Positions 1 through 64,000 of a stretch of 64,000 bases of DNA are shown here, piece after piece. Below the pieces are notes generated by a model. That model had not been told where the DNA came from and ran no database searches. It was given only the letters and a program-made list of their open reading frames with translations. The first letter of the stretch is position 1; each line of letters opens with the position of its first letter. The position numbers were made by a program, and so were the translations under genes. The stretch spans positions 35,643,484-35,707,483 of the forward strand of contig CM059197.1 in assembly GCA_030323885.1 (NCBI GenBank). Reading direction: 5' to 3'. The DNA comes from Branchipolynoe longqiensis. Lineage: Eukaryota > Annelida > Polychaeta > Phyllodocida > Polynoidae.

Positions 1-22
1 AGGACGTAAAACGAGAAGAAGC
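1..22 (+). mobile_element. SINE family A, 3' tail remnant at window edge
   Basis: The first bases match the terminal 'aggacgtaaaac' plus A-rich tail that ends the abundant SINE family A copies (compare 48364-48708). The rest lies outside the window. Confidence 0.5.
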
Positions 23-208
23 AAGCAATCTTCAGAGACAGTATCGTGAGACCCATCAAAGTGAACAGTATCGGCCTCACATCGGACTCAGGGCGATATC
101 ATTGTATTTCATATCCTGATTTAGCATTGTATAAGCCCGTGTTAGGATGTCTGTGAGTGTGACACCTTTTATTCCCAGACTTAAGTGACGTATACTGGAG
201 TTAGTAGA

Positions 209-332
209 GTGCCAATTGAACAGTTACCAAGTGAAATATACAGAGTTGTTGTAGTGACAATTGAACAAGTATTAAGTGAAGTTAACTCCATTGGAATGGC
301 GATTGAACAACTATTTGGTGAAATATACAAGT
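209..332. repeat. Short tandem repeat, about 45 bp x 3, degenerate
   Basis: Three units share 'attgaacaa/gt...gtgaaat/gtta' and begin near 209, 255 and 297. Small frames across it on both strands follow from the periodicity. I see nothing in 23-208. Confidence 0.5.
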
Positions 333-568
333 GCTGCTCCACCGGGAGACCAAGCCGCCAGCACCATGACCCAATATCCCACACAGTCACATCATCCTGA
401 TACTGAGCAAACCAGTCTTTGTCCTATCCTATTATTGCCGAGCGCCAGGCTAGGCGGCGACACATATCAGTTTTATAAGTCATTGGTTTGACTCAGCTGG
501 GATTTTAACTCCTGACCTTCCACACGGGAAACCTGTCCTCTACCGATTCGGCCACCGCGTCCGGTGCT
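333..568 (-). mobile_element. SINE family A, lacking 3' tail
   Basis: In reverse orientation it holds the body (gctgccccac, cagcaccatgacc, cctatcctatta, gcctggctagg) followed by a tRNA-like head ending at the 'ccgattcggccaccgcgtccgg' region. The final tail ('acgtaaaacaacaac') is missing. 569-928 shows no recognised feature except a C/A-rich patch at 700-755. Confidence 0.75.
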
Positions 569-928
569 CCGCTTGTACTCGGCGTTCTCCTGGGAGCTGG
601 GTGTGCTGCGCGGGGAATGTGAACATGCCATCTAATGGAATGAGCAATGTGGCAACGTCCCTGGGGTTTGGTGTCCTGCCTGGTTACTAGAGATAGGTGT
701 ATGCCACCTTCCACCCTCCCTCCACCCACCCCACAACCCCCACTCACCCCTCCCTCTTCCCTTCTGGGTTCATTGTACTAACCCATCTTAGCCCGTCACT
801 CTATTTTGCTGTCCACCACGGCTAAATTCTGTTTGTGAGAAATTCTGTTTGCGGTAGCCAGCATTTTTCATTTTTTGGTATGCCCTTTGGTAAATTAATC
901 TGCGTCATCTACATCCTGTGAGGAATGG

Positions 929-1455
929 CTTTGATAGTGACATTTGATACAGGAAAAGGTGGGTGCTTTAACGCAGGCTGATGCTGGTGGGCAGGTTGTA
1001 TGCATTTGTAGCTCAGTAGGGTCATCTGTGGGCACTAATGTTGACAGTGACACTTGATACAGGTTCAAGTGCGACACAGTGATGTGGGGCAGGGTGTATG
1101 AATTTGTAGCTCAGTAGGGTCATCTGTGGGCACTAAGGTTGACAGTGACACTTGATACAGGTTCAAGTGTGGGACCGTGACGTGGGGCAGGATGTATGCA
1201 TTTGTAGCTCAGCAGGGTCATCTATGGGCACTAAGGTTGACAGTGACACTTGATACAGGTTCAAGTGTGGGACCGTGACGTGGGGCAGGATGTATGCATT
1301 TGTAGCTCAGTGGGGTCATCTGTGTGCACTAATGTTGACAGTGACACTTGATACAGGTTCAAGTGCGACACAGTGATGTGGGGCAGGATGTATGCATTTG
1401 TAGCTATGCAGGGTCATCTATGGGCACTAAGGTTGACAGTGACACTTCATACAGG
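929..1455. repeat. Minisatellite, 98-bp unit, about 5.5 copies
   Basis: The unit runs from 'gacagtgacacttgatacagg' through 'gggcaggatgtatgcatttgtagctcag' to 'gggcactaaggtt'. Starts near 934, 1046, 1145, 1243, 1340 and 1437 give a period of about 98 bp; the first copy is more diverged and longer. It directly abuts the next minisatellite. Confidence 0.85.
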
Positions 1456-2272
1456 TGGTAGCTAACTCACCATTACCACCCTATCTACCATACAGCTGGT
1501 GACAAACTCACCATTACCACCCTATCTACCATACAGCTGGTGCCTATCTATCATACAGCTGGTGACAAACTCACCATTACCATCCTATCTACCATACAGC
1601 TGGTGACTATCTACCATACAGCTGGTAGCTAACTTACCATTACCACCCTATCTACCATACAGCTGGTGACAAACTCACCATTACCATCCTATCTACCATA
1701 CAGCTGGTGACACTCACCATCACCACCCTATCTACCATACAACTGGTGACTAACTCACCATTACCACCCTCTCTACCATACAGCTGGTGACTATCTACCA
1801 TACAGCTGGTGACTAACTCACCATTACCACCCTCTCTACCATACAGCTGGTGACTATCTACCATACAGCTGGTGACTAACTCACCATTACCACCCTCTCT
1901 ACCATACAGCTGGTGACTAACTCACCATTACCACCCTCTCTACCAAACAGCTGGTGACAAACTCACCATTACCACCCTACCTACCATACAGCTGGTGACT
2001 ATTTACCATACATCTGGTGACTAAGCCACCATTACCACCCTCTGTACCATACAGCTGGTGACTAATTCACCATTACCACACTCTCTAACATACAGCTGGC
2101 GACTATCTACCATACAGCTGGTGACAAACTCACCATCACCACCCTCTCTACCATACAGTTGGTGACTATCTACCATACAGCTGGTGACTAACTCACCATT
2201 ACCACCCTATCTACCATACAGCTGGTGACCAACTCACCATTACCACCGTCTCTACCATACAGCTGGTAGCTA
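1456..2272. repeat. Minisatellite of 41- and 22-bp modules
   Basis: A 41-bp module (ctcaccattaccaccctatc + taccatacagctggtgacaaa) is interspersed with a 22-bp submodule (tatctaccatacagctggtgac), giving a mixed 41/63-bp periodicity. The 70-codon frame here is an artefact of the array. Confidence 0.85.
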
Positions 2273-2274
2273 AC

Positions 2275-2475
2275 TTGAAATGAAAACATGCATAATTAAA
2301 TTGTGTGTGCATGTTAAAATTCTGAAACCATAAACTTCAGCCGGAACAGGTTCTATTAAATTGGCTTAGTGTCCCCTTCTGGTGGGACCAGTATCTAAAT
2401 CGGATCAAATATAGATGAGTGCTTTGGTCTCGAAAATTGTATGCTTTTATCGGAGTATGAAACTGGAATTTCTTT
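2275..2475 (+). mobile_element. TTAA-type element 'K', 3'-half fragment
   Basis: The stretch with 'ggaacaggttctattaaatt', 'gtgtccccttctg' and 'accagtatctaaat' matches the right half of the K element at 22261-22607 and sequence near 63310-63400. The terminal TIR is eroded ('ttatcggagtatga'). Confidence 0.6.
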
Positions 2476-2607
2476 GTGACAGTGAATATAATTGTTTCTG
2501 TCAATTATTAAAAAACTATTGCTAAATTGTTTGTCTGGACTGTGATAATACATATTTCTAGTGATTGGTAGAGGATTAAAATAATAAGCAGATGTGCATG
2601 TTCTTAT

Positions 2608-2643
2608 CATCATCTCATCATCATCATCATCATCATCATCATC
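2608..2643. repeat. (TCA)n microsatellite
   Basis: About 11 TCA units. The poly-His and poly-Met frames through it are trivial. 2650-2930 holds nothing I recognise. Confidence 0.9.
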
Positions 2644-2934
2644 GATCCTTTAACCGTGAGGGTCATTGTGACACCACAGATGATTTTGCAACCAGTTTCC
2701 TCCATTTTCCCCCTTCTCCACCGCCCTCTGGGAATTGTCGAAACTCCAGGCCTGTCTATTCCCTGATGTTGTCTTCCCACCTCCTCCTTTGTCCGCCCGC
2801 GTCTCTTCTTATCATCTACTACCTGGCAAATTGCCCATGTACCTGTTGCCATAACGACACTTTCCTAATGAGTAACAGTAACCCCACCTCCATTGATTGG
2901 TTCCCCAGGGCTTACACCATCGCTATCAACATCT

Positions 2935-3262
2935 ACAAGAGATTAGTGGCAGAGTGCAGGCCTCACATGCGGAAGATTGGGAGTTCAGTTCCCAGTCGAG
3001 TCAAACCAACAACTTTCAAATTGATACTTGCTGCTTCCTAGCCTGGCGCTTGGCATTAATAGGATAGGGCAAGGACTGGTTAGCTCACTGGCAGGATAAT
3101 GTGACTGAGTGGGATATTGGGTCAGGGTGCTCATGACCTGATTTCCCAGTGGGGCAGCACTATAAATTCGACATGATTGCGCACTGTCACAAGCCGGTAT
3201 CCATCCTGCTATGACCTTAGATGTTGCCAGGATGTAAAACTCAAACAAACACACCAATGCAA
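2935..3262 (+). mobile_element. SINE family A, near full length
   Basis: It has a tRNA-like head ('gagtgcaggcctcacatgcg'), a B-box-like 'gttcagttcccagtcgagtc', the complete body, and the tail 'gccaggatgtaaaactcaaacaaac'. 3263-3366 is unassigned. Confidence 0.85.
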
Positions 3263-3366
3263 TAAGGCTCTACCTCTCCATAGTAATATACAGATGAATA
3301 CCCAATGTACAGTTTAATGTGAATGTACCGGTGATCTGTTCGCCTGACTACTTTTATATACTTCAA

Positions 3367-4105
3367 TTAAAGGTGCATAGTCAGATGCTTTTGAGTTTAT
3401 GCCATATTTTTTTAACAAATCAATTATGGTGCTGTCACATTATTATGCTTCTCGCCAACGCGCGTTGACGTATGTGATTTTTTGGTGGAACGTCGGGATA
3501 CGTCAGGAAGCGTTACGCGTGCGTTACGTGTGCATTACACGCACGTTGGTACTCCTTGATGGACGGCGACGGTCGGTGAGCATCAGGGTATGAGTGAAGT
3601 TTTGTGCTTGCACAAAACTTTCGGCGTGCGACAACGCGGGGGTGCTAACATTATGGCGATGTTAGGGGGGCATCGAGATACGTTAAACGCGCTGTAATAA
3701 CGTTATGCAAACACTAGGCACATGCTGCACGCGCGTGAGGCTCGTTGCGCCAAACTGTTGCTTTGTTTGTTTATTGTTGTTTTACGTCCTAGCAACATCT
3801 AAGGTCATATCAGGACGGCGTGCCAAACCTTTTTTTTTTTTCTTACAACGTCAGCCGCACGCTACCAATACGTGGCGCTGATGCCAAAAGGTTTGGCATT
3901 TCTCGATGATTAAAAGTGATTTTGCGTGTTGGCGGCGCGCTGGCGAGAAGCGTCGTAATGTGACAGGCCCATTAGGTTGATGTTATTCCTTTTGAGCAGT
4001 GCAAAACCCTCTTGCACTTAAATTTGCATAATCCGATGGTTTTGATTTGATGCCATATTTTGGGGGATAAATATATTAGGTTCGATGTTATTCCTTTTGT
4101 GCAGG
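3367..4105 (+). mobile_element. K-element 5' units in tandem, interrupted by a MITE
   Basis: A TTAA (3367-3370) precedes 'aggtgcatagtcagatg', the K-element TIR. After about 54 bp the unit is interrupted by a MITE (3427-3971), then resumes 'ttaggttgatgttattcc'. A second unit starts near 4017 ('aaatttgcataatccgatgg') and a third near 4385, so about 100-bp 5' ends lie head to tail. Confidence 0.65.
3427..3971 (+). mobile_element. Harbinger-like MITE, family F1 (545 bp)
   Basis: Terminal inverted repeats start TGGTGCTGTCACATTA and end TAATGTGACAGGCCCA, and the pairing continues inward ('cttctcgccaacgcgc' against 'gcgcgctggcgagaag'). TTA at 3424-3426 and 3972-3974 is the TSD, and an uninterrupted paralogous site ('atatattaggttcgatgtta') sits at 4073-4092. 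A 24-bp palindrome lies at 3597-3620 and a SINE-A tail at about 3770-3828. No transposase is encoded. Confidence 0.9.
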
Positions 4106-4375
4106 ACAGGACAGACTGGATGGCCGAATGAGTTCAGCTGAGCGTCCGTCTCCCATTCTGGTAGATCGTGGGATCGTGGGTTCTAATCCTGGTGGAGTCA
4201 AAGCAATGACTTAGAAATTGATTCTTGTCGTTTCCTAGCCTGGACCTTGGCATTATTAGGATAGGACAAGGAGCAGTGGGAGGAGGAAGACCAATCGTCC
4301 ACGATTGAAAGAAAAAATGTCCTCTGCTTAATCAACTAATCTACCAAAAAAAACACCAAAAAACAAAACAGGATC
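4106..4375 (+). mobile_element. SINE family A' (alternative 3' tail)
   Basis: The tRNA-like head ('gactggatggccgaatgagtt') and first body part match SINE A up to 'aggataggacaaggagcag'. From there the sequence switches to 'tgggaggaggaagaccaat...tccacgattgaaa...' and ends in an A-rich run. The same switch occurs at 13846-14065 and 36208-36470. It sits inside a K-element unit. Confidence 0.8.
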
Positions 4376-4560
4376 TTTTGCACATAAAGTTGCATAATCC
4401 GACATATTTAAAAAAAAAGAATTATGAGGCTGATGATTACGATCTACTTAACTTTAGTTTAAAGTAACATTTTAATTTTAGAATTAACTCTGGATATATT
4501 TGAAGTGAACACTTGTAAGATGTAAAATCATTTACCGAATCATGAAGCAAGTTTCACTGC
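4376..4560 (+). mobile_element. K-element fragment
   Basis: 'cataaagttgcataatccgac' is the K TIR. 'ttaactttagtttaaagtaac' and 'atatttgaagtgaacac' match the internal K sequence at 22335-22400. Confidence 0.6.
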
Positions 4561-4611
4561 ACCAAACACCGGAAATGTTGGCTACCGGAGAAGGGTATTC
4601 TATTCCCTGCA

Positions 4612-4878
4612 ACGTGCACAAATCCTGGCCGAGTCAAACCAGACTTATATAATTGACTCTTGCCACTACCAGATTGCCTGATGCTCGATATTACTAGCAT
4701 AGGTCAAGGACTGGTAAAGTGGCCCAGTGTCAAGATAAGGGAAATTGGATCATGGTGCCAGCTGTATGGTATTTCAGGAGGGTAGTACTATAAAGACGCA
4801 TGCACTGTATACAAGTGGGTACCACTCCTGAGATGACTTCAGATTAGGAGGTAAAATCACATACACGCATGCACACAC
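4612..4878 (+). mobile_element. SINE family A, old diverged copy
   Basis: It retains 'cgagtcaaacc', 'caaggactggta', 'atggtgccag', 'gtagtactataaag' and 'ggaggtaaaatc' in the right order, with many substitutions and no clear A-box. Confidence 0.6.
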
Positions 4879-4931
4879 CACCCAACGAACCAAGGCATAC
4901 AGGCTAGCAGGTATGTATTGCCGAGTCTTAA

Positions 4932-5672
4932 GGCTTGGTCACATACACGTTAGTGGACGTAGTTGAACGTAGTTGAATGTAGTTGAACATACCGGCATCC
5001 ATACTTCTCCTTGGTAATAATGTGGATGGGCCGTGAGTTCCGATTTAATCTTTGGACATGTTCGAAACAGTGCTACGTTAGGGGCTGAATTTGCATCCGT
5101 GATGGTAACATACTCTAGCGTGCTCTAGCATACTCTTGCGTGATCTAGTGTACTGTAGCGTACTTGGATGAAGCCCTGGTCACATAGCCATTAGTGGACG
5201 TAGGTGAACATAGTGGAGGCTAATGTAGTTGAATGTAGTTGAACGTACCGGCATCCATACTTCTCTTTGGTAATAATGTGGGTAGGCCGTGAGTTCCGAT
5301 TTAATCTTTGGACATGTTCAAAAGAGTGCTATGTTAGGGCCTAATTTGCATCCGTGCTGGTAACGCACTCTCGCATACTTTAGCCTACTGTAGTCTACTT
5401 GGACGAAGCCCTGGTCACATAGCCGTTAGTGGACGTAGGTGAACGTAGTGGAGGCTAACGTAGTTGAACGTACCAGCATCCATACTGTAACATATTTATC
5501 TATACCGTAATGTATTTATCCATACCGTAACGTATTTATCCATACCAAAACCTGCCATACCTTAACATATTTCAACATAGTTTAACATACTTACACCACG
5601 TTTGACCCGTGTTAGCCTCCACTACGTTCACCTATGTTCAACTACATTCACTAACGCGTATGTGACGGGCCA
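4932..5672 (+). mobile_element. Harbinger-like MITE, family F2 (741 bp)
   Basis: TIRs are GGCTTGGTCACATACACGTT and the complement of aacgcgtatgtgacgggcca, with TAA at 4929-4931 and 5673-5675. The interior is made of the word 'gtagttgaacgta' and its complement. A block of about 240 bp (from about 4995) is repeated at about 5235, including the half-palindrome 'tttggacatgttc' (5051, 5311) and an internal TIR-like 'aagccctggtcacatagcc' (5173, 5409). No ORF. Confidence 0.85.
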
Positions 5673-6055
5673 TAAGTTATAGATGGTAAATAGGAGATTT
5701 TGCTCGAGTCTCCCATATTGATGCTTTTGGTACACTCACAAAATAAAGCATAGGTATGGATAAAACAAGGAGTAGAGAAACCTAGGAAATCTCATAAGAT
5801 AGATAGATGCTCTAGCCATTTGAACCCCGATTACTGTACTAACAGTTTCTCGAGCAACTTCACCTGAAAAAATGTGCGGGTGATTTGTAGATAAAGAAGG
5901 CTCGATTGACTAAGGGAATATGGGTATATGGATGTATAGGTTAGAGAATTGAACATTTGAAGCTTCACAGGAAATCAAACAGAATTATACTTACAAGAAT
6001 ATGAACTTAAAGGGGAATAATCCGATGAAATTATATTTTCAAAATCAAGGTCCTG

Positions 6056-6362
6056 TTTTGGGAGATCGGGGATTCCGAACCCATGGGTTTGTGGGATCGA
6101 ACCCTGGTCGAGTCAAACTAATGATTTAAAAATTGACACTTATCGCTTCCTAGCCAGGCGCTTGGCATTATTAGGATAGGGCAAGGACTGGTTGGCTCAG
6201 TGTCAGGATAATGTGACGTAGTGGGATATCAGGTCATGGTGCTGGCAGCCCAGTGGGGCAGCACTATAAAGTCACCGTGAGTGCGCACTGTCACAAGTTG
6301 GTACTCGTCCTGATATGACCTTAGATGTTGCTAGGACGTGAAACAACAACAAACAAACAAAA
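6056..6362 (+). mobile_element. SINE family A, 5'-truncated
   Basis: It starts in the long variable arm of the tRNA-like head ('ttttgggagatcggggattc'), has the B-box 'ggatcgaaccctgg', the full body, and the tail 'acgtgaaacaacaacaaac'. 5676-6055 shows no recognisable feature. Confidence 0.9.
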
Positions 6363-7108
6363 CATCAAAGCCAAGGCGTCCCTGCCTAGATTTAATCATG
6401 CGGGTCCAATTTAGACACCAGTGCACTCATTCATCATTTCATTGGGGTTTCCCCCTTTAAGAACATTGCAGTTCACTAGCTTTGACATGACCTAGTTAAC
6501 ATAGTAATGCTGTATTACACTTGGCTTCAACTGCGCGCGCGCAGAATTTATGTTTGTGCACGCTTGCAGTTCAGATATCTCCAAAGCTGGCATTTACCAT
6601 CAAACTTATTTCCAGTAGGTTATAATTGGAAAACCTAATGTATTTAACTCTTTTAAAACCAACGGATTATGCAGCTAGAACATATAAGTTGGGGGCTGTT
6701 TAAAAAAAATATTTGTGCACATTTTTTGGTTCCTACCGTCAGGTATTAATATTAGTAAGACGCCCACCAGACGAAGCCCCACTCCGGAAGTGACCTAACG
6801 CGCAGGCGCGCCCCCTTGCGGATGAAAGATGCATGAGGGACACGGTGCCGATCAACACTTACTGGTCGATCTGTTGAGGGCACTTTACTAACAATTTACT
6901 AACTGTAGCAATTAAAATAGGTAAATAAAACATACCCCAGGTGAAAGCAAATTTCTCAAAGCGCCGTTGTTGTGAGAAACAGGGTCTCATACCTCGTGTT
7001 GATTAGATCAATAACCAATCACGTGACTAGTGGTTGATGCCTGTATGGGAAGCAAGCACTATGGGATTCTGGTGATTTCACCTACCCACCCTCCTTCTGA
7101 TATTTTGG

Positions 7109-7451
7109 GACCAGACGGGATGGCCGAATGAGTTAGAACGTCCGTCTCCCGCGTTGGTAGACCATGGTATCGTGGGTTCGAACCCTTGTTGAGTCAAACC
7201 AATGACTTACAAATTGAGACTTGTCTCTTCCTAGCCAGGCGCTCGGCATTATTAGGATAGGGCAAGGACTGGTTGGCTCAGTGTCAGGATAATGTGACTG
7301 AGTGGGATATCAGGTCATGGTGCTGGTGTCCTGGTCTCCCAGTGAGCCAGCACTATAAAGTCGCCATGAGCACGCACTGTCACAAGTCGGTACCCATCCT
7401 GATATGGCCTTAGATGTTGCTAGGACGTAAAGCAACAACAAACAAACAAAC
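7109..7451 (+). mobile_element. SINE family A, full length
   Basis: The head 'gaccagacgggatggccgaa' contains the pol III A-box, and 'ggttcgaacccttg' is the B-box. The body and 'acgtaaagcaacaacaaac' tail are intact. 6363-7108 is otherwise unassigned, with a GC-repeat 'tgcgcgcgcgcag' near 6531 and a possible K-element end at 6655-6675. Confidence 0.92.
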
Positions 7452-7726
7452 TGATATTTTGGCTGATATAGTTGGTGGACTATTTAGACACTAGGTCCTC
7501 GTGGCCATTATCGAGCAAATGTCCTGCCGATGTGCTACGAGTGTGAACTGAGAGCTAGGCTGCCTGCACCCAGCGTTTCACCAGATCTCGTGAGATCTCG
7601 TTAGTCTTGCCCTGGTGACGAAACTCTCAAAGCGTCTGGCGACCCAAGTGCATGTGATGGTAACCTAAACAGGCTGCAGTATCTGTTGACGGGCACTCAT
7701 TTTTGTGTATGTGCTGCTGCCTAATA

Positions 7727-8067
7727 ATACTGGGCGTGGTGGCCGAATCGGTAGAGCACAGGCCTCGCGTGCGGAAGATCGCGAGTTCGCGAGTTCGGTT
7801 CCCTGTCGAGTCAAACCAATGACTTAAAAATTGATACTTGTCGCTTCCTAGCCTGGTTCTCGGCATTATTAGGATAGGGTATGGACTGGTTAGCTCGGTG
7901 TCAGGATAATGTGACTGATTGGGTTATCGGGTCATGGTGCCGGCAGCCTAATTTCCCAGTGAGGCTGCACTATAAAATCGCCATCAGTGCATATTGTCAC
8001 AAGTGGGTACCGGTCCTAATATGACCTTAGAAGTTGCTAGGTCGTAAAACAAGAACAAACAAACAAA
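7727..8067 (+). mobile_element. SINE family A, variant head, exact 14-bp TSD
   Basis: The head is 'gggcgtggtggccgaatcgg' with 'cctcgcgtgcggaag', a different tRNA-like 5' end from the 'gaccagacgggatggcc' copies. It is flanked by GCTGCTGCCTAATA at 7713-7726 and 8068-8081, proving a 341-bp retroposition unit. 7452-7712 is unassigned. Confidence 0.95.
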
Positions 8068-8112
8068 GCTGCTGCCTAATATGTGTAACCTGCCTTTGTT
8101 TCTTGGGATCTT

Positions 8113-8170
8113 ATATCCTCGCAACATCGTAGGCCATGGCAGGGGCGGGTACCAGAACTTGTGACAGTCA
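8113..8170 (-). mobile_element. SINE family A, 3'-end fragment
   Basis: Reverse-orientation 'tatatcctcgcaacatcgta...gggtaccagaacttgtgacag', truncated after about 58 bp. Confidence 0.6.
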
Positions 8171-8180
8171 GACTGGCTGC

Positions 8181-8524
8181 GACCAGACGGGATGGCCAAA
8201 TGAGTTGAGCGTCCGTCCCCTGTTTTGGGACATCCGGGGACCTGAACGCATGAGTTAGTGGGTTCGAACCCTGGGCGAGTCAAACATTGATACTTGTCGC
8301 TTCTTAACCTGGTGCTCGGCATTAATAGGATAGGGCAAGGACTGGTTTGCTCAGTGTCAGGATAATGTGACTGAGTGGGATATCTGGTCATGGTGCCAGT
8401 GGCCTGATTTCCCAGTAGGGCAGCACTATAAAGTCGCCATGAGCGCACACTGTCACAAGTCGGGACTCATCCTGATATGACCTTATATGTTGCCAGGACG
8501 TAAAACTCCAACAACCAACTAACC
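8181..8524 (+). mobile_element. SINE family A, full length with long variable arm
   Basis: The head runs gaccagacgggatggccaaa, then 'tgttttgggacatccgggga' (long variable arm as in a class II Leu/Ser-type tRNA), then B-box 'gggttcgaaccctgg'. The tail is 'acgtaaaactccaacaacc'. Confidence 0.92.
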
Positions 8525-8730
8525 ATCTTTGGTCATGTCAGGGGCAGGTACCAAAACTTGTGACAGTGCACACTTCTGGCGACTTTTATTTAGTGCCCAG
8601 GCCACCAGCACACATTATCCTGATATTAAACAAACCAGTCCTTGTCGATTAATGCCGAGTGCCTGGCTAGGTAGCGACAAGTATAAATTTTGCTTGGTTT
8701 GGTTTGACTCGGTCGGGGTTTGATATGTCT
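8525..8730 (-). mobile_element. SINE family A, truncated at both ends
   Basis: Body in reverse ('ggtcatgtcaggggcaggta', 'cttgtgacagtgcacact', 'atgccgagtgcctggctagg', 'tttgactcggtcggggttt'), immediately following an opposite-strand copy. The tRNA head beyond the B-box is missing. 8731-8770 is an (ATGTAT)n stretch. Confidence 0.8.
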
Positions 8731-8775
8731 AATATATTATATGTATATATGTATATATGTATACATATGAAATGA

Positions 8776-8913
8776 TTGGTTGGTGGTTGGAGTTTTACAT
8801 CCTGGCAACATCTAAGGTCATATCAGGACGGGTACCGATTTGTGACAGTGCACACTCATGGCGACTTTATAGTGCTGCCCCACTAGGAGACCAGGCCGCC
8901 AGCACCATGACAT
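8776..8913 (-). mobile_element. SINE family A, 3' half
   Basis: From 'ggttggagttttacatcctg' to 'gccgccagcaccatgaca'. The remainder of the body and the head are absent (5' truncation). Confidence 0.85.
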
Positions 8914-8932
8914 GTAATGTGTAATGTATGTA

Positions 8933-9150
8933 CTATATATATATATCTATATATATATATAAATTCTCGGGCGCGAATGACACATTGGAGTGTCCAGGTT
9001 CAGGCTCGTTCCGGTGGCGGCGCCACCGGTCACGTCAGGGAGGGGCCATATATCAAGTAAGGCACGTAACCTGTAATAAAGGAGTAAATAAACATGTAAA
9101 TCCCTTCCGTGCCTTTATACTCGCATAATGCTTATACATCACATATTTAA
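8933..9150. repeat. Dispersed repeat R1 beside a (TA)n tract
   Basis: After a TA-rich run, 'ttctcgggcgcgaatgacaca', a palindromic 'ccggtggcggcgccaccgg' and 'tttatactcgcataatgc' match a second copy at 30357-30545. Parts recur at 20297-20402 and 43240-43345. 9151-9656 is unassigned apart from poly-C/A at about 9258-9285 and (TAA)n at 9632-9647. Confidence 0.75.
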
Positions 9151-9656
9151 CTATATTACACATATGGCCCTCATGAAGGGTAACAGTGCTGGCTGGATTC
9201 CTGGGTGGTGCTGCTGGAGCAGCCTGGAGCGCAGGGGTCTTCATTGAGCAACCTAACCCCCCCCCTCCCCCCCCAAAAAAAAACCCTGCTCCTACCCCTG
9301 CCCGGCTCGCCCTGTTCTCGACCCACTCTCACCGAGAATTTACGTTTGAATAAACATATAAACAGTGGTCTTCTGTGTACCAGCCAGAGTTGTTGTCGAT
9401 AGTTCTCTTCGAACTATTAGTACTACTGTCTTGACTTCCATATATATATTTAATGCAAATATTATTAGGATATGTTACGGGTAGTGGGTTGGCCTAATGA
9501 GTCTTATGATGTATTCTATGGTTCTGTGTTGTTGGAGCAGCCTGGTGAGCCGGTTGGTTGTATTGAAGTAGGGTAGTATGCCCGGGCTGCAGGCAACCGG
9601 TCAGGAATCGGTCAGTTGGTCAGCAGATTTGAATAATAATAATAATATGTGGCTCA

Positions 9657-10061
9657 AGGCTCTGTCCCACCTCACCGGATTGGGGAAACAGAAAGAAACC
9701 GAACAAAGTCCGGTGGAATATGTCAATGTCCGGTTTCTATACGGTCAGCATCCTGCGTTTCCGTTGTGTGTCCGGTGGTGTCCGGCATCTACGGTGGCAA
9801 GTTTTGAACATGCACAAAGCTTGGAATGGATGCCGCCGGATTGACATCTACGGTTCTTGTCCGTTTTGAGTTTGTTTAATCCGCTTATTGTCCTTTGGCT
9901 ATCCGTTCATGTACGTTTAATGTTCATTTGTCTGGCGGCCTTTGACCCGATATCGCAACATTTTGACACATTTTGATACATTTTGATAGTTATCCCGCCC
10001 GAACACCGCCAGACTAGAAAATTCTGTCCGTTGCTCAATCCGGCATAGTGTAACAGGCACT
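9657..10061 (+). mobile_element. Harbinger-like MITE, family F3, copy 1 (405 bp)
   Basis: TIRs are AGGCTCTGTCCCACCTCACC / complement of 'ggcatagtgtaacaggcact', with subterminal 'cggattggggaa' against 'ttgctcaatccg'. Flanks are TCA (9654-9656) and TAA (10062-10064), a decayed 3-bp TSD. A palindrome lies at 9799-9822. The interior is rich in 'gtccg' words. It ends only 30 bp before the candidate exon. Confidence 0.85.
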
Positions 10062-10091
10062 TAATGTTGTGTTTCCTCTGTGTCTCTGCAG

Positions 10092-10172
10092 CCATCGGCT
10101 CCAAGTGCAGCTGGATGATGACAACACCACACGGAGAAACAGGTCTCGCCAGTATAACACCCATGTCATCAC
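10092..10172 (+). CDS. Candidate internal coding exon (81 bp) of an unidentified host gene
   Basis: A pyrimidine-rich 'tttcctctgtgtctctgcag' immediately precedes this stretch and a consensus donor GTAAGTAA follows it. It is 81 bp long, so inclusion keeps phase. Two frames are open. The more protein-like one starts with one leftover base, reads HRLQVQLDDDNTTRRNRSRQ and continues YNTHVI, with two bases left for the next codon; it is charged and non-repetitive. I do not recognise the protein. No partner exon is visible, so this would be one exon between very large introns. The exon has no similarity to the repeats around it, and the F3 MITE ends 30 bp upstream in the putative intron. A chance pair of splice-like signals remains possible. 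Confidence 0.4.
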
Positions 10173-10277
10173 GTAAGTAACAGTCACTCCTTTAAAACAA
10201 GAGGCACTCTCTGCCAAGCAATATGCAATCCAACTCACTCCCACGTTCATTGCGTTGATACGCGACGAAGGAAGGAA

Positions 10278-10395
10278 ATGTTTGTTTGTTGTTCTTTACG
10301 TCCTAGCAACATCTAAGGTCATATCAGGACGAGTACCGACTTGTGACACTGCGCACTCATGGCGACTTTATAGTGCTGTCCCACTTGGAGTCGGG
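10278..10395 (-). mobile_element. SINE family A, 3'-end fragment
   Basis: 'tttgttgttctttacgtcct' through 'gactttatagtgctgtcccacttgg'; the 5' two thirds are missing. Confidence 0.85.
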
Positions 10396-10569
10396 GGTGG
10401 GAAATAAACATTTTACTTTTCACAAGGATAACATGCTAATGTCTAAATGTTAAGTGTGACGGTAAATAGGAAATGTCAAGTAACAATAGAGTAACACATG
10501 TAAGTAGTGTAAATGTCGGAACCAGCCAGATATGGAGCAAAGTCAGTAGGAGGAAGAATGTCAGGTTGA

Positions 10570-10817
10570 TGCAGAGAGCCCCGAAGGGCCCGCCACCCTA
10601 TACAGAGAAAAAGAAAAAGCAAGGGTGGGGGGGTGGACAAAGTAGAGTCGTGGAGCTGGAGGAGGCAGGAGGCAGAGTGGCTGGAGGCAGTGGCGGGCTG
10701 CGTTATAAGGAGGGGAGGAAGCCGCGGGTGGGGCGAGGGGGTGTCGGGTTGCAGGAGGAGGAAGGCGGTGGGGGTCTTCCTTTGCCGCGAATCAAATTCA
10801 ATGCAAGCATTACGATC
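10570..10817 (-). mobile_element. DIRS-like terminal repeat remnant
   Basis: On the minus strand it starts 'gatcgtaatgcttgcattga' and continues through an A/G-rich stretch to a TATA-like 'cttataacg'. This parallels the A2 repeat at 39549-39791, whose minus strand starts 'ggtcgtaatgcgaagcattg' and has 'cttataagg'. Similarity is moderate and judged by eye. The 132- and 114-codon frames over it are not convincing genes. Confidence 0.5.
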
Positions 10818-10890
10818 CATTCAGCTCATTTTGGCGAAAGTCTTGGAGAGAAGTTGTTGGTGGAAATGTAGCCGTGGACGTTTCTAATGT

Positions 10891-11200
10891 CGTATCAGTT
10901 TGTGTCAGTTATCAGATCTTATCAGTTCTTATCAGTTCTCATCAATTCTTATCAGTTCACGGTAGTTCTTTTCTTATCCATTTGTATCAATTCTTATCAG
11001 TTCTTATCAGTTTGTGTCAATTGTGTCATTCTCAGGTTCAGCCTCAGCATCAATTTCTCACTCAGGATGACTCTCAAACTCAGTTTCAGCCACCACCCCT
11101 CCACCCCCACGCAACCGTCTCCACTCCTTCCTACACTCTCCCCCACCACTACTCCTCCACATCCACCCAATCGTCTCCACTCCTTCCTACATTCTCCCCC
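10891..11200. repeat. Short tandem (TTATCAGTTC)n, then 60-bp C-rich repeats into the gap
   Basis: 10891-11020 is a decayed 10-bp repeat. 11090-11200 has two copies of an about 60-bp unit ('ctccactccttcctacactctccccc') and runs straight into the N block, so the gap probably reflects collapse of this array. Confidence 0.7.
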
Positions 11201-11699
11201 NNNNNNNNNNNNNNNNNNNNNNNNNNNNNNNNNNNNNNNNNNNNNNNNNNNNNNNNNNNNNNNNNNNNNNNNNNNNNNNNNNNNNNNNNNNNNNNNNNNN
11301 NNNNNNNNNNNNNNNNNNNNNNNNNNNNNNNNNNNNNNNNNNNNNNNNNNNNNNNNNNNNNNNNNNNNNNNNNNNNNNNNNNNNNNNNNNNNNNNNNNNN
11401 NNNNNNNNNNNNNNNNNNNNNNNNNNNNNNNNNNNNNNNNNNNNNNNNNNNNNNNNNNNNNNNNNNNNNNNNNNNNNNNNNNNNNNNNNNNNNNNNNNNN
11501 NNNNNNNNNNNNNNNNNNNNNNNNNNNNNNNNNNNNNNNNNNNNNNNNNNNNNNNNNNNNNNNNNNNNNNNNNNNNNNNNNNNNNNNNNNNNNNNNNNNN
11601 NNNNNNNNNNNNNNNNNNNNNNNNNNNNNNNNNNNNNNNNNNNNNNNNNNNNNNNNNNNNNNNNNNNNNNNNNNNNNNNNNNNNNNNNNNNNNNNNNNN
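11201..11699. other. Assembly gap (499 N)
   Basis: All N. Frames spanning it are meaningless. Confidence 1.
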
Positions 11700-11728
11700 T
11701 TGTACATTTCATTTGACAGTAAGTCCCC

Positions 11729-12137
11729 TAGATAAAAGATTCACCCGGTACTTGTAGTACACGGGTGAACGACAACGTAGTGTAAATACGGGCAAAAATA
11801 GCTTTAGTATAGAACAGGAAGTAGAATGACTGCCTCCAGGATCAACTGGATACTTATATATGCACAGAGTTGGTGAAATGGGAGAGAATGCAAAAAGACA
11901 AGATGGCGGCCATAGAACGCCGTCGATTTCACTTTTAAATGTTAGTAAACTAGATATTTTATTATATTTTTCAACTCAAAGGTAGCGTGGAAATATGAAG
12001 ACATATATCAAAGAATAAATGTTGGTTCTTAGATTGTGAAATTAGGCTCTCATTTCATTTCCCCGCTTTTTCGACCGTTTTTATATAGGGCTGGCATTCA
12101 CCCGTGTGCTGCGAGTACCGGGTGAATCCTTTATCTA
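11729..12137 (+). mobile_element. 409-bp MITE 'M', copy 1, exact 9-bp TSD
   Basis: The outer TIR is TAGATAAAAGATTCACCCGG against 'ccgggtgaatcctttatcta'. Each end is also a hairpin (TTCACCCG...CGGGTGAA). TAAGTCCCC flanks it at 11720-11728 and 12138-12146. A copy of identical length in opposite orientation lies at 52032-52440. No ORF. A 9-bp TSD with longer TIRs points to a Mutator-like (MULE) mobiliser. Confidence 0.93.
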
Positions 12138-12286
12138 TAAGTCCCCCAGACTACAGCAAAGGCAGTGTCACCCAGCCTGGTACCTCTACGCGTGTCGCAT
12201 GTGCATTTACCACTGCACGCCACACTGTGTGTGAAAGCAACGGAGAGCTATCCACACAGACAGGCACCATCTATAATTTAAACCAG

Positions 12287-12605
12287 ACGGCATAGCCCAG
12301 TGTGTGGAGCATCGCTTCCTGCGCGGAAGGCGGTCTTGAATCAACCCCCGCCCGAAGCAAAGGCTTTGAGAACAAATTGATACTTGCCGCTCGCTCCCTT
12401 GAATGGCACAGAACATTAGTAGATTATGGCACTGGTCCAATGTCAGGATAAATCGACTGAGTGGGATATTGCGTCACAGTGCTGATAGTGGGGTATCCCA
12501 GTGGGGTAGCACATTAAAGTCACCATGAGTGAGCCCTGTCATAAGTTGGTAGCACATCGTAATATGACCTCAGATGTTGCTATGACATCAAACCCTCCCT
12601 CACTC
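12287..12605 (+). mobile_element. SINE family A, diverged
   Basis: Head 'accagacggcatagcccagtg', body 'ttggtagcacatcgtaatatgacc' and tail 'gctatgacatcaaaccctcc' are recognisable with many changes. 12606-12779 is unassigned. Confidence 0.7.
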
Positions 12606-12779
12606 ACTCCATAATTTAAATACTTTGATGGACCAGTTTCTGTCCGCCTCAGGGGTGCATAATGAGGAATGACGCGGCATAATTGTTTCAGTCTTCGGGG
12701 GCCGTTCCCGGTTTATTTCTGCCTAAATACACGGGTAGAATGACCTACCACAACACAGTCGAGTAATATGTAACCTTTC

Positions 12780-13105
12780 TTTGGGGGTGGCTGCTAGCAA
12801 TTGGTGGAACCGTCCATATTCGGGATTATATTGCTGGCGTGCTGCCACCCGATCAATCCTGCGCAGTGGACCCATTTGCAATTTGGGCTATTATCCGTTC
12901 CACACAGTCAAAGGCTGTTGTATGTGCTGTCCTGTCTGTGGGAAAATGCATATAAAAGACCCCTTGCTTATCGGAAAGAGTAGCCTATGTGGTGGCAACA
13001 GGTTTCCTCCAAAGAAATATGTCAGAATGACCATATGTTTGACGTCCAATAGCGGATGATAAAAATCAATGTGCTCTAGAGGCGTCGTTAAATAAAACTA
13101 ACTTT
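12780..13105 (+). mobile_element. SINE family 2, near full length
   Basis: The conserved body reads 'gtatgtgctgtcctgtctgt', 'cataaaagaccccttgc', 'ggaaagagtagcc', 'gaccatatgtttgacgtcc' and ends 'cgtcgttaaataaaact'. The tRNA-like head is decayed. Other copies: 17041-17373, 44268-44497, 53135-53436, 57242-57547. Confidence 0.88.
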
Positions 13106-13262
13106 TTTGACACAGCAGTGCTCAGCACAGTTCAGACGTCCATTGTGTAGTAGTGGAGTGAATACTCCAATATTGATCGCTAAACAATCCAATTTTAAAA
13201 TGTCAAATATATCAATGCAATACCAGTTTAATCTAATGAAGTAGTCTACACTAACCTCACAG

Positions 13263-13497
13263 ACAAGAAGCCACAGAGAGAGGTAGGCACACTGGACCGG
13301 AATGCAAGAGATGTGGGTTCGATTCCCGCTCTAGGCACACGATTTACCATTATCATCACCCACACAACAGAGGTATTCAATACTGCTTGCTGCAGACCGG
13401 GCTGCGACCCTACCATTGCTGGCTGGGTTCCCAGAAGCACTGTGAACAAGATGCTTTATATTAGTTACGCCCGGATCAACCGCTTGTCTCTCTACAC
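13263..13497 (+). mobile_element. SINE family 3 (tRNA-like head), diverged
   Basis: A B-box-like 'gggttcgattcccgctctagg' follows 'gaatgcaagagatg', as in 56148-56455 and 57040-57240. The 3' part 'cgcccggatcaaccgcttg' is not shared, so the boundary is uncertain. Confidence 0.5.
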
Positions 13498-13503
13498 GCG
13501 ATG

Positions 13504-13845
13504 ACCGGGCACGGTGGCCGAGTCGGTGGAGCACAGGCCTCGCGTGCGGAAGATCGGGAGTTCGCGAGTTTGGTTCCCGGTCGAGTCAAAGCAATGACTT
13601 AAAAATGTATACTTATCGCTTCCTAGCCTAGTGCTCGGCATTATTAGGATAGGGCAATGACCCGTTAGCTCAGTGTCAGGATAATGTAACTGAGTGGGAT
13701 ATCCGGTCATGGTGCTGGCAGGCTGATTTGCCAGTGGGGCAGCACTATAAAATCACCATGAGTGCATACAGTCACAGGTCGGTACCCATCCTGATATGAC
13801 CTTACATGTTGCTAGGATGTAAAACAACAACAAACAAACAAACAT
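13504..13845 (+). mobile_element. SINE family A, variant head, full length
   Basis: Head 'gggcacggtggccgagtcgg' with 'cctcgcgtgcggaagatcgg', body intact, tail 'aggatgtaaaacaacaacaaac'. Same head type as 7727-8067. Confidence 0.93.
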
Positions 13846-14065
13846 CTGCACGCGATGCCCATTGGAAAGGTGGAGCAGCATTTATTTTGTTTTACTCGTT
13901 GATTAAGCGGGGAGGAAATTTCAATCGCGAACGATCGGTCTTCCTCATTCCACTGCTCCTTGCCATAGCCTGGGCAATGCCGAGTTCCAAGCTAGGTAGC
14001 GACAAGTATAAATATATACATCACTGGCCAGAGTTCGAACAGAGGCTTCAAATCCCACAACCTGT
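13846..14065 (-). mobile_element. SINE family A' (alternative tail)
   Basis: In reverse: 'gattaagcggggaggaaatt', 'tcttcctcattccactgctcc', then the common 'gagttccaagctaggtagcg'. This is the same 3' replacement as at 4106-4375 and 36208-36470. Confidence 0.75.
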
Positions 14066-14069
14066 CACA

Positions 14070-14165
14070 TGGGACAACTAACAACATATCTTTACAGCAC
14101 ATACTCATGGTGACTTTATAGTGCTGCCCTACTGGGATACCCCACCACTAGCTGGCACTATGACA
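14070..14165 (-). mobile_element. SINE family A fragment
   Basis: 'gcacatactcatggtgactt' to 'agctggcactatgaca' matches the 3'-central body in reverse. 14166-14388 is unassigned. Confidence 0.65.
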
Positions 14166-14388
14166 CATTTATTTTTACTGACATTTATTTTACTATAAAA
14201 TATTGTAGAGTGGATTTGATAGGCATCCACCTAGAAGGTGATTTTCCTGCCTGTACATCCAAATGAATATCTACAAGCTAACAATGGCGAGCTAATAAGA
14301 GTATATAAATAATTTAGCAGGTTAACGAATAACACCAAGATAGCCCACAGGTTTGGAAATTACATGGCATGTGTTCAGATATATCATG

Positions 14389-14902
14389 GTGTAAAGTCCA
14401 CGGCTCGAATCTATGGTTGTGTAGGCAGGCTACAGTGAAATCAATACAGGCAAAAAGAGAAAGGAAGAGTATAAAGAGTGAAAGAAGAGAGAGACAAGCC
14501 CTCTGGTTTATTATTTATATGGTACACAGATTCAGTGTAGAGTATCACCCCACCCCTTTTCCCCAATGGGAAACAAGCATTCTTAGCTCTATCAATAGGG
14601 ATCCAGCATTCCTGGTCCCCATGGTTACCAGTGGTCTGCCCACCACCACCAAGCTGTGTGGCTCCCTTGGCCACCAGCTGCCTTGAGCCTGATTGTGGTG
14701 ATCCTAACTAGCAGAGGGGGGAGGGGGTAGGTTCTGAGTGCCCCTTACATACAGCCCTGCCAGCACCACATTGTCTATTTACATCTCAATCAAGCACCAC
14801 GGGCACCTACATATAGACATATATGCACCTGGTCATGTATACCCGATCACTAATAGAACATGTGCATACCCCCACCAATGCATTAAATCGGAATATTTTA
14901 CA
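14389..14902 (+). mobile_element. Dispersed TIR element 'D', copy 1 (about 514 bp)
   Basis: It matches 59436-60296 and the reverse of 62090-62592 over its whole length ('gttgtgtaggcaggctacagt', 'tggtttattatttatatgg', 'gtcatgtatacccgatcac', 'aaatcggaatattttac'). Ends are GTAAA.../...ATTTTAC. The 105- and 77-codon frames are not conserved as frames in the other copies. 14903-15091 is unassigned. Confidence 0.85.
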
Positions 14903-15091
14903 ATGAGATATAATTGTTTATAGAGATAATCAAGGCGACTGACCGTACCAGGATTATATAGTCTATGGCATCACAAAACATAACAATACATAAAGGTATA
15001 TGGCCTACGATGCATAATGCACACATCATTACCGTTCAAGAGACACTAGAGGGAAGTTGAAGTTGGGTGTAATGGCTGAGATGTGATGGAA

Positions 15092-16145
15092 TGTTGTGTT
15101 GTCTTAAGTCCTAGCAACATCTAAGGTGATATCAGGACGGGTACCGACTTGTGTCAGTGCGAAGTCATGGCAAATTTACAGTGCTGCCCCACTGGTAGAC
15201 CAGGGGCCGTATGCATGGGTTGGAGCTACGCATAGCCGGTGCTACACGCTAGCTCTGGGGTAGCTATCCGCGGCTAGGAGGGCCTTGGTTAATTAGGTCA
15301 AGTCATATGCACCAATGTCGTAGCCGGGGCGGATAGTTAACTGTGAAGTTATTTATAGATTTGGGAAATCCCTCGAGTTGACAATATGAATAATGCTGCC
15401 AATGCGGCGGCGGCGTTAATATTGGTTTGAATTTAGGGTTAAATTGATCAAATTTCACTTATGGTGTACGTAATTCTGTTAAATATGACAGCATTGAATA
15501 GATTTGGGCCTAATATATTGCCGCCGATGTGGCAGCGATGGTGGCCATGTTTAGTTGACGTTTGACAGTATGGATATCGACGTCGATGTGGCGGCGGCGA
15601 TTTGTTTACTTTACATTCGTCGATTCGACAATATGAATAACGCCGCCAATGCGGCGGCGGGGGTAATATCGATTCGAATTTAGGGTTAATTTTATCAAAT
15701 TTCACTTATTGAGTATGTAATTCTGTTAAATATGATAGCATTGAATAGATTGAGAGCCACACACGCACACTAACCGGCACGGCTAGCAGTTAAACCTGAC
15801 TTGAAATCAGGGTAGCTTAGCCTAGGCAACGGTTGGCGGCTAGAACTGGCACTGGCTTAAGCATGCGGATTTTCCAACTTTAGCCAGCTGGAGCTACCCT
15901 AGCCGTGGTTAGAGCCCTAGCGCCAGCCCATGCATACGGGCCCTGGCCGCCAGCACCATGACCCATCTCCTGATTATCATAATACTCCTTGTTCCTTCTC
16001 CTCTCCTATTAATGCTGAGCGTCAGGCTAGATAGCGACAAGTATCAATTTGATAAGCCATCGCTTTGACTCGGCTGGGATTCGAACTCCCGACCTTCCGC
16101 ACGGAAAGCCTGCGCTCTTACTAATTAGGCCACCACATCCAGTCC
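15092..16145 (-). mobile_element. SINE family A split by a 741-bp MITE
   Basis: The 3' half (15092-15202) and the 5' half with head (15944-16145, ending at 'ggccaccacatccagtcc') form one SINE once the MITE is removed. The break is in 'gagaccagg|ccgccagcacc'. Confidence 0.88.
15203..15943. mobile_element. MITE 'P' with GGGCCCGTATGCATGGG termini
   Basis: The left end GGGGCCGTATGCATGGG and right end complement GGGCCCGTATGCATGGG are near-perfect TIRs, followed by 'ggagctacgcatagcc' against 'agccagctggagctacc'. An about 130-bp internal block ('gacaatatgaataatgctgc...gacagcattgaatagatt') occurs twice (15375-15510, 15625-15755). The TSD is unclear. No ORF of note. Confidence 0.85.
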
Positions 16146-16169
16146 TCTATAACATAAGTCTTTAAATAG

Positions 16170-16345
16170 GGCTCCACCCCCCCCCCCCCACACACACACA
16201 TACTCAACTCACATTATCCTGACACGGAACTAACACAGTCCTTATCCTAAGTCTTGTAAATTGGCCGGACTTGAGCGTGGATTGATTTCGCGACCTCCCG
16301 CATGGGAAGCGAGTGCTCTCCTGATTAGGCCAATGCGCCGGGCCG
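16170..16345 (-). mobile_element. SINE-A-like fragment with tRNA-like head
   Basis: 'cattatcctgacacggaac', 'ggacttgagcgtggattgat' and 'gattaggccaatgcgccggg' resemble a diverged reverse head; a C9/CA run precedes it. Confidence 0.5.
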
Positions 16346-17028
16346 ACAGGGAGTGATTCCACGACTTCTCACCCATGACCGTAGTGTGAAATTCATCCGC
16401 TGAGTGGCGCCCTGGGGTAATTGGATCGGTGTATTACACGCCGGTCATCACCGCCGACAGAGAATGCCGGCTAGGTGATAACGTGATAATGTGATAAGGT
16501 CATAAGGTGATAATTGACGATGCGAACAAGCAGCTAATTGAAATGGATTTTATTCAATAACATATATGGTTGTAATAGTTATTAAACAATAAAGTTACAA
16601 GTTGGAAGTTTGTCCGTTAATTGTTTGTCGACCCAGGCCCTCAACCCCAACGTTTAAGTTTGTTCGTCCGTTTGAAGGGAAGGGTGGGCGGCTGAGTTGG
16701 GGTCGTGTGTTGCTCTTCCGGCTGCTGGGGTTGTAGTGAAGTTTGATGGGTTTCGCCAGCTGACGATGGGCGCCCGTGACGTCCGAGGTCTCGCGAGAGA
16801 CTGGGTTCGCAAGAAACCCGGTAGGGGCATGGTGGGTAAGGGTGGGGCCACCGCAGAGACTCCTTGTTCACGCGCAAATTACCCATGTTGGCAAACCAAC
16901 ATGAACAATGTGATAACGTGACAACAGCGAAATGTACACACCTAGGCAACACACTTAGAAGGCACACGTCAGACTGTGGCATTGAGGAGTTGTTTGTTGG
17001 TTTCTTTATCTGTTGTTTTGTGATTTGT
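16346..17028. other. No gene recognised; shared conserved block and short repeats
   Basis: 16391-16423 ('ttcatccgctgagtggcgcc' and following bases) is also present inverted at 58966-58997. 16472-16515 is a decayed (GTGATAA)n. 16680-16870 is GC-rich with 74- and 113-codon frames I cannot support as genes. Confidence 0.5.
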
Positions 17029-17040
17029 TTGTTTGTTTAG

Positions 17041-17373
17041 AAAGTTTGTTTGATTTAACGACGCCTCTAGAGCACACTGATTTTTATCATCGGCTATTGG
17101 ATGTCAAACTTATGGTCATTCTGACATATTTCTTTGGAGGAAACCCGGTGCCGCCACATAGGCTACTCTTTCCGATAAGCAGCAAGGGGTCTTTTATACG
17201 CACTTTCCCACAGACAGGACAGCACATACCACAGCCTTTGATGAACCAGTTGTGGACCACTGGTTGGAGCGGAAAATAGCCCCAACAGTAAATGTGTCCA
17301 CTGAGTAGGATCGATCGGATGACCAACACCTTCACAGGTGGACACTCTACCGTCTGAGCTACGTCCCTCTCCC
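17041..17373 (-). mobile_element. SINE family 2, full length, exact 12-bp TSD
   Basis: In reverse it starts at the tail 'aaagtttgtttgatttaacg' and ends with the tRNA-like head ('ctctaccgtctgagctacgt', A-box on the minus strand). TTGTTTGTTTAG is repeated at 17029-17040 and 17374-17385. This is the reference copy for the family (333 bp). Confidence 0.95.
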
Positions 17374-17699
17374 TTGTTTGTTTAGATGTGATTGCCGAAA
17401 TGTTCTAGTTAAAGAGGCAGTGACATAACCACAACTCCACCACAAAGGGGGAGACCCTTTATTTTGCATAATAAAGTGACTGGGGAGTCAATTGATTATG
17501 ACAGAATATTATCCCACACCAGCACGATGCCCCCCCCCAACACCCCCTCCCACGATATCCTACTCAGTCACATTATCCGCACCGCCAAGCTGTGCAGTCT
17601 CCTGGAACACATGACCAGCACCTCGATGTGGGGCCGGTGTCACGAAATAGAATCGCCCCCTAAAAATTGTCCTCCCCGGAAATAAAATCGCCCCCCTGA

Positions 17700-18060
17700 G
17701 GTTTTATTTCAAAATAACCCCCCTCCCCTCCCTTCCCTCCTCCCCCACGTCCCTCTTCCCCTCAGCCCCCCCACCCTCACCTCCCAACCCATCATCTTAT
17801 CACCTCCCACCCCATCATCTCCTCACCCTCCCACCCCATCATCTCCTCACCCTCCCACCCCATCATCTCCTCACCCTCCAACCCCATCATCTCCTCACCT
17901 CCCACCTAGTCATCTCCTCACCTCCCACGCCATCATCTCCTCACCTCCCACCTCATCATCTCCTCACCTCCCACCTAATCATCTCCTCACTCCACCCTCA
18001 TCTCCTCACCTCCACCCCATCATCTCCTCATCCTCCATTCTACCCATCCACTAAACACAC
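17700..18060. repeat. C-rich minisatellite, about 22-bp unit
   Basis: Repeats of 'cccaccccatcatctcctca'. The strand is nearly pure pyrimidine plus A. Confidence 0.85.
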
Positions 18061-18283
18061 CCCCCTCCTCCGCACCCTCCCCTCCCCTCCCGACCGCACA
18101 CCACCATCTCCCTGTCTTCCTTTCCCTATAACCACCACCATTTCTTCTTTCTTTCCTTTCCTTTCTTTCTTTTCTTGTCTTTCCTTTCCTTTACTTTCTT
18201 TTCTTTCCTTTCTTTCTTTTCTTGCTTTCCTTACTTTTCTTTTCTTTATTTTCTTTTCTTTCTTTTCTTTGTTTCTTTGTTTC

Positions 18284-18445
18284 TTGGAGTTTTACGTCCT
18301 GGCACCATCAAAGGTTATATCAGTGATTCTTTCTTTTTGTCTTACTTTCTTGAAGTTTTACGTCCTGGTAACATCGAAGGTCATATCAGACTTTCTTTCT
18401 TTCTTGGAGTTTTACATCCTGGCAACATCAAAGGTCATATCAGGA
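18284..18445 (-). mobile_element. Three consecutive SINE-A 3' tails in a TTTC tract
   Basis: 18284-18323, 18350-18389 and 18404-18445 each read 'ttggagttttacgtcctggc' through 'catatcag', separated by short T/C runs. All three stop at nearly the same body position. Confidence 0.8.
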
Positions 18446-19489
18446 GGATAACCACCATCCTCCTGCACTCACTCCCCTCTCTCCTCCACCCCATTCCTCT
18501 ATTGTATTCCGAAATAAAACCGCCGCTATATTTGTGTGTATGTATATATATATAGGACACTAATGAATTTCTCTATAAACACACACACACACGTACATAT
18601 TTGAAACTAAATGTTGTGGGTCATGGTGATTCAATATCAATGAGGGTGGGGGCAGTTTTATTTCAGGGGGCGATTCTGTTTCGTGACACCGGCACCCGTA
18701 TGGTTGGTCCTGGATTGGGTCGGCCTGGGCCTTGGCTACCCAATCCGGCTCGTTTACATTCCATCGCACATGCGCAATGAGCACCTCGTGGCCCCTAAAA
18801 GTCCACTCAGCCACTTGGAGGAAAAAAGCAAACAAACCCCACGTAACTAACCCGAGGTCCGAGAGGGAAAAAAAACCAAGTTCGGAGCGCGCTATCAATG
18901 AGCCTAACGAGGTCAGTAACCCCGGCAACGAAGTTACTACAACTGCTTCTGAGAAGATTTAACCGAATATAAAGATCAGGGGGAACGGCCGCCTTGCTGT
19001 TTGGGTGTAATCCAGGATGAGGCGAATATGCTAATTCGGTGAACCGGAAGTGCTTCCCTCTCGCCGGAAGGCAAGCGTGCAAGCGGCTAGGACTGAGGCG
19101 ATATGAACAGTTCAGGTGCTGTAAATGCCAATCCAAAAATTGAATTAATATGAAAGATTGTTACTTGAGGGTAATTTTAATTTTCAGAAATTCCCCTGTT
19201 CTTGCTATGAAATGGTTGTGGAACAATGAACAAAAAAAATATGAATGTACAAAAATAACTTTTTGACTGCAATGCTGATCTCAATTTTTGGATTGGTGTT
19301 TATGGGGTTTTGCACCGAAACTCCTCATATATACAGTGATATAGTGAGCGAGTGCCGCCAGACAAGTCACAGCGTTTGAAGGCAGGGGGCGACACAATCA
19401 GCCCGGTTCCATAATAGACAAACAAATTAATAACAGATCAGTATAGTAGATGACTTAGAATATAATAGAGGTGTGAAAGCTTCCGATTA

Positions 19490-19874
19490 ATTATACTTGT
19501 ATAATGCTTATACAGCACATATATATGTGTATGTATACATAGAAAAGCAGACAAGCAGGTACAGAGTTAAACAGATAGAGATAGATAGGTAGTCAGATAG
19601 ATAGGGAGTCAGATAGATAGGTAGTCAGATAGATAGGTAGTCAGATAGATAGGTAGTCAGATAGATAGGTAGTCAGATAGATAGGTAGTCAAATAGATAG
19701 GTAGTCAGATAGATAGGTAGTCAGATAGATAGATAGTCAGATAGATAGGGAGTCAGATAGATAGATAGTCAGATAGATAGGTAGTCAGATAGATATGTAG
19801 TCAGATATATAGGTAGTCATATAGATATAGGTAGTCAAATAGATAGATACATATATATATAGATAGATAGATAT

Positions 19875-19922
<48 letters not shown>

Positions 19923-19930
19923 AGAGCCAG
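19490..19930. repeat. Compound GATA-type microsatellite
   Basis: 12-bp 'agatagataggt' / 'agtcagatagat' units grade into pure (GATA)n at 19858-19920. 18694-19489 holds no recognised element. Confidence 0.9.
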
Positions 19931-20184
19931 ATAGACAGATGCAGCAATACTTCTTTTCAGCAACCTCTGTCTTCACCAAACACCTGAACATACTTAATGC
20001 AAAAACTGTTTTTGTCTCATTTGACTGTGCCACCAAAGATCTGGACACCTGCTTTGAATAGACAAAATTGGTATGCATGTAGACTTGTCCTTAGAAGACG
20101 GATAGACAGTCAGATCGACAGACATAATTATCTATGAAATATATATTAAATACATAGAAAATATATAGAATAACATTGACATAC

Positions 20185-20482
20185 ATATATAAAAAAAACA
20201 AAAAAACCAAAAAAAAAAAAAAAACACACACAAAACAAAAAAAACAAACAAAAAAAACACAAACAAAAAAAACAAAAAAAAAAAAAACAAAAAACAAAAA
20301 TGTGCTGTATAAGCATTATATGAGTATAATTATCCGTAACTGATTATCCTTAATGTCCCCTCTTGCACCTTATCTGGACACCTCACAACTATGAAATTAA
20401 CAACTCACAAAACACCCCCCCCCACCCCACACCACAACACCCACACCACCCCAAAAAAACCACCAAACCCCCCACAAAAAAA
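20185..20482. repeat. A/C-rich low complexity flanking an R1 fragment
   Basis: 20185-20296 is A-rich with C interruptions. 20297-20402 ('tgctgtataagcattatatg', 'ggacacctcacaac') matches R1-related sequence at 43240-43345. 20410-20482 is C/A-rich. Confidence 0.7.
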
Positions 20483-20499
20483 TATATAGATAGATAGAT

Positions 20500-20880
20500 A
20501 ATAGAGGATATTACCACACATGCGCTGTGGTCAGGGTCCCGCAGTCGTAGTGTTCGTCGTCACCATCAGATGTTGCATGCATTATGAATATTGTGTATTA
20601 ATAGTGACTGACTAGTTTGGTACCCTCCTAAAATGTTCAAAATGGTCCAAACATGAAAATGTTATTTTTATTGGAAGCTGCAATGACCCAAAAGCAATAT
20701 ACTTTTGGAATTTTCAAAATATCCCAAAATTTGACTGACATACGTGCATTTGAATTTTAGTAATTTCCATAGCTTTTGTATGCATTGTGGCAACGGTCCC
20801 ACAACCGTAGTGTTTGTCATCGCTGTCAGATGTCACATGCGTTGTGAATATTGTCAATTGCTAATTGCTTTGCTCATTAC
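20500..20880. repeat. Diverged direct duplication (about 75 bp x 2)
   Basis: 20520-20600 ('tgcgctgtggtcagggtcccgc', 'tcagatgttgcatgcattatg') recurs at 20783-20857 ('gcattgtggcaacggtcccac', 'tcagatgtcacatgcgttgtg'). Confidence 0.65.
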
Positions 20881-21006
20881 TGAAATTGCTTTGTTTACCA
20901 CTGATGAGGACAAGTACTACATTGAGAGCTAAACTACAATTGTTTACACATAGATTCTCCTTCCAGACAGCAGTGATTGGTGCCTCAGGGAGTATAGTTT
21001 TCACCA

Positions 21007-21352
21007 GACTGGATGACTGAATTAGTTGAGCGTGCGTCTCCTGTTTTGGAAGATTGGGGGATCCAAAGTCATAGGTTTGTGGGTTTGAACCCTGGTCGAG
21101 TCAAACCAATGACTTAAAAACTGATACTTGTCACTTCCTAGCCAGGCGCTCGCCATTATTAGGATAAGTGAAGGACTGGTTGGCTCAGTGTCAGGATAAT
21201 GTGACTGAGTAGGATATCAGGTCATGGTGCTGGCGGCCTGGTCTCCCAGTGGGGAAGCACTAGAAAGTCGCCATGAGTACGCACTGTCACAAGTTGGTAC
21301 CTGTCCTGATAATACCATAGATGTTGCTAGGACGTAAAACAACAACAAACAA
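21007..21352 (+). mobile_element. SINE family A, full length
   Basis: Head 'gactggatgactgaattagtt', long variable arm 'tgttttggaagattggggga', B-box 'gggtttgaaccctgg', full body and tail 'acgtaaaacaacaacaaac'. Confidence 0.92.
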
Positions 21353-21439
21353 AGCATAGTTTTCACTGCCATTGGCACGAGGAAACACACTGAGATGATG
21401 TCCAGATATTGATTTCTCTTTTGTTCAAATAGAAGATTA

Positions 21440-21889
21440 TTCGTATTCTTCAGTGTTATGTGTGGTCTACTCTAATGTATGGGGCTGAGACATGGACAAT
21501 CTCTAAGAAAATGTACAAACGTTTAGCAGCATTTGAGATGTGGACTTATCGAAGGATGATGAAAATATCATGGACAAAGAAGATCACCAACAAAGAAGTT
21601 CTCAGAAAAATTAAAAATAAGAAAAGCTTGTTTGCCACTATACAGACAAAGAAACTTATTTATTTTGGCCACATCATTCGTCAGAGTTCAATATACCGTA
21701 CATTGTTGGAAGGGAAGGTGAATGGCAGCAGAGGGAGAGGGAGACCAAGAACATCATGGTTTACAAATATTTCACAGTGGACAGGCTTGAATTATTCACA
21801 GTCTATCAGAACAGCACACCATCGGGACAAGTGGAGAACCATTGCATCCAACCCTCGACTAGAGGATGGAACTATTGATTGATTGATTG
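21440..21889 (+). mobile_element. 5'-truncated LINE with (ATTG)n tail and 9-bp TSD
   Basis: AGAAGATTA flanks it at 21431-21439 and 21890-21898. The insert ends in 'ttgattgattgattg' and encodes only the C-terminal end of a LINE reverse-transcriptase protein (next entry). Confidence 0.85.
21460..21882 (+). pseudogene. LINE ORF2 C-terminal fragment (140 codons)
   Basis: The frame reads TLMYGAETWTISKK, then a basic stretch with SWTKKITNKEVLRKI, KLIYFGHIIR and GRGRGRPRTSW. These are hallmarks of the region after the palm/thumb of RTE/BovB-like and related non-LTR retrotransposon proteins (YGxExWT, the W...N.E.L block, the fGHi.R block). The endonuclease and RT catalytic motifs are absent. The ATG is internal to the original ORF, so this is a dead 5' truncation. 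Clade assignment is by recollection. Confidence 0.85.
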
Positions 21890-22031
21890 AGAAGATTACT
21901 TATCCATGACCAGCCAGTCTATGTGCAGTAGATGAGCAACACATGTAGCTGCTTTGCGTTAGCTTAACATAGCACAATCCGATGGTTTTCACTTTCCACT
22001 ATATTGTTTTAGATAAATACATCAAGTTGAT

Positions 22032-22086
22032 CACTGTCTTGATATTACCTTAGATGTTGCCAGGATGTTAAACTCCAACAACCAAC
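22032..22086 (+). mobile_element. SINE-A tail inserted in K
   Basis: 'gatattaccttagatgttgc' + 'caggatgttaaactcc' with near-identical flanks 'tcaagttgatcact' and 'tcaggttgatcatt', which look like a TSD of about 14 bp. Confidence 0.8.
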
Positions 22087-22260
22087 CAATCAGGTTGATC
22101 ATTATAGTCCACCTTACTTTAGTTTAAGATATCTGTTACTTTGGATATACCGAATAGTGTGGACATCATAGGCATCAGCAGTAACGGTCCTAGTAAATTG
22201 ACTTAGGTTTTATTCCGTCTATGCAACAATAAATATTTAATGAGTGCACCAGTATCTTAA

Positions 22261-22607
22261 AGTTGCATAGTCCGATGGCTTTGAGTTTCTGGCATTTCTT
22301 CTGAGATAAATATATTAGATTAATCAGTACACTTATCTTACTTTAATTTGAAGTACCTTTTATTTTAAACGGCTAAGTTTTGACATATTTGAAGCGCAAA
22401 CGTGGACAATTAGTTTTGGCTAACACGCCAAAACTCTCACACCATAGACTTCTACAGGAACAGGTTATATTAAATTGATGCAGTGTTCCCTTCTATGCAG
22501 AAACAAATGTATAATAAGTGCATTAGTATCTAAATTACATATGTAGAATCAAATGTAGATAATTGTTTTGGTTTTGAGAATTTGATTCTTCATCGGACTA
22601 TGCAGCT
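22261..22607 (+). mobile_element. TTAA element 'K', inner copy (347 bp)
   Basis: TIRs are AGTTGCATAGTCCGATG and the complement of catcggactatgcagct (16/17 identical). TTAA duplicates at 22257-22260 and 22608-22611. No coding capacity. TTAA targeting is typical of piggyBac and Kolobok transposases, and which one mobilises it cannot be told. Confidence 0.92.
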
Positions 22608-22689
22608 TTAAGTTGGATACCTAAGATCTAGCGACGTGCATTGGGTTTTGCACATTTTATGGGGGGCCATCTCGGACTATGCGGCTTTA

Positions 22690-22960
22690 AGAGGGCAGAT
22701 GGGTGTGGGCGGGTGGGTGAGTGGGTGGTTCAGAGGGTGGGTGGGTGGGTGTGAAATAGACTGGCAGGCATTATCTGCCTGTCGGCTGCAGCTAGCATGT
22801 GTGAGTGAGGGTGGCCGCCTATCGATCCCACCAGGAGGAGGCTTGATCCAGGGTTTTGCCGGCAGGTGGCGCCCGGTGGTAATAACACATGGTGCGGTGC
22901 AGTTCTCTCTCACTCTCTCTCACTCTCTCTCACTCTCTCTCACTCTCTCCCTCCCCTGCC
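22690..22960. repeat. (GGTG)n patch and (CTCTCTCA)n
   Basis: 22697-22755 is G/T-rich with 'gggtgggt' repeats; 22905-22950 is (CTCTCTCA)n. The 118-codon frame crosses both and is not credible. 22961-23320 is unassigned. Confidence 0.75.
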
Positions 22961-23324
22961 CTTTGGCCACCACTCTCCTGAATCACCGATAATTCCCAAT
23001 TATACACCAATCTTATCGGAAAGCTGCTTGTGAAAAACGAACCTTGCTCGCCATCTTTGGGGAGCAGTTCAACTTCTAGTTTCCTCCAAAGGTGATATAT
23101 TATGTGGTATATCATCCTCATCTCCTCATACCCCGTGTGGGGGTGAGGTGGGAGGGGGGGGGGAGGTTGTGTGTGCAAACTGTATGGGATTGTTGGAGTA
23201 TGTATTGCAACTGCAAGAAGATCGGCCTGTTTTTGCTGTTTCTTTGATTAAAATATAATTTTTTTTTGTGATTTATGAGTTTGTTAGTTAGGAGTTAGAA
23301 CAACGTTGGCATGGTAATTTATAC

Positions 23325-23655
23325 TTTTGTCACCGAACTGGGTTGCCCAATACGTAGCGCACAGGGTTTCCTGGGCGGAAGGTCGGGAATTCGAATCCCA
23401 GCGGAGTCAAACCAATGACTTATATAATTTATACATTTTGCTACCTAGCCTGGTGTTTGGCATTACTAGGATAGGACAAGGACTCATTATCACAGTATCA
23501 GGACAACATGACTGTGTGGGATATCGGCTCATGGTGCTGGCGGCTTGGTCTTCCAGTGGGGCAGCACTATAAAGTCGCCATGAACGCACACTGTCACAAG
23601 TCAGTACTCATCCTCAGATGTTTATAGGATGGAAAACAACAAACATACAAACAAA
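23325..23655 (+). mobile_element. SINE family A, variant head
   Basis: Head 'gggttgcccaatacgtagcg', 'ctgggcggaaggtcggg', B-box 'aattcgaatcccag', body present, tail 'ggatggaaaacaacaaac'. Confidence 0.85.
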
Positions 23656-23699
23656 ATAAATAAACATAGCATATCAATGTGACTGTAGCTAGCCAATAT

Positions 23700-24160
23700 A
23701 AGAATATGATTAAAAGGACAAGCTAATTATATATAGATCTACATATTACATATATATATACCAATATCCATACATATATACATATGTGCTCATAATATAT
23801 ATATAATATATATATGCACATATAATATATCTAGCTCCGAGTGCCAGGTAGGTGGGTAAAATGTCCACTCACAGGTGGCGCCGCCGTGGCAGAAGTGGGA
23901 ACTAGGGCCTATGTGTATAGTATATCAACATTATGTGCAAAGCAAATGACAGTAGAAGAATTGCATGTGAATAGTATTCATGCTTATGTCCACATAATAT
24001 CCTTACAGACTATATCCATATATATAGCTTAATATCCGGCTCATAGGTGGCGCCGCCGTGGCAGAAGTGAGAACTATAGTATATCAAGTGCATAGTATAT
24101 CAAGGTTATGAGTAAGTCAGATGATAATACAGGACTTACACTGTAAGTTACAGGTGATTA
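23700..24160. repeat. TA-rich tract and two copies of a GC-core repeat
   Basis: 'aggtggcgccgccgtggcag' occurs at about 23874 and 24045, each followed by 'aagtg.gaacta...gtatatcaa'. The spacing is about 171 bp. The core resembles the R1 palindrome. 24161-24480 is unassigned; a G15 run lies at about 24488-24501. Confidence 0.6.
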
Positions 24161-24670
24161 GTGTCAGTGTTTACAATCTCATAACTTCCTTATTAAACAG
24201 CAGATATATATTTAGATGATAAATACATAAAACTTAGTCTGTCAATTTAATTATAATCTAAGTTGCATATTCCGACGGGAATATAATATTTTCAAACCTA
24301 AAACTATTCTGCATATCTAACTGAGATACTAGATTTTATTTGGTAACTTGGCATAGTTTTTGTCACATGAGTTAGTAGCACGTTGCCATAGTAACACGCT
24401 TATCCTACTTGAGGCGCTGGTTGCTACTAATCAACACAGACAGACTGGTTCCCAGCAAGTCTACCATACCAAGGATGGGAGGGAGTGGGGGGGGGGGGGG
24501 GTTACCTACTATACTAGCCCTCTTACGCCGCCAAATCACCACTAAACATACACACGCAAACAATTACCACCCAGCAAACATATCTTAGCAATCTATGTGT
24601 TTATTGAGGCCCCGAAAACCCACAACCGAAGTGTGTGTTATGTTTGTTGTGGGTGTGGTGAGTGTGTGTG

Positions 24671-25467
24671 CAGGGACAAATAGTTTTGTGCCTGACTGGA
24701 CATGGTCTTGCTGGTGCGAGACCTATATTTGCTCCCCGAGAGAGTGCCACTGGTAACTTGCAAAAGCCAGCAGCACTTCAACACTTTTGCAGGCAGCTTT
24801 CATGAAATGTAATCATGGTTGATGGAAACAAGCTGAACTCTGTTCCGGAATTCACCTACCTTGGAAGCACTATATCAAGTGATGGAGGCATTAATGCTGA
24901 AATACAGAGGAGGATGGCAAAGACTAACGCATCTTTCGGCCGACTACGCCAAAGACTCTGGAACAACCACCATGTGTCCATGTGGGTCAAAGGCAAGATC
25001 TACCCTGCAATCGTGATATCCACCCTACTATACGGAGCCGAGGCCTGGACAGTGCACAGACGACAGGTGAAGCTGCATGCCTTCATGATGCGACATCTGC
25101 GTTCGATCATGAGGCTAACTTGGAAGGACAAAGTGACAAATAAGGAAATACTCGAAAGGGCAGGGCTGCCCTCTATGGAAGATCTTCTGATCAAAAAGAA
25201 TCTCCGGTGGACTGGACACCTCATGAGGATGTCATCAGACAGGCTACCAAAGCAGATCCTCTATTCTCAACTGTCTTCTGGTTACAGAAAGAGAGGGCGC
25301 CCTCGTCTCCGGTTTAAGGATACCATCAAGAGAAACCTGAAGCTGAGAGACATTAAGACTGACTCATGGACATCACTCTCACAGCAGAGAGCTATATGGA
25401 GAGCTACAGTCAAGTAATGAAAGCAGTCTTTGTCGCATCGTCACCGACCGCATGATGATGATGATGA
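24671..25467 (+). mobile_element. LINE-derived element with (ATG)n tail, 12-bp TSD
   Basis: TGAGTGTGTGTG repeats at 24659-24670 and 25468-25479. The first about 145 bp and last about 45 bp match the 411-bp element at 53632-54042. Between them is a LINE C-terminal frame. The 3' end is 'gcatgatgatgatgatgatg'. Confidence 0.85.
24815..25417 (+). pseudogene. LINE ORF2 C-terminal fragment (200 codons)
   Basis: It opens with a VPEFTYLGSTISSDGG block, then AIVISTLLYGAEAWTVH, LRSIMRLTWKDKVTNKEIL, LRWTGHLMRMSSDRLPK, a RGRPRLRFKDTIK block, and ends just before the 3' UTR. This order is typical of the region C-terminal to the RT palm in non-LTR retrotransposons. The catalytic FADD-type motif and endonuclease are missing, because the upstream 145 bp are noncoding and shared with a short derivative. 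The frame is uninterrupted, so the copy is young or recently captured. It belongs to a different LINE family from 21460-21882. Confidence 0.88.
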
Positions 25468-25470
25468 TGA

Positions 25471-27560
25471 GTGTGTGTGTGTGGTGCGTGTTGTGTTTGT
25501 GTGTTGTGTGAGTAGTGTGTGTGGTGCATGTTGTGTGTGTGTGTTGTGTGAGTAGTGTGTTTGTGGTATGTGTTGTGTGGAGTGTGTGTTGTGTGTGCGG
25601 AGTGTTGTGGTGTGTGTGTGGTGTGTGTGGTGCATGTGTTTGTGGTGTGTGTTGTGTGGTTTGTGTGTTGTGTGTGCATAGTGTTGTGGTGTGTGTTGCA
25701 TGTGTTTGTGTGTGTGGTGTGTGTGGTGCATGTGTTTGTGGTGCATGTTGTGTGGCTTGTGTGTTGTGTGTGCGTAGTGGTGTGGTGTGTATTGTGTGTG
25801 TGGTGCATGGGTTTGTGTGTGTGGTGCATGTGTTTGTGGTATGTGTTGTGTGGTGTGTGTGTTTTGGGTGCATAGTGTTGTGGTGTATGCATGGTGTGGG
25901 TGGTGTGTGTGTTTTGGGTGCGTAGTGTTGTGGTGTATGCATGGTTTGGGTGGTGCATGTGTTTGTGTGTGGTGTGTGTGGTGCAGGTGTTTGTGGTGCA
26001 TGTTGTGTGGTGCATGTGTTGTGTGTGTAGTGTTGTGGCATGTGTGTGGTGTGTGCCGTGCATGTGTTTGTGTGTGTGGTGCATGTTGTGTGTGCATAGT
26101 GTTGTGGTGTGTGCATGGTATGTGTGGTGGATGTGCTTGTGTGTGTGGTGTTTGTGGTGCATGTGTTTCTGGTGTGTGTTGTGTGGCGTGTGTGTTGTGT
26201 GTGCATAGTGTTGTGGTGTGTGAGTGGTGTGTGGTGCATATGTTTGTGTGTGGTGTGTGTGGTGCATGTGTTTGTGGTGTGTTTTGTGTGGTGGGTGTGT
26301 TGTGTGTGTAGTGTTGTGGTATGTGAGTGGTGTGTGTGGTGCATATGTTTGTGTGTGCGGTGTGTCTGGTGCATGTGTTTGTGGTATGTGGTGTGTGGCA
26401 TGCATGTTGTGTGTGCATAGTGGTGTGGTGTGTGCATGGACTGTGTGGTGCATGTGTTTGTGTGCATGGTGTGTGTGGTGCATGTGTTTGTGGTTCATGC
26501 TTTGTGGCATGGGTGTTGTGTGTGCATATTGTTGTGGTGTGTGGTGCATGTGTTTGTGTGTGTGGTGCATGTGTTTGTGGTCCATGGTGTGTGTGGTGTG
26601 TGTTGTGTGTGCGTAGTGTTGTGGCATGTGAGAGTTGTGTGTGGTGCATGTGTTTGTGTGTGTGGTATGGGTGGTGCATGCGTGTGTGGTGTGTGTGGTG
26701 CATGTGTTTGTGGTGTGGTGTGTGGTGTGTGGCATGTGTGTTGTGTGTGCATAGTGGTGTGGTGTGTGTGTGGTGTGTGGTGCACATATTTGTAGTTCAT
26801 GCTGTGTGGCATGCGTGTTGTGTGCGCATATTGTTGCGGTGGGTGGTGCATGTGTATGTGTGTGCGGTGCATGTGTTTGTGGTCCATGTTGTGTGTTGTG
26901 TGTTTGTGTGTGGTGCATGTGTTTGTGTGTGTGGTGCATGTGTTTGTGGTCCATGTTGTGTGTTGTGTGTGTGTTGTGTGTGGTGCATGTGTTTGTGTGT
27001 GTGGTGCATGTGTTTGTGGTCCATGTTGTGTGTTGTGTGTGTGTTGTGTGTGGTGCATGTGTTTGTGGTGCATGTGTTTGTGGTCCAGGTTGTGTGTTGT
27101 GTGTGTGTTGTGTGTGGTGCATGTGTGTGTGTGCGGTGCATGTGTTTGTGGTCCATGTTGTGTGTTGTGTGTGTTGTGTGTGGTGCATGTGCATGTGCGT
27201 GTAGTGTGTACAAATGTGTGGTTTGTTTGTTGCAGTTTTATGTCCTGGCAACATCTAAAGTCATATCAAAATGTTTGTGGTGTATGATCGTGTGTGGTGT
27301 GAGCGTGGGTGTGGTGTGTATAAGCGTGTGCATGTACATGTGGTGTATGAGTGTGCGTATGGTGTGTGCATGTGGTGAAAGTGTATGCAGTGTGTGTGTA
27401 TCAAGTGTGTGTCTGGTGTGTCCATGTGCATAAGGCTGTATGCAGTGTGTGTGAGTGTGTCAAGTGTTTGTGAATGTATGTATGTGGCGTATGTGGTGTG
27501 TGTTGTGTGTGTTGTCTGTGTAGTGTGTGTAGCCTGTGCATGTTGTGTGATGGGCGTGTT
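25471..27560. repeat. G/T-strand array ('gtgtggtgcatgtgtttgtg' family)
   Basis: About 2.1 kb in which the + strand is nearly all G and T with regular 'gca' interruptions, built from degenerate 'tggtgcatgtgtttgtg' words. Larger units of about 55-90 bp repeat (e.g. 26930-27180). Frames of up to 614 codons on the minus strand (His/Thr-rich) and 368 on the plus strand (Cys/Val-rich) follow from composition. A SINE-A tail interrupts it at 27222-27272. Confidence 0.92.
27222..27272 (-). mobile_element. SINE-A tail fragment inside the G/T array
   Basis: 'gtttgtttgttgcagtttta' + 'tgtcctggcaacatctaaagtcatatca'. Confidence 0.85.
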
Positions 27561-27599
27561 TGTATATATATGGGGGGAGGTGCGATGAGGGGGGCGGGA

Positions 27600-27725
27600 G
27601 ACCACTTTGAACACCCCCCCCCCCCCACGACCCTACAGACTGCTCTGACGGGTGCCCCCCAACCCCCCAAGGCAGAACGGGGGGGGGGGGGGGGGGCGGG
27701 GGCGGTCCTGCCTTCCTGCCTTTCA
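27600..27725. repeat. Long C and G homopolymer runs
   Basis: C13 near 27615 and an almost unbroken G run of about 18 near 27681. Lengths in the assembly may be unreliable. Confidence 0.85.
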
Positions 27726-27734
27726 CAACGTGCG

Positions 27735-27985
27735 CGTTGAGCCACCGGGCAGGGCGTCCGCTTCCAATACAGGCAGGGAGGTCGTGGGTTCAAGTTCCCA
27801 CATAGTCAAACCCTAGACTCACATAATTGCTGCTCGTCGCTACTGATGGCTGACTGAGTACATGTGGCAGTTCGGTGGTAGCGTTCTATTTCTGGAAGCA
27901 GGCATTAATTACTAGGATAGGGCAAGGGATGAATAGGGTGTTAGGATAATGCAACTGAGTTGGGAACAGTGTTATTTATCTGGTG
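27735..27985 (+). mobile_element. SINE-A-related copy with divergent head
   Basis: Head 'gttgagccaccgggcagggc' and B-box 'gggttcaagttcccacatag', then 'ggatagggcaagggatg' and 'ttaggataatgcaactgagt'. The tail is absent. Confidence 0.6.
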
Positions 27986-28345
27986 GGCATTTTATTTCAC
28001 CAGCCCCAACACCCCCACCATCATCTCCCATTGGTCTGGGGTGAATACTGATTCAGAATTTCAGCATACCCCCCTCCCTCCCTTAACCAAAGTCAATTAT
28101 CAGTTGACTACGCTTTGGCCTTAACGATCTGGTCACGTGATTTTACCACATATTCCGTACAAGAATATTCAATGTACCTTAACGAAAGATCACACTTAAA
28201 AGGGGATATTTGCGCTTGGCTGCAGTATGTCAGGATTGGTCTAGTGAGCACCATTAGACTCTGAGCGCACCATGACTATTAGTAGTAGTTCTGTGACATC
28301 ACACAGATATCAAAGAAGGGAATGGTGGACTTACATAGATTATAA

Positions 28346-28713
28346 AGCGGCCATCACACCTCGTCAGATTGGGGGAAACGGAAAGAAACCAAACAAAGTC
28401 CGTTGATAGTCCGGTTTGTGTCCGTACAAGTTTTGAACATGCACAAAACTTGGAATAGATTGACGTCTATGGTTCTTTTCTGGTTTGAGTTTGTCATGTC
28501 CATTGGCTACCCGTTCATGTCCGTTCGATGTCAATGTTATGTCCGTTTCATGTCCGTTTCATGCCCGTTTCATGTCCGTTCGTCCAGCGGCCTTTGACCC
28601 AATATCGCAACATTTTGACACATTTTAATACATTTTGATACTTATGACGCCCAAACACCACCGGACTAGACAAATCTGTCCGTTGCTCAATCCGGTGATG
28701 TGTGACAGTGGCT
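28346..28713 (+). mobile_element. Harbinger-like MITE, family F3, copy 2 (368 bp)
   Basis: Ends AGCGGCCATCACACCTCGTC and 'gatgtgtgacagtggct', TSD TAA (28343-28345, 28714-28716). The palindrome is at 28428-28451. The interior has 'gtccgtttcat' repeated four times near 28540-28580. 27986-28345 is otherwise unassigned. Confidence 0.92.
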
Positions 28714-29345
28714 TAAGCCATACTCAAAAGGCATCAACCTTACTTTTCTGTGATGGTTGTGTTAGCTGATCTACTTTGCGAGTGGTAATATACCCTGGCT
28801 TACATCACTGAGGACACAGTAATTAGGACTAAATGACACTAATGGTCCCAGTTTTACTACAGAGACCGTCAAATTGTAGTTGCATCTAAATAACTCACAG
28901 GAAATATCTTGTTTCAAGCCATATAACTTATGACTAATCATAATTTATCATAATCCTTGTGAATAAGTACATTTATTTTGGTCATATTACATACAGCCCC
29001 TTTATGGTGGGATAATCGTATTATAAAAACACGGGTCCCAAGAATAATAATGCTCTCTGCCAATATATAATTCTTAACCGAAAATCCGTATATTTTTACA
29101 GTATGGTTTTGAATTTTAAGGTATTTTGGGTGGGTTATTATGTTAATATAGATGACAAATAGACGACCAAGTCATCCGTGGTGCCCAACAACCCTCATGG
29201 TTTAAAGATAGACAATGATGATAATAATGATGATGATGATGCAATGTTCAAAATCTGTTTAAGAGAAAATAACCGGATAAGGCATGGTAGGGCTCAGAGG
29301 TACCCCCCTCACCCCCCCCCCCCCCAAACATCCCATCACACACAC

Positions 29346-29690
29346 CAGGGCTGCCAACATTGAAAAAATGAAAAACTAAGGGATGTAATATTGGCGGGTC
29401 TGGGGGTAGTCCCCCAGAAAAATGCTAAAATCTTAGATGCTCTGTCTGTGGTGTATTTTTGACACAATAATCCATCAGATTGATATAATATTACTACGTT
29501 AATTGCATTACAGGTTTGCCAACATTGGAAAATTCAGCCTCGGTGCTGAACAAAATATTTGTCAACTAGAATGTTACCAAACCAAACAACAACAAAGGAA
29601 AAAGAAAAAGCGGAAAATCGGAGTAAGGTGATGATGGGGACATAAAATATCACACACCTTACGGCGAAACCGCAAGGGTTGGCAACCCTG
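29346..29690. mobile_element. hAT-like MITE (345 bp)
   Basis: Ends CAGGGCTGCCAACATTG and 'gggttggcaaccctg' (complement CAGGGTTGCCAACCC). CAGGG termini are typical of hAT elements. The 8-bp flanks acacacac/ccacacgc agree at 6 positions. Part of the interior and the right end recur at 38345-38506. 28717-29345 has no recognised feature apart from (GAT)n near 29220 and C runs near 29310. Confidence 0.75.
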
Positions 29691-29714
29691 CCACACGCGC
29701 ACATTTTTAATCAT

Positions 29715-29718
<4 letters not shown>

Positions 29719-29791
<73 letters not shown>
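29719..29791. repeat. (CA)n microsatellite, about 36 units
   Basis: Uninterrupted CA. It is followed by a 200-bp GC-richer unique stretch (29795-29990) whose 161-codon frame starts inside the repeat. Confidence 0.98.
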
Positions 29792-30356
29792 GGGTCACAG
29801 CTTCAGTCTCTTCTCAGGAACCAGCGGAGACAAAGTCGCAATGCCCGTATTAGGACGAGTGCGGTTCTGGACGCTGCGTTCGATGGGTTGGTCACGTGGT
29901 AACACGGGACGCAGCAGGCCCCGTAATGTGGTTAGCGTCTCGCCGGACGCGAGTGGCGCTGGCGGCCACTCCCCTCAGGTCAATCTTGTGCAAGTTATTG
30001 TCATCTTGATTTACTCCCTTTTCTTTCTTTTTTTCTTCTTATTTTTCTTTTCTTCTTTTTTCTTTTCTTCTTTTTACATATTTCTGTTTGGATCGATGTG
30101 GCACACGCCCATAGATGCATTTAAGCATGGTTCCTTGTTTTCACTACACAAAGATCACAATTAATTCTCGGAGGAATTTATCACGAAATATATATACATA
30201 TATATACTAGAGTTGGAAAAAAAAGTGATTGCTGAGCCAGACTGCATGGTGGTGATCTCAGGTCAGTTTCGTATTAAGTTGTATTTAAATACGCTTCTTC
30301 CTTTTCACTGTTTACCTATCACAATTATATAGTATTACGAATACGTCATATATATC

Positions 30357-30545
30357 AATTCTCGGGCTCGAATGACACAGTGTAGCGTCCCGGTTTAGGA
30401 TCGTGCCGGTGGCGGCGCCACCGGTCAGGGATTGCCATACATCAAGTAAGGCACCCAATCAGTACTAAAAGGAGCAAATAACATATAATTCCCTTCTTTG
30501 CCTTTATACTCACATAATGACTGTACACCACACACACACGCACAC

Positions 30546-30600
<55 letters not shown>

Positions 30601-30620
30601 TATAAAAATATATATATATA
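30357..30620. repeat. Dispersed repeat R1, second copy, plus (TA)n
   Basis: 'attctcgggctcgaatgaca', 'ccggtggcggcgccaccggt', 'tcaagtaaggcacc' and 'cctttatactcacataatg' parallel 8963-9150. A long (TA)n (30547-30620) follows, whereas copy 1 has TA before it. Confidence 0.8.
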
Positions 30621-31089
30621 TGTACATACAAAAAATACATATGGAAAACATACTTTTGTCTCTTTACAATACCAAAGACCCTATAATAATACTAAGATGG
30701 CTCACTCAGCCTGTACTGTGTAATGAAAATGATCAAATCCACCACTTGGTGTGCTGGCTGTTCTCTTGGTTAAACATTTGCTATATTATATGTATAAATG
30801 TATATATGAATGTGAAAGATGTTTGATGATGGCGATGATGATGATGATGCTGATGATGATGTGTATTTGTTCATAGCAATTTCATATTGATTTGTATTCA
30901 TATTTACCGATATCATGTATAATATAATTGTATGTGTTTACATGTGAAACACCAACCAGCAGCCGGGCTGATCAAACCCACCACAAGGTGGCACTGCAAA
31001 ATTTACATTACCATGGGAGAGTTGGGAGTGAGCCGTCTTAGTATTATAGGGACTTTGACAATACTAGACGAAGCATTTATATATATGCA

Positions 31090-31794
31090 CAGGTTGACCA
31101 TCACAAATCCGGGCTGTAGGGTGCCGGATAAGTGATTTTGCCGGATAAGTTAACACTATATTAGAATCCGCTTAACACAACACCTAACCACTTCATCCCA
31201 CCATTCAACTACCCTGTAAATCAGTACATGTTGGTTAATAAAGGAAACAGATAAATTAAATATCTGGAACGGATGATGATAGCGGCAGCTCATCTGACAA
31301 AGCGGATGTTGAAGGCACTGGATTTTGAAGTGTTGACCCCATTCATTATTTCTTGTTCACTGATAAATCTGACAGGACAAAACTTGAAATTGCTCTAGTG
31401 GAAATTAGTGCCAGATTACTGGTTGAATTTGCTTGTTTGTTGTTTTACATCCTAGCAACATCGAAGGTCACATCAGGATGGGTACCGACTTGTGACAGTT
31501 CACACTCACGGCAACTTTATAGTGCTGCCCCTCTGAGAAATTAGGTCGCCGGCGTCCTACTTAGTCACATTATCCTGACACTGAGCTAGCCAGTCCTTGT
31601 CCTATCCTATTAATGCGGACCACCAGGCTAGGAAGCGACAAGTATCAACTTTAAAGTCATTGGTTTGACTCAACCGGGAACCGAACTGCCGACCTTCCAC
31701 ATGCGAGGCCCACGCTTTGCCAATCAGGCCACCACGGCCGGTGCTTACTGATTTAATCGGATAACTGATTGCCAGATAAGTGATAGTCAACCTG
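31090..31794. mobile_element. pogo/Tigger-like element interrupted by a SINE
   Basis: Left CAGGTTGACCATCAC... and right complement CAGGTTGACTATCAC... are TIRs of about 25 bp. The right flank is TA and the left flank CA. The CAGGTTGA(C/G)TATC terminus is characteristic of pogo/Tigger-type mariner relatives. SINE 31434-31744 sits inside. 30621-31089 is otherwise unassigned. Confidence 0.75.
31434..31744 (-). mobile_element. SINE family A, full length
   Basis: From 'tgtttgttgttttacatcct' to the head 'caggccaccacggccggtgc' (variant head type). Confidence 0.9.
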
Positions 31795-31821
31795 TATAGA
31801 TTCATATTGATAAACAGTTAA

Positions 31822-32286
31822 TACCCCAGTCACATGAGGCCTGCATTCGCTTACGATCGATTCGCGATGTCAAAATGTCCTCCTTGCGCCCTCCTTATGC
31901 CCTCATTGAGTGCTGTCGCCACAAGGACGCCAACCTACCGGCGTCCATTTTGGAAATTTTGGACGCAAGGAGGTTGCTGCTGCTGCACGTGCAACCTCCT
32001 TGCGTCCTGTTCCGGCGGCGCCATTAAACACTGGTTGGCGACCTGGCGCCGCCCTGATGCAGCCCTGGCGCAACCCCGGCGCTGATATGGCGCCGCCCGG
32101 CGCTGATACAGCGACAGCCCGGCGACAAGCTGGCGCCGCCCTGGCGCCACCCTGGGGCCTCCCTGGTGCCACCATGGCGCTGACCACATATTTGAATCAA
32201 TGTATCGAATGGGGCGCTGGGAGGTTTGCATCCTTTTGAGCATAAGGAGGTTGGCGGCGAACGCTGGCTCTCGTGTGACTGGGGTA
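31822..32286 (+). mobile_element. Harbinger-like MITE, family F5, copy 1 (465 bp)
   Basis: TIR TACCCCAGTCACATGAG / complement of 'ctcgtgtgactggggta', TSD TAA (31819-31821, 32287-32289). A perfect 17-bp-arm hairpin lies at 31961-32007 (arms ggacgcaaggaggttgc / gcaacctccttgcgtcc). The interior is (CTGGCGCCNCC)-rich. The 109-, 102- and 94-codon frames are GC artefacts. Confidence 0.93.
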
Positions 32287-32689
32287 TAAAGTAATTTACC
32301 AAATTATATCACTGACTGACGTCACTTATCTAAGAGCATCGCTAAATGGAAAAAAGTTAATTTCTACAAGAAACACATATAAATTAGCCGCCAATATCAC
32401 TATGTTATCAACGATAAATGCTCGTAGTTGAAGTTTACTCGTCCGGTTGCATTCCTGCTAAGGAGGTAATCTTGCCTCAAGAGAAAGAAACATGTATCAG
32501 ATTCAATTTATAGCTTTAAGAGAGAAAAAAAGAAGAGGGGAAAAAGAAGAAAAATGAAGAAAAAAGAAGAAAAAGCAACTGCTTGTTGAAAGGAGATGAT
32601 AATGATAGCTATAGCCAACACAAGGCCCCCCGACCTTTGTCGACTGTTGCACATTTGTAATCAGGACATATTCGCAGCACGGCGCATGC

Positions 32690-32830
32690 TCGATTAGCAG
32701 AGTGTTGAGTGAGGTATGCTAATCAGCTGCAAATGTCATATAACTAACCGCCTGCACCGTGTAGAAGGCTTTATAAGCCGGTGGCAGCCTGCTCATTCTG
32801 CAGGCAGGCTCACAGGAGGGTTTTAGTGGT
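32690..32830 (+). promoter_or_regulatory. Promoter-like stretch in front of the 73-bp satellite
   Basis: It has an octamer-like 'atgctaat' (32718), 'tgcaaatgt' (32729), a TATA-like 'ctttataag' (32769) and 'tcattctgcaggc' about 24 bp later as a possible start. It lies 50-100 bp before the first satellite unit. This is motif matching only. 32287-32689 is unassigned, with an A/G-rich patch at 32520-32580. Confidence 0.3.
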
Positions 32831-32859
32831 TTAGTGTTGTGTGTGTGTGGGGGGGGGGG

Positions 32860-35475
32860 TATAATGTAAGTGGCGCTGTGATGGTAGCGTTCAGTTTGTA
32901 GAGCTAGACTTGTGGCATGTTAAGGTGTGTATTAGAATGTAGGCAGCGCTGTGGTGGTAGCGTTCTGTTTGTAGAGGCAGACTTGTGGCATGTTAGGGTG
33001 TGCTTCAGATTGTAGGTGGCGCTGTGGTGGTAGCGTTCTGTTTGTAGAGGCAGACTTGTGGCATGTTAGGGTCTGTTTCAGAATGTAGGCGGCACTGGTG
33101 TAACCAGGCAACGACGCGTCAGGTGAGCTGCTTGCGTGTAGGTAGGTGGCGCTTGTGGTGGTAGCGTTCTGTTTGTAGAGGCAGACTTGTGGCATGTTAG
33201 GGTGTGCTTCAGAATGTAGTCAAGGCGCTGTGGTGGTAGCGTTCTGTTTGTAGGCAGACTTGTGGCATGTTAGGGTGTGCTTCAGAATGTAGGTGGCGCT
33301 GTGGTGGTAGCGTTCTGTTTGTTAGGCAGACTTGTGGCATGTTAAGGTGTGCTTCAGATTGTAGGTGGCGCTGTGGTGGTAGCGTTCTGTTTGTAGAGGC
33401 AGACTTGTGGCATGTTGGGTGTGCTTCAGAATGTAGGTGGCGCTGTGTGGTGGTAGGTTCTGTTTGTAGAGCAGATTGTGGCATGTTAGGTGTGCTTCAG
33501 AATGTAGGTGGCGCTGTGGTGTAGCGTTCTGTTTGTAGAGGCAGACTTGTGGCATGTTAGGGTGTGCTTCAGATTGTAGGTGGCGCTGTGGTGGTAGCGT
33601 TCTGTTTGTAGAGGCAGACTTGTGGCATGTTAGGGTGTGCTTCAGAATGTAGGTGGCGCTGTGGTGGTAGCGTTCTGTTTGTAGAGGCAGACTTGTGGCA
33701 TGTTAGGGTGTGCTTCAGATTGTAGGTGGCGCTGTGGTGGTAGCGTTCTGTTTGTAGAGGCAGACTTGTGGCATGTTAGGGTGTGCTTCAGAATGTAGGT
33801 GGCGCTGTGGTGGTAGCGTTCTGTTTGTAGAGGCAGACTTGTGGCATGTTAGGGTGTGCTTCAGATTGTAGGTGGCGCTGTGGTTGTAGCGTTCTGTTTG
33901 TAGAGGCAGACTTGTGGCATGTTAGGGTGTGCTTCAGAATGTAGGTGGCGCTGTGGTGGTAGCGTTCTGTTTGTAGATCTAGACTTGTGGCGTGTTAAGG
34001 TGTGCTTCAGAATGTAGGTGGCGCTGTGGTGGTAGCCTTCTGTTTGTAGAGGCAGACTTGTGGCATGTTAGGGTGTGCTTCAGATTGTAGGTGGCGCTGT
34101 GGTGGTAGCGTTCTGTTTGTAGAGGCAGACTTGTGCAGTAGGGTTGCTTCAGATGAGTGCGCTGGTGGTAGCGTTCTGTTTATAGACTTGTGGCTGTAGG
34201 TGTGCTTCAGAATGTAGGTGGCGCTGTGGTGGTAGCGTTCTCTTTGTAGAGGCAGACTTGTGGCATGTTAGGGTGTGCTTCAGAATGTAGGTGGCGCTGT
34301 GGTGGTAGCGTTCTCTTTGTAGAGGCAGACTTGTGCATGTTAGGGTGTGCTTCAGAATGTAGGTGGCGCTGTGGTGACGTTCTCTTTGTAGAGGCAGACT
34401 TGTGGCATGTTAGGGTGTGCTTCAGAATGTAGGTGGCGCTGTGGTGGTAGCGTTCTGTTTGTAGAGGCAGACTTGTGGCATGTTAGGGTGTGCTTCAGAA
34501 TGTAGGTGGCGCTGTGGTGGTAGCGTTCTCTTTGTAGGGGCAGACTTGTGGCATGTTAGGGTGTGCTTCAGAATGTAGGTGGCGCTGTGGTGGTAGCGTT
34601 CTCTTTGTAGAGGCAGACTTGTGGCATGTTAGGGTGTGCTTCAGAATGTAGGCGGCGCTGTGGTGGTAGCGTTCTGTTTGTAGAGGCAGACTTGTGCAGC
34701 ATGAGGGTGCTTCAGAATGTAGCAGCGCATGGTGGTAGCGTTCTGTTTGTAGAGGCAGACTTGTGGCATGTTAGGGTGTGCTTCAGAATGTAGGTGGCGC
34801 TGTGGTGGTAGCGTTCTGTTTGTAGAGGCAGACTTGTGGCATGTTAGGGTGTGCTTCAGAATGTAGGCAGCGCTGTGGTGGTAGCGTTCTGTTTGTAGAG
34901 GCAGACTTGTGGCATGTTAAGGTGTGCTTCAGAATGTAGGCACCACAACAACCAAACCAAAACCCACCCAACAACCCAACAATTGTAGGTGGCGCTGTGG
35001 TGGTAGCCTTCTGTTTGTAGAGGCAGACTTGTGGCATGTTACGGTGTGCTTCAGAATGTAGGCAGCGCTGTGGTGGTAGCCTTCTGTTTGTAGAGGCAGA
35101 CTTGTGGCATGTTAAGGTGTGTTTCAGATTGTAGGTGGCGCTGTGGTGGTAGCGTTCTGTTTGTAGAGGCAGACTTGTGGCATTTTTCGGGTGTGTTTCA
35201 GAATGTAGGTGGCGCTGTGGTGGTAGTGTTCTGTCTTTAGACATAGACTTGTGACATGTTAGGATGTGCTTTAGAATATAGGTGGCGCTGTGGTGGTAGT
35301 ATTCTGTTTGTAGAGGCAGACATGTGGCATGTTAGGGTCTGTTTCAGAATGTAGGTGGCACTGTGGTGGTAGCGTTCTGTTTGTAGAGGCAGACTTGTGG
35401 CATGTTAGGGTATGTCTTAGAATGCAGGTGGTGCTGTGGTGGTAGCGTTCTGTTTCCAGCGGTAGTCTTGTTTAA
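32860..35475 (+). repeat. Satellite array, 73-bp monomer, about 35 copies
   Basis: The monomer runs 'gtaggtggcgctgtggtggt', 'agcgttctgtttgtagaggc', 'agacttgtggcatgttaggg', 'tgtgcttcagaat'. The last three bases alternate ATT/AAT over 33568-33935, giving a 146-bp dimer; a CTCTTTG variant predominates at 34240-34620. Damaged units lie at 34131-34205 and 34693-34735, and a foreign 45-bp C/A-rich insert at 34941-34985. The ends (32860-33100, 35220-35475) are more diverged. Frames on either strand (e.g. 34783-35244) are periodic artefacts. Confidence 0.96.
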
Positions 35476-36207
35476 CTTGAAAGAACACAGAGTTAATTTC
35501 CCCCGACACGAAAAAAATGAAGCAACACAGAAAGGTTTCCTTCGAATTAATGGCTAAGTCAGAAAACACTCCCCTACAAATCTATGTGATAATATATATA
35601 AACAAATAATATTTATTTTGATCTATATGTTAACTATTTACTTGCAGTCGTGTGTATATAGCACACAATACCTGCTTTCAATACACATGCAGATAGATGG
35701 ATGCATACGTTATTCACATATATATATACATGTCAATATAATAGACATGTCAATAATTGTCCTTATTAATGTCCATGAATGCATATATAATGAACCTGTA
35801 GATAAATCTATATCTGCTAGACAAGTATGTGTTTAATAGACATGTAAATAGATGCATGCCATATAGACTTCACACACCAATTGTATTCTTCCAGCTGTTC
35901 AGGTATTCAGGATTCAGGACAGAGTGGTGAATCACAGTTGCCAATTGTTGCCAGTTGCATCCCTGCCTGTCATAGTGTTAAACCAGCATGCCATGCCTGG
36001 GTCGCAGTGTATGGTGCTGGCCATACACTGCTGCTTAGTCACACGAGAACCCCATTGTGCCATATTTGACCTTGAATACCCGATACCATTGTCACGTGAC
36101 ATAACCACAATTTTTACCGCAGTCTACTGCAGGCAATTGTCAGTAATGGTGTACAATAAATGTTGCCAGTACTAACGCTTCCACGGCTGTCCGCTCGAAT
36201 TCATAAT
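35476..36207. other. No feature recognised
   Basis: AT-rich unique sequence with small TA-rich patches. An 83-codon frame at 35924-36175 has no recognisable features. Confidence 0.5.
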
Positions 36208-36470
36208 CAAACGGGATGGCCGATAATCAGATGGGATGGCCGAATGAGTTAAAGTGTCCGTCTCCCGTGTTGGTAGATCATGGGATCGTTGGTTCGAACC
36301 CTGGTCGAGTCAAACCAATAACTAAAAGATTGATACTTGTCGCTTCCTAGCCAGGCACTCAGCATTATTAGGATAGGGCAAGGAGCAGTGGAATGAGGAA
36401 GACCAAATTGTCCACGATTGAAATTTCCCCTGCTTAAACAACTAATGTACCGCAAAAAAAAAGTAACAAA
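36208..36470 (+). mobile_element. SINE family A' (alternative tail)
   Basis: Partly duplicated head ('gatggccgataatcagatgg' then 'gatggccgaatgagtt'), B-box 'ggttcgaaccctgg', then at 'caaggagcag' the switch to 'tggaatgaggaagaccaaat', 'tccacgattgaaa' and an A-rich end. Confidence 0.88.
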
Positions 36471-36939
36471 AAACAAAAGAATTTGGACTCATATACCAGG
36501 CCATTGCATTATGACAACTAAATGGGATTCTAATTTCTAATTAGATAATACCGATGAAATAGAAATCGTGGTGCAATTATATATCGCTAAGCTATGCAAG
36601 CAATAGGTTCACAACAAAAACAAAATATATGATATGGGTATCTGATACCTGATTGACACACCTCAGAGATATGATATATGATATGCAGCAGGTATCGTTG
36701 TTACAGTTAGGCTCTATATAGCACACACTCCCTGTTCTCAAACCCTACATGTCGCTGTATTTATATAACACACAACACCTGCTTTCAAACCCTACTCGTT
36801 GATACTACTGACTCGAATATATACTATATAGTTAATACTATATAGCATGTCTTCGTATTCATATAACACAATATGTGCTGAATGCTGCTATGGTAACTGC
36901 GACGGGAAGTTACTAAGAGTAAGAGTGTTTGCTTAATTG

Positions 36940-37075
36940 TTTGTTGGGGTTTTACATCCTCTCAACATCTATGGTCATATCAGAACGAGTACTGACTTTT
37001 GACAGTGCACACTCATGGCAACAGAATGCTGCCCTACTCCCAACCTTCCACGCGGGAAGTCTGCGTCCAGTGAAG
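36940..37075 (-). mobile_element. SINE family A with internal deletion
   Basis: 3' end and tail ('gttggggttttacatcctct'), then a jump from 'gaatgctgccctac' straight to the head 'tcccaaccttccacgcggga'. 36471-36939 is unassigned. Confidence 0.75.
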
Positions 37076-37146
37076 AGTATGAATGCCGCTTCTTACCGTT
37101 TCTATATGGTATTGAATCACAGCCACTACTGAAGTCCTGACGGGTC

Positions 37147-37673
37147 TGGTCTGTCACACTACGATGTATCTCGCCGGCGTGCCGCCAACGCTCAAAATTA
37201 CTTTTAATCGTCGAGAAACGTCAAACTTTTCGGCATGAGCGCAACGAATTGGTAGCGTGCGGACGACGTTGTGAGAAAAAAAAAAAAAGTTTTGCGTGCC
37301 GTCCTGATATGACCTTAGATGTTGCTAGGATGTAAAACAACAGTTTGGCGCAACGTGTGGGAACGACCCTCACACACACGCGGTGTCTGCCTAGCATTCG
37401 CATAACGTTATTCCAGCGATGTCAACGTGCTTCTGACGTCGCCATAATATTGGCACCCGTGCGTTGTCGCGCGTGGTTGCACGTCGATAGTTTTGTGCAA
37501 GCACAAAACTTCGCCGATACCCTGACGCACGTCGGCGATCGTCGTCGTCCATCAACGATTACCAACGCGTGCCTAACGTGCGCGTAACGCTTCCAGACGT
37601 CTCTCGACGTTTCGCCAAAAAGTGACACATGTCGACGCGCGTTGGCGAAAAACGTCGTAATGTGACGGCACCA
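37147..37673 (-). mobile_element. Harbinger-like MITE, family F1, copy 2
   Basis: Inverted copy of 3427-3971. The palindrome is at 37489-37511 and the same captured SINE-A tail at about 37297-37346. The right flank is TAA; the left TSD is lost (GTC). 37674-37990 is unassigned except for a G-rich patch at 37835-37905. Confidence 0.88.
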
Positions 37674-37994
37674 TAAGCAACCGCAGAACTGTCGGAACTT
37701 GGTTATGACTACAAGCCAGCGAATAAAGCTGGGGTTCCATTAAGGCATTGTGTAATGCCCGATGTGTCAGACGCACCAATACAAGAGATGGTATATGAGG
37801 GTGACACCGTAAAGGTGGAAAATGGTGCATTGTTGAAAGGGGAGGTGGGAGGTGGTAGGGGAGTGGGAGGAGGGTGGGAGGGAGGGTTCGGGGGGGGGCC
37901 TCTACGGGTGGCTGCGAGGGTATAACAACAAATCGTGACATGTAACACAATGCTATGCCTATTATTTAAAGGTTAGGTCACGTGGTTTTACTTT

Positions 37995-38035
37995 CTTTGG
38001 GTTTTGTGTCCTGGGCACATCTACGGTTATATCAC
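37995..38035 (-). mobile_element. SINE-A tail fragment
   Basis: 'tttgggttttgtgtcctggg' + 'cacatctacggttatatcac'. 38036-38344 is unassigned. Confidence 0.55.
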
Positions 38036-38344
38036 TTATTCTCAAGTATAGTGAAAGACATTTTAACGGCATCGTTTGTTAATAGCAGAAATTCAAGTGG
38101 AATCAATCTTGAGTTTCAGGGTCATTTTCAAGGTCACCAAGGCAGAAAATGCAGTTTTCACAAGTTTATTTTTCTAAGTAGTTTATAATTGCAGCATAAG
38201 CATGATAATTGGCACACAACAATGTTTTGAGGCATTCTTCAAATCCAAATAAGTGAACATTTGAAAATCCAAGATGACAGCCAATTTTGCACTTTTGGAC
38301 ATAACTCTGCTGCGATTTGTTCTATTTGTTATTTTCTATGTCCT

Positions 38345-38506
38345 CCGCAATAATCCGTAAGATTGATATAATATTACTATATTAATGGTATTGTACGGCA
38401 TAAGGTGATGATGGGACATAAAATATTGTACACCTTACAGCAAGGTGATGATCGGACATAAAATATTGTACACCATACGCAAAACCACAAGGGTTGGCAA
38501 CCCTGC
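38345..38506 (+). mobile_element. hAT-like MITE fragment (right end)
   Basis: 'taagattgatataatattac', a duplicated 'aaggtgatgatgggacataa' and the end 'agggttggcaaccctg' match 29470-29690. Confidence 0.75.
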
Positions 38507-39257
38507 TTGTGGTGCAACCTGTCCATTTACGCGTCAAATGGTTGCGCAACCCACATTCACTATGTGTGTTTTGGTAGTCCTTATTAATGTAGCTCACTGT
38601 CATATATATATATATGTGATGTAATAATCTTTTTGTCTGTTGTAACAATTGACACAAAACAGCACAGAAACAGTTACGCTGAAAACACAAGAACATTTGC
38701 TTCAAATCAATATGTATTCTATTGGGATTATGAAACACCATGTAAAAAAGAAAACAGTTTGTCCTGAGCAAATGCATAATGGGGCTATCACACTATGGCA
38801 TATGGTGTAAGCGTATGCCGGTGTAATGGTTTGCGTCACATACGCCATCATACACCGTCATATGCTACGCATACGCTACGCATACGCTACGCATACGCTA
38901 CGCATACGCTATGCATACGCTACGCATACGCCATATGTGCGCAGTTTACCCCATCATACGCATGTCCGTCCGAACATTTTCGTGCATGCTCAAAATTGGC
39001 AGCGTATGGCAGTGTAAGGCTCATACGCTGCTCATACGCTATGTATACGCTATGGATACACCGGCATAGGTTACACATAGGTTAGGGGTATGCCGGCATA
39101 GGTTATGCGTACGCTGAAATGGATGTCTATAGCGTATCTATAGTGTATATAGCATATGCCTAGCTTACATGTAATGTTTTTGAGCATACTCCTAGCATAT
39201 TCACAGCGTATACAAAGCGTATGTGCAGCGTATGCCCGGCCTATGGTCTCGGTATAT

Positions 39258-41997
39258 GATGTGCGAAAAGGAAGAAGGCAAGGCGGGGGTGGGAAAAAAC
39301 AGAGGCGTTTATTGAGGCGCCTCTGGCAACAGAGGGGGTAAACAGGGCACAGTAGAGGCTCAGGAGGAGCAGGTAGAAGGTACATGGAAGGTAAGGCTCA
39401 TGAGGAGCAAAACGAACAAGAGAATCTATAACAGGGGCTCATACGGAGCAGAGGTAAAAGTTCATGTGAGGGGAGGGGGCGCCGAGGAGCCCTCCACCAG
39501 CTGAAAGGGAAGAGAAAAAAGGAAGAGAAAGATGGGTGGGTGGGTGGAGGAAAAAGGGCAGCGTGGAGGAGGGCTGGAAGGCGAGTGACTGAGAGAGGCC
39601 GGCGGGCGGCCTTATAAGGGAGGGCAGGAGGGCGGTGACAGGTGAGGTGCGAAAGCAAGGCGGGGGGAGGGGGAGGAAGAAAGCTGAGAGGCGGGCGTCG
39701 CGCGAGGTGAGAATGCTGCGCGACGACCGGGGAGGCGGGGGGAGGGTCTCTTCCTCTCCACACATCAAGCGCAATGCTTCGCATTACGACCGATGTGCGA
39801 AAAGGAAGAAGGCAAGGCGGGGGTGGGAAAAAACAGAGGCGTTTATTGAGGCGCCTCTGGCAACAGAGGGGGTAAACAGGGCACAGTAGAGGCTCAGGAG
39901 GAGCAGGTAGAAGGTACATGGAAGGTAAGGCTCATGAGGAGCAAAACGAACAAGAGAGTCTATAACAGGGGCTCATACGGAGCAGAGGTAAAAGTTCATG
40001 TGAGGGGAGGGGGCGCCGAGGAGCCCTCCACCAAAGCGGAGGAGAGGGCTCGAGGCGCGCCCGAGGGGGGGGGCGAGGCGGGGCACATGTGCGCGCACCG
40101 CCTCAGAGGTCAGGTTCCCTGGTGGGCGGCGAGTGTCCGGGGCCTACGTCGACAGGGAGCGGGCGGCCAAATAGCGAGGAGGCCCGCTCCTTGGAGAGAT
40201 CCGGTGAGGAGGTCCGGCGAGGGTCGAGCAGGGGGGCAGCGAAGTCCTCAGGGCTGGGTGGGGTGGGGGTCGGGGTCGGGTCAGGAGGGTTGACGAAGGC
40301 GGTGTCGTGAAGGTCGGCGGCTGTGCTATCGGAAGAGGGTTCCTCGTGAGGCTGGGCTGGGCTGTGGTCTGAGGCGTGAGGTGCGAGGTGATGATCCCCG
40401 GCTCTGACTGGGCGGCGCTTCGATCGGTGGTCGCTGGGGGGGTTGTCGGTGGAGGTCGCGGGGCTGTCGGCAGTGGTGAGGGTGAGGCACCGGGGAGGGC
40501 CCCCCGGGCCGGCCGGGGGGAGGCCGGTGGATCAAAAATCTGCCGAGGCGGCGGGGGTCTGGCGCTCACGGGCTTGTTTGGTTATGCAGCCGGCCTCGCT
40601 GTGCATGGTGAGTATGCGCCGCACGTTGGCGCAGTAGGCGCACACGTGCCGGCGCCTGTCCCCCGCCTCGCCGTGGGCCTCCCCGACGGGGGCCCGATCG
40701 CACGAGGCGGGGTCTCGGTTCCAGGCGGGGCAGGGGGCCCCGTGGGTCTGCCTATCGTATGCGATGCGGGTGTCGACTTGGGCTCGGGGCAGGTGTGCGC
40801 CTCGGGGAGGGTCGTCACCTCGGGGGACCGCTGCTGCCGGGGCGGCCTGAGGGGCGGGCAGGGTGAGGGTCTCCACCCTCAGGAGGTCGAGGGCGACCGG
40901 GTCGTGCCACCCCTGGGGGAGCCTCCCGTCCGCTATCCAAGAGAACACCGTCTCGGAGTAGCGGCGGACGGTCGGCCAGGGGTAGAGGAGGTTGTCCCTC
41001 AGTACGGTGAGGTGATGGTGGCGTAGGCCCTGGACGGAGTGGGCTGGGAAGTTGGGGTGGTCGATGAGGGTGAGAAGGGCGAGGCTGTACTCGTCTTTCG
41101 TTGCCTCGCCCCTCTTCACTGGCTTCCTCTCGGGCCCCCTCTCCACTAGGTCTGAGGGGAAGATGTAGTCCCTCGGAATGCCTTGGCGCCTCACGGAGTG
41201 CCGCGCCTCGGCGGAGGCCAGTATTTCCCGTACGGCGTCGGCTGCGGAGGCTGGGGTGTGCTGGGTCGGCTCTTCGTAGTAGGCAGGCGGGGGGGCAGGG
41301 GCGGCTCGGCTGGCGAGGTGGTGGTAGCGCTCGTAGATGGGGTGTGCTGCCCCCGGCAAGGTCGCCTGAGGGGGCGGCGGGGGCCGGGCCCCGGCCGGGG
41401 CGCGCGCCCGAGGTGCCGGGGCGGGCCCGGTGGTGTAGGCGGCCTGGCGTCTGGGTGCAGGTGAGAGCGTCTCCGGCGGGGGGCCGGGCCTCCCCGGCCT
41501 CCAGGGCTTCCATATGGGCCTCCATGCGAGCGGCGGTCTGGCGCTGCTCGGTCTGTAGACGCTGGAGGGCCTCCAAGATCGCCGACGTCTCGGCGCCCGA
41601 GGTGCGGTCCGAGGGCGCCGAGGGGGACGCCGGGGCCGAGGAGGTTGAATCGTCCCGTCGCGAGGACGGTCCCGGGGTGGCCAGGGCGGTCGTCCGGGAG
41701 CCCTTGCGGCCCTTTCCTTTTCCTTGTCCTGGCATGATGGCGGCCTGAGGCGTTGCAGCGGTCCGAGGTGGAGTCGGCGTGGTGGAGAGCCAAACAGGAA
41801 AAAGGGCAGCGTGGAGGAGGGCTGGAAGGCGAGTGACTGAGAGAGGGAGGGCAGGAGGGCGGTGACAGGTGAGGTGCGAAAGCAAGGCGGGGGGAGGGGG
41901 AGGAGGAAAGCTGAGAGGCGGGCGTCGCGCGAGGTGAGAGGCGGGGGGAGGGTCTCTTCCTCTCCACACATCAAGCGCAATGCTTCGCATTACGACC
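39258..41997 (-). mobile_element. DIRS/Ngaro-like retrotransposon, internally deleted, with split direct repeats
   Basis: Read on the minus strand the order is A1 (41997-41797), ORF region (41796-40034), B1 (40033-39792), A2 (39791-39549), B2 (39499-39258). B1 and B2 are both 242 bp and nearly identical. A2 is 243 bp and A1 201 bp; A1 lacks two blocks of about 20 bp, one with the TATA-like 'cttataagg'. B carries AATAAA (minus strand, about 39307-39312). This layout is diagnostic for DIRS-superfamily tyrosine-recombinase elements rather than LTR elements. Only a gag-like frame remains. GC content is far above the flanks. A1/A2 do not directly abut TG...CA ends. Confidence 0.7.
40532..41735 (-). 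pseudogene. gag-like ORF of the DIRS-like element, frameshifted
   Basis: The likely start (41735) has a good context (A at -3) and opens with MPGQGKGKGRKG, a Ser/Thr-rich linker and a coiled-coil candidate (ILEALQRLQTEQRQ...MEALEAGEA). Between about 41500 and 41350 the coding frame changes, and the downstream half is carried by a 482-codon frame ending at 40532. That half has IYERYHHLASRA, PRDYIFPSDLVERG, a conserved-looking LRDNLLYPWPTVRRYSETVF block and a C-terminal Cys/His cluster (C417, C427, H445, C447, C450, H460, C465 of that frame; core HVCAYC). I recall this organisation from gag-like proteins of DIRS/Ngaro-type elements. It would bind element RNA. RT, RNase H, methylase and tyrosine recombinase are absent. 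Frames overlapping it on both strands are GC-driven shadows. Confidence 0.6.
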
Positions 41998-42402
41998 AAA
42001 GGCGCCGCAAGGCTTCTTCTGTCAGTCCGGCTCTGCTGTTCAGATACCATACGCTTTTCATACGTCACACATATGCCAGCATATGTTACTCATACGCTAC
42101 TCATACGCTACTCATACGCTACTCATAAGCTACTGATACGCTCATACGCTAGGCATAGGTCGCTCATACGTTACGTATACACTCAACCTGCCACTCATAA
42201 CTGTCAAACCACATCAAAGTACGCCGCACATACATCGGCTTACGCTTCTCATACGCCGTTATACGCTAGGGGTAGGTTATGCATAGGTTACGCATATGCT
42301 CCAAAAGACACGTCAGTGCACAAAGGTCACCGCAACGTTTTTCAAATTTTTGCGGTAGGTTTTACATACGCCGCCGCCATATGGCGTAATGTGACAGGGC
42401 CA

Positions 42403-43235
42403 TAAGCAGATAGTATGTTGATCGTTACAATGGACAAAGTTTTGTCCCATATTGCTTAGCACCTGTTGAGATATATATATCAACTATTTCAATGCTGTCT
42501 ATTGGGTGTCTGGAGCTGGGGGGGCGGGGGGGTAGGACATAAAGGTGACCTCTTGTGGGAAGGTTAATGGGAATTCCTGGTCAGCATTAGGGGGTTGGGG
42601 TGGGGTCGGATGTGGGGTCGGGTGGGGTCGGGTGGGGGTTGGGGGCGGTGGGGGTTAAGGGGAGTGGGGGTGTCCAGGGGCCACCACAGCCTCTACTACT
42701 CAGTATGCACTGCATCCCAGGTCTGGGGGCTTACATGGGTGGCGCGCTTAAAATGATCTGATATAATGCCATTGAAAACTGCAGTCCCCTGGTTGCTAGG
42801 AGACCGAGGGTGGGGAGGGGGGGGGGGGCAGTATGGGATGAATGGATAACAATAATGCCATAGTTTCTTTCTATGGGAAAAGTTAATTAGTTGACATTTC
42901 CCCATTATTTTGAAACATTTACAAACCCTGAAATCCCTAATTTCCGCATTCTTGCTGCGGAACACAGGAAGCATTTATCATGATGGGGTTTATTGAACAG
43001 GGATACGAGGCATGAGGGGGCGGGGGTCTTCTTCAATAATTAAAAATAATTAAATCTGAATTCCCACCACCTCCCACCATTTCTAAAATACAAATACTAT
43101 AATAATTACAGCGAAGAGTCACGAAGAAAAGGTTCACTGCAATAGAGTTTGTTTAAGTTGCATAGTCCGATCATCTTTTGTTCCTGCCATTTTGGAATAC
43201 CCGATACAACGGTGGACATATGTAGCCAGCCGTGC
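42403..43235. other. No gene; G-rich patches and a K-element fragment
   Basis: 42515-42535 and 42590-42680 are G-rich ('gtggggtcggatgtggggtc'), with further G runs at 42810-42830. 43156-43195 ('agttgcatagtccgatcatc') matches a K-element end. Confidence 0.55.
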
Positions 43236-43239
43236 ACCA

Positions 43240-43345
43240 AATAATATATGTGCTGTAAAAGCATTATATGAGTATAATAATCCGCAAACTGATTATCCTT
43301 TAATGGTGCCTCTGGTTGCACCTTATCTGGACACCTCACAACTAC
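43240..43345 (+). repeat. R1-related dispersed repeat
   Basis: 'gtgctgtaaaagcattatat', 'actgattatcctttaatg' and 'ccttatctggacacctcac' are shared with 20297-20402. Confidence 0.75.
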
Positions 43346-43531
43346 TGACACTTAACAACTCAGGCGAAAAGACAGTCTCTCTGCCTTGCCTGGTGCTGCC
43401 GCCTGGCCTCTTCAGCTGTCACGACTCAGCCTCTTGCCTGTACCACTCGCTTAAAACTACATACCCTGTATATATACAGATTGCACCCAACTACCAGCAG
43501 CAAGTTGGTGGGCTGAGGCAAATACAAATAG

Positions 43532-43770
43532 TTAGTTGGTTGTTGGGAGTTTTACGTCCTGGCAACATCTAAGATCATATCAGGACAGATACCTACCGAC
43601 TTGTGACAGTGCGCACTCATGGCAACTGCATAATGCTGCCCTACTGGGAAATCAGGCCGCCGGCACCATGGAATATCTGGTCAATGTGCCGACATCCATT
43701 GGGCAGCACTATAAAGTCACCATGTGTGGGCACTGTCACAAGTCGGTACCCGTCCTGATATGACCAGACC
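43532..43770. mobile_element. Two SINE-A 3' halves head to head (inverted pair)
   Basis: 43532-43675 is a minus-strand copy and 43700-43766 a plus-strand 3' end ('gggcagcactataaagtcac' to 'cccgtcctgatatgacc'). Together they form a large hairpin with a short spacer. 43771-44267 is unassigned apart from a G-rich patch near 43980-44010 and T-rich 44115-44190. Confidence 0.8.
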
Positions 43771-44267
43771 AGGCTTTCGGGCGCTGACAACTGATGTAGT
43801 CTGATGAATAAAATATTTATGAATACAGAACACCAACAAAAACCTCATAAAACCACGTGACAATTATATAGCATGCCGTGCAGAAGGACTAGCCGTGCAG
43901 AACACGGAGACACACAACTAATGGCGCAGAATGGATGGAATGAGAGTGATGCGTGCACTGGGAGGGCGCAGAGTGGTGGGTGGGGGTGGAAGGGGTGGGG
44001 GGGTGCGGACTACCTATATGGTATTGTAGCATGCATAGAGCTAGACTAAATGCAGGGCCTGTAGTGGCAAGAAAAATCTGGATCGATATTGACAATATAT
44101 GATGGATGTGTTTGGTTGCTTTTTTTTTATTGCTTTTTTTTATTGCTTGCTTTGATGCTTTTTTTTGTTGCTTGTTGCATTTATTGCTTTTCTATAAATA
44201 GCAAAATATGTTTATTCAGTACACAACAACTTTTGTCAGCACCTAGGCACTGCATGGATCTTCCGGC

Positions 44268-44497
44268 AACCAGTGTTCCACAACTGGTTTATCAAAGGCT
44301 GTGGTATGTGCTGTCCTGTCTGTGGGAAAGTGCATATAGAAGACCCCTTGCTCCTTATCGGAAAGAGTAGCCTTTGTGGCGGCGGCGGGTTTTCTCTAAA
44401 GAAATGTGTCCGAATGACAAAATGTTTGACGTCCAATAGCCCATGATAAAAATCGATGTGCTCTAGCGACGTCATTAAATAAAACAAACCTTTTTTT
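44268..44497 (+). mobile_element. SINE family 2, 5'-truncated, 12-bp TSD
   Basis: Flanks GGATCTTCCGGC (44256-44267) and GGGTCTTCCGGC (44498-44509). The insert starts in the body ('aaccagtgttccacaactgg') and ends 'attaaataaaacaaacc' plus T7. Confidence 0.93.
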
Positions 44498-44614
44498 GGG
44501 TCTTCCGGCCATGCAACATTACAGGTTTTATTTTTACACAATTAGGTTTGTTGTGCGTGAAATAGTAAGTATTTACTCTATCATAGTCTATCTATGTATT
44601 GAATATAAAGCAAA

Positions 44615-44930
44615 ACCTGGTCGGGGTGGCCGAATCGGTAGAGCGCAAACTTCCTGGGAGTTCGAATCACAGCCGAGTCAATGATTTATCAAATTAATAC
44701 TCGCCGCTACCTAGCCTGGCACTTGGCATTAATAGGATACCAGGACAAGGACTGGTTACAGCAGTATCAGGATAATGTGACCATGTGGGATATCAGGTCA
44801 TGGAGCCGGCAACCTGATCTCCAATTAGGGCAGTACTATAAAGCTCCCAAGAGTGTGCACTGTCCCAAGTCGGTAGCAATCCTGATATGACCTTAGAGGT
44901 TGGTAGGACGTAAAACATCAACAAAACACC
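44615..44930 (+). mobile_element. SINE family A, variant head
   Basis: Head 'ggtcggggtggccgaatcgg', shortened anticodon region, B-box 'agttcgaatcacag', body, tail 'acgtaaaacatcaacaaaac'. The following 44931-45187 is GC-richer; a 119-codon minus frame there has no recognisable domain. Confidence 0.9.
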
Positions 44931-45194
44931 CGCACATTTCTGAATTGCGGCTGATTTGGTGGGGAAGAGAACGACATGAGCCTCGGTCACTGAGCCGCCC
45001 CTCAGGCCACCATTAGATTCTTCCACTGCCCGGATTGGCCATTGGCTTTCTGCGGCTGCCATGACTGTCACTGCTACAGGCCTACTACTGCTGTTGCTGC
45101 CAGCCGGCCGGCCCAGCCTCACTTCCCGGCTAGCTGGAGACCCAATTTCCACCCGCCCACTTGACTACTTTATTTTGTGACAACTGCATTACTT

Positions 45195-45536
45195 GATTTA
45201 TTGATTGTTGGAGTTTTACCTCCTGGCCACATATAAGGTCATATCAGGACGGGTACCGACTTGTAACAGTGCGCACTAATGGCGACTTTATAGTGCTGTC
45301 CCAGTGGGAGACCAGGCCGCCAGCACCATGACCTGATATCCCACTCGGTCACATTATCCAGACACTGACCCAACCACTCCTCGCCCTAACCTAACAATGC
45401 CGAGCGCCTGGCGAGGGAGCGACAAGTATCAATTTTGAAGTCATTGCTTTGACTCGACCAGGGGTCGAAACCCATGACCTGGCAAAACGGGAGACGGATG
45501 CTCAACCCATTCGGCCATCCCGTCTGGTCCCACTGT
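45195..45536 (-). mobile_element. SINE family A, full length
   Basis: Tail 'gattgttggagttttacctc' to head 'ggccatcccgtctggtcccac'. ATTACTT at 45188-45194 and 45537-45543 is a probable TSD. Confidence 0.92.
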
Positions 45537-45654
45537 ATTACTTCATAGCTATTAGGGCTCAGCTCTGGTTCTCCTGTTGTCCGCAGTAATAAAGAATCAA
45601 CACGCTTCAGTGGCATTCCTTTCATAAATCGAACAATTAATGATACACCTAGAT

Positions 45655-45715
45655 GCATATGGAGATCGGGGGATCCGAAACCATGAGTTCGTGGGTTCGA
45701 ACCCTGGTCGAGTCA
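45655..45715 (+). mobile_element. SINE family A head fragment
   Basis: 'gagatcgggggatccgaaac' + 'gggttcgaaccctggtcgagtca', truncated after the B-box. Confidence 0.75.
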
Positions 45716-45814
45716 CAGTGGGGCGGGGGGTGCACTATATGCATATACACACATCGCATACCCACCACACCGTCACATTCCACATACACAATAAGCCAGG
45801 TGTGTTGATGTGAC

Positions 45815-46068
45815 ATCTCCCAGGCCGCCAGAACCATGACTTGATATCCCACTCAGTCATATTATCCTGACACTGAGCCAACCAGTCCTTGCCCTATCCT
45901 AATAATGACGAGCGCCTGGCTAGGAAGCGACAAGTATAAATTGTTAAGTCATTGGTTTGATTCGACCAGGGTTCAAACCCACAAACCCATGGGTGTGGAT
46001 CCGCCGATCTCTCAAAACAGGAGACAGAGGCTCAACTCATTCGGCCATCCCGTCTGGTCCCACAGAAA
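45815..46068 (-). mobile_element. SINE family A, without 3' end
   Basis: From 'ctcccaggccgccagaaccatg' to 'cggccatcccgtctggtccc'; the long variable arm is preserved. Confidence 0.88.
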
Positions 46069-46269
46069 TGATGTATACCTATAGTTCTCTAGAAACCTGA
46101 TCAACTGCACTAACGTACCACAAAGCTTTGTCAGTCAGCGAAAAAAACCACCGACACAGTATCAGGTGTATGTAGGCCTAGATGCAACTAGAGCAGCACC
46201 CTGGGACTTCCCCGCAGAACTATACGATTCGTCCGTCCTGGATCAGCGAATAACTGTCTCTGTATATTG

Positions 46270-46520
46270 GAACTTTACATCCGGGCAACATCTAAGATGC
46301 TATCAGGACGCGGCACCGACTTGTGTCAGCGCGCACTCTTGTCGACTTTATAGTGATACCCCACTGGGAGAATGGGCCATCAGCATCATGACCCGATATC
46401 CCACTTAATCACATTATCCTGATATTGAACAAACTAGCCCTTGACTTTATCCTTCGCAATGTTTCGCGACGGGCCTGGTAGCGACAAGTATCAAGTTCTG
46501 TCGGTCATTGGGTTGACTTG
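46270..46520 (-). mobile_element. SINE family A, lacking head
   Basis: 'ggaactttacatccgggcaa' to 'gggcctggtagcgacaagtatc'; ends near 'tcattgggttgacttgggg'. Confidence 0.82.
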
Positions 46521-46677
46521 GGGTTTATATGTCATGCCACCCACACCCACCCCAAACCAACCACCACCCCAACAACACACACCCACCCACCGTCTATGTG
46601 GTTACTTGCCTGAGAGGTCAGTGCAGACTACTACAATATCAATGACCTCTTGCAGGGGAAGCCAGCCAGCACTCTTA

Positions 46678-47079
46678 AGGCCCTGTCACACTGTGCAGTA
46701 TTGCATCAGCGTATGCCAATGTATGTGATTTTGCGCCAACACGTTGGTGTATGCTTGTGTACGCTGGTGTACGCTGAGACAAGTTATGGTTACATTTGGC
46801 ATAAGTAGTAATCATTAACAGCCAGCTGATGAATGCTGAGACAAGTTATGGTTACATTTGGCATAAGTAGTATTCATTAACAGCCAGCTGATGAATGCTG
46901 AGACAAGTTATGGTTACATTTGGCATAAGTAGTATTCATTAACAGCCAGCTGATGAATGCTGAGACAAGTGATGGGTACGTTTGGCATAAGTAGTATTTT
47001 TGATCATGTTAAAAATTCCCACCATATGACGGCATGTGTCACATACGTCGGCATACGCTTATGCAGTGTGACAGGGCCT
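46678..47079 (+). mobile_element. Harbinger-like MITE (F4-related) with internal 62-bp tandem array
   Basis: Perfect 16-bp TIR AGGCCCTGTCACACTG / cagtgtgacagggcct, TSD TTA (46675-46677, 47080-47082). Subterminal 'cagcgtatgcc' and 'ggcatacgctta' relate it to F4. 46773-46998 is 3.6 copies of a 62-bp unit (gctgagacaagttatggtta...). The palindrome-like ATTTTTGATCATGTTAAAAAT is at about 46996-47016. Confidence 0.95.
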
Positions 47080-47289
47080 TTACTGTTTTGGCCATCACGC
47101 CCGGCTCTCTCAGTAAATATACCAGGTAGACAGGCACCATTGTTAAACAATACCACCCATATCTTGAAATATACAACACGAATGGGTCATCAACTTCTTA
47201 CAGTCTGGAAACATGGCACATAGAGTCAAAACCTCCAAAGTTTCCCTCCCTAGAAAACGAATCCCAACAAGGGCTTGTAAATAATCTCT

Positions 47290-47465
47290 CCCCTTTGGCG
47301 GAGAGACGCCTTTAATGGCCTAAGCGGTTGCGTCGTCATGGAAACTATTTCCAATTGCGCACGCACACACACACACACACAATCGAGTGACCGTGATGAA
47401 TGGCACTAGGGACCACTTCCGGTATTGCTAACATGGCCTGTGATTGGTCATGGGCCACTCGCTGT
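47290..47465 (+). promoter_or_regulatory. Cluster of promoter-type motifs, function unknown
   Basis: 'gttgcgtcgtcatggaaac' resembles an RFX X-box, 'ccacttccgg' an ETS site and 'gtgattggtc' an inverted CCAAT box, within about 130 bp and apart from a (CA)n at 47362-47382. No gene is visible next to it, so this is weak. Confidence 0.2.
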
Positions 47466-47544
47466 TGACCCTCCCCCACCCCCACCGAGCTGAATGATGG
47501 ACAAGCATAATAGAACACATCACTTACACCACCGCTTACTTTTC

Positions 47545-47592
47545 CAGATTTGATCATAGATGTTGCTAGGAAATAAAACCCCAATAAAAAAA
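47545..47592 (+). mobile_element. SINE-A tail fragment
   Basis: 'ttgatcatagatgttgctag' + 'gaaataaaaccccaataaaa'. Confidence 0.7.
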
Positions 47593-47844
47593 ACTGCAGC
47601 GTGTAGACTCGATTATTTAGATAGACTATTTAATAAAAAAATCAATCATTAAAATTAAAATGTGGCGCACCAAAATTATGTAAATATAAATAATTGGAAG
47701 GTTCAAATATTATTATGTGATCATCCAATCAGGTTAACCTCTTTCATTTCCTTCTATGACGGATAGATGGCGCGACGGACACCTCCGATTGATTATGTTA
47801 TACACAAAGCAACAAAAGAAACCCTCTACTAAGTACACCTCCTA

Positions 47845-48109
47845 TAGCCCTAGTCACACTATGGCTTGCGACTGCTTGTGACAAATTTGCGACCACTTTG
47901 GACCAAAGAAGCCACCTCATTGCGACCAAAGTAACGGTCACCGCCCTCTGAGCGACCATTTTAGTCACAAGGAGGTATTTAGTGCACAAGCTGCAACCTC
48001 CTTGCAACTAAAAAAATCGATGACCACTGAGAACCACTTTGCGACGACCTTGCAAGGTCCCCTTTTTTGTGGTCGCAAAATGGTCGCAAGTAGTAGTGTG
48101 ACTGGGGTA
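47845..48109 (+). mobile_element. Harbinger-like MITE, family F5, copy 2 (265 bp)
   Basis: TIR TAGCCCTAGTCACACTA / complement of 'tagtgtgactggggta', flanks CTA/CAA. The interior is built from 'gcgacca'. A hairpin with arms caaggaggt...acctccttg (47968-48005) parallels the F5 hairpin at 31961-32007. Confidence 0.85.
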
Positions 48110-48363
48110 CAAACCATTACTGACTTACCCACTGAACAAATTATTGATAACAATGGACCATTTGTATTATTTTCTTGTACCTGTTTTGATTGCCAGTTTA
48201 TCTTTATTGTGATTCCTTCATGTCGACATTATGACGGCATGACTTCCATCCAATGCCAGACATCTTCCTCAGTATAATACCACTGTAATAACCATACAAT
48301 GAGCAGCTCGCGCACCGAAGATATTGCCTGTGCCTATGAAGAAAGTCATGTATTTCTCCACCT

Positions 48364-48708
48364 GGATGGGATGGCCGAATGAGTTAGAGCGTCCGTCTCC
48401 CGTGTTGGTAGATCGTGGGATCATGAGTTTGAACCCTGGTCGAGTCAAACCAATGACTTGAAAATTGATAATTGTCACTTCCTAGCCTGGCGCTCGGCAT
48501 TATTAGGATAGGGCAGGGACTGGCTAGCTCAGTGTCAGGATAATGTGACTGAGTGGGATATCAGGTCATGGTGCTGGCGGCCTCGTCTTCCAGTGAGGCA
48601 GCACTATAGAGTCATCATGAGTGGGCACTATCACAAGTCGGTACCCGTCCTGATATGACCTTCAGATGTTGCTAGGACGTAAAACAACAACAAACAAACA
48701 AACAAAGA
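48364..48708 (+). mobile_element. SINE family A, full length, 9-bp TSD (reference copy)
   Basis: TCTCCACCT at 48355-48363 and 48709-48717. Order: A-box region 'gatggccgaatgagttagag', B-box 'gtttgaaccctgg', 'cctagcctggcgctcggcat', 'gcagcactatagagtcatca', 'ccgtcctgatatgacc', tail 'acgtaaaacaacaac(aaac)n'. 48110-48354 is unassigned. Confidence 0.97.
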
Positions 48709-48760
48709 TCTCCACCTCTGCTTTCTCGTTTTTGTGTCCTTGCAATCAATGACAATAATG

Positions 48761-49078
48761 TTGGTTGGTTGGTTGTTGGAGTTTTACATCCTGTCAACAT
48801 ATAAGGTCATATCAGGACGGGTACTGACTTGTGACAGTGCACACTCATGGTGACTTTATAGTGCTGCCCCACTGGGAGACCAGGCCACCAGTGCCATGAT
48901 CTGATATCCCACTCAGTCACATTACACTGACAATGAGCCAACCAGTCCTTACCCTATCGTAATAATGCAGAGCGCCTGGCTAGGAAGTGACATGTATCAA
49001 TATTTAAGTCATCGATTTGACTCCACCATCTACCAAAATGGCAGACGGACGCTCAACTCATTCAGCCATCCTGTCTGG
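48761..49078 (-). mobile_element. SINE family A, 13-bp TSD
   Basis: AATGACAATAATG at 48748-48760 and 49079-49091. It lies 52 bp from the opposite-strand copy 48364-48708, forming an inverted pair. Confidence 0.97.
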
Positions 49079-49544
49079 AATGACAATAATGAACTGTGCA
49101 TAGTCGCGATTAATGTGGTATTTCCTGCCAACACGTCGTTAAACCACCACCAATCAATCAACTAACTAATCAATTAATCAAGCGAACAAATTCAAGGCGC
49201 GTACTATCTCAGATGCCTAACAAGATAAAGACAGAAAGAGAGATGGGGTGGGTGTCCACTAAGTTTCCTGCAGAAACCCAATCGTCAACGTCAATGTCGG
49301 GAATCACCGAAAGAAAACGCCGAGATCTGTTTCATTCCAGATCTGACCCTAGAATTGTGAATACACTCGTGCAGGATTCAGCCCAATAGAAGGGCAGTGG
49401 TCTGCAGAGGGACAGTCTAATGTAGATCCTCATCGGACATCCCCCCCACCCCACCCCCACCTTCCCACCTGCACTGCACTCCACCCAACACCTACCAACA
49501 CGCTCTCTTCTTTCCACTCCATCCTCACCCCCCCCCTCCCTCGC

Positions 49545-49650
49545 TGACCGGACGCAGTGGCCTAATCAGTAAGCGCACAGGCTTCCCAGACGGAAGGTTG
49601 GGAGTTTTCAAATCCTGGCCAAGTCAAACTAATGAGTTACACAAATCATG
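49545..49650 (+). mobile_element. SINE family A head only
   Basis: 'gaccggacgcagtggcctaa', 'ttcccagacggaaggttggg', 'caaatcctggccaagtcaaac'; the body is absent. 49092-49544 is otherwise unassigned, with a C-rich patch at 49438-49545. Confidence 0.75.
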
Positions 49651-51075
49651 TTATTTTTTTTCAACAGGTCAGTATTACAAGTACAGATCTTTTAAATCGG
49701 ATCTCAATTATATAAAGATCATTTAGACCAATTGAATAGCTGCAAGGTTATGACTGTTTAAATATTGATTTTTTTACCCTGAAATGTGCACATTTCCAAA
49801 TTAGCCAAATCTTGGTTTTTAGGGTCCCACCTGGAAGCTATTTTTGATATGATCTGTCCAATATTGAAGAATCTCATTCTCTATAGTACAAAGAAGAAGC
49901 TCATTTTTTTACAGACCATCACTGTTAGTATTCTTTCTGAAATTTCATGTCAAACTTGCTAAAGTCCTTAATTTCCAGCAACCACCAATAATAAATTCAG
50001 TAAAATTAAGAAAAATAGCATAACTCCCGTTCTAATTGCCCTATCACTGCAATCTTTATACCAAAATAACCTGAATCAAAAGCTCTACATGATGGCATTT
50101 TCTAACTGATCAGAGAAAGAAAGACAAAATTCACTTTTAGGCATCGCGAGCTGACAATAGCCACATTCTTGCAGCAGTCACTTCTCAGACCAACCTTGAT
50201 GAGCATGATATAAATCTCAAGCAAACGTTGTTCTGGTTAGGTAGAGGAAGACTTGAGCTTTCTGATGATATAATTTTCAGCACGATCCTCATCAATTTTC
50301 AAGGAGGATTGATGACTTAATATTTTCACTCCTTCAGTTCAATCAAATTTCCCACTTAAAAACAGCCATGCTTGATATGCTATTGAAGCCTAGTTTCTTC
50401 TCTGTCTTTCATTGGTGGTTATTTTTAGCTCAGGTCACTTTGCTCACCAAGGTATCAATTTTAGGGAAGGGAGTAGCTCAGACTGGATGAAAACAAACTC
50501 GGCGAGCATGCACAGAGCTGCCGATGGTACCCCCAAACAAGTTTCCATTGACTCTAATTTATTTCATAATGTTAACTAAAAATCAGATAGCCTAAAAGAC
50601 AAAAGAACAAGCTTTAATTTCATATAATCTCTATTTCAAATGAAGCAGAATTAGTGGAGATTGAAGTGTTTTAAAAAGGGTTCAAATATGTCAAATTTCG
50701 CGCTGCGGACACTGTATACGCCCACTCGGAGTACCTAGTTATACATTTGATCAAATTTGCACCGAAGTATAGGATTTAATCTGCATGAAATTCTACTGAC
50801 AAAATAGCTTCATATTCACCATGAACATTAGTACAAAGTTACCCTAACCGTATAACCGATAATATCAAATGTACACCCCGTTATCTCTCAATGCTGTTAG
50901 CGTAACGGCACTATTCTTATTTTTTCTTCTTATTTGTTTCCTTTGTATCAAACTCTTGTTGGTTTTAGACTCTATTATAAACATGAATGAATGTAACATG
51001 ATACGCCCAGAAGACCAGTGACTCGGTGCTGAAAAAATTACCTTCATTCACTGAATAAAATGATCATTTCCCAAA
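49651..51075. other. Longest repeat-poor stretch; no gene recognised
   Basis: About 1.4 kb of AT-rich sequence without matches to the other families here and without a frame over about 60 codons. It could be old intron or intergenic DNA. Confidence 0.5.
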
Positions 51076-51318
51076 ATAAAGTGATACTTGCTCCTATCTA
51101 GCCTCACGCTTGCCATTAATAGGATAGGGCAAGGACTGGTTACCTCTGAATCAGAATAGTGTAACCGAGTGGGAAATTGGGACATGGCACTGGTGGTCTG
51201 GTCTCCCAGTGTGGCAGCACTATAAAGTCACCGTGAGTGTACAAGGTCACAAGTCGGTACCTGTTTTAATATGACCGTAGATGTTGCCAGGATGTAAAAC
51301 TCCAACAAGCAACCAACC
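51076..51318 (+). mobile_element. SINE family A, 5'-truncated
   Basis: Starts at 'aaagtgatacttgctcctat' and ends 'gccaggatgtaaaactccaac'. Confidence 0.9.
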
Positions 51319-51374
51319 CCCACCTTCCCACCAAACCATCCCATCGACCCCATCCCATTCCAACCCTACCATCC

Positions 51375-51720
51375 CAGACCTGTGCACCCGATCTCGCACC
51401 TTTCCGTAATGTCAAATCTATTTTCCGTATTCTTGAATGACTTTCAGTAACACATTTACAATGAAAAATAAAACACAAAACCACAAGCCTATTACACGCA
51501 TGTGCACCCGGGAAAAACACGATGAGTATTCTGAAAGTCATTTTCAGTATTTTCGTCAGGCTTTCAGTAATACTTTCAGTATTTGTACAGACGCGATCAG
51601 CGACTTTTAGTGTCATAAAAATATACCAATTTCCGGAACAAAGGCCAAGAAACCGTATTTTCGTATTTACCCTTGCAATCGGGAAAGATCCGGAACAAAT
51701 CCGGAAGGTGCACAGGTCTG
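51375..51720. mobile_element. hAT-like MITE with CAGACCTGTGCACC termini (346 bp)
   Basis: Perfect 14-bp TIRs (CAGACCTGTGCACC / ggtgcacaggtctg). Inside, 'ttttcagtattttcg' and 'ccggaa' words recur. 8-bp flanks taccatcc/ttatatcc agree at 5 positions, so the TSD is decayed. Confidence 0.75.
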
Positions 51721-51726
51721 TTATAT

Positions 51727-52735
51727 CCCACCCCATATCCCTCCCCTTCCATTCACCCTTCCCCCATCCTACCTCCCCTCCCCACCCTCCCACTTCACCT
51801 CCACTCCACCCACCCTTACCATCCCTTTCCCTTGCATGACCCTACCCTACCCCCACCCCAACCCATTCCTTCCATCCTTCCATCCCCCCCTACCTTCCCC
51901 CCCCACCCCCCTTTACCTCCCCCAACCCCACCCTCTACCTACCCCCATCCCACCACTCACCCTACACCATCCCACTGCTGCCACCTCCCCCACACCCCAT
52001 CACACCTCCCCCCACCACCTCCCCTACCATCTATATAAAAGTATTCACCCCTACTCGCAGTACACGGGTGAATACCAACCCTATATAAAAACGGTCGAAA
52101 AAGCGGGTTAAGGAAATGAGAGCCTAATTTCACAATCTAAGAAGCAACATTTATTCTTTACATATGTCTTATTGATAGCCCGCTACCTTTGAGTTGAAAA
52201 ATATAATATAATATCTAGTTTAATAAGATTTAAAAGTGAAATCGATGGCGTTCTCTGGCCGCCATCTTGTCTTTTTGCATTCTCGCCCATTTCACCAACT
52301 CTGTGGCAATATATGCAGCCATTTGATAACTGGAGCCACAGTTTCTAGTTCAGGTTCCATACTAAACCTATTTTCACCCGTATTTACACTACGTTGTCCT
52401 TCACCCGTGTACTACAAGTACCGGGTGAATCTTTTATCTACCTACCATCCTACTTCCCCCACCCCCACCCCCATCCACACCTCCCCTCACCACCTCACCC
52501 TACCATCACACTCCCCCATCACACCACCCCACCGTCCCATTCCCCCCGCCCACCTCTACCACCCCCATCCCACCATACCATCCCACCCCACCTCCCCCTA
52601 CCCCACCACCTCACCTCCCCCTACCCTACCATCCCACTTCCCCCACTCCCATCCCACCACCTCACCCCACCCCTCTACCGTCCCAGCACCCCACCCCCTA
52701 CCCCAACCATCTTCCCAGGTCGAGCTCCCCGTCCT
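51727..52735. repeat. C-rich low-complexity tract, split by MITE M
   Basis: 'ccaccccatccc'-type sequence at 51727-52031 and 52441-52735 was one tract before MITE M inserted. The 198- and 252-codon Pro/His-rich frames are composition artefacts. Confidence 0.9.
52032..52440 (-). mobile_element. 409-bp MITE 'M', copy 2, exact 9-bp TSD
   Basis: CCTACCATC at 52023-52031 and 52441-52449. Same length and ends as 11729-12137 in opposite orientation. 'accgtttttatatagggt' (here reversed) and the 'ggcggccat'/'atggccgcc' segment are conserved. Confidence 0.95.
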
Positions 52736-52739
52736 TTCG

Positions 52740-53065
52740 GGCTCCCAGGAGGCGTGTGGGGAGCAGGGCGGAGGAGGAGGAGGAGGGGTGAATGGGGGGG
52801 AGGGAGGGCAGAGAAGGGTAGAGAGGGGGTAGGCGGAGTGGGGTGGGGACGAGGGAGGAGTTGGGAGGACAGGCTAGTTAGGAAGTCAGTCAGCACAGCA
52901 CAGTTGGCGACCACACTGCCAAGTGACCGTGCCCGGGCGGCTCGGGGCGGGGCCGAGTCGGCCGTGACAGGCAGGACTGCCGGGCTGGTACCCGCAGGGG
53001 AAGCACACAGTGCAAGACAGAAGTGGGGCGTGTCCTATTTACAAATGACGTCACACAATTCTCGC
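52740..53065. other. GC-rich unique stretch with a perfect CRE
   Basis: G/A-rich 52770-52870, then GC-rich 52920-53000 ('gggcggctcggggcgggg'), then TGACGTCA at about 53046. Possibly promoter-like; no transcript evidence and no convincing frame. Confidence 0.3.
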
Positions 53066-53134
53066 CAATGTAGATGTTTGCTGTCTGTTCGTTTACTGGG
53101 TGTTTTCTTCTTTTTTTTCTCTTTTTTTTTTCTT

Positions 53135-53436
53135 CTTTTTTTTGCATCCTAGCAGCATCATATAGATATCACACACATATGGTAATTCTGACATATTTCT
53201 TTGGAGGAAACCCGCTGCCACCATAAAGGCTACTCTTTCCGATAAGCAGCAAGTGTCTTTTATATGCACTTTCCCATAGACAGGACAACACATACCACAG
53301 ACTTTGATAAACCAGTTGTGGACCACTGGTTGGAATAGAAAATAGCCCAAACTGTGAATGTGTCCACTGAGCAGGATCGATAGGATGACTGACACCGTCG
53401 CTGGTGGACACTCTACTGCCTGAGCTATGCCCCACT
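53135..53436 (-). mobile_element. SINE family 2
   Basis: 'ggtaattctgacatatttct', 'gcactttcccatagacagga', 'gataaaccagttgtggacca' and head 'ctactgcctgagctatgccc'. The 3' tail is replaced by a T-rich stretch and SINE-A-like 'ttgcatcctagcagcatc'. Confidence 0.9.
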
Positions 53437-53454
53437 CTAACTGTTAACAGTGCA

Positions 53455-54115
53455 TGCACATGGTGACCTCATAGTGCTGCCTCCATTGGGAGACCAGCAT
53501 GTCATGAGCATGACCTGATGCCCTACTAATTCAAATTATCCTGATAATGAGCAAACCAGTTCTTGCCCTATCCTATTTGTTCCGAACACCAGGCTGGGTA
53601 GTGACAATTATCAATTTTGTAAGTCACTGGTATGCAGGTAATGCAGTACCTCAGATACCTCAGGGAGTTTCATGCCCCTGCCTTGCAAAGTTGTAAACCA
53701 CTGCCTTGTGGTACAAGTTCTGGTTCTTGATTGAATCAAAGGCTAAGGGGGCAAACCCTAACAGAAAACCATGTTATTGTGGCAGAATTAAGGGCGGTGA
53801 TGAATGGAACTCCCAACATCTCCCGACCAGCCACTACAGGGACATATAGTTTGCGCCTGTCTTGACATGTTCTTGCCGGTGTGAGACCTCTATTTGCTAC
53901 CTGAAAGAGTGCCGCTAGTAACTTGCAAAAGCCAGCAGCACTTCAACACTTTGCAAGCAGCTTTTATGAAATGTACAACCACACAAAGCGGCGGTTAAGT
54001 AATGAAAGCGGTCTTTGTCACATTGCGACTGACAGCATGATGAAGTCACTGGTTTGACATGGTTGGGATTTGAAGCCATGACCTCTGGCATGGGAATGTG
54101 GCTCGATGAAGACCA
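53455..54115 (-). mobile_element. SINE family A split by a LINE-derived insert
   Basis: Body at 53455-53631 and head side at 54043-54115 ('aagtcactggtttgacatgg', 'ttgaagccatgacct'). The halves join exactly once the insert and one TSD copy are removed. Confidence 0.88.
53632..54042 (+). mobile_element. 411-bp LINE-derived nonautonomous retroposon
   Basis: TSD AAGTCACTGGT at 53621-53631 and 54043-54053. Its part 'gggacatatagtttgcgcct...tatgaaatgta' matches 24672-24810 and 'taatgaaagcggtctttgtc...gcatgatg' matches 25415-25460. The LINE frame lying between them at 24815-25417 is missing. It has about 200 bp more at the 5' end than the longer copy. Confidence 0.88.
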
Positions 54116-54122
54116 ACCCTTA

Positions 54123-54694
54123 AGCCCATGTCACACCTTACCGGATTGACCAACGGACATAAACCGGACAAAGAATTGTCTAGTCTGGTGGTGTCCGATG
54201 TCAAAATGTATCGAAATGTGTCAAATTGTTCCGCTATCGCGTCAACAGATGCTGGACGAACGGACATGAAACAGACATGAACCGGATATGAATGGATAGC
54301 CACCGGATGATAACCAGACAACAACCGAATGTCAAATGGATGTACCGGACTGATCACGGACACGCCGAAAACATATATTGACCGAATTCCCGCAACACCG
54401 TCAACAGACACTGCAGGAAGCAAACTAGAGATGTAACGGATGGGTACTGGACATGAGACGGACAAAACAGACTAAACGGTCTTAAACCGCACACCAACCA
54501 TACACGTCAGTCTGGTTGTGTCCGGTACAAGTTTTGTGCATGTTCAAAACTTGCTACCGTACACACCGGACACCACCGGAGAGAGAATGGACACGCCGGA
54601 TGAGTACCGTATATAAACCGTAAATTGCCGTATTTCACCGGACAGTGTCCGGTTTCTGTCTGGACCCTCAATCCGGTGAGGTGTGACTGGGGCT
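54123..54694 (-). mobile_element. Harbinger-like MITE, family F3, copy 3 (572 bp)
   Basis: Ends AGCCCATGTCACACCTTACC and 'ggtgaggtgtgactggggct', exact TTA TSD (54120-54122, 54695-54697). Palindrome at 54529-54552. The 139-codon minus frame is made of 'ccggac/gtccg' words. Confidence 0.94.
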
Positions 54695-55011
54695 TTACAT
54701 CCGAATATGTGTGTTCAAAGTTTCGCTGGTACCTCAGGAAGGACGGTGGCTGTGACCCATCATGCCAGGTCACAGCTACAGCTTACACGGTGGAAAGTAG
54801 GAGGGGGGGTGTGTGGTGAATACACATACTTTATTTTATCTAATTAAAATATTTGCTCAGATAATAGACATTGGAAACAAATGTATGGTAACAAACAATA
54901 TTGCAAAGTTTGTTAATCAGGTGTAAAGTGAGGTTAAAATACAGAGTCAGTAATGAAGCATAGGACTGGGAGAGGCACTCACTCACCCTAACATCAACCA
55001 TGTAACCATGT

Positions 55012-55312
55012 TTATTTGTTTGTTGGGGTTTTATGTCCTAGCAACATATATCATCATATCAGGATGGATATCAACTTGTGACAGTGCACATAAGTGCTGC
55101 CCCACTGAGAGATCAGGTGGATGGCACCATGACCCAATATCCCACTCACTCTGTGATATTACCTCGACACTGACCTAAACCACTCCTTGTCCTATCCTAG
55201 CAATGCCGAGCACCAGGCTAGGTAGCAACTAGTATCAATTTTGTAAGTCATTGGCTTGACTTGGCCGGGATTCGTAGTCACGACCTTCCGCACGTGCTCT
55301 ACCGATTTGGGA
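55012..55312 (-). mobile_element. SINE family A
   Basis: 'ttgtttgttggggttttatg' to 'ccttccgcacgtgctctaccga'. 54698-55011 is unassigned. Confidence 0.87.
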
Positions 55313-55504
55313 GCAGTGTAAGTTGAAGCGGTGACCCTGCATGCTGCTTCTCAGCTTCAGTCCTTTATAAGGGACCAGTGGAAGTCTGACTACAACATAC
55401 AACATACACGATCCGCATAAAATAGAGTTTGGGACGCGTAAATTATATCCATGTCTGAAATTCCTGACCCAGAACAGGTCCAAAGGCGCAATATTTCCAC
55501 CAGG

Positions 55505-55600
55505 GAGCCTAGGTAGGGCAATGGTTAGCATATGCTAGCGCTGGAATGGAAAGAGGTTTAGGTTCGAATCTTACTCTGGGTGGAATATTTGCCTTTGTCA
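55505..55600 (+). mobile_element. SINE family 3 head fragment
   Basis: 'gggagcctaggtagggcaat', A-box-like 'gcaatggttagcat', B-box-like 'ggttcgaatcttactctggg'. 55601-56147 has no element, but (CCACCC)n at 55865-55965. Confidence 0.6.
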
Positions 55601-56147
55601 TTAGCACCTTTACAAGAGTCATATTCTATCTTGAATATTATGAATAAGTGAAGTTGCGTTTGTCCATTTGTCTGACTCTTTACGCCACTCGTGAGCCCCA
55701 ATCAGATGGGACTCAGAGACAGTTGATTGTGACTGTGGGTGTGTCTGGCTGTGTGCGTGGGTGGGGGTGGGTTGCCATGTATCCCTCAATTGCGCCCTTG
55801 CTTCGTCATTGGAGCCAGCAGGTGGCAGCACGCGAGTCTGGGTGCCCCCTGATTGGGGAGGACCTAGATAGACTCCCCACCCACCCCACCAACCTCCAGC
55901 CCCCCACCCCCCACCCCACCAACCTCCAGCCCCCCCACCCCCACCCCCACCCCACCGCCTTCCCCAGCTATATAGTACCGGAGCGTCCCGTGAGAGGTCA
56001 CACTGCTCTGTAGACACTATAAACCGGGGCAGCGGTACAAACACCACAGCGCCATCTGATGGTTCATTAGAGAGAAGGCGGGGGCTTGGTCCGCTGTTAT
56101 TTTGTGAGGGTAGCCCTTAGACCACAGTTTTGTCGCAGTCTGCACTG

Positions 56148-56455
56148 AACTCACAGGCAAGGAGCCGCGTAGTTAGGTAGGCGTGGATAGACTGATTGCA
56201 CCTGGGAGCCCAGACATATAAATGGTTGATATGCTCACCCCGGAATGGGAGACATATGGGTTCGAATCCAACTCCAGGCATGGTGCTGCTTATGTCTGCA
56301 AAACCCCGATGACACTGGTTGTCATGGTCAGGATTCTGTGTATTCTAATATGGGCTGCATTGCATTGAACCTGACCTGTGTATACATTGTATATAGGTAA
56401 AGTTCACTGGCTGTATGCTTAACTATAGTATAAGCATTAAACAACTTATTGATGT
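56148..56455 (+). mobile_element. SINE family 3, longest copy
   Basis: 'caaggagccgcgtagttagg', 'gggagcccagacatataaat', B-box 'gggttcgaatccaactccag', '3' part 'tgggctgcattgcattgaac' and 'tgcttaactatagtataagc'. Confidence 0.7.
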
Positions 56456-56466
56456 AAACCATGTAA

Positions 56467-56961
56467 AGGTCCAGTCACATACATGTTAGTGGACGTAGTT
56501 GAATGTAGTGGAGGCTAACGTACTTGAATGTAGTTGAACATAGTTGAACGTACCAGCACCCATACTTCTCCTTGGTATTAACGTGGGTGAGCCTGAGTTC
56601 CGATTTAATCCCTAGACATGTTCAAAAGAGCACTATGTTAGAGGCTGAATTTGCATATGTGATGCTAACATACTCTAGCGTGCTCTAGCATGCTTGAACG
56701 AAGCCCTGGTCACATAGCCGTTAGTGGACGTAGGTGAACATAGGGGAGGCTAATGTAGTCGAACGTACTGGCATCCGTACCGTAACGTATTTACCCCTAC
56801 CGTAACATATTTATCCGTACAGTAACATCTGTACCAAAACCTGCCCTACCTTAACGTATTTCAACATAGTTTAACATACTTACACCACGTTTGACCTACA
56901 TTAGCCTCCACTACGTTCACCTACATTCAACTACATCCACTAACGTGTATGTGGCCGGGCA
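56467..56961 (+). mobile_element. Harbinger-like MITE, family F2, copy 2 (495 bp)
   Basis: Ends AGGTCCAGTCACATACATG and 'cgtgtatgtggccgggca', TSD TAA (56464-56466, 56962-56964). Unlike copy 1 it has only one 'cgatttaatc..tagacatgttcaaaag' block, but also carries the internal 'aagccctggtcacatagccg' (56702). Confidence 0.9.
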
Positions 56962-56989
56962 TAAAAAGCATACAATTCCAGGATGGGTT

Positions 56990-57040
56990 GTTTATTTTGT
57001 TGGGGCTTTATGTCCTAGCACCATTCGAAGTCATATCAGC
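56990..57040 (-). mobile_element. SINE-A tail fragment
   Basis: 'tttgttggggctttatgtcc' + 'tagcaccattcgaagtcatatcagca'. Confidence 0.75.
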
Positions 57041-57240
57041 ACTCCCAAGCAAGGAACCGCATACTGTTTGGGTGTGGATAGGTTGATTGCAACAGGGAGC
57101 CTAGATAGGTTAGGATGCTTATCCTTGAATCTCAGAATTGTGGGTTCGAGAGTCACTCTTAGCATGATGTTCTCTTTGTTGGCGAGAGCATGACGACAGT
57201 ACCTGAGTCAGTGACTTAGGAATGTGGTAACTGTCTACAG
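57041..57240 (+). mobile_element. SINE family 3
   Basis: 'caagcaaggaaccgcatact', 'agggagcctagataggttag', 'gtgggttcgagagtcactct'. It sits between two other SINE pieces. Confidence 0.65.
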
Positions 57241-57241
57241 G

Positions 57242-57547
57242 AAAGTTTGTTTTATTTAACGACGCTTCTAGAGCACATTGACTTTTATCATCGGCTATTG
57301 AGCGTCAAACATATGGTCATTCTGTCATATTTCTTTGGAGGAAACCCGCTGTCGCCACAAAGGCTACTCTTTCTAAGATGCATTTTAGCACAGACAGGAC
57401 AGTATATAGGACAGCCTTTGATGAACCAGTAGTCGACCACTGGTGGGAATGGAAAATAGCCCAAACTGCAAATGTGTTCATTGAACAGGATCGATAGGAT
57501 GACCCACACCTTCACAGGTGGACACTCTACCGCCTGAGCTATATTCC
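57242..57547 (-). mobile_element. SINE family 2
   Basis: 'aaagtttgttttatttaacg' to head 'ctctaccgcctgagctatat', with a short internal deletion after 'ggctactctttctaag'. Confidence 0.93.
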
Positions 57548-57739
57548 GTATGAGGCAACTTTAAAAGTTAGCATACCAAATATCTCAATCTTTTTGAAAG
57601 TAATTTTTGTAACAATATTTACTCGGTTTATTCTGAATAAAGGTTGAGTCAGAAAATGATGACAGACATTGACAGCTTAGGAATCCCTTGAGTGAAACCA
57701 TCCCAGCTTGTATTGCAATAGAATTACCACACACATGCA

Positions 57740-58085
57740 ACACAAATACAATACACTGCAAATACAAAACAAAACACACATTAAAATACAATAAAAATAC
57801 ATTACAAATATAATATAAACATAGTATAAATAAATATAATACAAATAAAACACAAATACAACACAAACGCAACACAAATACCATGAAATCATATACAAAT
57901 AGAATACAAATACAGTACAAATAAAACTCGAGTGCAACAACATACAAAATAATGCTATAATAATGCTAAAACAAAGATAATACAAAGATAATACAAGTAC
58001 AATAGAATGACAATACAAATAGAGCACAACCACAACACAAGCACTACACAAATACAATAGAAATGCAATACAGATCAACACAAAG
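57740..58085. repeat. ACAAATACAAT-type minisatellite
   Basis: Degenerate 5- to 11-bp units ('acaaatacaa', 'tacaaatacagt'). The 120- and 151-codon hydrophobic frames on the minus strand result from this composition. Confidence 0.9.
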
Positions 58086-58204
58086 CAATATAAGCAAAGC
58101 GCTAAAGAAGGGAGTGTCTGTGCGAATAGCATTTTTGTTGTTGGCGCCTTCGGTGCTGGGGTTGCTATATACTAAGACTACATGGACTGATGGACCGGGT
58201 GGTG

Positions 58205-58790
58205 GTGGAAGACTGTGGGGGTGGGGGGTGGGGGTGGGGGTGGGGGTGGGGGTTCCACTTCCGGTCCGGGAGGTTGTGGGATCAGTGAAGCCATAAACTT
58301 AAAACGGTTCATACTTGTCACTACCTAGTATGGTGCTCACTCAGCATTACGATGATAGGGCAAGGAATGGTTGGCTCAGTGTCAGAATATAATCTGACTA
58401 AGCCGGGTATCGGGTAATGATGGCCGCAGCATGGTCTACCAATGGAACCACCCATGTCATCACCTCTGCCAATTTGGATGTCCACCGCCGTGTATTATGA
58501 CTTACAGCGTCATCAAATGGGTAGTTGCTCTCATACCATGTCTAAGTGGTGTGGGAGGTTACAAATCCCTTGGGTTGGTAAAACTGTAAGCCCAGGATTT
58601 CTATCGACAAACTGTCTAATGGTGTAAACGAGTCTATTCAGACGTATCCATGATGCCATAAATCGTCAAGAAAAAAACAAACAAACAAAAACAGTGTACA
58701 AAATCCATCATAGCTGCACACTGTCCGAAGGCTGTGGTACCGGTAGGACCATGAACGTTGCTAGGACGTAAAACCCTAATAAATCAACAT
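58205..58790 (+). mobile_element. Diverged SINE-A behind a (GGGGGT)n run, internally expanded
   Basis: After (GGGGGT)n at 58210-58252, body pieces 'tacttgtcactacctagtat', 'gggcaaggaatggttggctc' and tail 'gttgctaggacgtaaaaccc' occur in order, but about 250 bp of foreign sequence lies between 'gcagcatggtctaccaatgg' and 'cacactgtccgaag'. Confidence 0.6.
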
Positions 58791-58859
58791 ATAGACTACA
58801 ACATTGATCCAAGCAGGGTGGGACGCTGGGCCTTCAGCGACCTTTTCTAAATCCGGGTT

Positions 58860-59160
58860 TTGCCCGCCTTATTGCCGACATTAATTAGCACCTGTGTGTT
58901 GGGCCACACCATGGGCAGCAGGGTATTTGCAGCATCAAGGGCGGCCCAGAATACACAGCTCCAATTACCCCTGGCGCCACTCAGCGGATGAATCTGACAA
59001 TACCGTATTGGGATAGAAGTCGAGGCAGCTGCCTGTCCGTCAATGTGAGTTCGTTTTGGATACACAGTCAGTAGTGTCATTGTGGGGAAGGGCGAGGAGT
59101 GGTGGGGGGTGGGGGTGGGGGTGGGGGGGTAGGGGTGGGGGGTGGGGTGGGAGAGGGTGA
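58860..59160. repeat. Shared conserved block and G-rich run
   Basis: 58966-58997 is the inverse of 16391-16423, with weaker similarity on both sides (about 100 bp). 59098-59155 is 'ggggtgggggtggggg'-type. Confidence 0.55.
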
Positions 59161-59164
59161 TTAT

Positions 59165-59390
59165 AAACAAAGAGAACAGGGTGCCTAGATTAGGAGTCAA
59201 ACCCATACTTCTTCGTTGTGAGGCTAGTGCCCTAACCATTAGTCTATCTAGGGTTTCAAACCCACACTTCTTATCATTTTCAGGCTAGCGTCCTAACCAT
59301 TAGTATATCTAGTATCCCTGATGCAATCACCATATCCATCCTACCAGCTGATGTGGCTCCTTGTCTGAGAGGTAAGTGTATAGTACCACA
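59165..59390 (-). mobile_element. SINE family 3, two truncated heads in tandem
   Basis: 'gtcaaacccatacttcttcg'...'ccattagtctatctaggg' and then 'ttcaaacccacacttcttat'...'agtatatctagtatccctga', followed by 'gatgtggctccttgtctgag'. Confidence 0.65.
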
Positions 59391-59435
59391 TTCGTACCCA
59401 TGCAAGTTTTTTAAATGGTTTCCGTCAATAAGGTT

Positions 59436-60296
59436 GTAGAATGGCTAAAGCTCAAATCTGGTGGTTGTGTAGGCAGGCTATAGTGACATCAATACAGACA
59501 AAGAGAAAGGAAGAGTATAAAGTGTGAAAGAAGAGAGAGAGTCAAGCCCTCTGGTTTATTATTTATATGGTCCATGGATTCAGTGTAGAGTATCACACCA
59601 CCCTTTTTCCCCAATGGGAAACAAGCGTTCTTAGCTCTACCAATAGGGATCCAGCATTCCTGGTCCCCATGGTTATCAGTGATCTGCCCACCACCACCAA
59701 GCTGTGTGGCTCAACTGGCCACCACCTGGCTTGAGCCTGAGTGTGGTGATCCTACCTGGCAGAGGGGGGAGGGGGTAGGCTCTGAGTGCACCTTAAGCCG
59801 TGTTTACACGGGAGAGTTAAATCGCTTCATATAAATCGCCTTGCCTAGTTTGCCTCACATTCGCCGTGTAAACGCGACTCTGAGGCGGCTTAGGGCTGAT
59901 TCGCTTCATATGATTCACTTTATGTAAACCACCTTGCGAGGTGGTTTATATGAAGCGATTCAGCTGGTTCCTGGGCGGCGACTAAACAAATAGTAGTACT
60001 CGCCGGCTACCGGCTCACTAAGGCTGCTGGTTCCCGGCGCCGACACACTTTCAAACTCTGTCCGTGTAAACGCGCCACTACTTCGCTTCATATAAATCGC
60101 TTTGTCTAATTCGCTTCACAATTCCCCGTGTAAACACGGCTTTACACGCAGTCTTGCCAGCACCATTATGTCTATTTACATCCCACTCAGGCACCACCAG
60201 CGGCTACATATACACATACAATCACCTGGTCATGTATACCCGATCAGTAATAGAACATTTGCATTCCCCCCAATGCCGTAAATCGGAATATTTTAC
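59436..60296 (+). mobile_element. TIR element 'D', copy 2, carrying a nested MITE
   Basis: Ends GTAGAATGGCTAAAGC / complement GTAAAATATTCCG. Flanks AAGGTT and AAGGTC suggest a 5-bp TSD AAGGT. It is interrupted at 59793 by MITE F7. Confidence 0.88.
59796..60141. mobile_element. Harbinger-like MITE, family F7 (346 bp)
   Basis: TIR AGCCGTGTTTACACGGG / 'cccgtgtaaacacggct', exact TSD TTA (59793-59795, 60142-60144). The uninterrupted site 'gagtgccccttacatacagc' is seen in D copy 1 at about 14737. A hairpin AAACCACCT...AGGTGGTTT lies at 59926-59946. The interior is built from 'ttcgcttcatataaatcgc'. Confidence 0.97.
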
Positions 60297-60348
60297 AAGG
60301 TCTTTACTGCTTATGAATACTATTAAACATGTACAGGTAATGCACTTA

Positions 60349-61019
60349 TAGGCCTGTCACACTATGATGTAAGGAGGTAACGTAAGCCGACGTAGGTGAC
60401 ATTTCGTCATTACGTTGAGGTACGTCGAGTTACGTCATGCTTACGTTAGACTGACGTCGAATTATGTCAAGTTACATCAGGCTACGTCGAGTTACGTCAG
60501 AGCGCGCTGAGGTTTTGGACATGTTGAAAACTTTTTACGTAGCTCGACGTGATGCTGTGACGTTCAGGTGACGTTACACTCACGTTACGCCAAAGTTGCG
60601 CGTGCGGGAGGGCTGCGTCGGCTACGTTAGATCAACATTGTGTTCTGTCATTGTGACGCACAGGGAGGAGGACTTTGCGGCTCACGCCGGCGACGTTGAC
60701 CTGACGCCAGCCTCTCGGTTGCCAGATATCGACTCACGTCGGGGAAAACGGTTGTGTCGGACGTGACAACGTTAAGCAATGCTAAGCGGCCCCTACTGTC
60801 ACGCTGGGGTTTCGCAAGCCTCACATTTACATAATATATAATTCCTTTGACCTCTCTCGTTGGCACGACGCTATACCGATGTTACGCTCACGTCCACTAC
60901 GCGGCATTGACGCCCATCTTGGCCACGTATTTGCATATTACGTCAAGATTTTCGATATGTTAAATTTATTTTCACATTGGACCTACACTGGCGCGTTACG
61001 TCGTAGTTTGACAGGGCCA
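60349..61019 (+). mobile_element. Harbinger-like MITE, family F6 (671 bp)
   Basis: Ends TAGGCCTGTCACACTATGAT and 'tcgtagtttgacagggcca', TSD TTA (60346-60348, 61020-61022). The interior is built from 'ttacgtcgag'. A palindrome occurs at about 60510-60533 (ggttttggacatgttgaaaac). Confidence 0.92.
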
Positions 61020-61139
61020 TTACGTATACATACACAGGGTAGGTTCAACAACCATACACCGTATATCTTGTACAACTAAAAGATCCTGGTCATGCGTACC
61101 GGCACCAGGCAGGTGACCCAGACAGAGGGAACATTGTGC

Positions 61140-61292
61140 ATAGTGTATAGAGCAGGATTCAAACCCACATATCTGGCCCTTTGGTGGGATAGTGTCCAAA
61201 CCAGTAGTCTATCTAGGCTCCCTGATTCAATCACTCTACCCACGCCTACCTCTCTACATGGCTGCTTACCAGGGAGGTTAATGCGGCCTAAT
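61140..61292 (-). mobile_element. SINE family 3
   Basis: 'caggattcaaacccacatat', 'ccagtagtctatctaggctc', 'cacgcctacctctctacatg'. Confidence 0.65.
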
Positions 61293-61765
61293 CCAGTAGA
61301 TAATCTTATTTTCTTTGTATGTCTTCGACATATATCATCCTGGAACGTCAAGGACGCTATCAGTGAGATGGGTGCCCTTTATCACTGCGGTGCATCTGGT
61401 TCTACCTAATTGCTGTGTAATGCGTAAGAATTGTGCCTGATTCATTGGGGGGGGGGGGGGAGACGTCGCCACAGCTTTCCTCTTCCCCTCCATCCAGACT
61501 CTCGCCTTGCAAACTCACGCCCACATGATCAGAATGCTCCGCCGAGGCGCCCCCTACCACCTCCTCCTAGAACTCCCCACTCGGCTGCCGCTACACCAGA
61601 ATTTCTCCAGTAGCCGAGCGGACAACTTCACTCTTCCACCCACCAACCCGACTTGAGACTCTCTACAATTTGCTGTATTAATCACCTTTTTCTGTATTAG
61701 TGACGGTAATCGCTTTAAACCACTGTACTCGCTCACTTGACCCCTAGGGTTTGAACACTCTTTAC
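61293..61765. other. No gene recognised
   Basis: Unique sequence with a G14 run at 61447-61460 and a C/T-rich stretch at 61480-61620. Confidence 0.5.
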
Positions 61766-62634
61766 GGCAATATGTTTGTTTGTTGATGTTTTACATCCTA
61801 GCAATATCTAAGGTCATATCATGATGGGTACCGACTTGTGACAGTGCACACTCATGGCAACTTTATAGTGCTGCCCCACTGGGAAATCAGGCCGCCAGCA
61901 CCATGACCTGATATCCCACTCAGTCACATTATCCTGACACTGAGCGAACCAGTCCTTGCCATATCCTAGTAATGCTGAGCGCCAAGCTAGGAAGCAACAA
62001 GTTTACATTTTTACATCATTAGTTTGACTCGACCAAGGTTCGAACCCACAAACTCATGGGTTCGGATCCCCCGATCTCCCAAAACAGGATTAAAATATTC
62101 CGATATACAGCATAGGGGGGAATGCAAATGTTCTCTTACTGATTGGTGTACATGACCAGGCGCATGTATGTATATGTAAGGGCTGGTGGTGCCTGAGTGG
62201 GATGTAAATACACATAGTGGGGTTGGCAGTTCTGAGTGTGAGGGCACTCAGGGCCTACCCCCTCTGCTGGGATAGTGATCGCCACACTCAAAGGTCAAGG
62301 TTGGTGGTGGCCATGGGGCCATACAGCTTGGTGGTGGTGGGCAGACCACTGGTAGCCATGGGGACCAGGAATGCTGGATTCCTATTGGTAGGGCCAAGAA
62401 TGCTTGTTTTCCATTGGAGGAAAGGGGTGGGGTGATACTCTACAATGAACCCAAGTAACAATATAAATAATAAACCAGAGGGCTTGACTCTCTCTTCTTC
62501 TTTATACTTTATACTCTTCCTTTCTCTTGGTCTGTATTGATATCAATATAGCCTGCCTACACAACCACAGATTAGAGCTTTAGCCATTTTACAAGGAGAC
62601 GGACGCTCAACTCCTTCTGCCACCCGGTCTGGTC
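61766..62634 (-). mobile_element. SINE family A split by TIR element D
   Basis: 61766-62089 (tail to variable arm, 'ccgatctcccaaaacagga') continues at 62593-62634 ('aaggagacggacgctcaact'...'cacccggtctggtc'). The interruption is D copy 3. Confidence 0.9.
62090..62592 (-). mobile_element. TIR element 'D', copy 3 (503 bp)
   Basis: Reverse copy of 59436-60296 without the F7 insertion. Flanks cagga (62085-62089) and aagga (62593-62597) support a 5-bp TSD. Confidence 0.9.
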
Positions 62635-62919
62635 TTTACGGCAATAAACACTCTTTACCTCCACTCCGCCTCCGTCTTCTACTTTTGCGAATCAGAGAAC
62701 CTAATTAGTCAAATGCAGTGGTCATGTTGGCACCATCATGCATAATTCATTGATACCATTATATAACCTTAGCTACGATCGATTATTACATGTCCATTTT
62801 TATCCAATCAGCTCTTTAAAAGTAGGTCACATTGACGTCGTTCATATACGTCACGTTGGTTTTGAGTCTGAAACATTTTGTATAATAAATATATTTTAAT
62901 GATCAATTTTGTTTTATAA

Positions 62920-63402
62920 TATATATATATATATATTAGGTCGATTGTTATACAGTAAACTCTGTCTAAATCGAGCGACCATGGGACCGACTTTAAATGG
63001 TCCATTTAGGGAGGTAGTCGGTTGGGGGAGGTTTTTTTTAATCGTTACAATGGTATTGTATCGGCGACCCTTTGGGACCCAAATAAAGCGATCGATATAG
63101 AGGAGTGGTCGATCTGTGGAGATATTTGGTTAGACAGGTTGTACTGTAATCCATTTCATCTTGGTTTGAAGTAACTCGTATTCTAAAGGGTTATTATTAT
63201 CTGATTGTCTTTTTTTAATTGTTTTTTTAAATAGATATTTGATGTGGAAACGTTTAACTAAATGTCTTGGTCTTCAAACCGAAATGCTTTGCTTGCATCA
63301 TAGATTTCAGTATTAACAGGTTCTATTAGATTGTCTTAGCGTTCCTTCTGATGTGGTAATTAATGACCTTTTGATGCGCGCACCAGTATCTAAGTTGGAC
63401 AT
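62920..63402 (+). mobile_element. K-element body fragment containing a pogo-like MITE
   Basis: 'atattaggtcgattgtta' and, after the insert, 'atccatttcatcttggtttgaagtaac', 'aacaggttctattagattgt', 'gcaccagtatctaagttgg' follow the K sequence of 22310-22550. 62635-62919 is unassigned (CCAAT-like 'atccaatcag' at 62797, TA run at 62920-62936). Confidence 0.75.
62953..63146. mobile_element. pogo/Tc1-mariner-like MITE (194 bp), TA TSD
   Basis: CAGTAAACTCTGTCTAA against complement CAGTACAACCTGTCTAA, flanked by TA at 62951-62952 and 63147-63148. The host K sequence is continuous across it. Confidence 0.88.
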
Positions 63403-63403
63403 G

Positions 63404-63550
63404 TGACCAGACGGGATGGCCGAATGAGTTAGAGCATCCATCTCCCGTGTTGGTAGATCGTGGGCTCGTGGGTTCGAACCCTGGTCGAGTCAAACCGATG
63501 ACTTAACAATTTATACTTATCGCTTCCTAGCCTGGCGCTCGGCATTATTA
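63404..63550 (+). mobile_element. SINE family A, 3'-truncated
   Basis: 'gaccagacgggatggccgaa', B-box 'gggttcgaaccctgg', stops after 'ggcgctcggcattatta'. 63551-63878 is unassigned. Confidence 0.9.
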
Positions 63551-63881
63551 ACTGCAAAATGTTGGATCAGACTGGTTGGATCAGTCGTTGGTCGACTTAT
63601 CTTCTATGGTTACTAAGACAGTGTCGCCAATATGCTGCAACTAATATGCTATGATATATGAAGGCAATAACAATTAATGCTGTATTTACCGTTCCATATA
63701 TTGGCCTTCTTATTGCAATTAAGAGGCATCATCAACGGCTCATATGAGCTCGTATATTATCACCAACAATGTCGGATGAAAATGTTCGCACCAGTGGGTG
63801 GTGAAAAAAAAAAAGGGTGATGGCAACTTTTAATAATTTGCACCATGTACGAATATCTCTCAGTAGTGATGATGCTATTTA

Positions 63882-64000
63882 AAGGGCTGTCATACTGCAG
63901 CATATGGCGGTGGCGTACACGTAACGTGGAGGAATAATTTGAAAAACGTTATAGGTCGAGATAAGCTGACCTTTGTGCACTGTGGGAGGTCCCAGTGGCA
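63882..64000 (+). mobile_element. Harbinger-like MITE, family F4, left end (runs off window)
   Basis: AAGGGCTGTCATACTGCAGC after TTA (63879-63881). 'gcatatggcggtggcgtac', 'aatttgaaaaacgtta' and 'tgacctttgtgcactg' match the right arm of 38780-42402 in reverse. Confidence 0.88.

Follow-up and report, generated by a model that had tools for sequence, protein, structure and literature searches.

MITE interiors are generally regarded as filler. In the stretch of DNA analysed here, 64,000 nucleotides from the annelid Branchipolynoe longqiensis (hereafter the window), one 24-bp palindromic site recurs inside several MITE families and outlasts near-complete sequence turnover in thousands of copies. 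What holds this site in place? Its recurrence, usually at whole ten-base steps from one end of the element, suggests a putative docking site for mobilising enzymes. Judged from the sequences, we give an even chance to the reading that PIF/Harbinger-type MITEs may carry here an asymmetric recombinase-site palindrome beside a phased repeat array.

The elements of the window are listed in Table 1. They were short, non-coding, TIR-bounded and present in high copy number, as is usual for MITEs. Element sizes ranged from about 264 to 741 bp, except for F4a, which is longer because of its insert. The TTA/TAA target sites that the preliminary description had assigned to the super-group were recovered. 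Reading of the flanks gave an identical TTA or TAA on both sides in 10 of the 13 complete elements (F1a, F2a, F2b, F3b, F3c, F4a, F4b, F5a, F6 and F7), and flanks that were not identical in F1b, F3a and F5b. Among 29 elements from elsewhere in the genome, 14 had identical TWA flanks and 28 had TWA on at least one side. Furthermore, an empty target site was found for one MITE (L066 compared with L065). The shared terminus was read in all six of the families F1-F6 as variants of (A/T)GGCCCTGTCACA, and the terminus of F7 was AGCCGTGTTTACACGG. Genome searches with F1, F2 and F5a gave 40 scored matches each, from 3771-6819 first-look candidates; the scored matches of F1a comprised its own copy plus 39 more with identities of 83-87%.

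Table 1. Positions of the MITEs, palindromes and hairpins in the window.
Feature	Position	Strand	Remarks
F1a MITE, group A	3427-3971	+	TSD TTA; TIR TGGTGCTGTCACATTA / TGGGCCTGTCACATTA
F1a palindrome AAGTTTTGTGCTTGCACAAAACTT	3597-3620	.	1 mismatch
F1b MITE, group A	37146-37671	-	without intact TSD
F1b palindrome	37488-37511	.	2 mismatches
F2a MITE, internal duplication	4932-5672	+	TSD TAA
F2a derived palindrome, two copies	5047-5070 and 5303-5326	.	5 mismatches each
F2b MITE	56467-56961	+	TSD TAA; derived palindrome near 56607-56630
F3a MITE, group B	9657-10061	+	flanks TCA/TAA, not identical
F3a palindrome	9799-9822	.	1 mismatch
F3b MITE, group B	28346-28713	+	TSD TAA
F3b palindrome	28428-28451	.	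exact
F3c MITE, group B	54123-54694	-	TSD TTA
F3c palindrome	54529-54552	.	exact
F4a MITE	38780-42402	+	TSD TAA; nested element interrupts at about 39258-41997
F4a weak palindrome	38975-38998	.	5 mismatches
F4b MITE	46678-47079	-	TSD TTA; weak palindrome 46995-47018
F4c	63882, cut by window end		incomplete, outside the 13 complete elements
F5a MITE	31822-32286	+	TSD TAA; TIR TACCCCAGTCACA; no AAGTTTTG palindrome
F5a hairpin	31961-32007	.	centre at equivalent of 138-bp gap
F5b MITE	47846-48109	-	without intact TSD; hairpin 47968-48005, by eye
F6 MITE, group A	60349-61019	+	TSD TTA
F6 palindrome	60510-60533	.	2 mismatches
F7 MITE, separate TIR family	59796-60141	.	TSD TTA; TIR AGCCGTGTTTACACGG; 14-bp repeat unit
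F7 hairpin	59922-59951		part of F7 MITE

A scan of the window for the palindrome, AAGTTTTGNNCATGNNCAAAACTT, with at most 2 mismatches gave six matches, every one within a listed MITE (F1a, F3a, F3b, F1b, F3c and F6), and 20 Markov-1 shuffles of the window gave none. At up to 5 mismatches there were ten matches, again all inside MITEs, the added ones being the two sites of F2a and those of F4a and F4b; the shuffles had a mean of 0.45 and a maximum of 2. Exactly 6 mismatches brought three further matches in the window, a number at the level of chance (about 3.9 expected); one of the three fell inside an element. The coordinates given earlier for the six strong sites proved right to a base, and the weaker sites of F2a and F4 were placed within a few bases of where they had been noted. 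The F2b palindrome has 8 mismatches to AAGTTTTGNNCATGNNCAAAACTT by our own count; among the fetched genomic F2 copies, a recognisable version was present in 20 of 20 and the core TTTGGACATGTTCAAAA was exact in 15 of 20.

The palindrome is also present genome-wide, with 11,231 exact occurrences of AAGTTTTGNNCATGNNCAAAACTT versus 0 of the reversed pattern in the 1.85-Gb genome scanned, a count of copies that share ancestry and are not independent. In 35 consecutive genomic loci, 29 of 36 exact sites were flanked by two recognisable ends, giving 29 elements that were selected by the palindrome itself. The seven sites without an acceptable end pair (L022, L028, L036, L040, L046, L054 and L056) were left out of the arm analyses. 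In 40 elements, the distance between the palindrome centre and the closer of the two ends was 73-216 bp, which bears out the off-centre position of about 80-200 bp described before. Viral contigs contained no match. A single match in prokaryote genome contigs lay within an apparent bacterial murG gene (by eye) and was taken as chance. Rfam gave no match at gathering scores, and Pfam gave no family over the cut-off for eight ORFs of the window. In the open-access literature searched we recognised no comparable palindrome common to different MITEs.

The 10-11-bp repeats and the quantised spacing are features absent from the preliminary description. The interiors are built of degenerate repeats in units of 10 or 11 bp (14 bp in F7), and each family has its own word. 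Self-matching was tested at lags 10 and 11. With the better of the two lags, groups A and B, F2, F4a, F4b and F5a reached z values of 5-21, and F5b reached 3.0; control DNA of the window showed none. Gaps between the GTCACA end motif and the palindrome fell on a 10.1-bp lattice. Three of the ten residue classes (8, 9 or 0 modulo 10) held 311 of 400 listed gaps, which are the first places on contig 1 rather than a random sample and come mostly from few subfamilies. GTCACA was found 65-185 bp from the palindrome in up to 8,129 cases (1250 + 2631 + 2972 + 1276); near the reversed-pattern control it was found 0 times in each range, and equal base frequencies predict about 660 (own arithmetic). The far arms followed an 11.1-bp lattice, which tracks their own unit rather than the helical repeat. 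F2 was out of phase with the lattice, group A by itself gave no significant lattice (n = 12, p 0.43), and total element length was not quantised (p 0.84). One-base indels were the most frequent class (342, in 261 non-independent near-arm pairs and dependent on the alignment). Whole-unit indels by themselves can produce the lattice. Direct and inverted words were both enriched between the arms, so the palindrome is no axis at which word orientation flips, and a flip of this kind was rejected.

These observations are consistent with the following model. At least three non-autonomous MITE lineages would share a common catalytic end, (A/T)GGCCCTGTCACA. The palindrome, read as two AAGTTTTG half-sites flanking an 8-bp NNCATGNN spacer at the inner end of the near-arm array, probably binds the transposase, or else a partner protein of it, as a dimer, which would distinguish one end from the other. 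Some of the spacers may resemble a p53-type half-site. The array words would be accessory sites of the same machinery. Through the loss or gain of whole units, the probable cause of the lattice, the palindrome would mostly stay on the same side of the helix with respect to the end. A stricter form, in which the near arm acts as a molecular ruler and the complex reads the end together with a palindromic dimer site integral helical turns away, seems doubtful to us. If it were true, words would turn over between lineages while phase and palindrome persist, and the thousands of copies would amount to a natural helical-twist experiment. The quantised distance between end and palindrome makes control of MITE mobility or end asymmetry by an internal cis-site testable in PIF/Harbinger-type systems, and the elements provide a large natural data set for the spacing rules of transposition complexes.

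How far descent alone explains the palindrome depends on how the families are related. The interiors of F1-F6 had been described as all unrelated, which does not hold: F1 and F6 were joined via the alignable genomic intermediates L042 and L026, and F4 was tied more weakly through L026 and F6 (F4a arms versus L026 or F6, z 1.7-5.6; F1 versus F4 directly, z 1.4 or less). In F1, F6 and F4, common descent can therefore account for the palindrome. This fits a passive relic, in which a former operator or promoter segment of an autonomous ancestor was passed on to all derived MITEs and now plays no part in mobility. All 20 F1 copies fetched had kept the palindrome, altered slightly if at all, and within this family it is not clearly better conserved than the rest (0.983 versus 0.957 elsewhere at non-CpG sites; 11% of windows equal it). 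The F3 and F2 arms, however, had almost no homology to group A. F2 bears a derived palindrome and F3 one identical to that of group A, so that the idea of a common palindrome inside different elements stands for group A and F3, with arms that are essentially unalignable. The exception among pairs of groups A and B was L026-L034, with similar far arms (z 3.8-3.9); other cross-lineage values above 3, all for far arms, were 3.4-3.5 (F5a-L034), 2.1-3.1 (F5a-F1a) and 2.2-3.2 (F2b-F3c). The A or B label of 100 listed rows was given by the first 13 letters and left 5 unclassified. Since the A and F3 arms are nearly beyond detection as homologues while the 20 fixed bases of the palindrome are identical, constraint during family diversification is hard to avoid, and we consider a passive relic unlikely. 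It is very improbable that the palindrome is instead a hub at which recombination swaps arms between families. Arm clusters did occur in more than one combination, one near-arm cluster being joined to either of two far clusters (in 8 and 4 elements) and one far-arm cluster to any of three near ones, F3a and L033 included, but similarities of near and far arms were correlated over 25 F3-type elements (Mantel r 0.53, 0 of 2000 permutations), which speaks against exchange, one of the possibilities raised earlier, as the main process.

The palindrome might also matter as a structure, a DNA cruciform or RNA hairpin whose sequence is secondary. Hairpins of other sequence are present in F5a, F5b and F7. 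They had been pointed out before and were borne out by computation for F5a (40 of 47 positions self-complementary) and showed up for F7 as well; that of F5b was seen by eye alone. Among 40 scored genomic copies of F5a, the window copy counted in, 13 had the hairpin again as an inverted self-match. The equivalent gap is about 138 for the F5a hairpin and about 99 for that of F5b, both in phase with the lattice (two cases). At pair 13 of the palindrome, C-G was present in 22 of the 25 elements of group B and A-T in 7 of the 12 of group A. Against a structural role, the arm bases are conserved and do not covary. Pair 4 was unpaired in every one of the 25 F3-type elements and pair 3 in 20 of them, and both bases of pair 10 were changed in 187 cases genome-wide versus 11,231 canonical ones; of three such double changes with letters shown, one was complementary. 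The compensatory changes once envisaged as preserving the arms were largely lacking within them, in a test that is biased because 29 of its 37 rows were selected by exact match. Conserved arms with little sign of compensatory change favour a protein-dimer site, and we regard the structural explanation as quite unlikely. An explanation by host factors also appears quite unlikely; in it, the 10-bp arrays together with the palindrome would place a nucleosome or recruit a host protein that pairs the ends or permits amplification linked to replication. It is in line with the 10-11-bp periodicity, with near arms of often about 150 bp, and with internal substitutions in mPing/mPong that alter mobility, for which nucleosome association has been suggested in the portion of PMC9921582 consulted. 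However, the period within an arm is an integer, 10 or 11, as tandem duplication predicts, and gaps are common across the whole range of 65-185 bp.

The recombinase-site reading can be set beside known systems, as described in parts of the papers cited. PIF/Harbinger elements and Tourist-type MITEs resemble our elements in TWA duplication, short TIR and high copy number (PMC4482050); the main text of that paper on PIF/Harbinger (PHIS) contains neither "palindrom-" nor "subterminal", and for F1-F6 no transposase was identified in the loci fetched. Medicago MtPH-A6-4, also PIF/Harbinger, has subterminal tandem repeats of variable number that sometimes fill nearly the whole body, a likeness to the elements here; it differs in that its units are 60 bp long and contain a triplicated motif, in a single subfamily, and the sections consulted describe no shared palindrome (PMC2213677). 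In piggyBac, the ends contain 19-bp palindromes that are identical in sequence and asymmetrically placed, and two C-terminal domains of the transposase bind to the palindrome; the piggyBat left end has an imperfect palindrome after each repeat motif, the innermost at bp 107-120 (PMC11707139). Both resemble our elements in asymmetrically placed palindromes near the ends; no quantised array is described in the same excerpt (PMC11707139), and piggyBac is a separate superfamily with TTAA as its hallmark target (PMC2872659). Coral CMITEs likewise have an interior segment conserved across MITE families and proposed to be important for transposition, but are of the TTAA/piggyBac type, with a 75-base interior in elements of about 100 bp (PMC2872659). 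Lengths of Paramecium IES, which are transposon-derived, have a best-fitting periodicity of 10.2 bp, read as helical phasing of the excision complex (PMC3464196). There total length is quantised, whereas here it is the distance from end to palindrome, explicable by whole-unit indels.

Foldback repeats in Drosophila (FB) are 10-, 20- and 31-bp. Galileo and Tetris, which are Foldback-like, share with our elements internal tandem repeats in long ends (PMC3688188, PMC4079207, each in part). In Galileo these repeats contain extra transposase-binding sites, but it belongs to the P superfamily (PMC3688188), and the unit of Tetris is about 220 bp (PMC4079207).

The TWA target duplication of the elements is that of PIF/Harbinger, and we infer that F1-F6 are members. 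ISL2EU (2-bp AT duplication) and piggyBac (TTAA) were rejected, the duplications being 3-bp TWA, that is, TAA and TTA. PF13359 transposases are abundant in the genome. None of the 25 PF13359 loci fetched (150 scored, 5154 first-look candidates), mostly viewed to 1.5 kb on each side with three extended by 2-4.5 kb, contained a GGCCCTGTCACA-ended transposase element. Apparent matching ends at L065 and L077 were nested MITEs, and L071 and L074 contain 55 bp of F1 sequence, a fragment, next to the frame that encodes the transposase. A PIF/Harbinger transposase with the same TIRs, a search proposed in the preliminary description, was found for F7 and, in these loci, for none of F1-F6. The F7 terminus matched one end of L079 (78% over 100 bp), and L079 has a 314-aa open frame covering PF13359. 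The other strand of L079 carries a 135-aa ORF.

The listed window elements proved to be real MITEs, 13 of them complete. The TTA or TAA duplication (TWA) proposed for all of them was read from the sequence on both sides of ten of the 13 (window copies F1a, F2a, F2b, F3b, F3c, F4a, F4b, F5a, F6 and F7), but F1b, F3a and F5b lacked an identical one. The termini of F1–F6 are variants of (A/T)GGCCCTGTCACA, and F7 ends in AGCCGTGTTTACACGG, a separate TIR family. The palindrome AAGTTTTGNNCATGNNCAAAACTT was matched six times in the window at ≤2 mismatches (expected 0) and ten times at ≤5 mismatches (expected 0.45), every time within a MITE.

The palindrome is also common genome-wide. In the 1.85-Gb assembly containing the window it occurred exactly (20 fixed bases) 11,231 times, as against zero for the backwards pattern, and 29 of 36 exact sites, from 35 consecutive loci on contig 1, were flanked by two recognisable ends. 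For each of F1, F2 and F5a, 40 genomic matches including the window copy were scored, out of 3771–6819 first-look candidates; apart from the window copies, they had 79–87% identity with their query and almost all approached full length. One site was found empty: the MITE of genomic locus L065, near a transposase gene, is missing from the related copy L066.

Relationships were assessed on the arms, i.e. the element bodies on either side of the palindrome (near arm, the shorter side; far arm), which were aligned globally without the end motif and scored against dinucleotide-preserving shuffles (z). F1, F6 and genomic L026, L042, L065 and L077 form group A, linked directly (F1–F6, z 2.2–5.5) or via intermediates (F1–L042, 9.8–13.1; L042–F6, 4.3–6.7). 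F4a and F4b attach to it more weakly (F4a–L026, 4.0–5.6; F4b–F6 near arm, 5.1–5.3), and direct F1–F4 comparison gave z ≤1.4. Group B comprises the F3 subfamilies, F2 is separate from both groups, and the F5a and F5b arms had no match above z 3.5 among the compared elements. Despite the identical palindrome, arms of groups A and B scored only −2.5 to +2.7, the sole exception being the far arms of L026 and L034 (3.8–3.9). The interiors, described preliminarily as unrelated, are therefore alignable within group A, whereas between A, B and F2 that description essentially holds. In F2 a derived palindrome was recognisable in all 20 fetched copies, with the core TTTGGACATGTTCAAAA exact in 15; the outer arms of this palindrome differ.

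The MITE bodies consist of 10- or 11-bp repeats, read from self-matching at shifts (z per shift). Self-matching was raised in group A at 10 bp in near arms (z 12.6) and at 11 bp in far arms (16.2), and in group B at both shifts: 8.0 at 10 bp and 9.0 at 11 bp in near arms, 16.3 and 20.9 respectively in far arms. F2 (14.2) and F4b (6.0) repeat at 10 bp, and F4a (11.2), F5a (5.1) and, weakly, F5b (3.0) at 11 bp. The F7 unit is 14 bp, not 10 or 11, and control window DNA had no peak of the 10/11-bp kind. Repeat words are family-specific, such as CCGGA in F3 and, by eye, CATACGC in F4a. Arrays of 10/11-bp units are thus the common architecture underlying the apparently unrelated interiors.

The gap between the GTCACA end motif and the palindrome fitted a period of 10.1 bp across 37 elements (R 0.76; simulations, 0 of 1000), likewise in group B alone (n = 25); in group A alone it was not significant (n = 12, p 0.43). 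Genome-wide, GTCACA–palindrome pairs numbered 1250, 2631, 2972 and 1276 at gaps of 65–94, 95–124, 125–155 and 156–185. They sum to 8,129, against about 660 calculated under equal bases; a site can count from both sides, so distinct sites number at most 8,129. Among the first 100 listed places per range, the gap was 8, 9 or 0 modulo 10 in 75, 83, 80 and 73 (311 of 400; 30% expected). Peaks of at least five places among the matches listed fell at 69, 78, 88, 109, 119, 129, 141, 149, 159 and 170, and among those listed at 125–155 the phase was common to groups A (23/30) and B (55/65). The F2 gaps, 103 and about 127, the F2b value being corrected by two bases, were out of phase. Far arms followed an 11.1-bp lattice matching their own repeat unit (R 0.52, p 0.001); total element length had none (p 0.84). 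The commonest near-arm indel between relatives is one base, and those of ≥6 bp cluster at 9–11, 20–21, 32 and 41 bp. This clustering makes whole-unit gain or loss the likely direct cause of the 10-bp steps.

Arm pairs 5–12 of the palindrome were nearly invariant across the 37 elements; in group B, all 25 elements had pair 4 unpaired, and 20 of the 25 had pair 3 unpaired. The proposed test for compensatory changes preserving the arms was largely negative: a paired change between groups occurred at pair 13 only, in a sample biased by the exact-match choice of 29 of its 37 rows. Far arms contained no second palindrome (best matches averaged 8.6 mismatches versus 8.8 shuffled; lowest 5). We read the palindrome, which lies near one end only, as a putative protein target made of two half-sites separated by 8 bp.

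PIF/Harbinger-type transposases (PF13359) are abundant in the genome (150 scored from 5154 candidates). The sought transposase with the same ends was recovered for F7: transposase-bearing L079 matches the F7 ends at 78% over 100 bp, and the related L078 and L076 match them too. For F1–F6 none occurred in 25 fetched loci. L076 and L079 share a weak 14-bp periodicity with F7; lag 14 was highest in four stretches (2.3–3.1 sd) of these transposase-bearing elements (L079 with its flanks L084 and L085, and L076), which also have F7-type terminal sequence. The putative assignment of F1–F6 to PIF/Harbinger rests on general form and TWA duplications, the hallmark of that superfamily (PMC4482050). Single features have precedents: 60-bp subterminal tandem repeats of Medicago PIF/Harbinger, extra binding sites within Galileo repeats, asymmetric transposase-bound palindromes at piggyBac-type ends, helical periodicity of Paramecium IES length, an interior conserved across families in coral CMITEs, and internal regions that alter mobility in mPing/mPong. 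The literature searched yielded no single system uniting them all.

Other repeats and fragments
Feature	Sequence	Position	Remarks
55-bp F1 terminal fragment	L071, L074	about 2265–2319	adjoins transposase reading frame
~60-bp tandem repeat	window, F4b body	46790–46990	about 3.5 copies; by eye
Tandem-repeat tract	window	1430–2280	by eye or ORF translations
Tandem-repeat tract	window	25500–27280	as above; strong GC skew
Tandem-repeat tract	window	32850–35460	as above; strong GC skew
GC-rich nested element	window, in F4a	39258–41997	split direct repeats A1-ORF-B1A2-B2, by eye; 485-aa ORF, minus strand
tRNA-like SINE	window	2940–3250, 6050–6360, 7110–7450, 8185–8530	examples of many copies; by eye
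SINE tail fragment	window, both F1 copies	3764–3820, 37300–37345	also in 20-copy F1 consensus

L071 and L074 are 99% identical over 3.2 kb. The nested element, without a Pfam match, resembles a non-autonomous Ngaro/DIRS-type retroelement. Within the SINE body lies CACTGTCACAAG, which partly matches the MITE end motif. The SINEs of this genome may resemble molluscan ones. Since both F1 copies and the consensus hold the SINE tail, F1 amplified after its capture.
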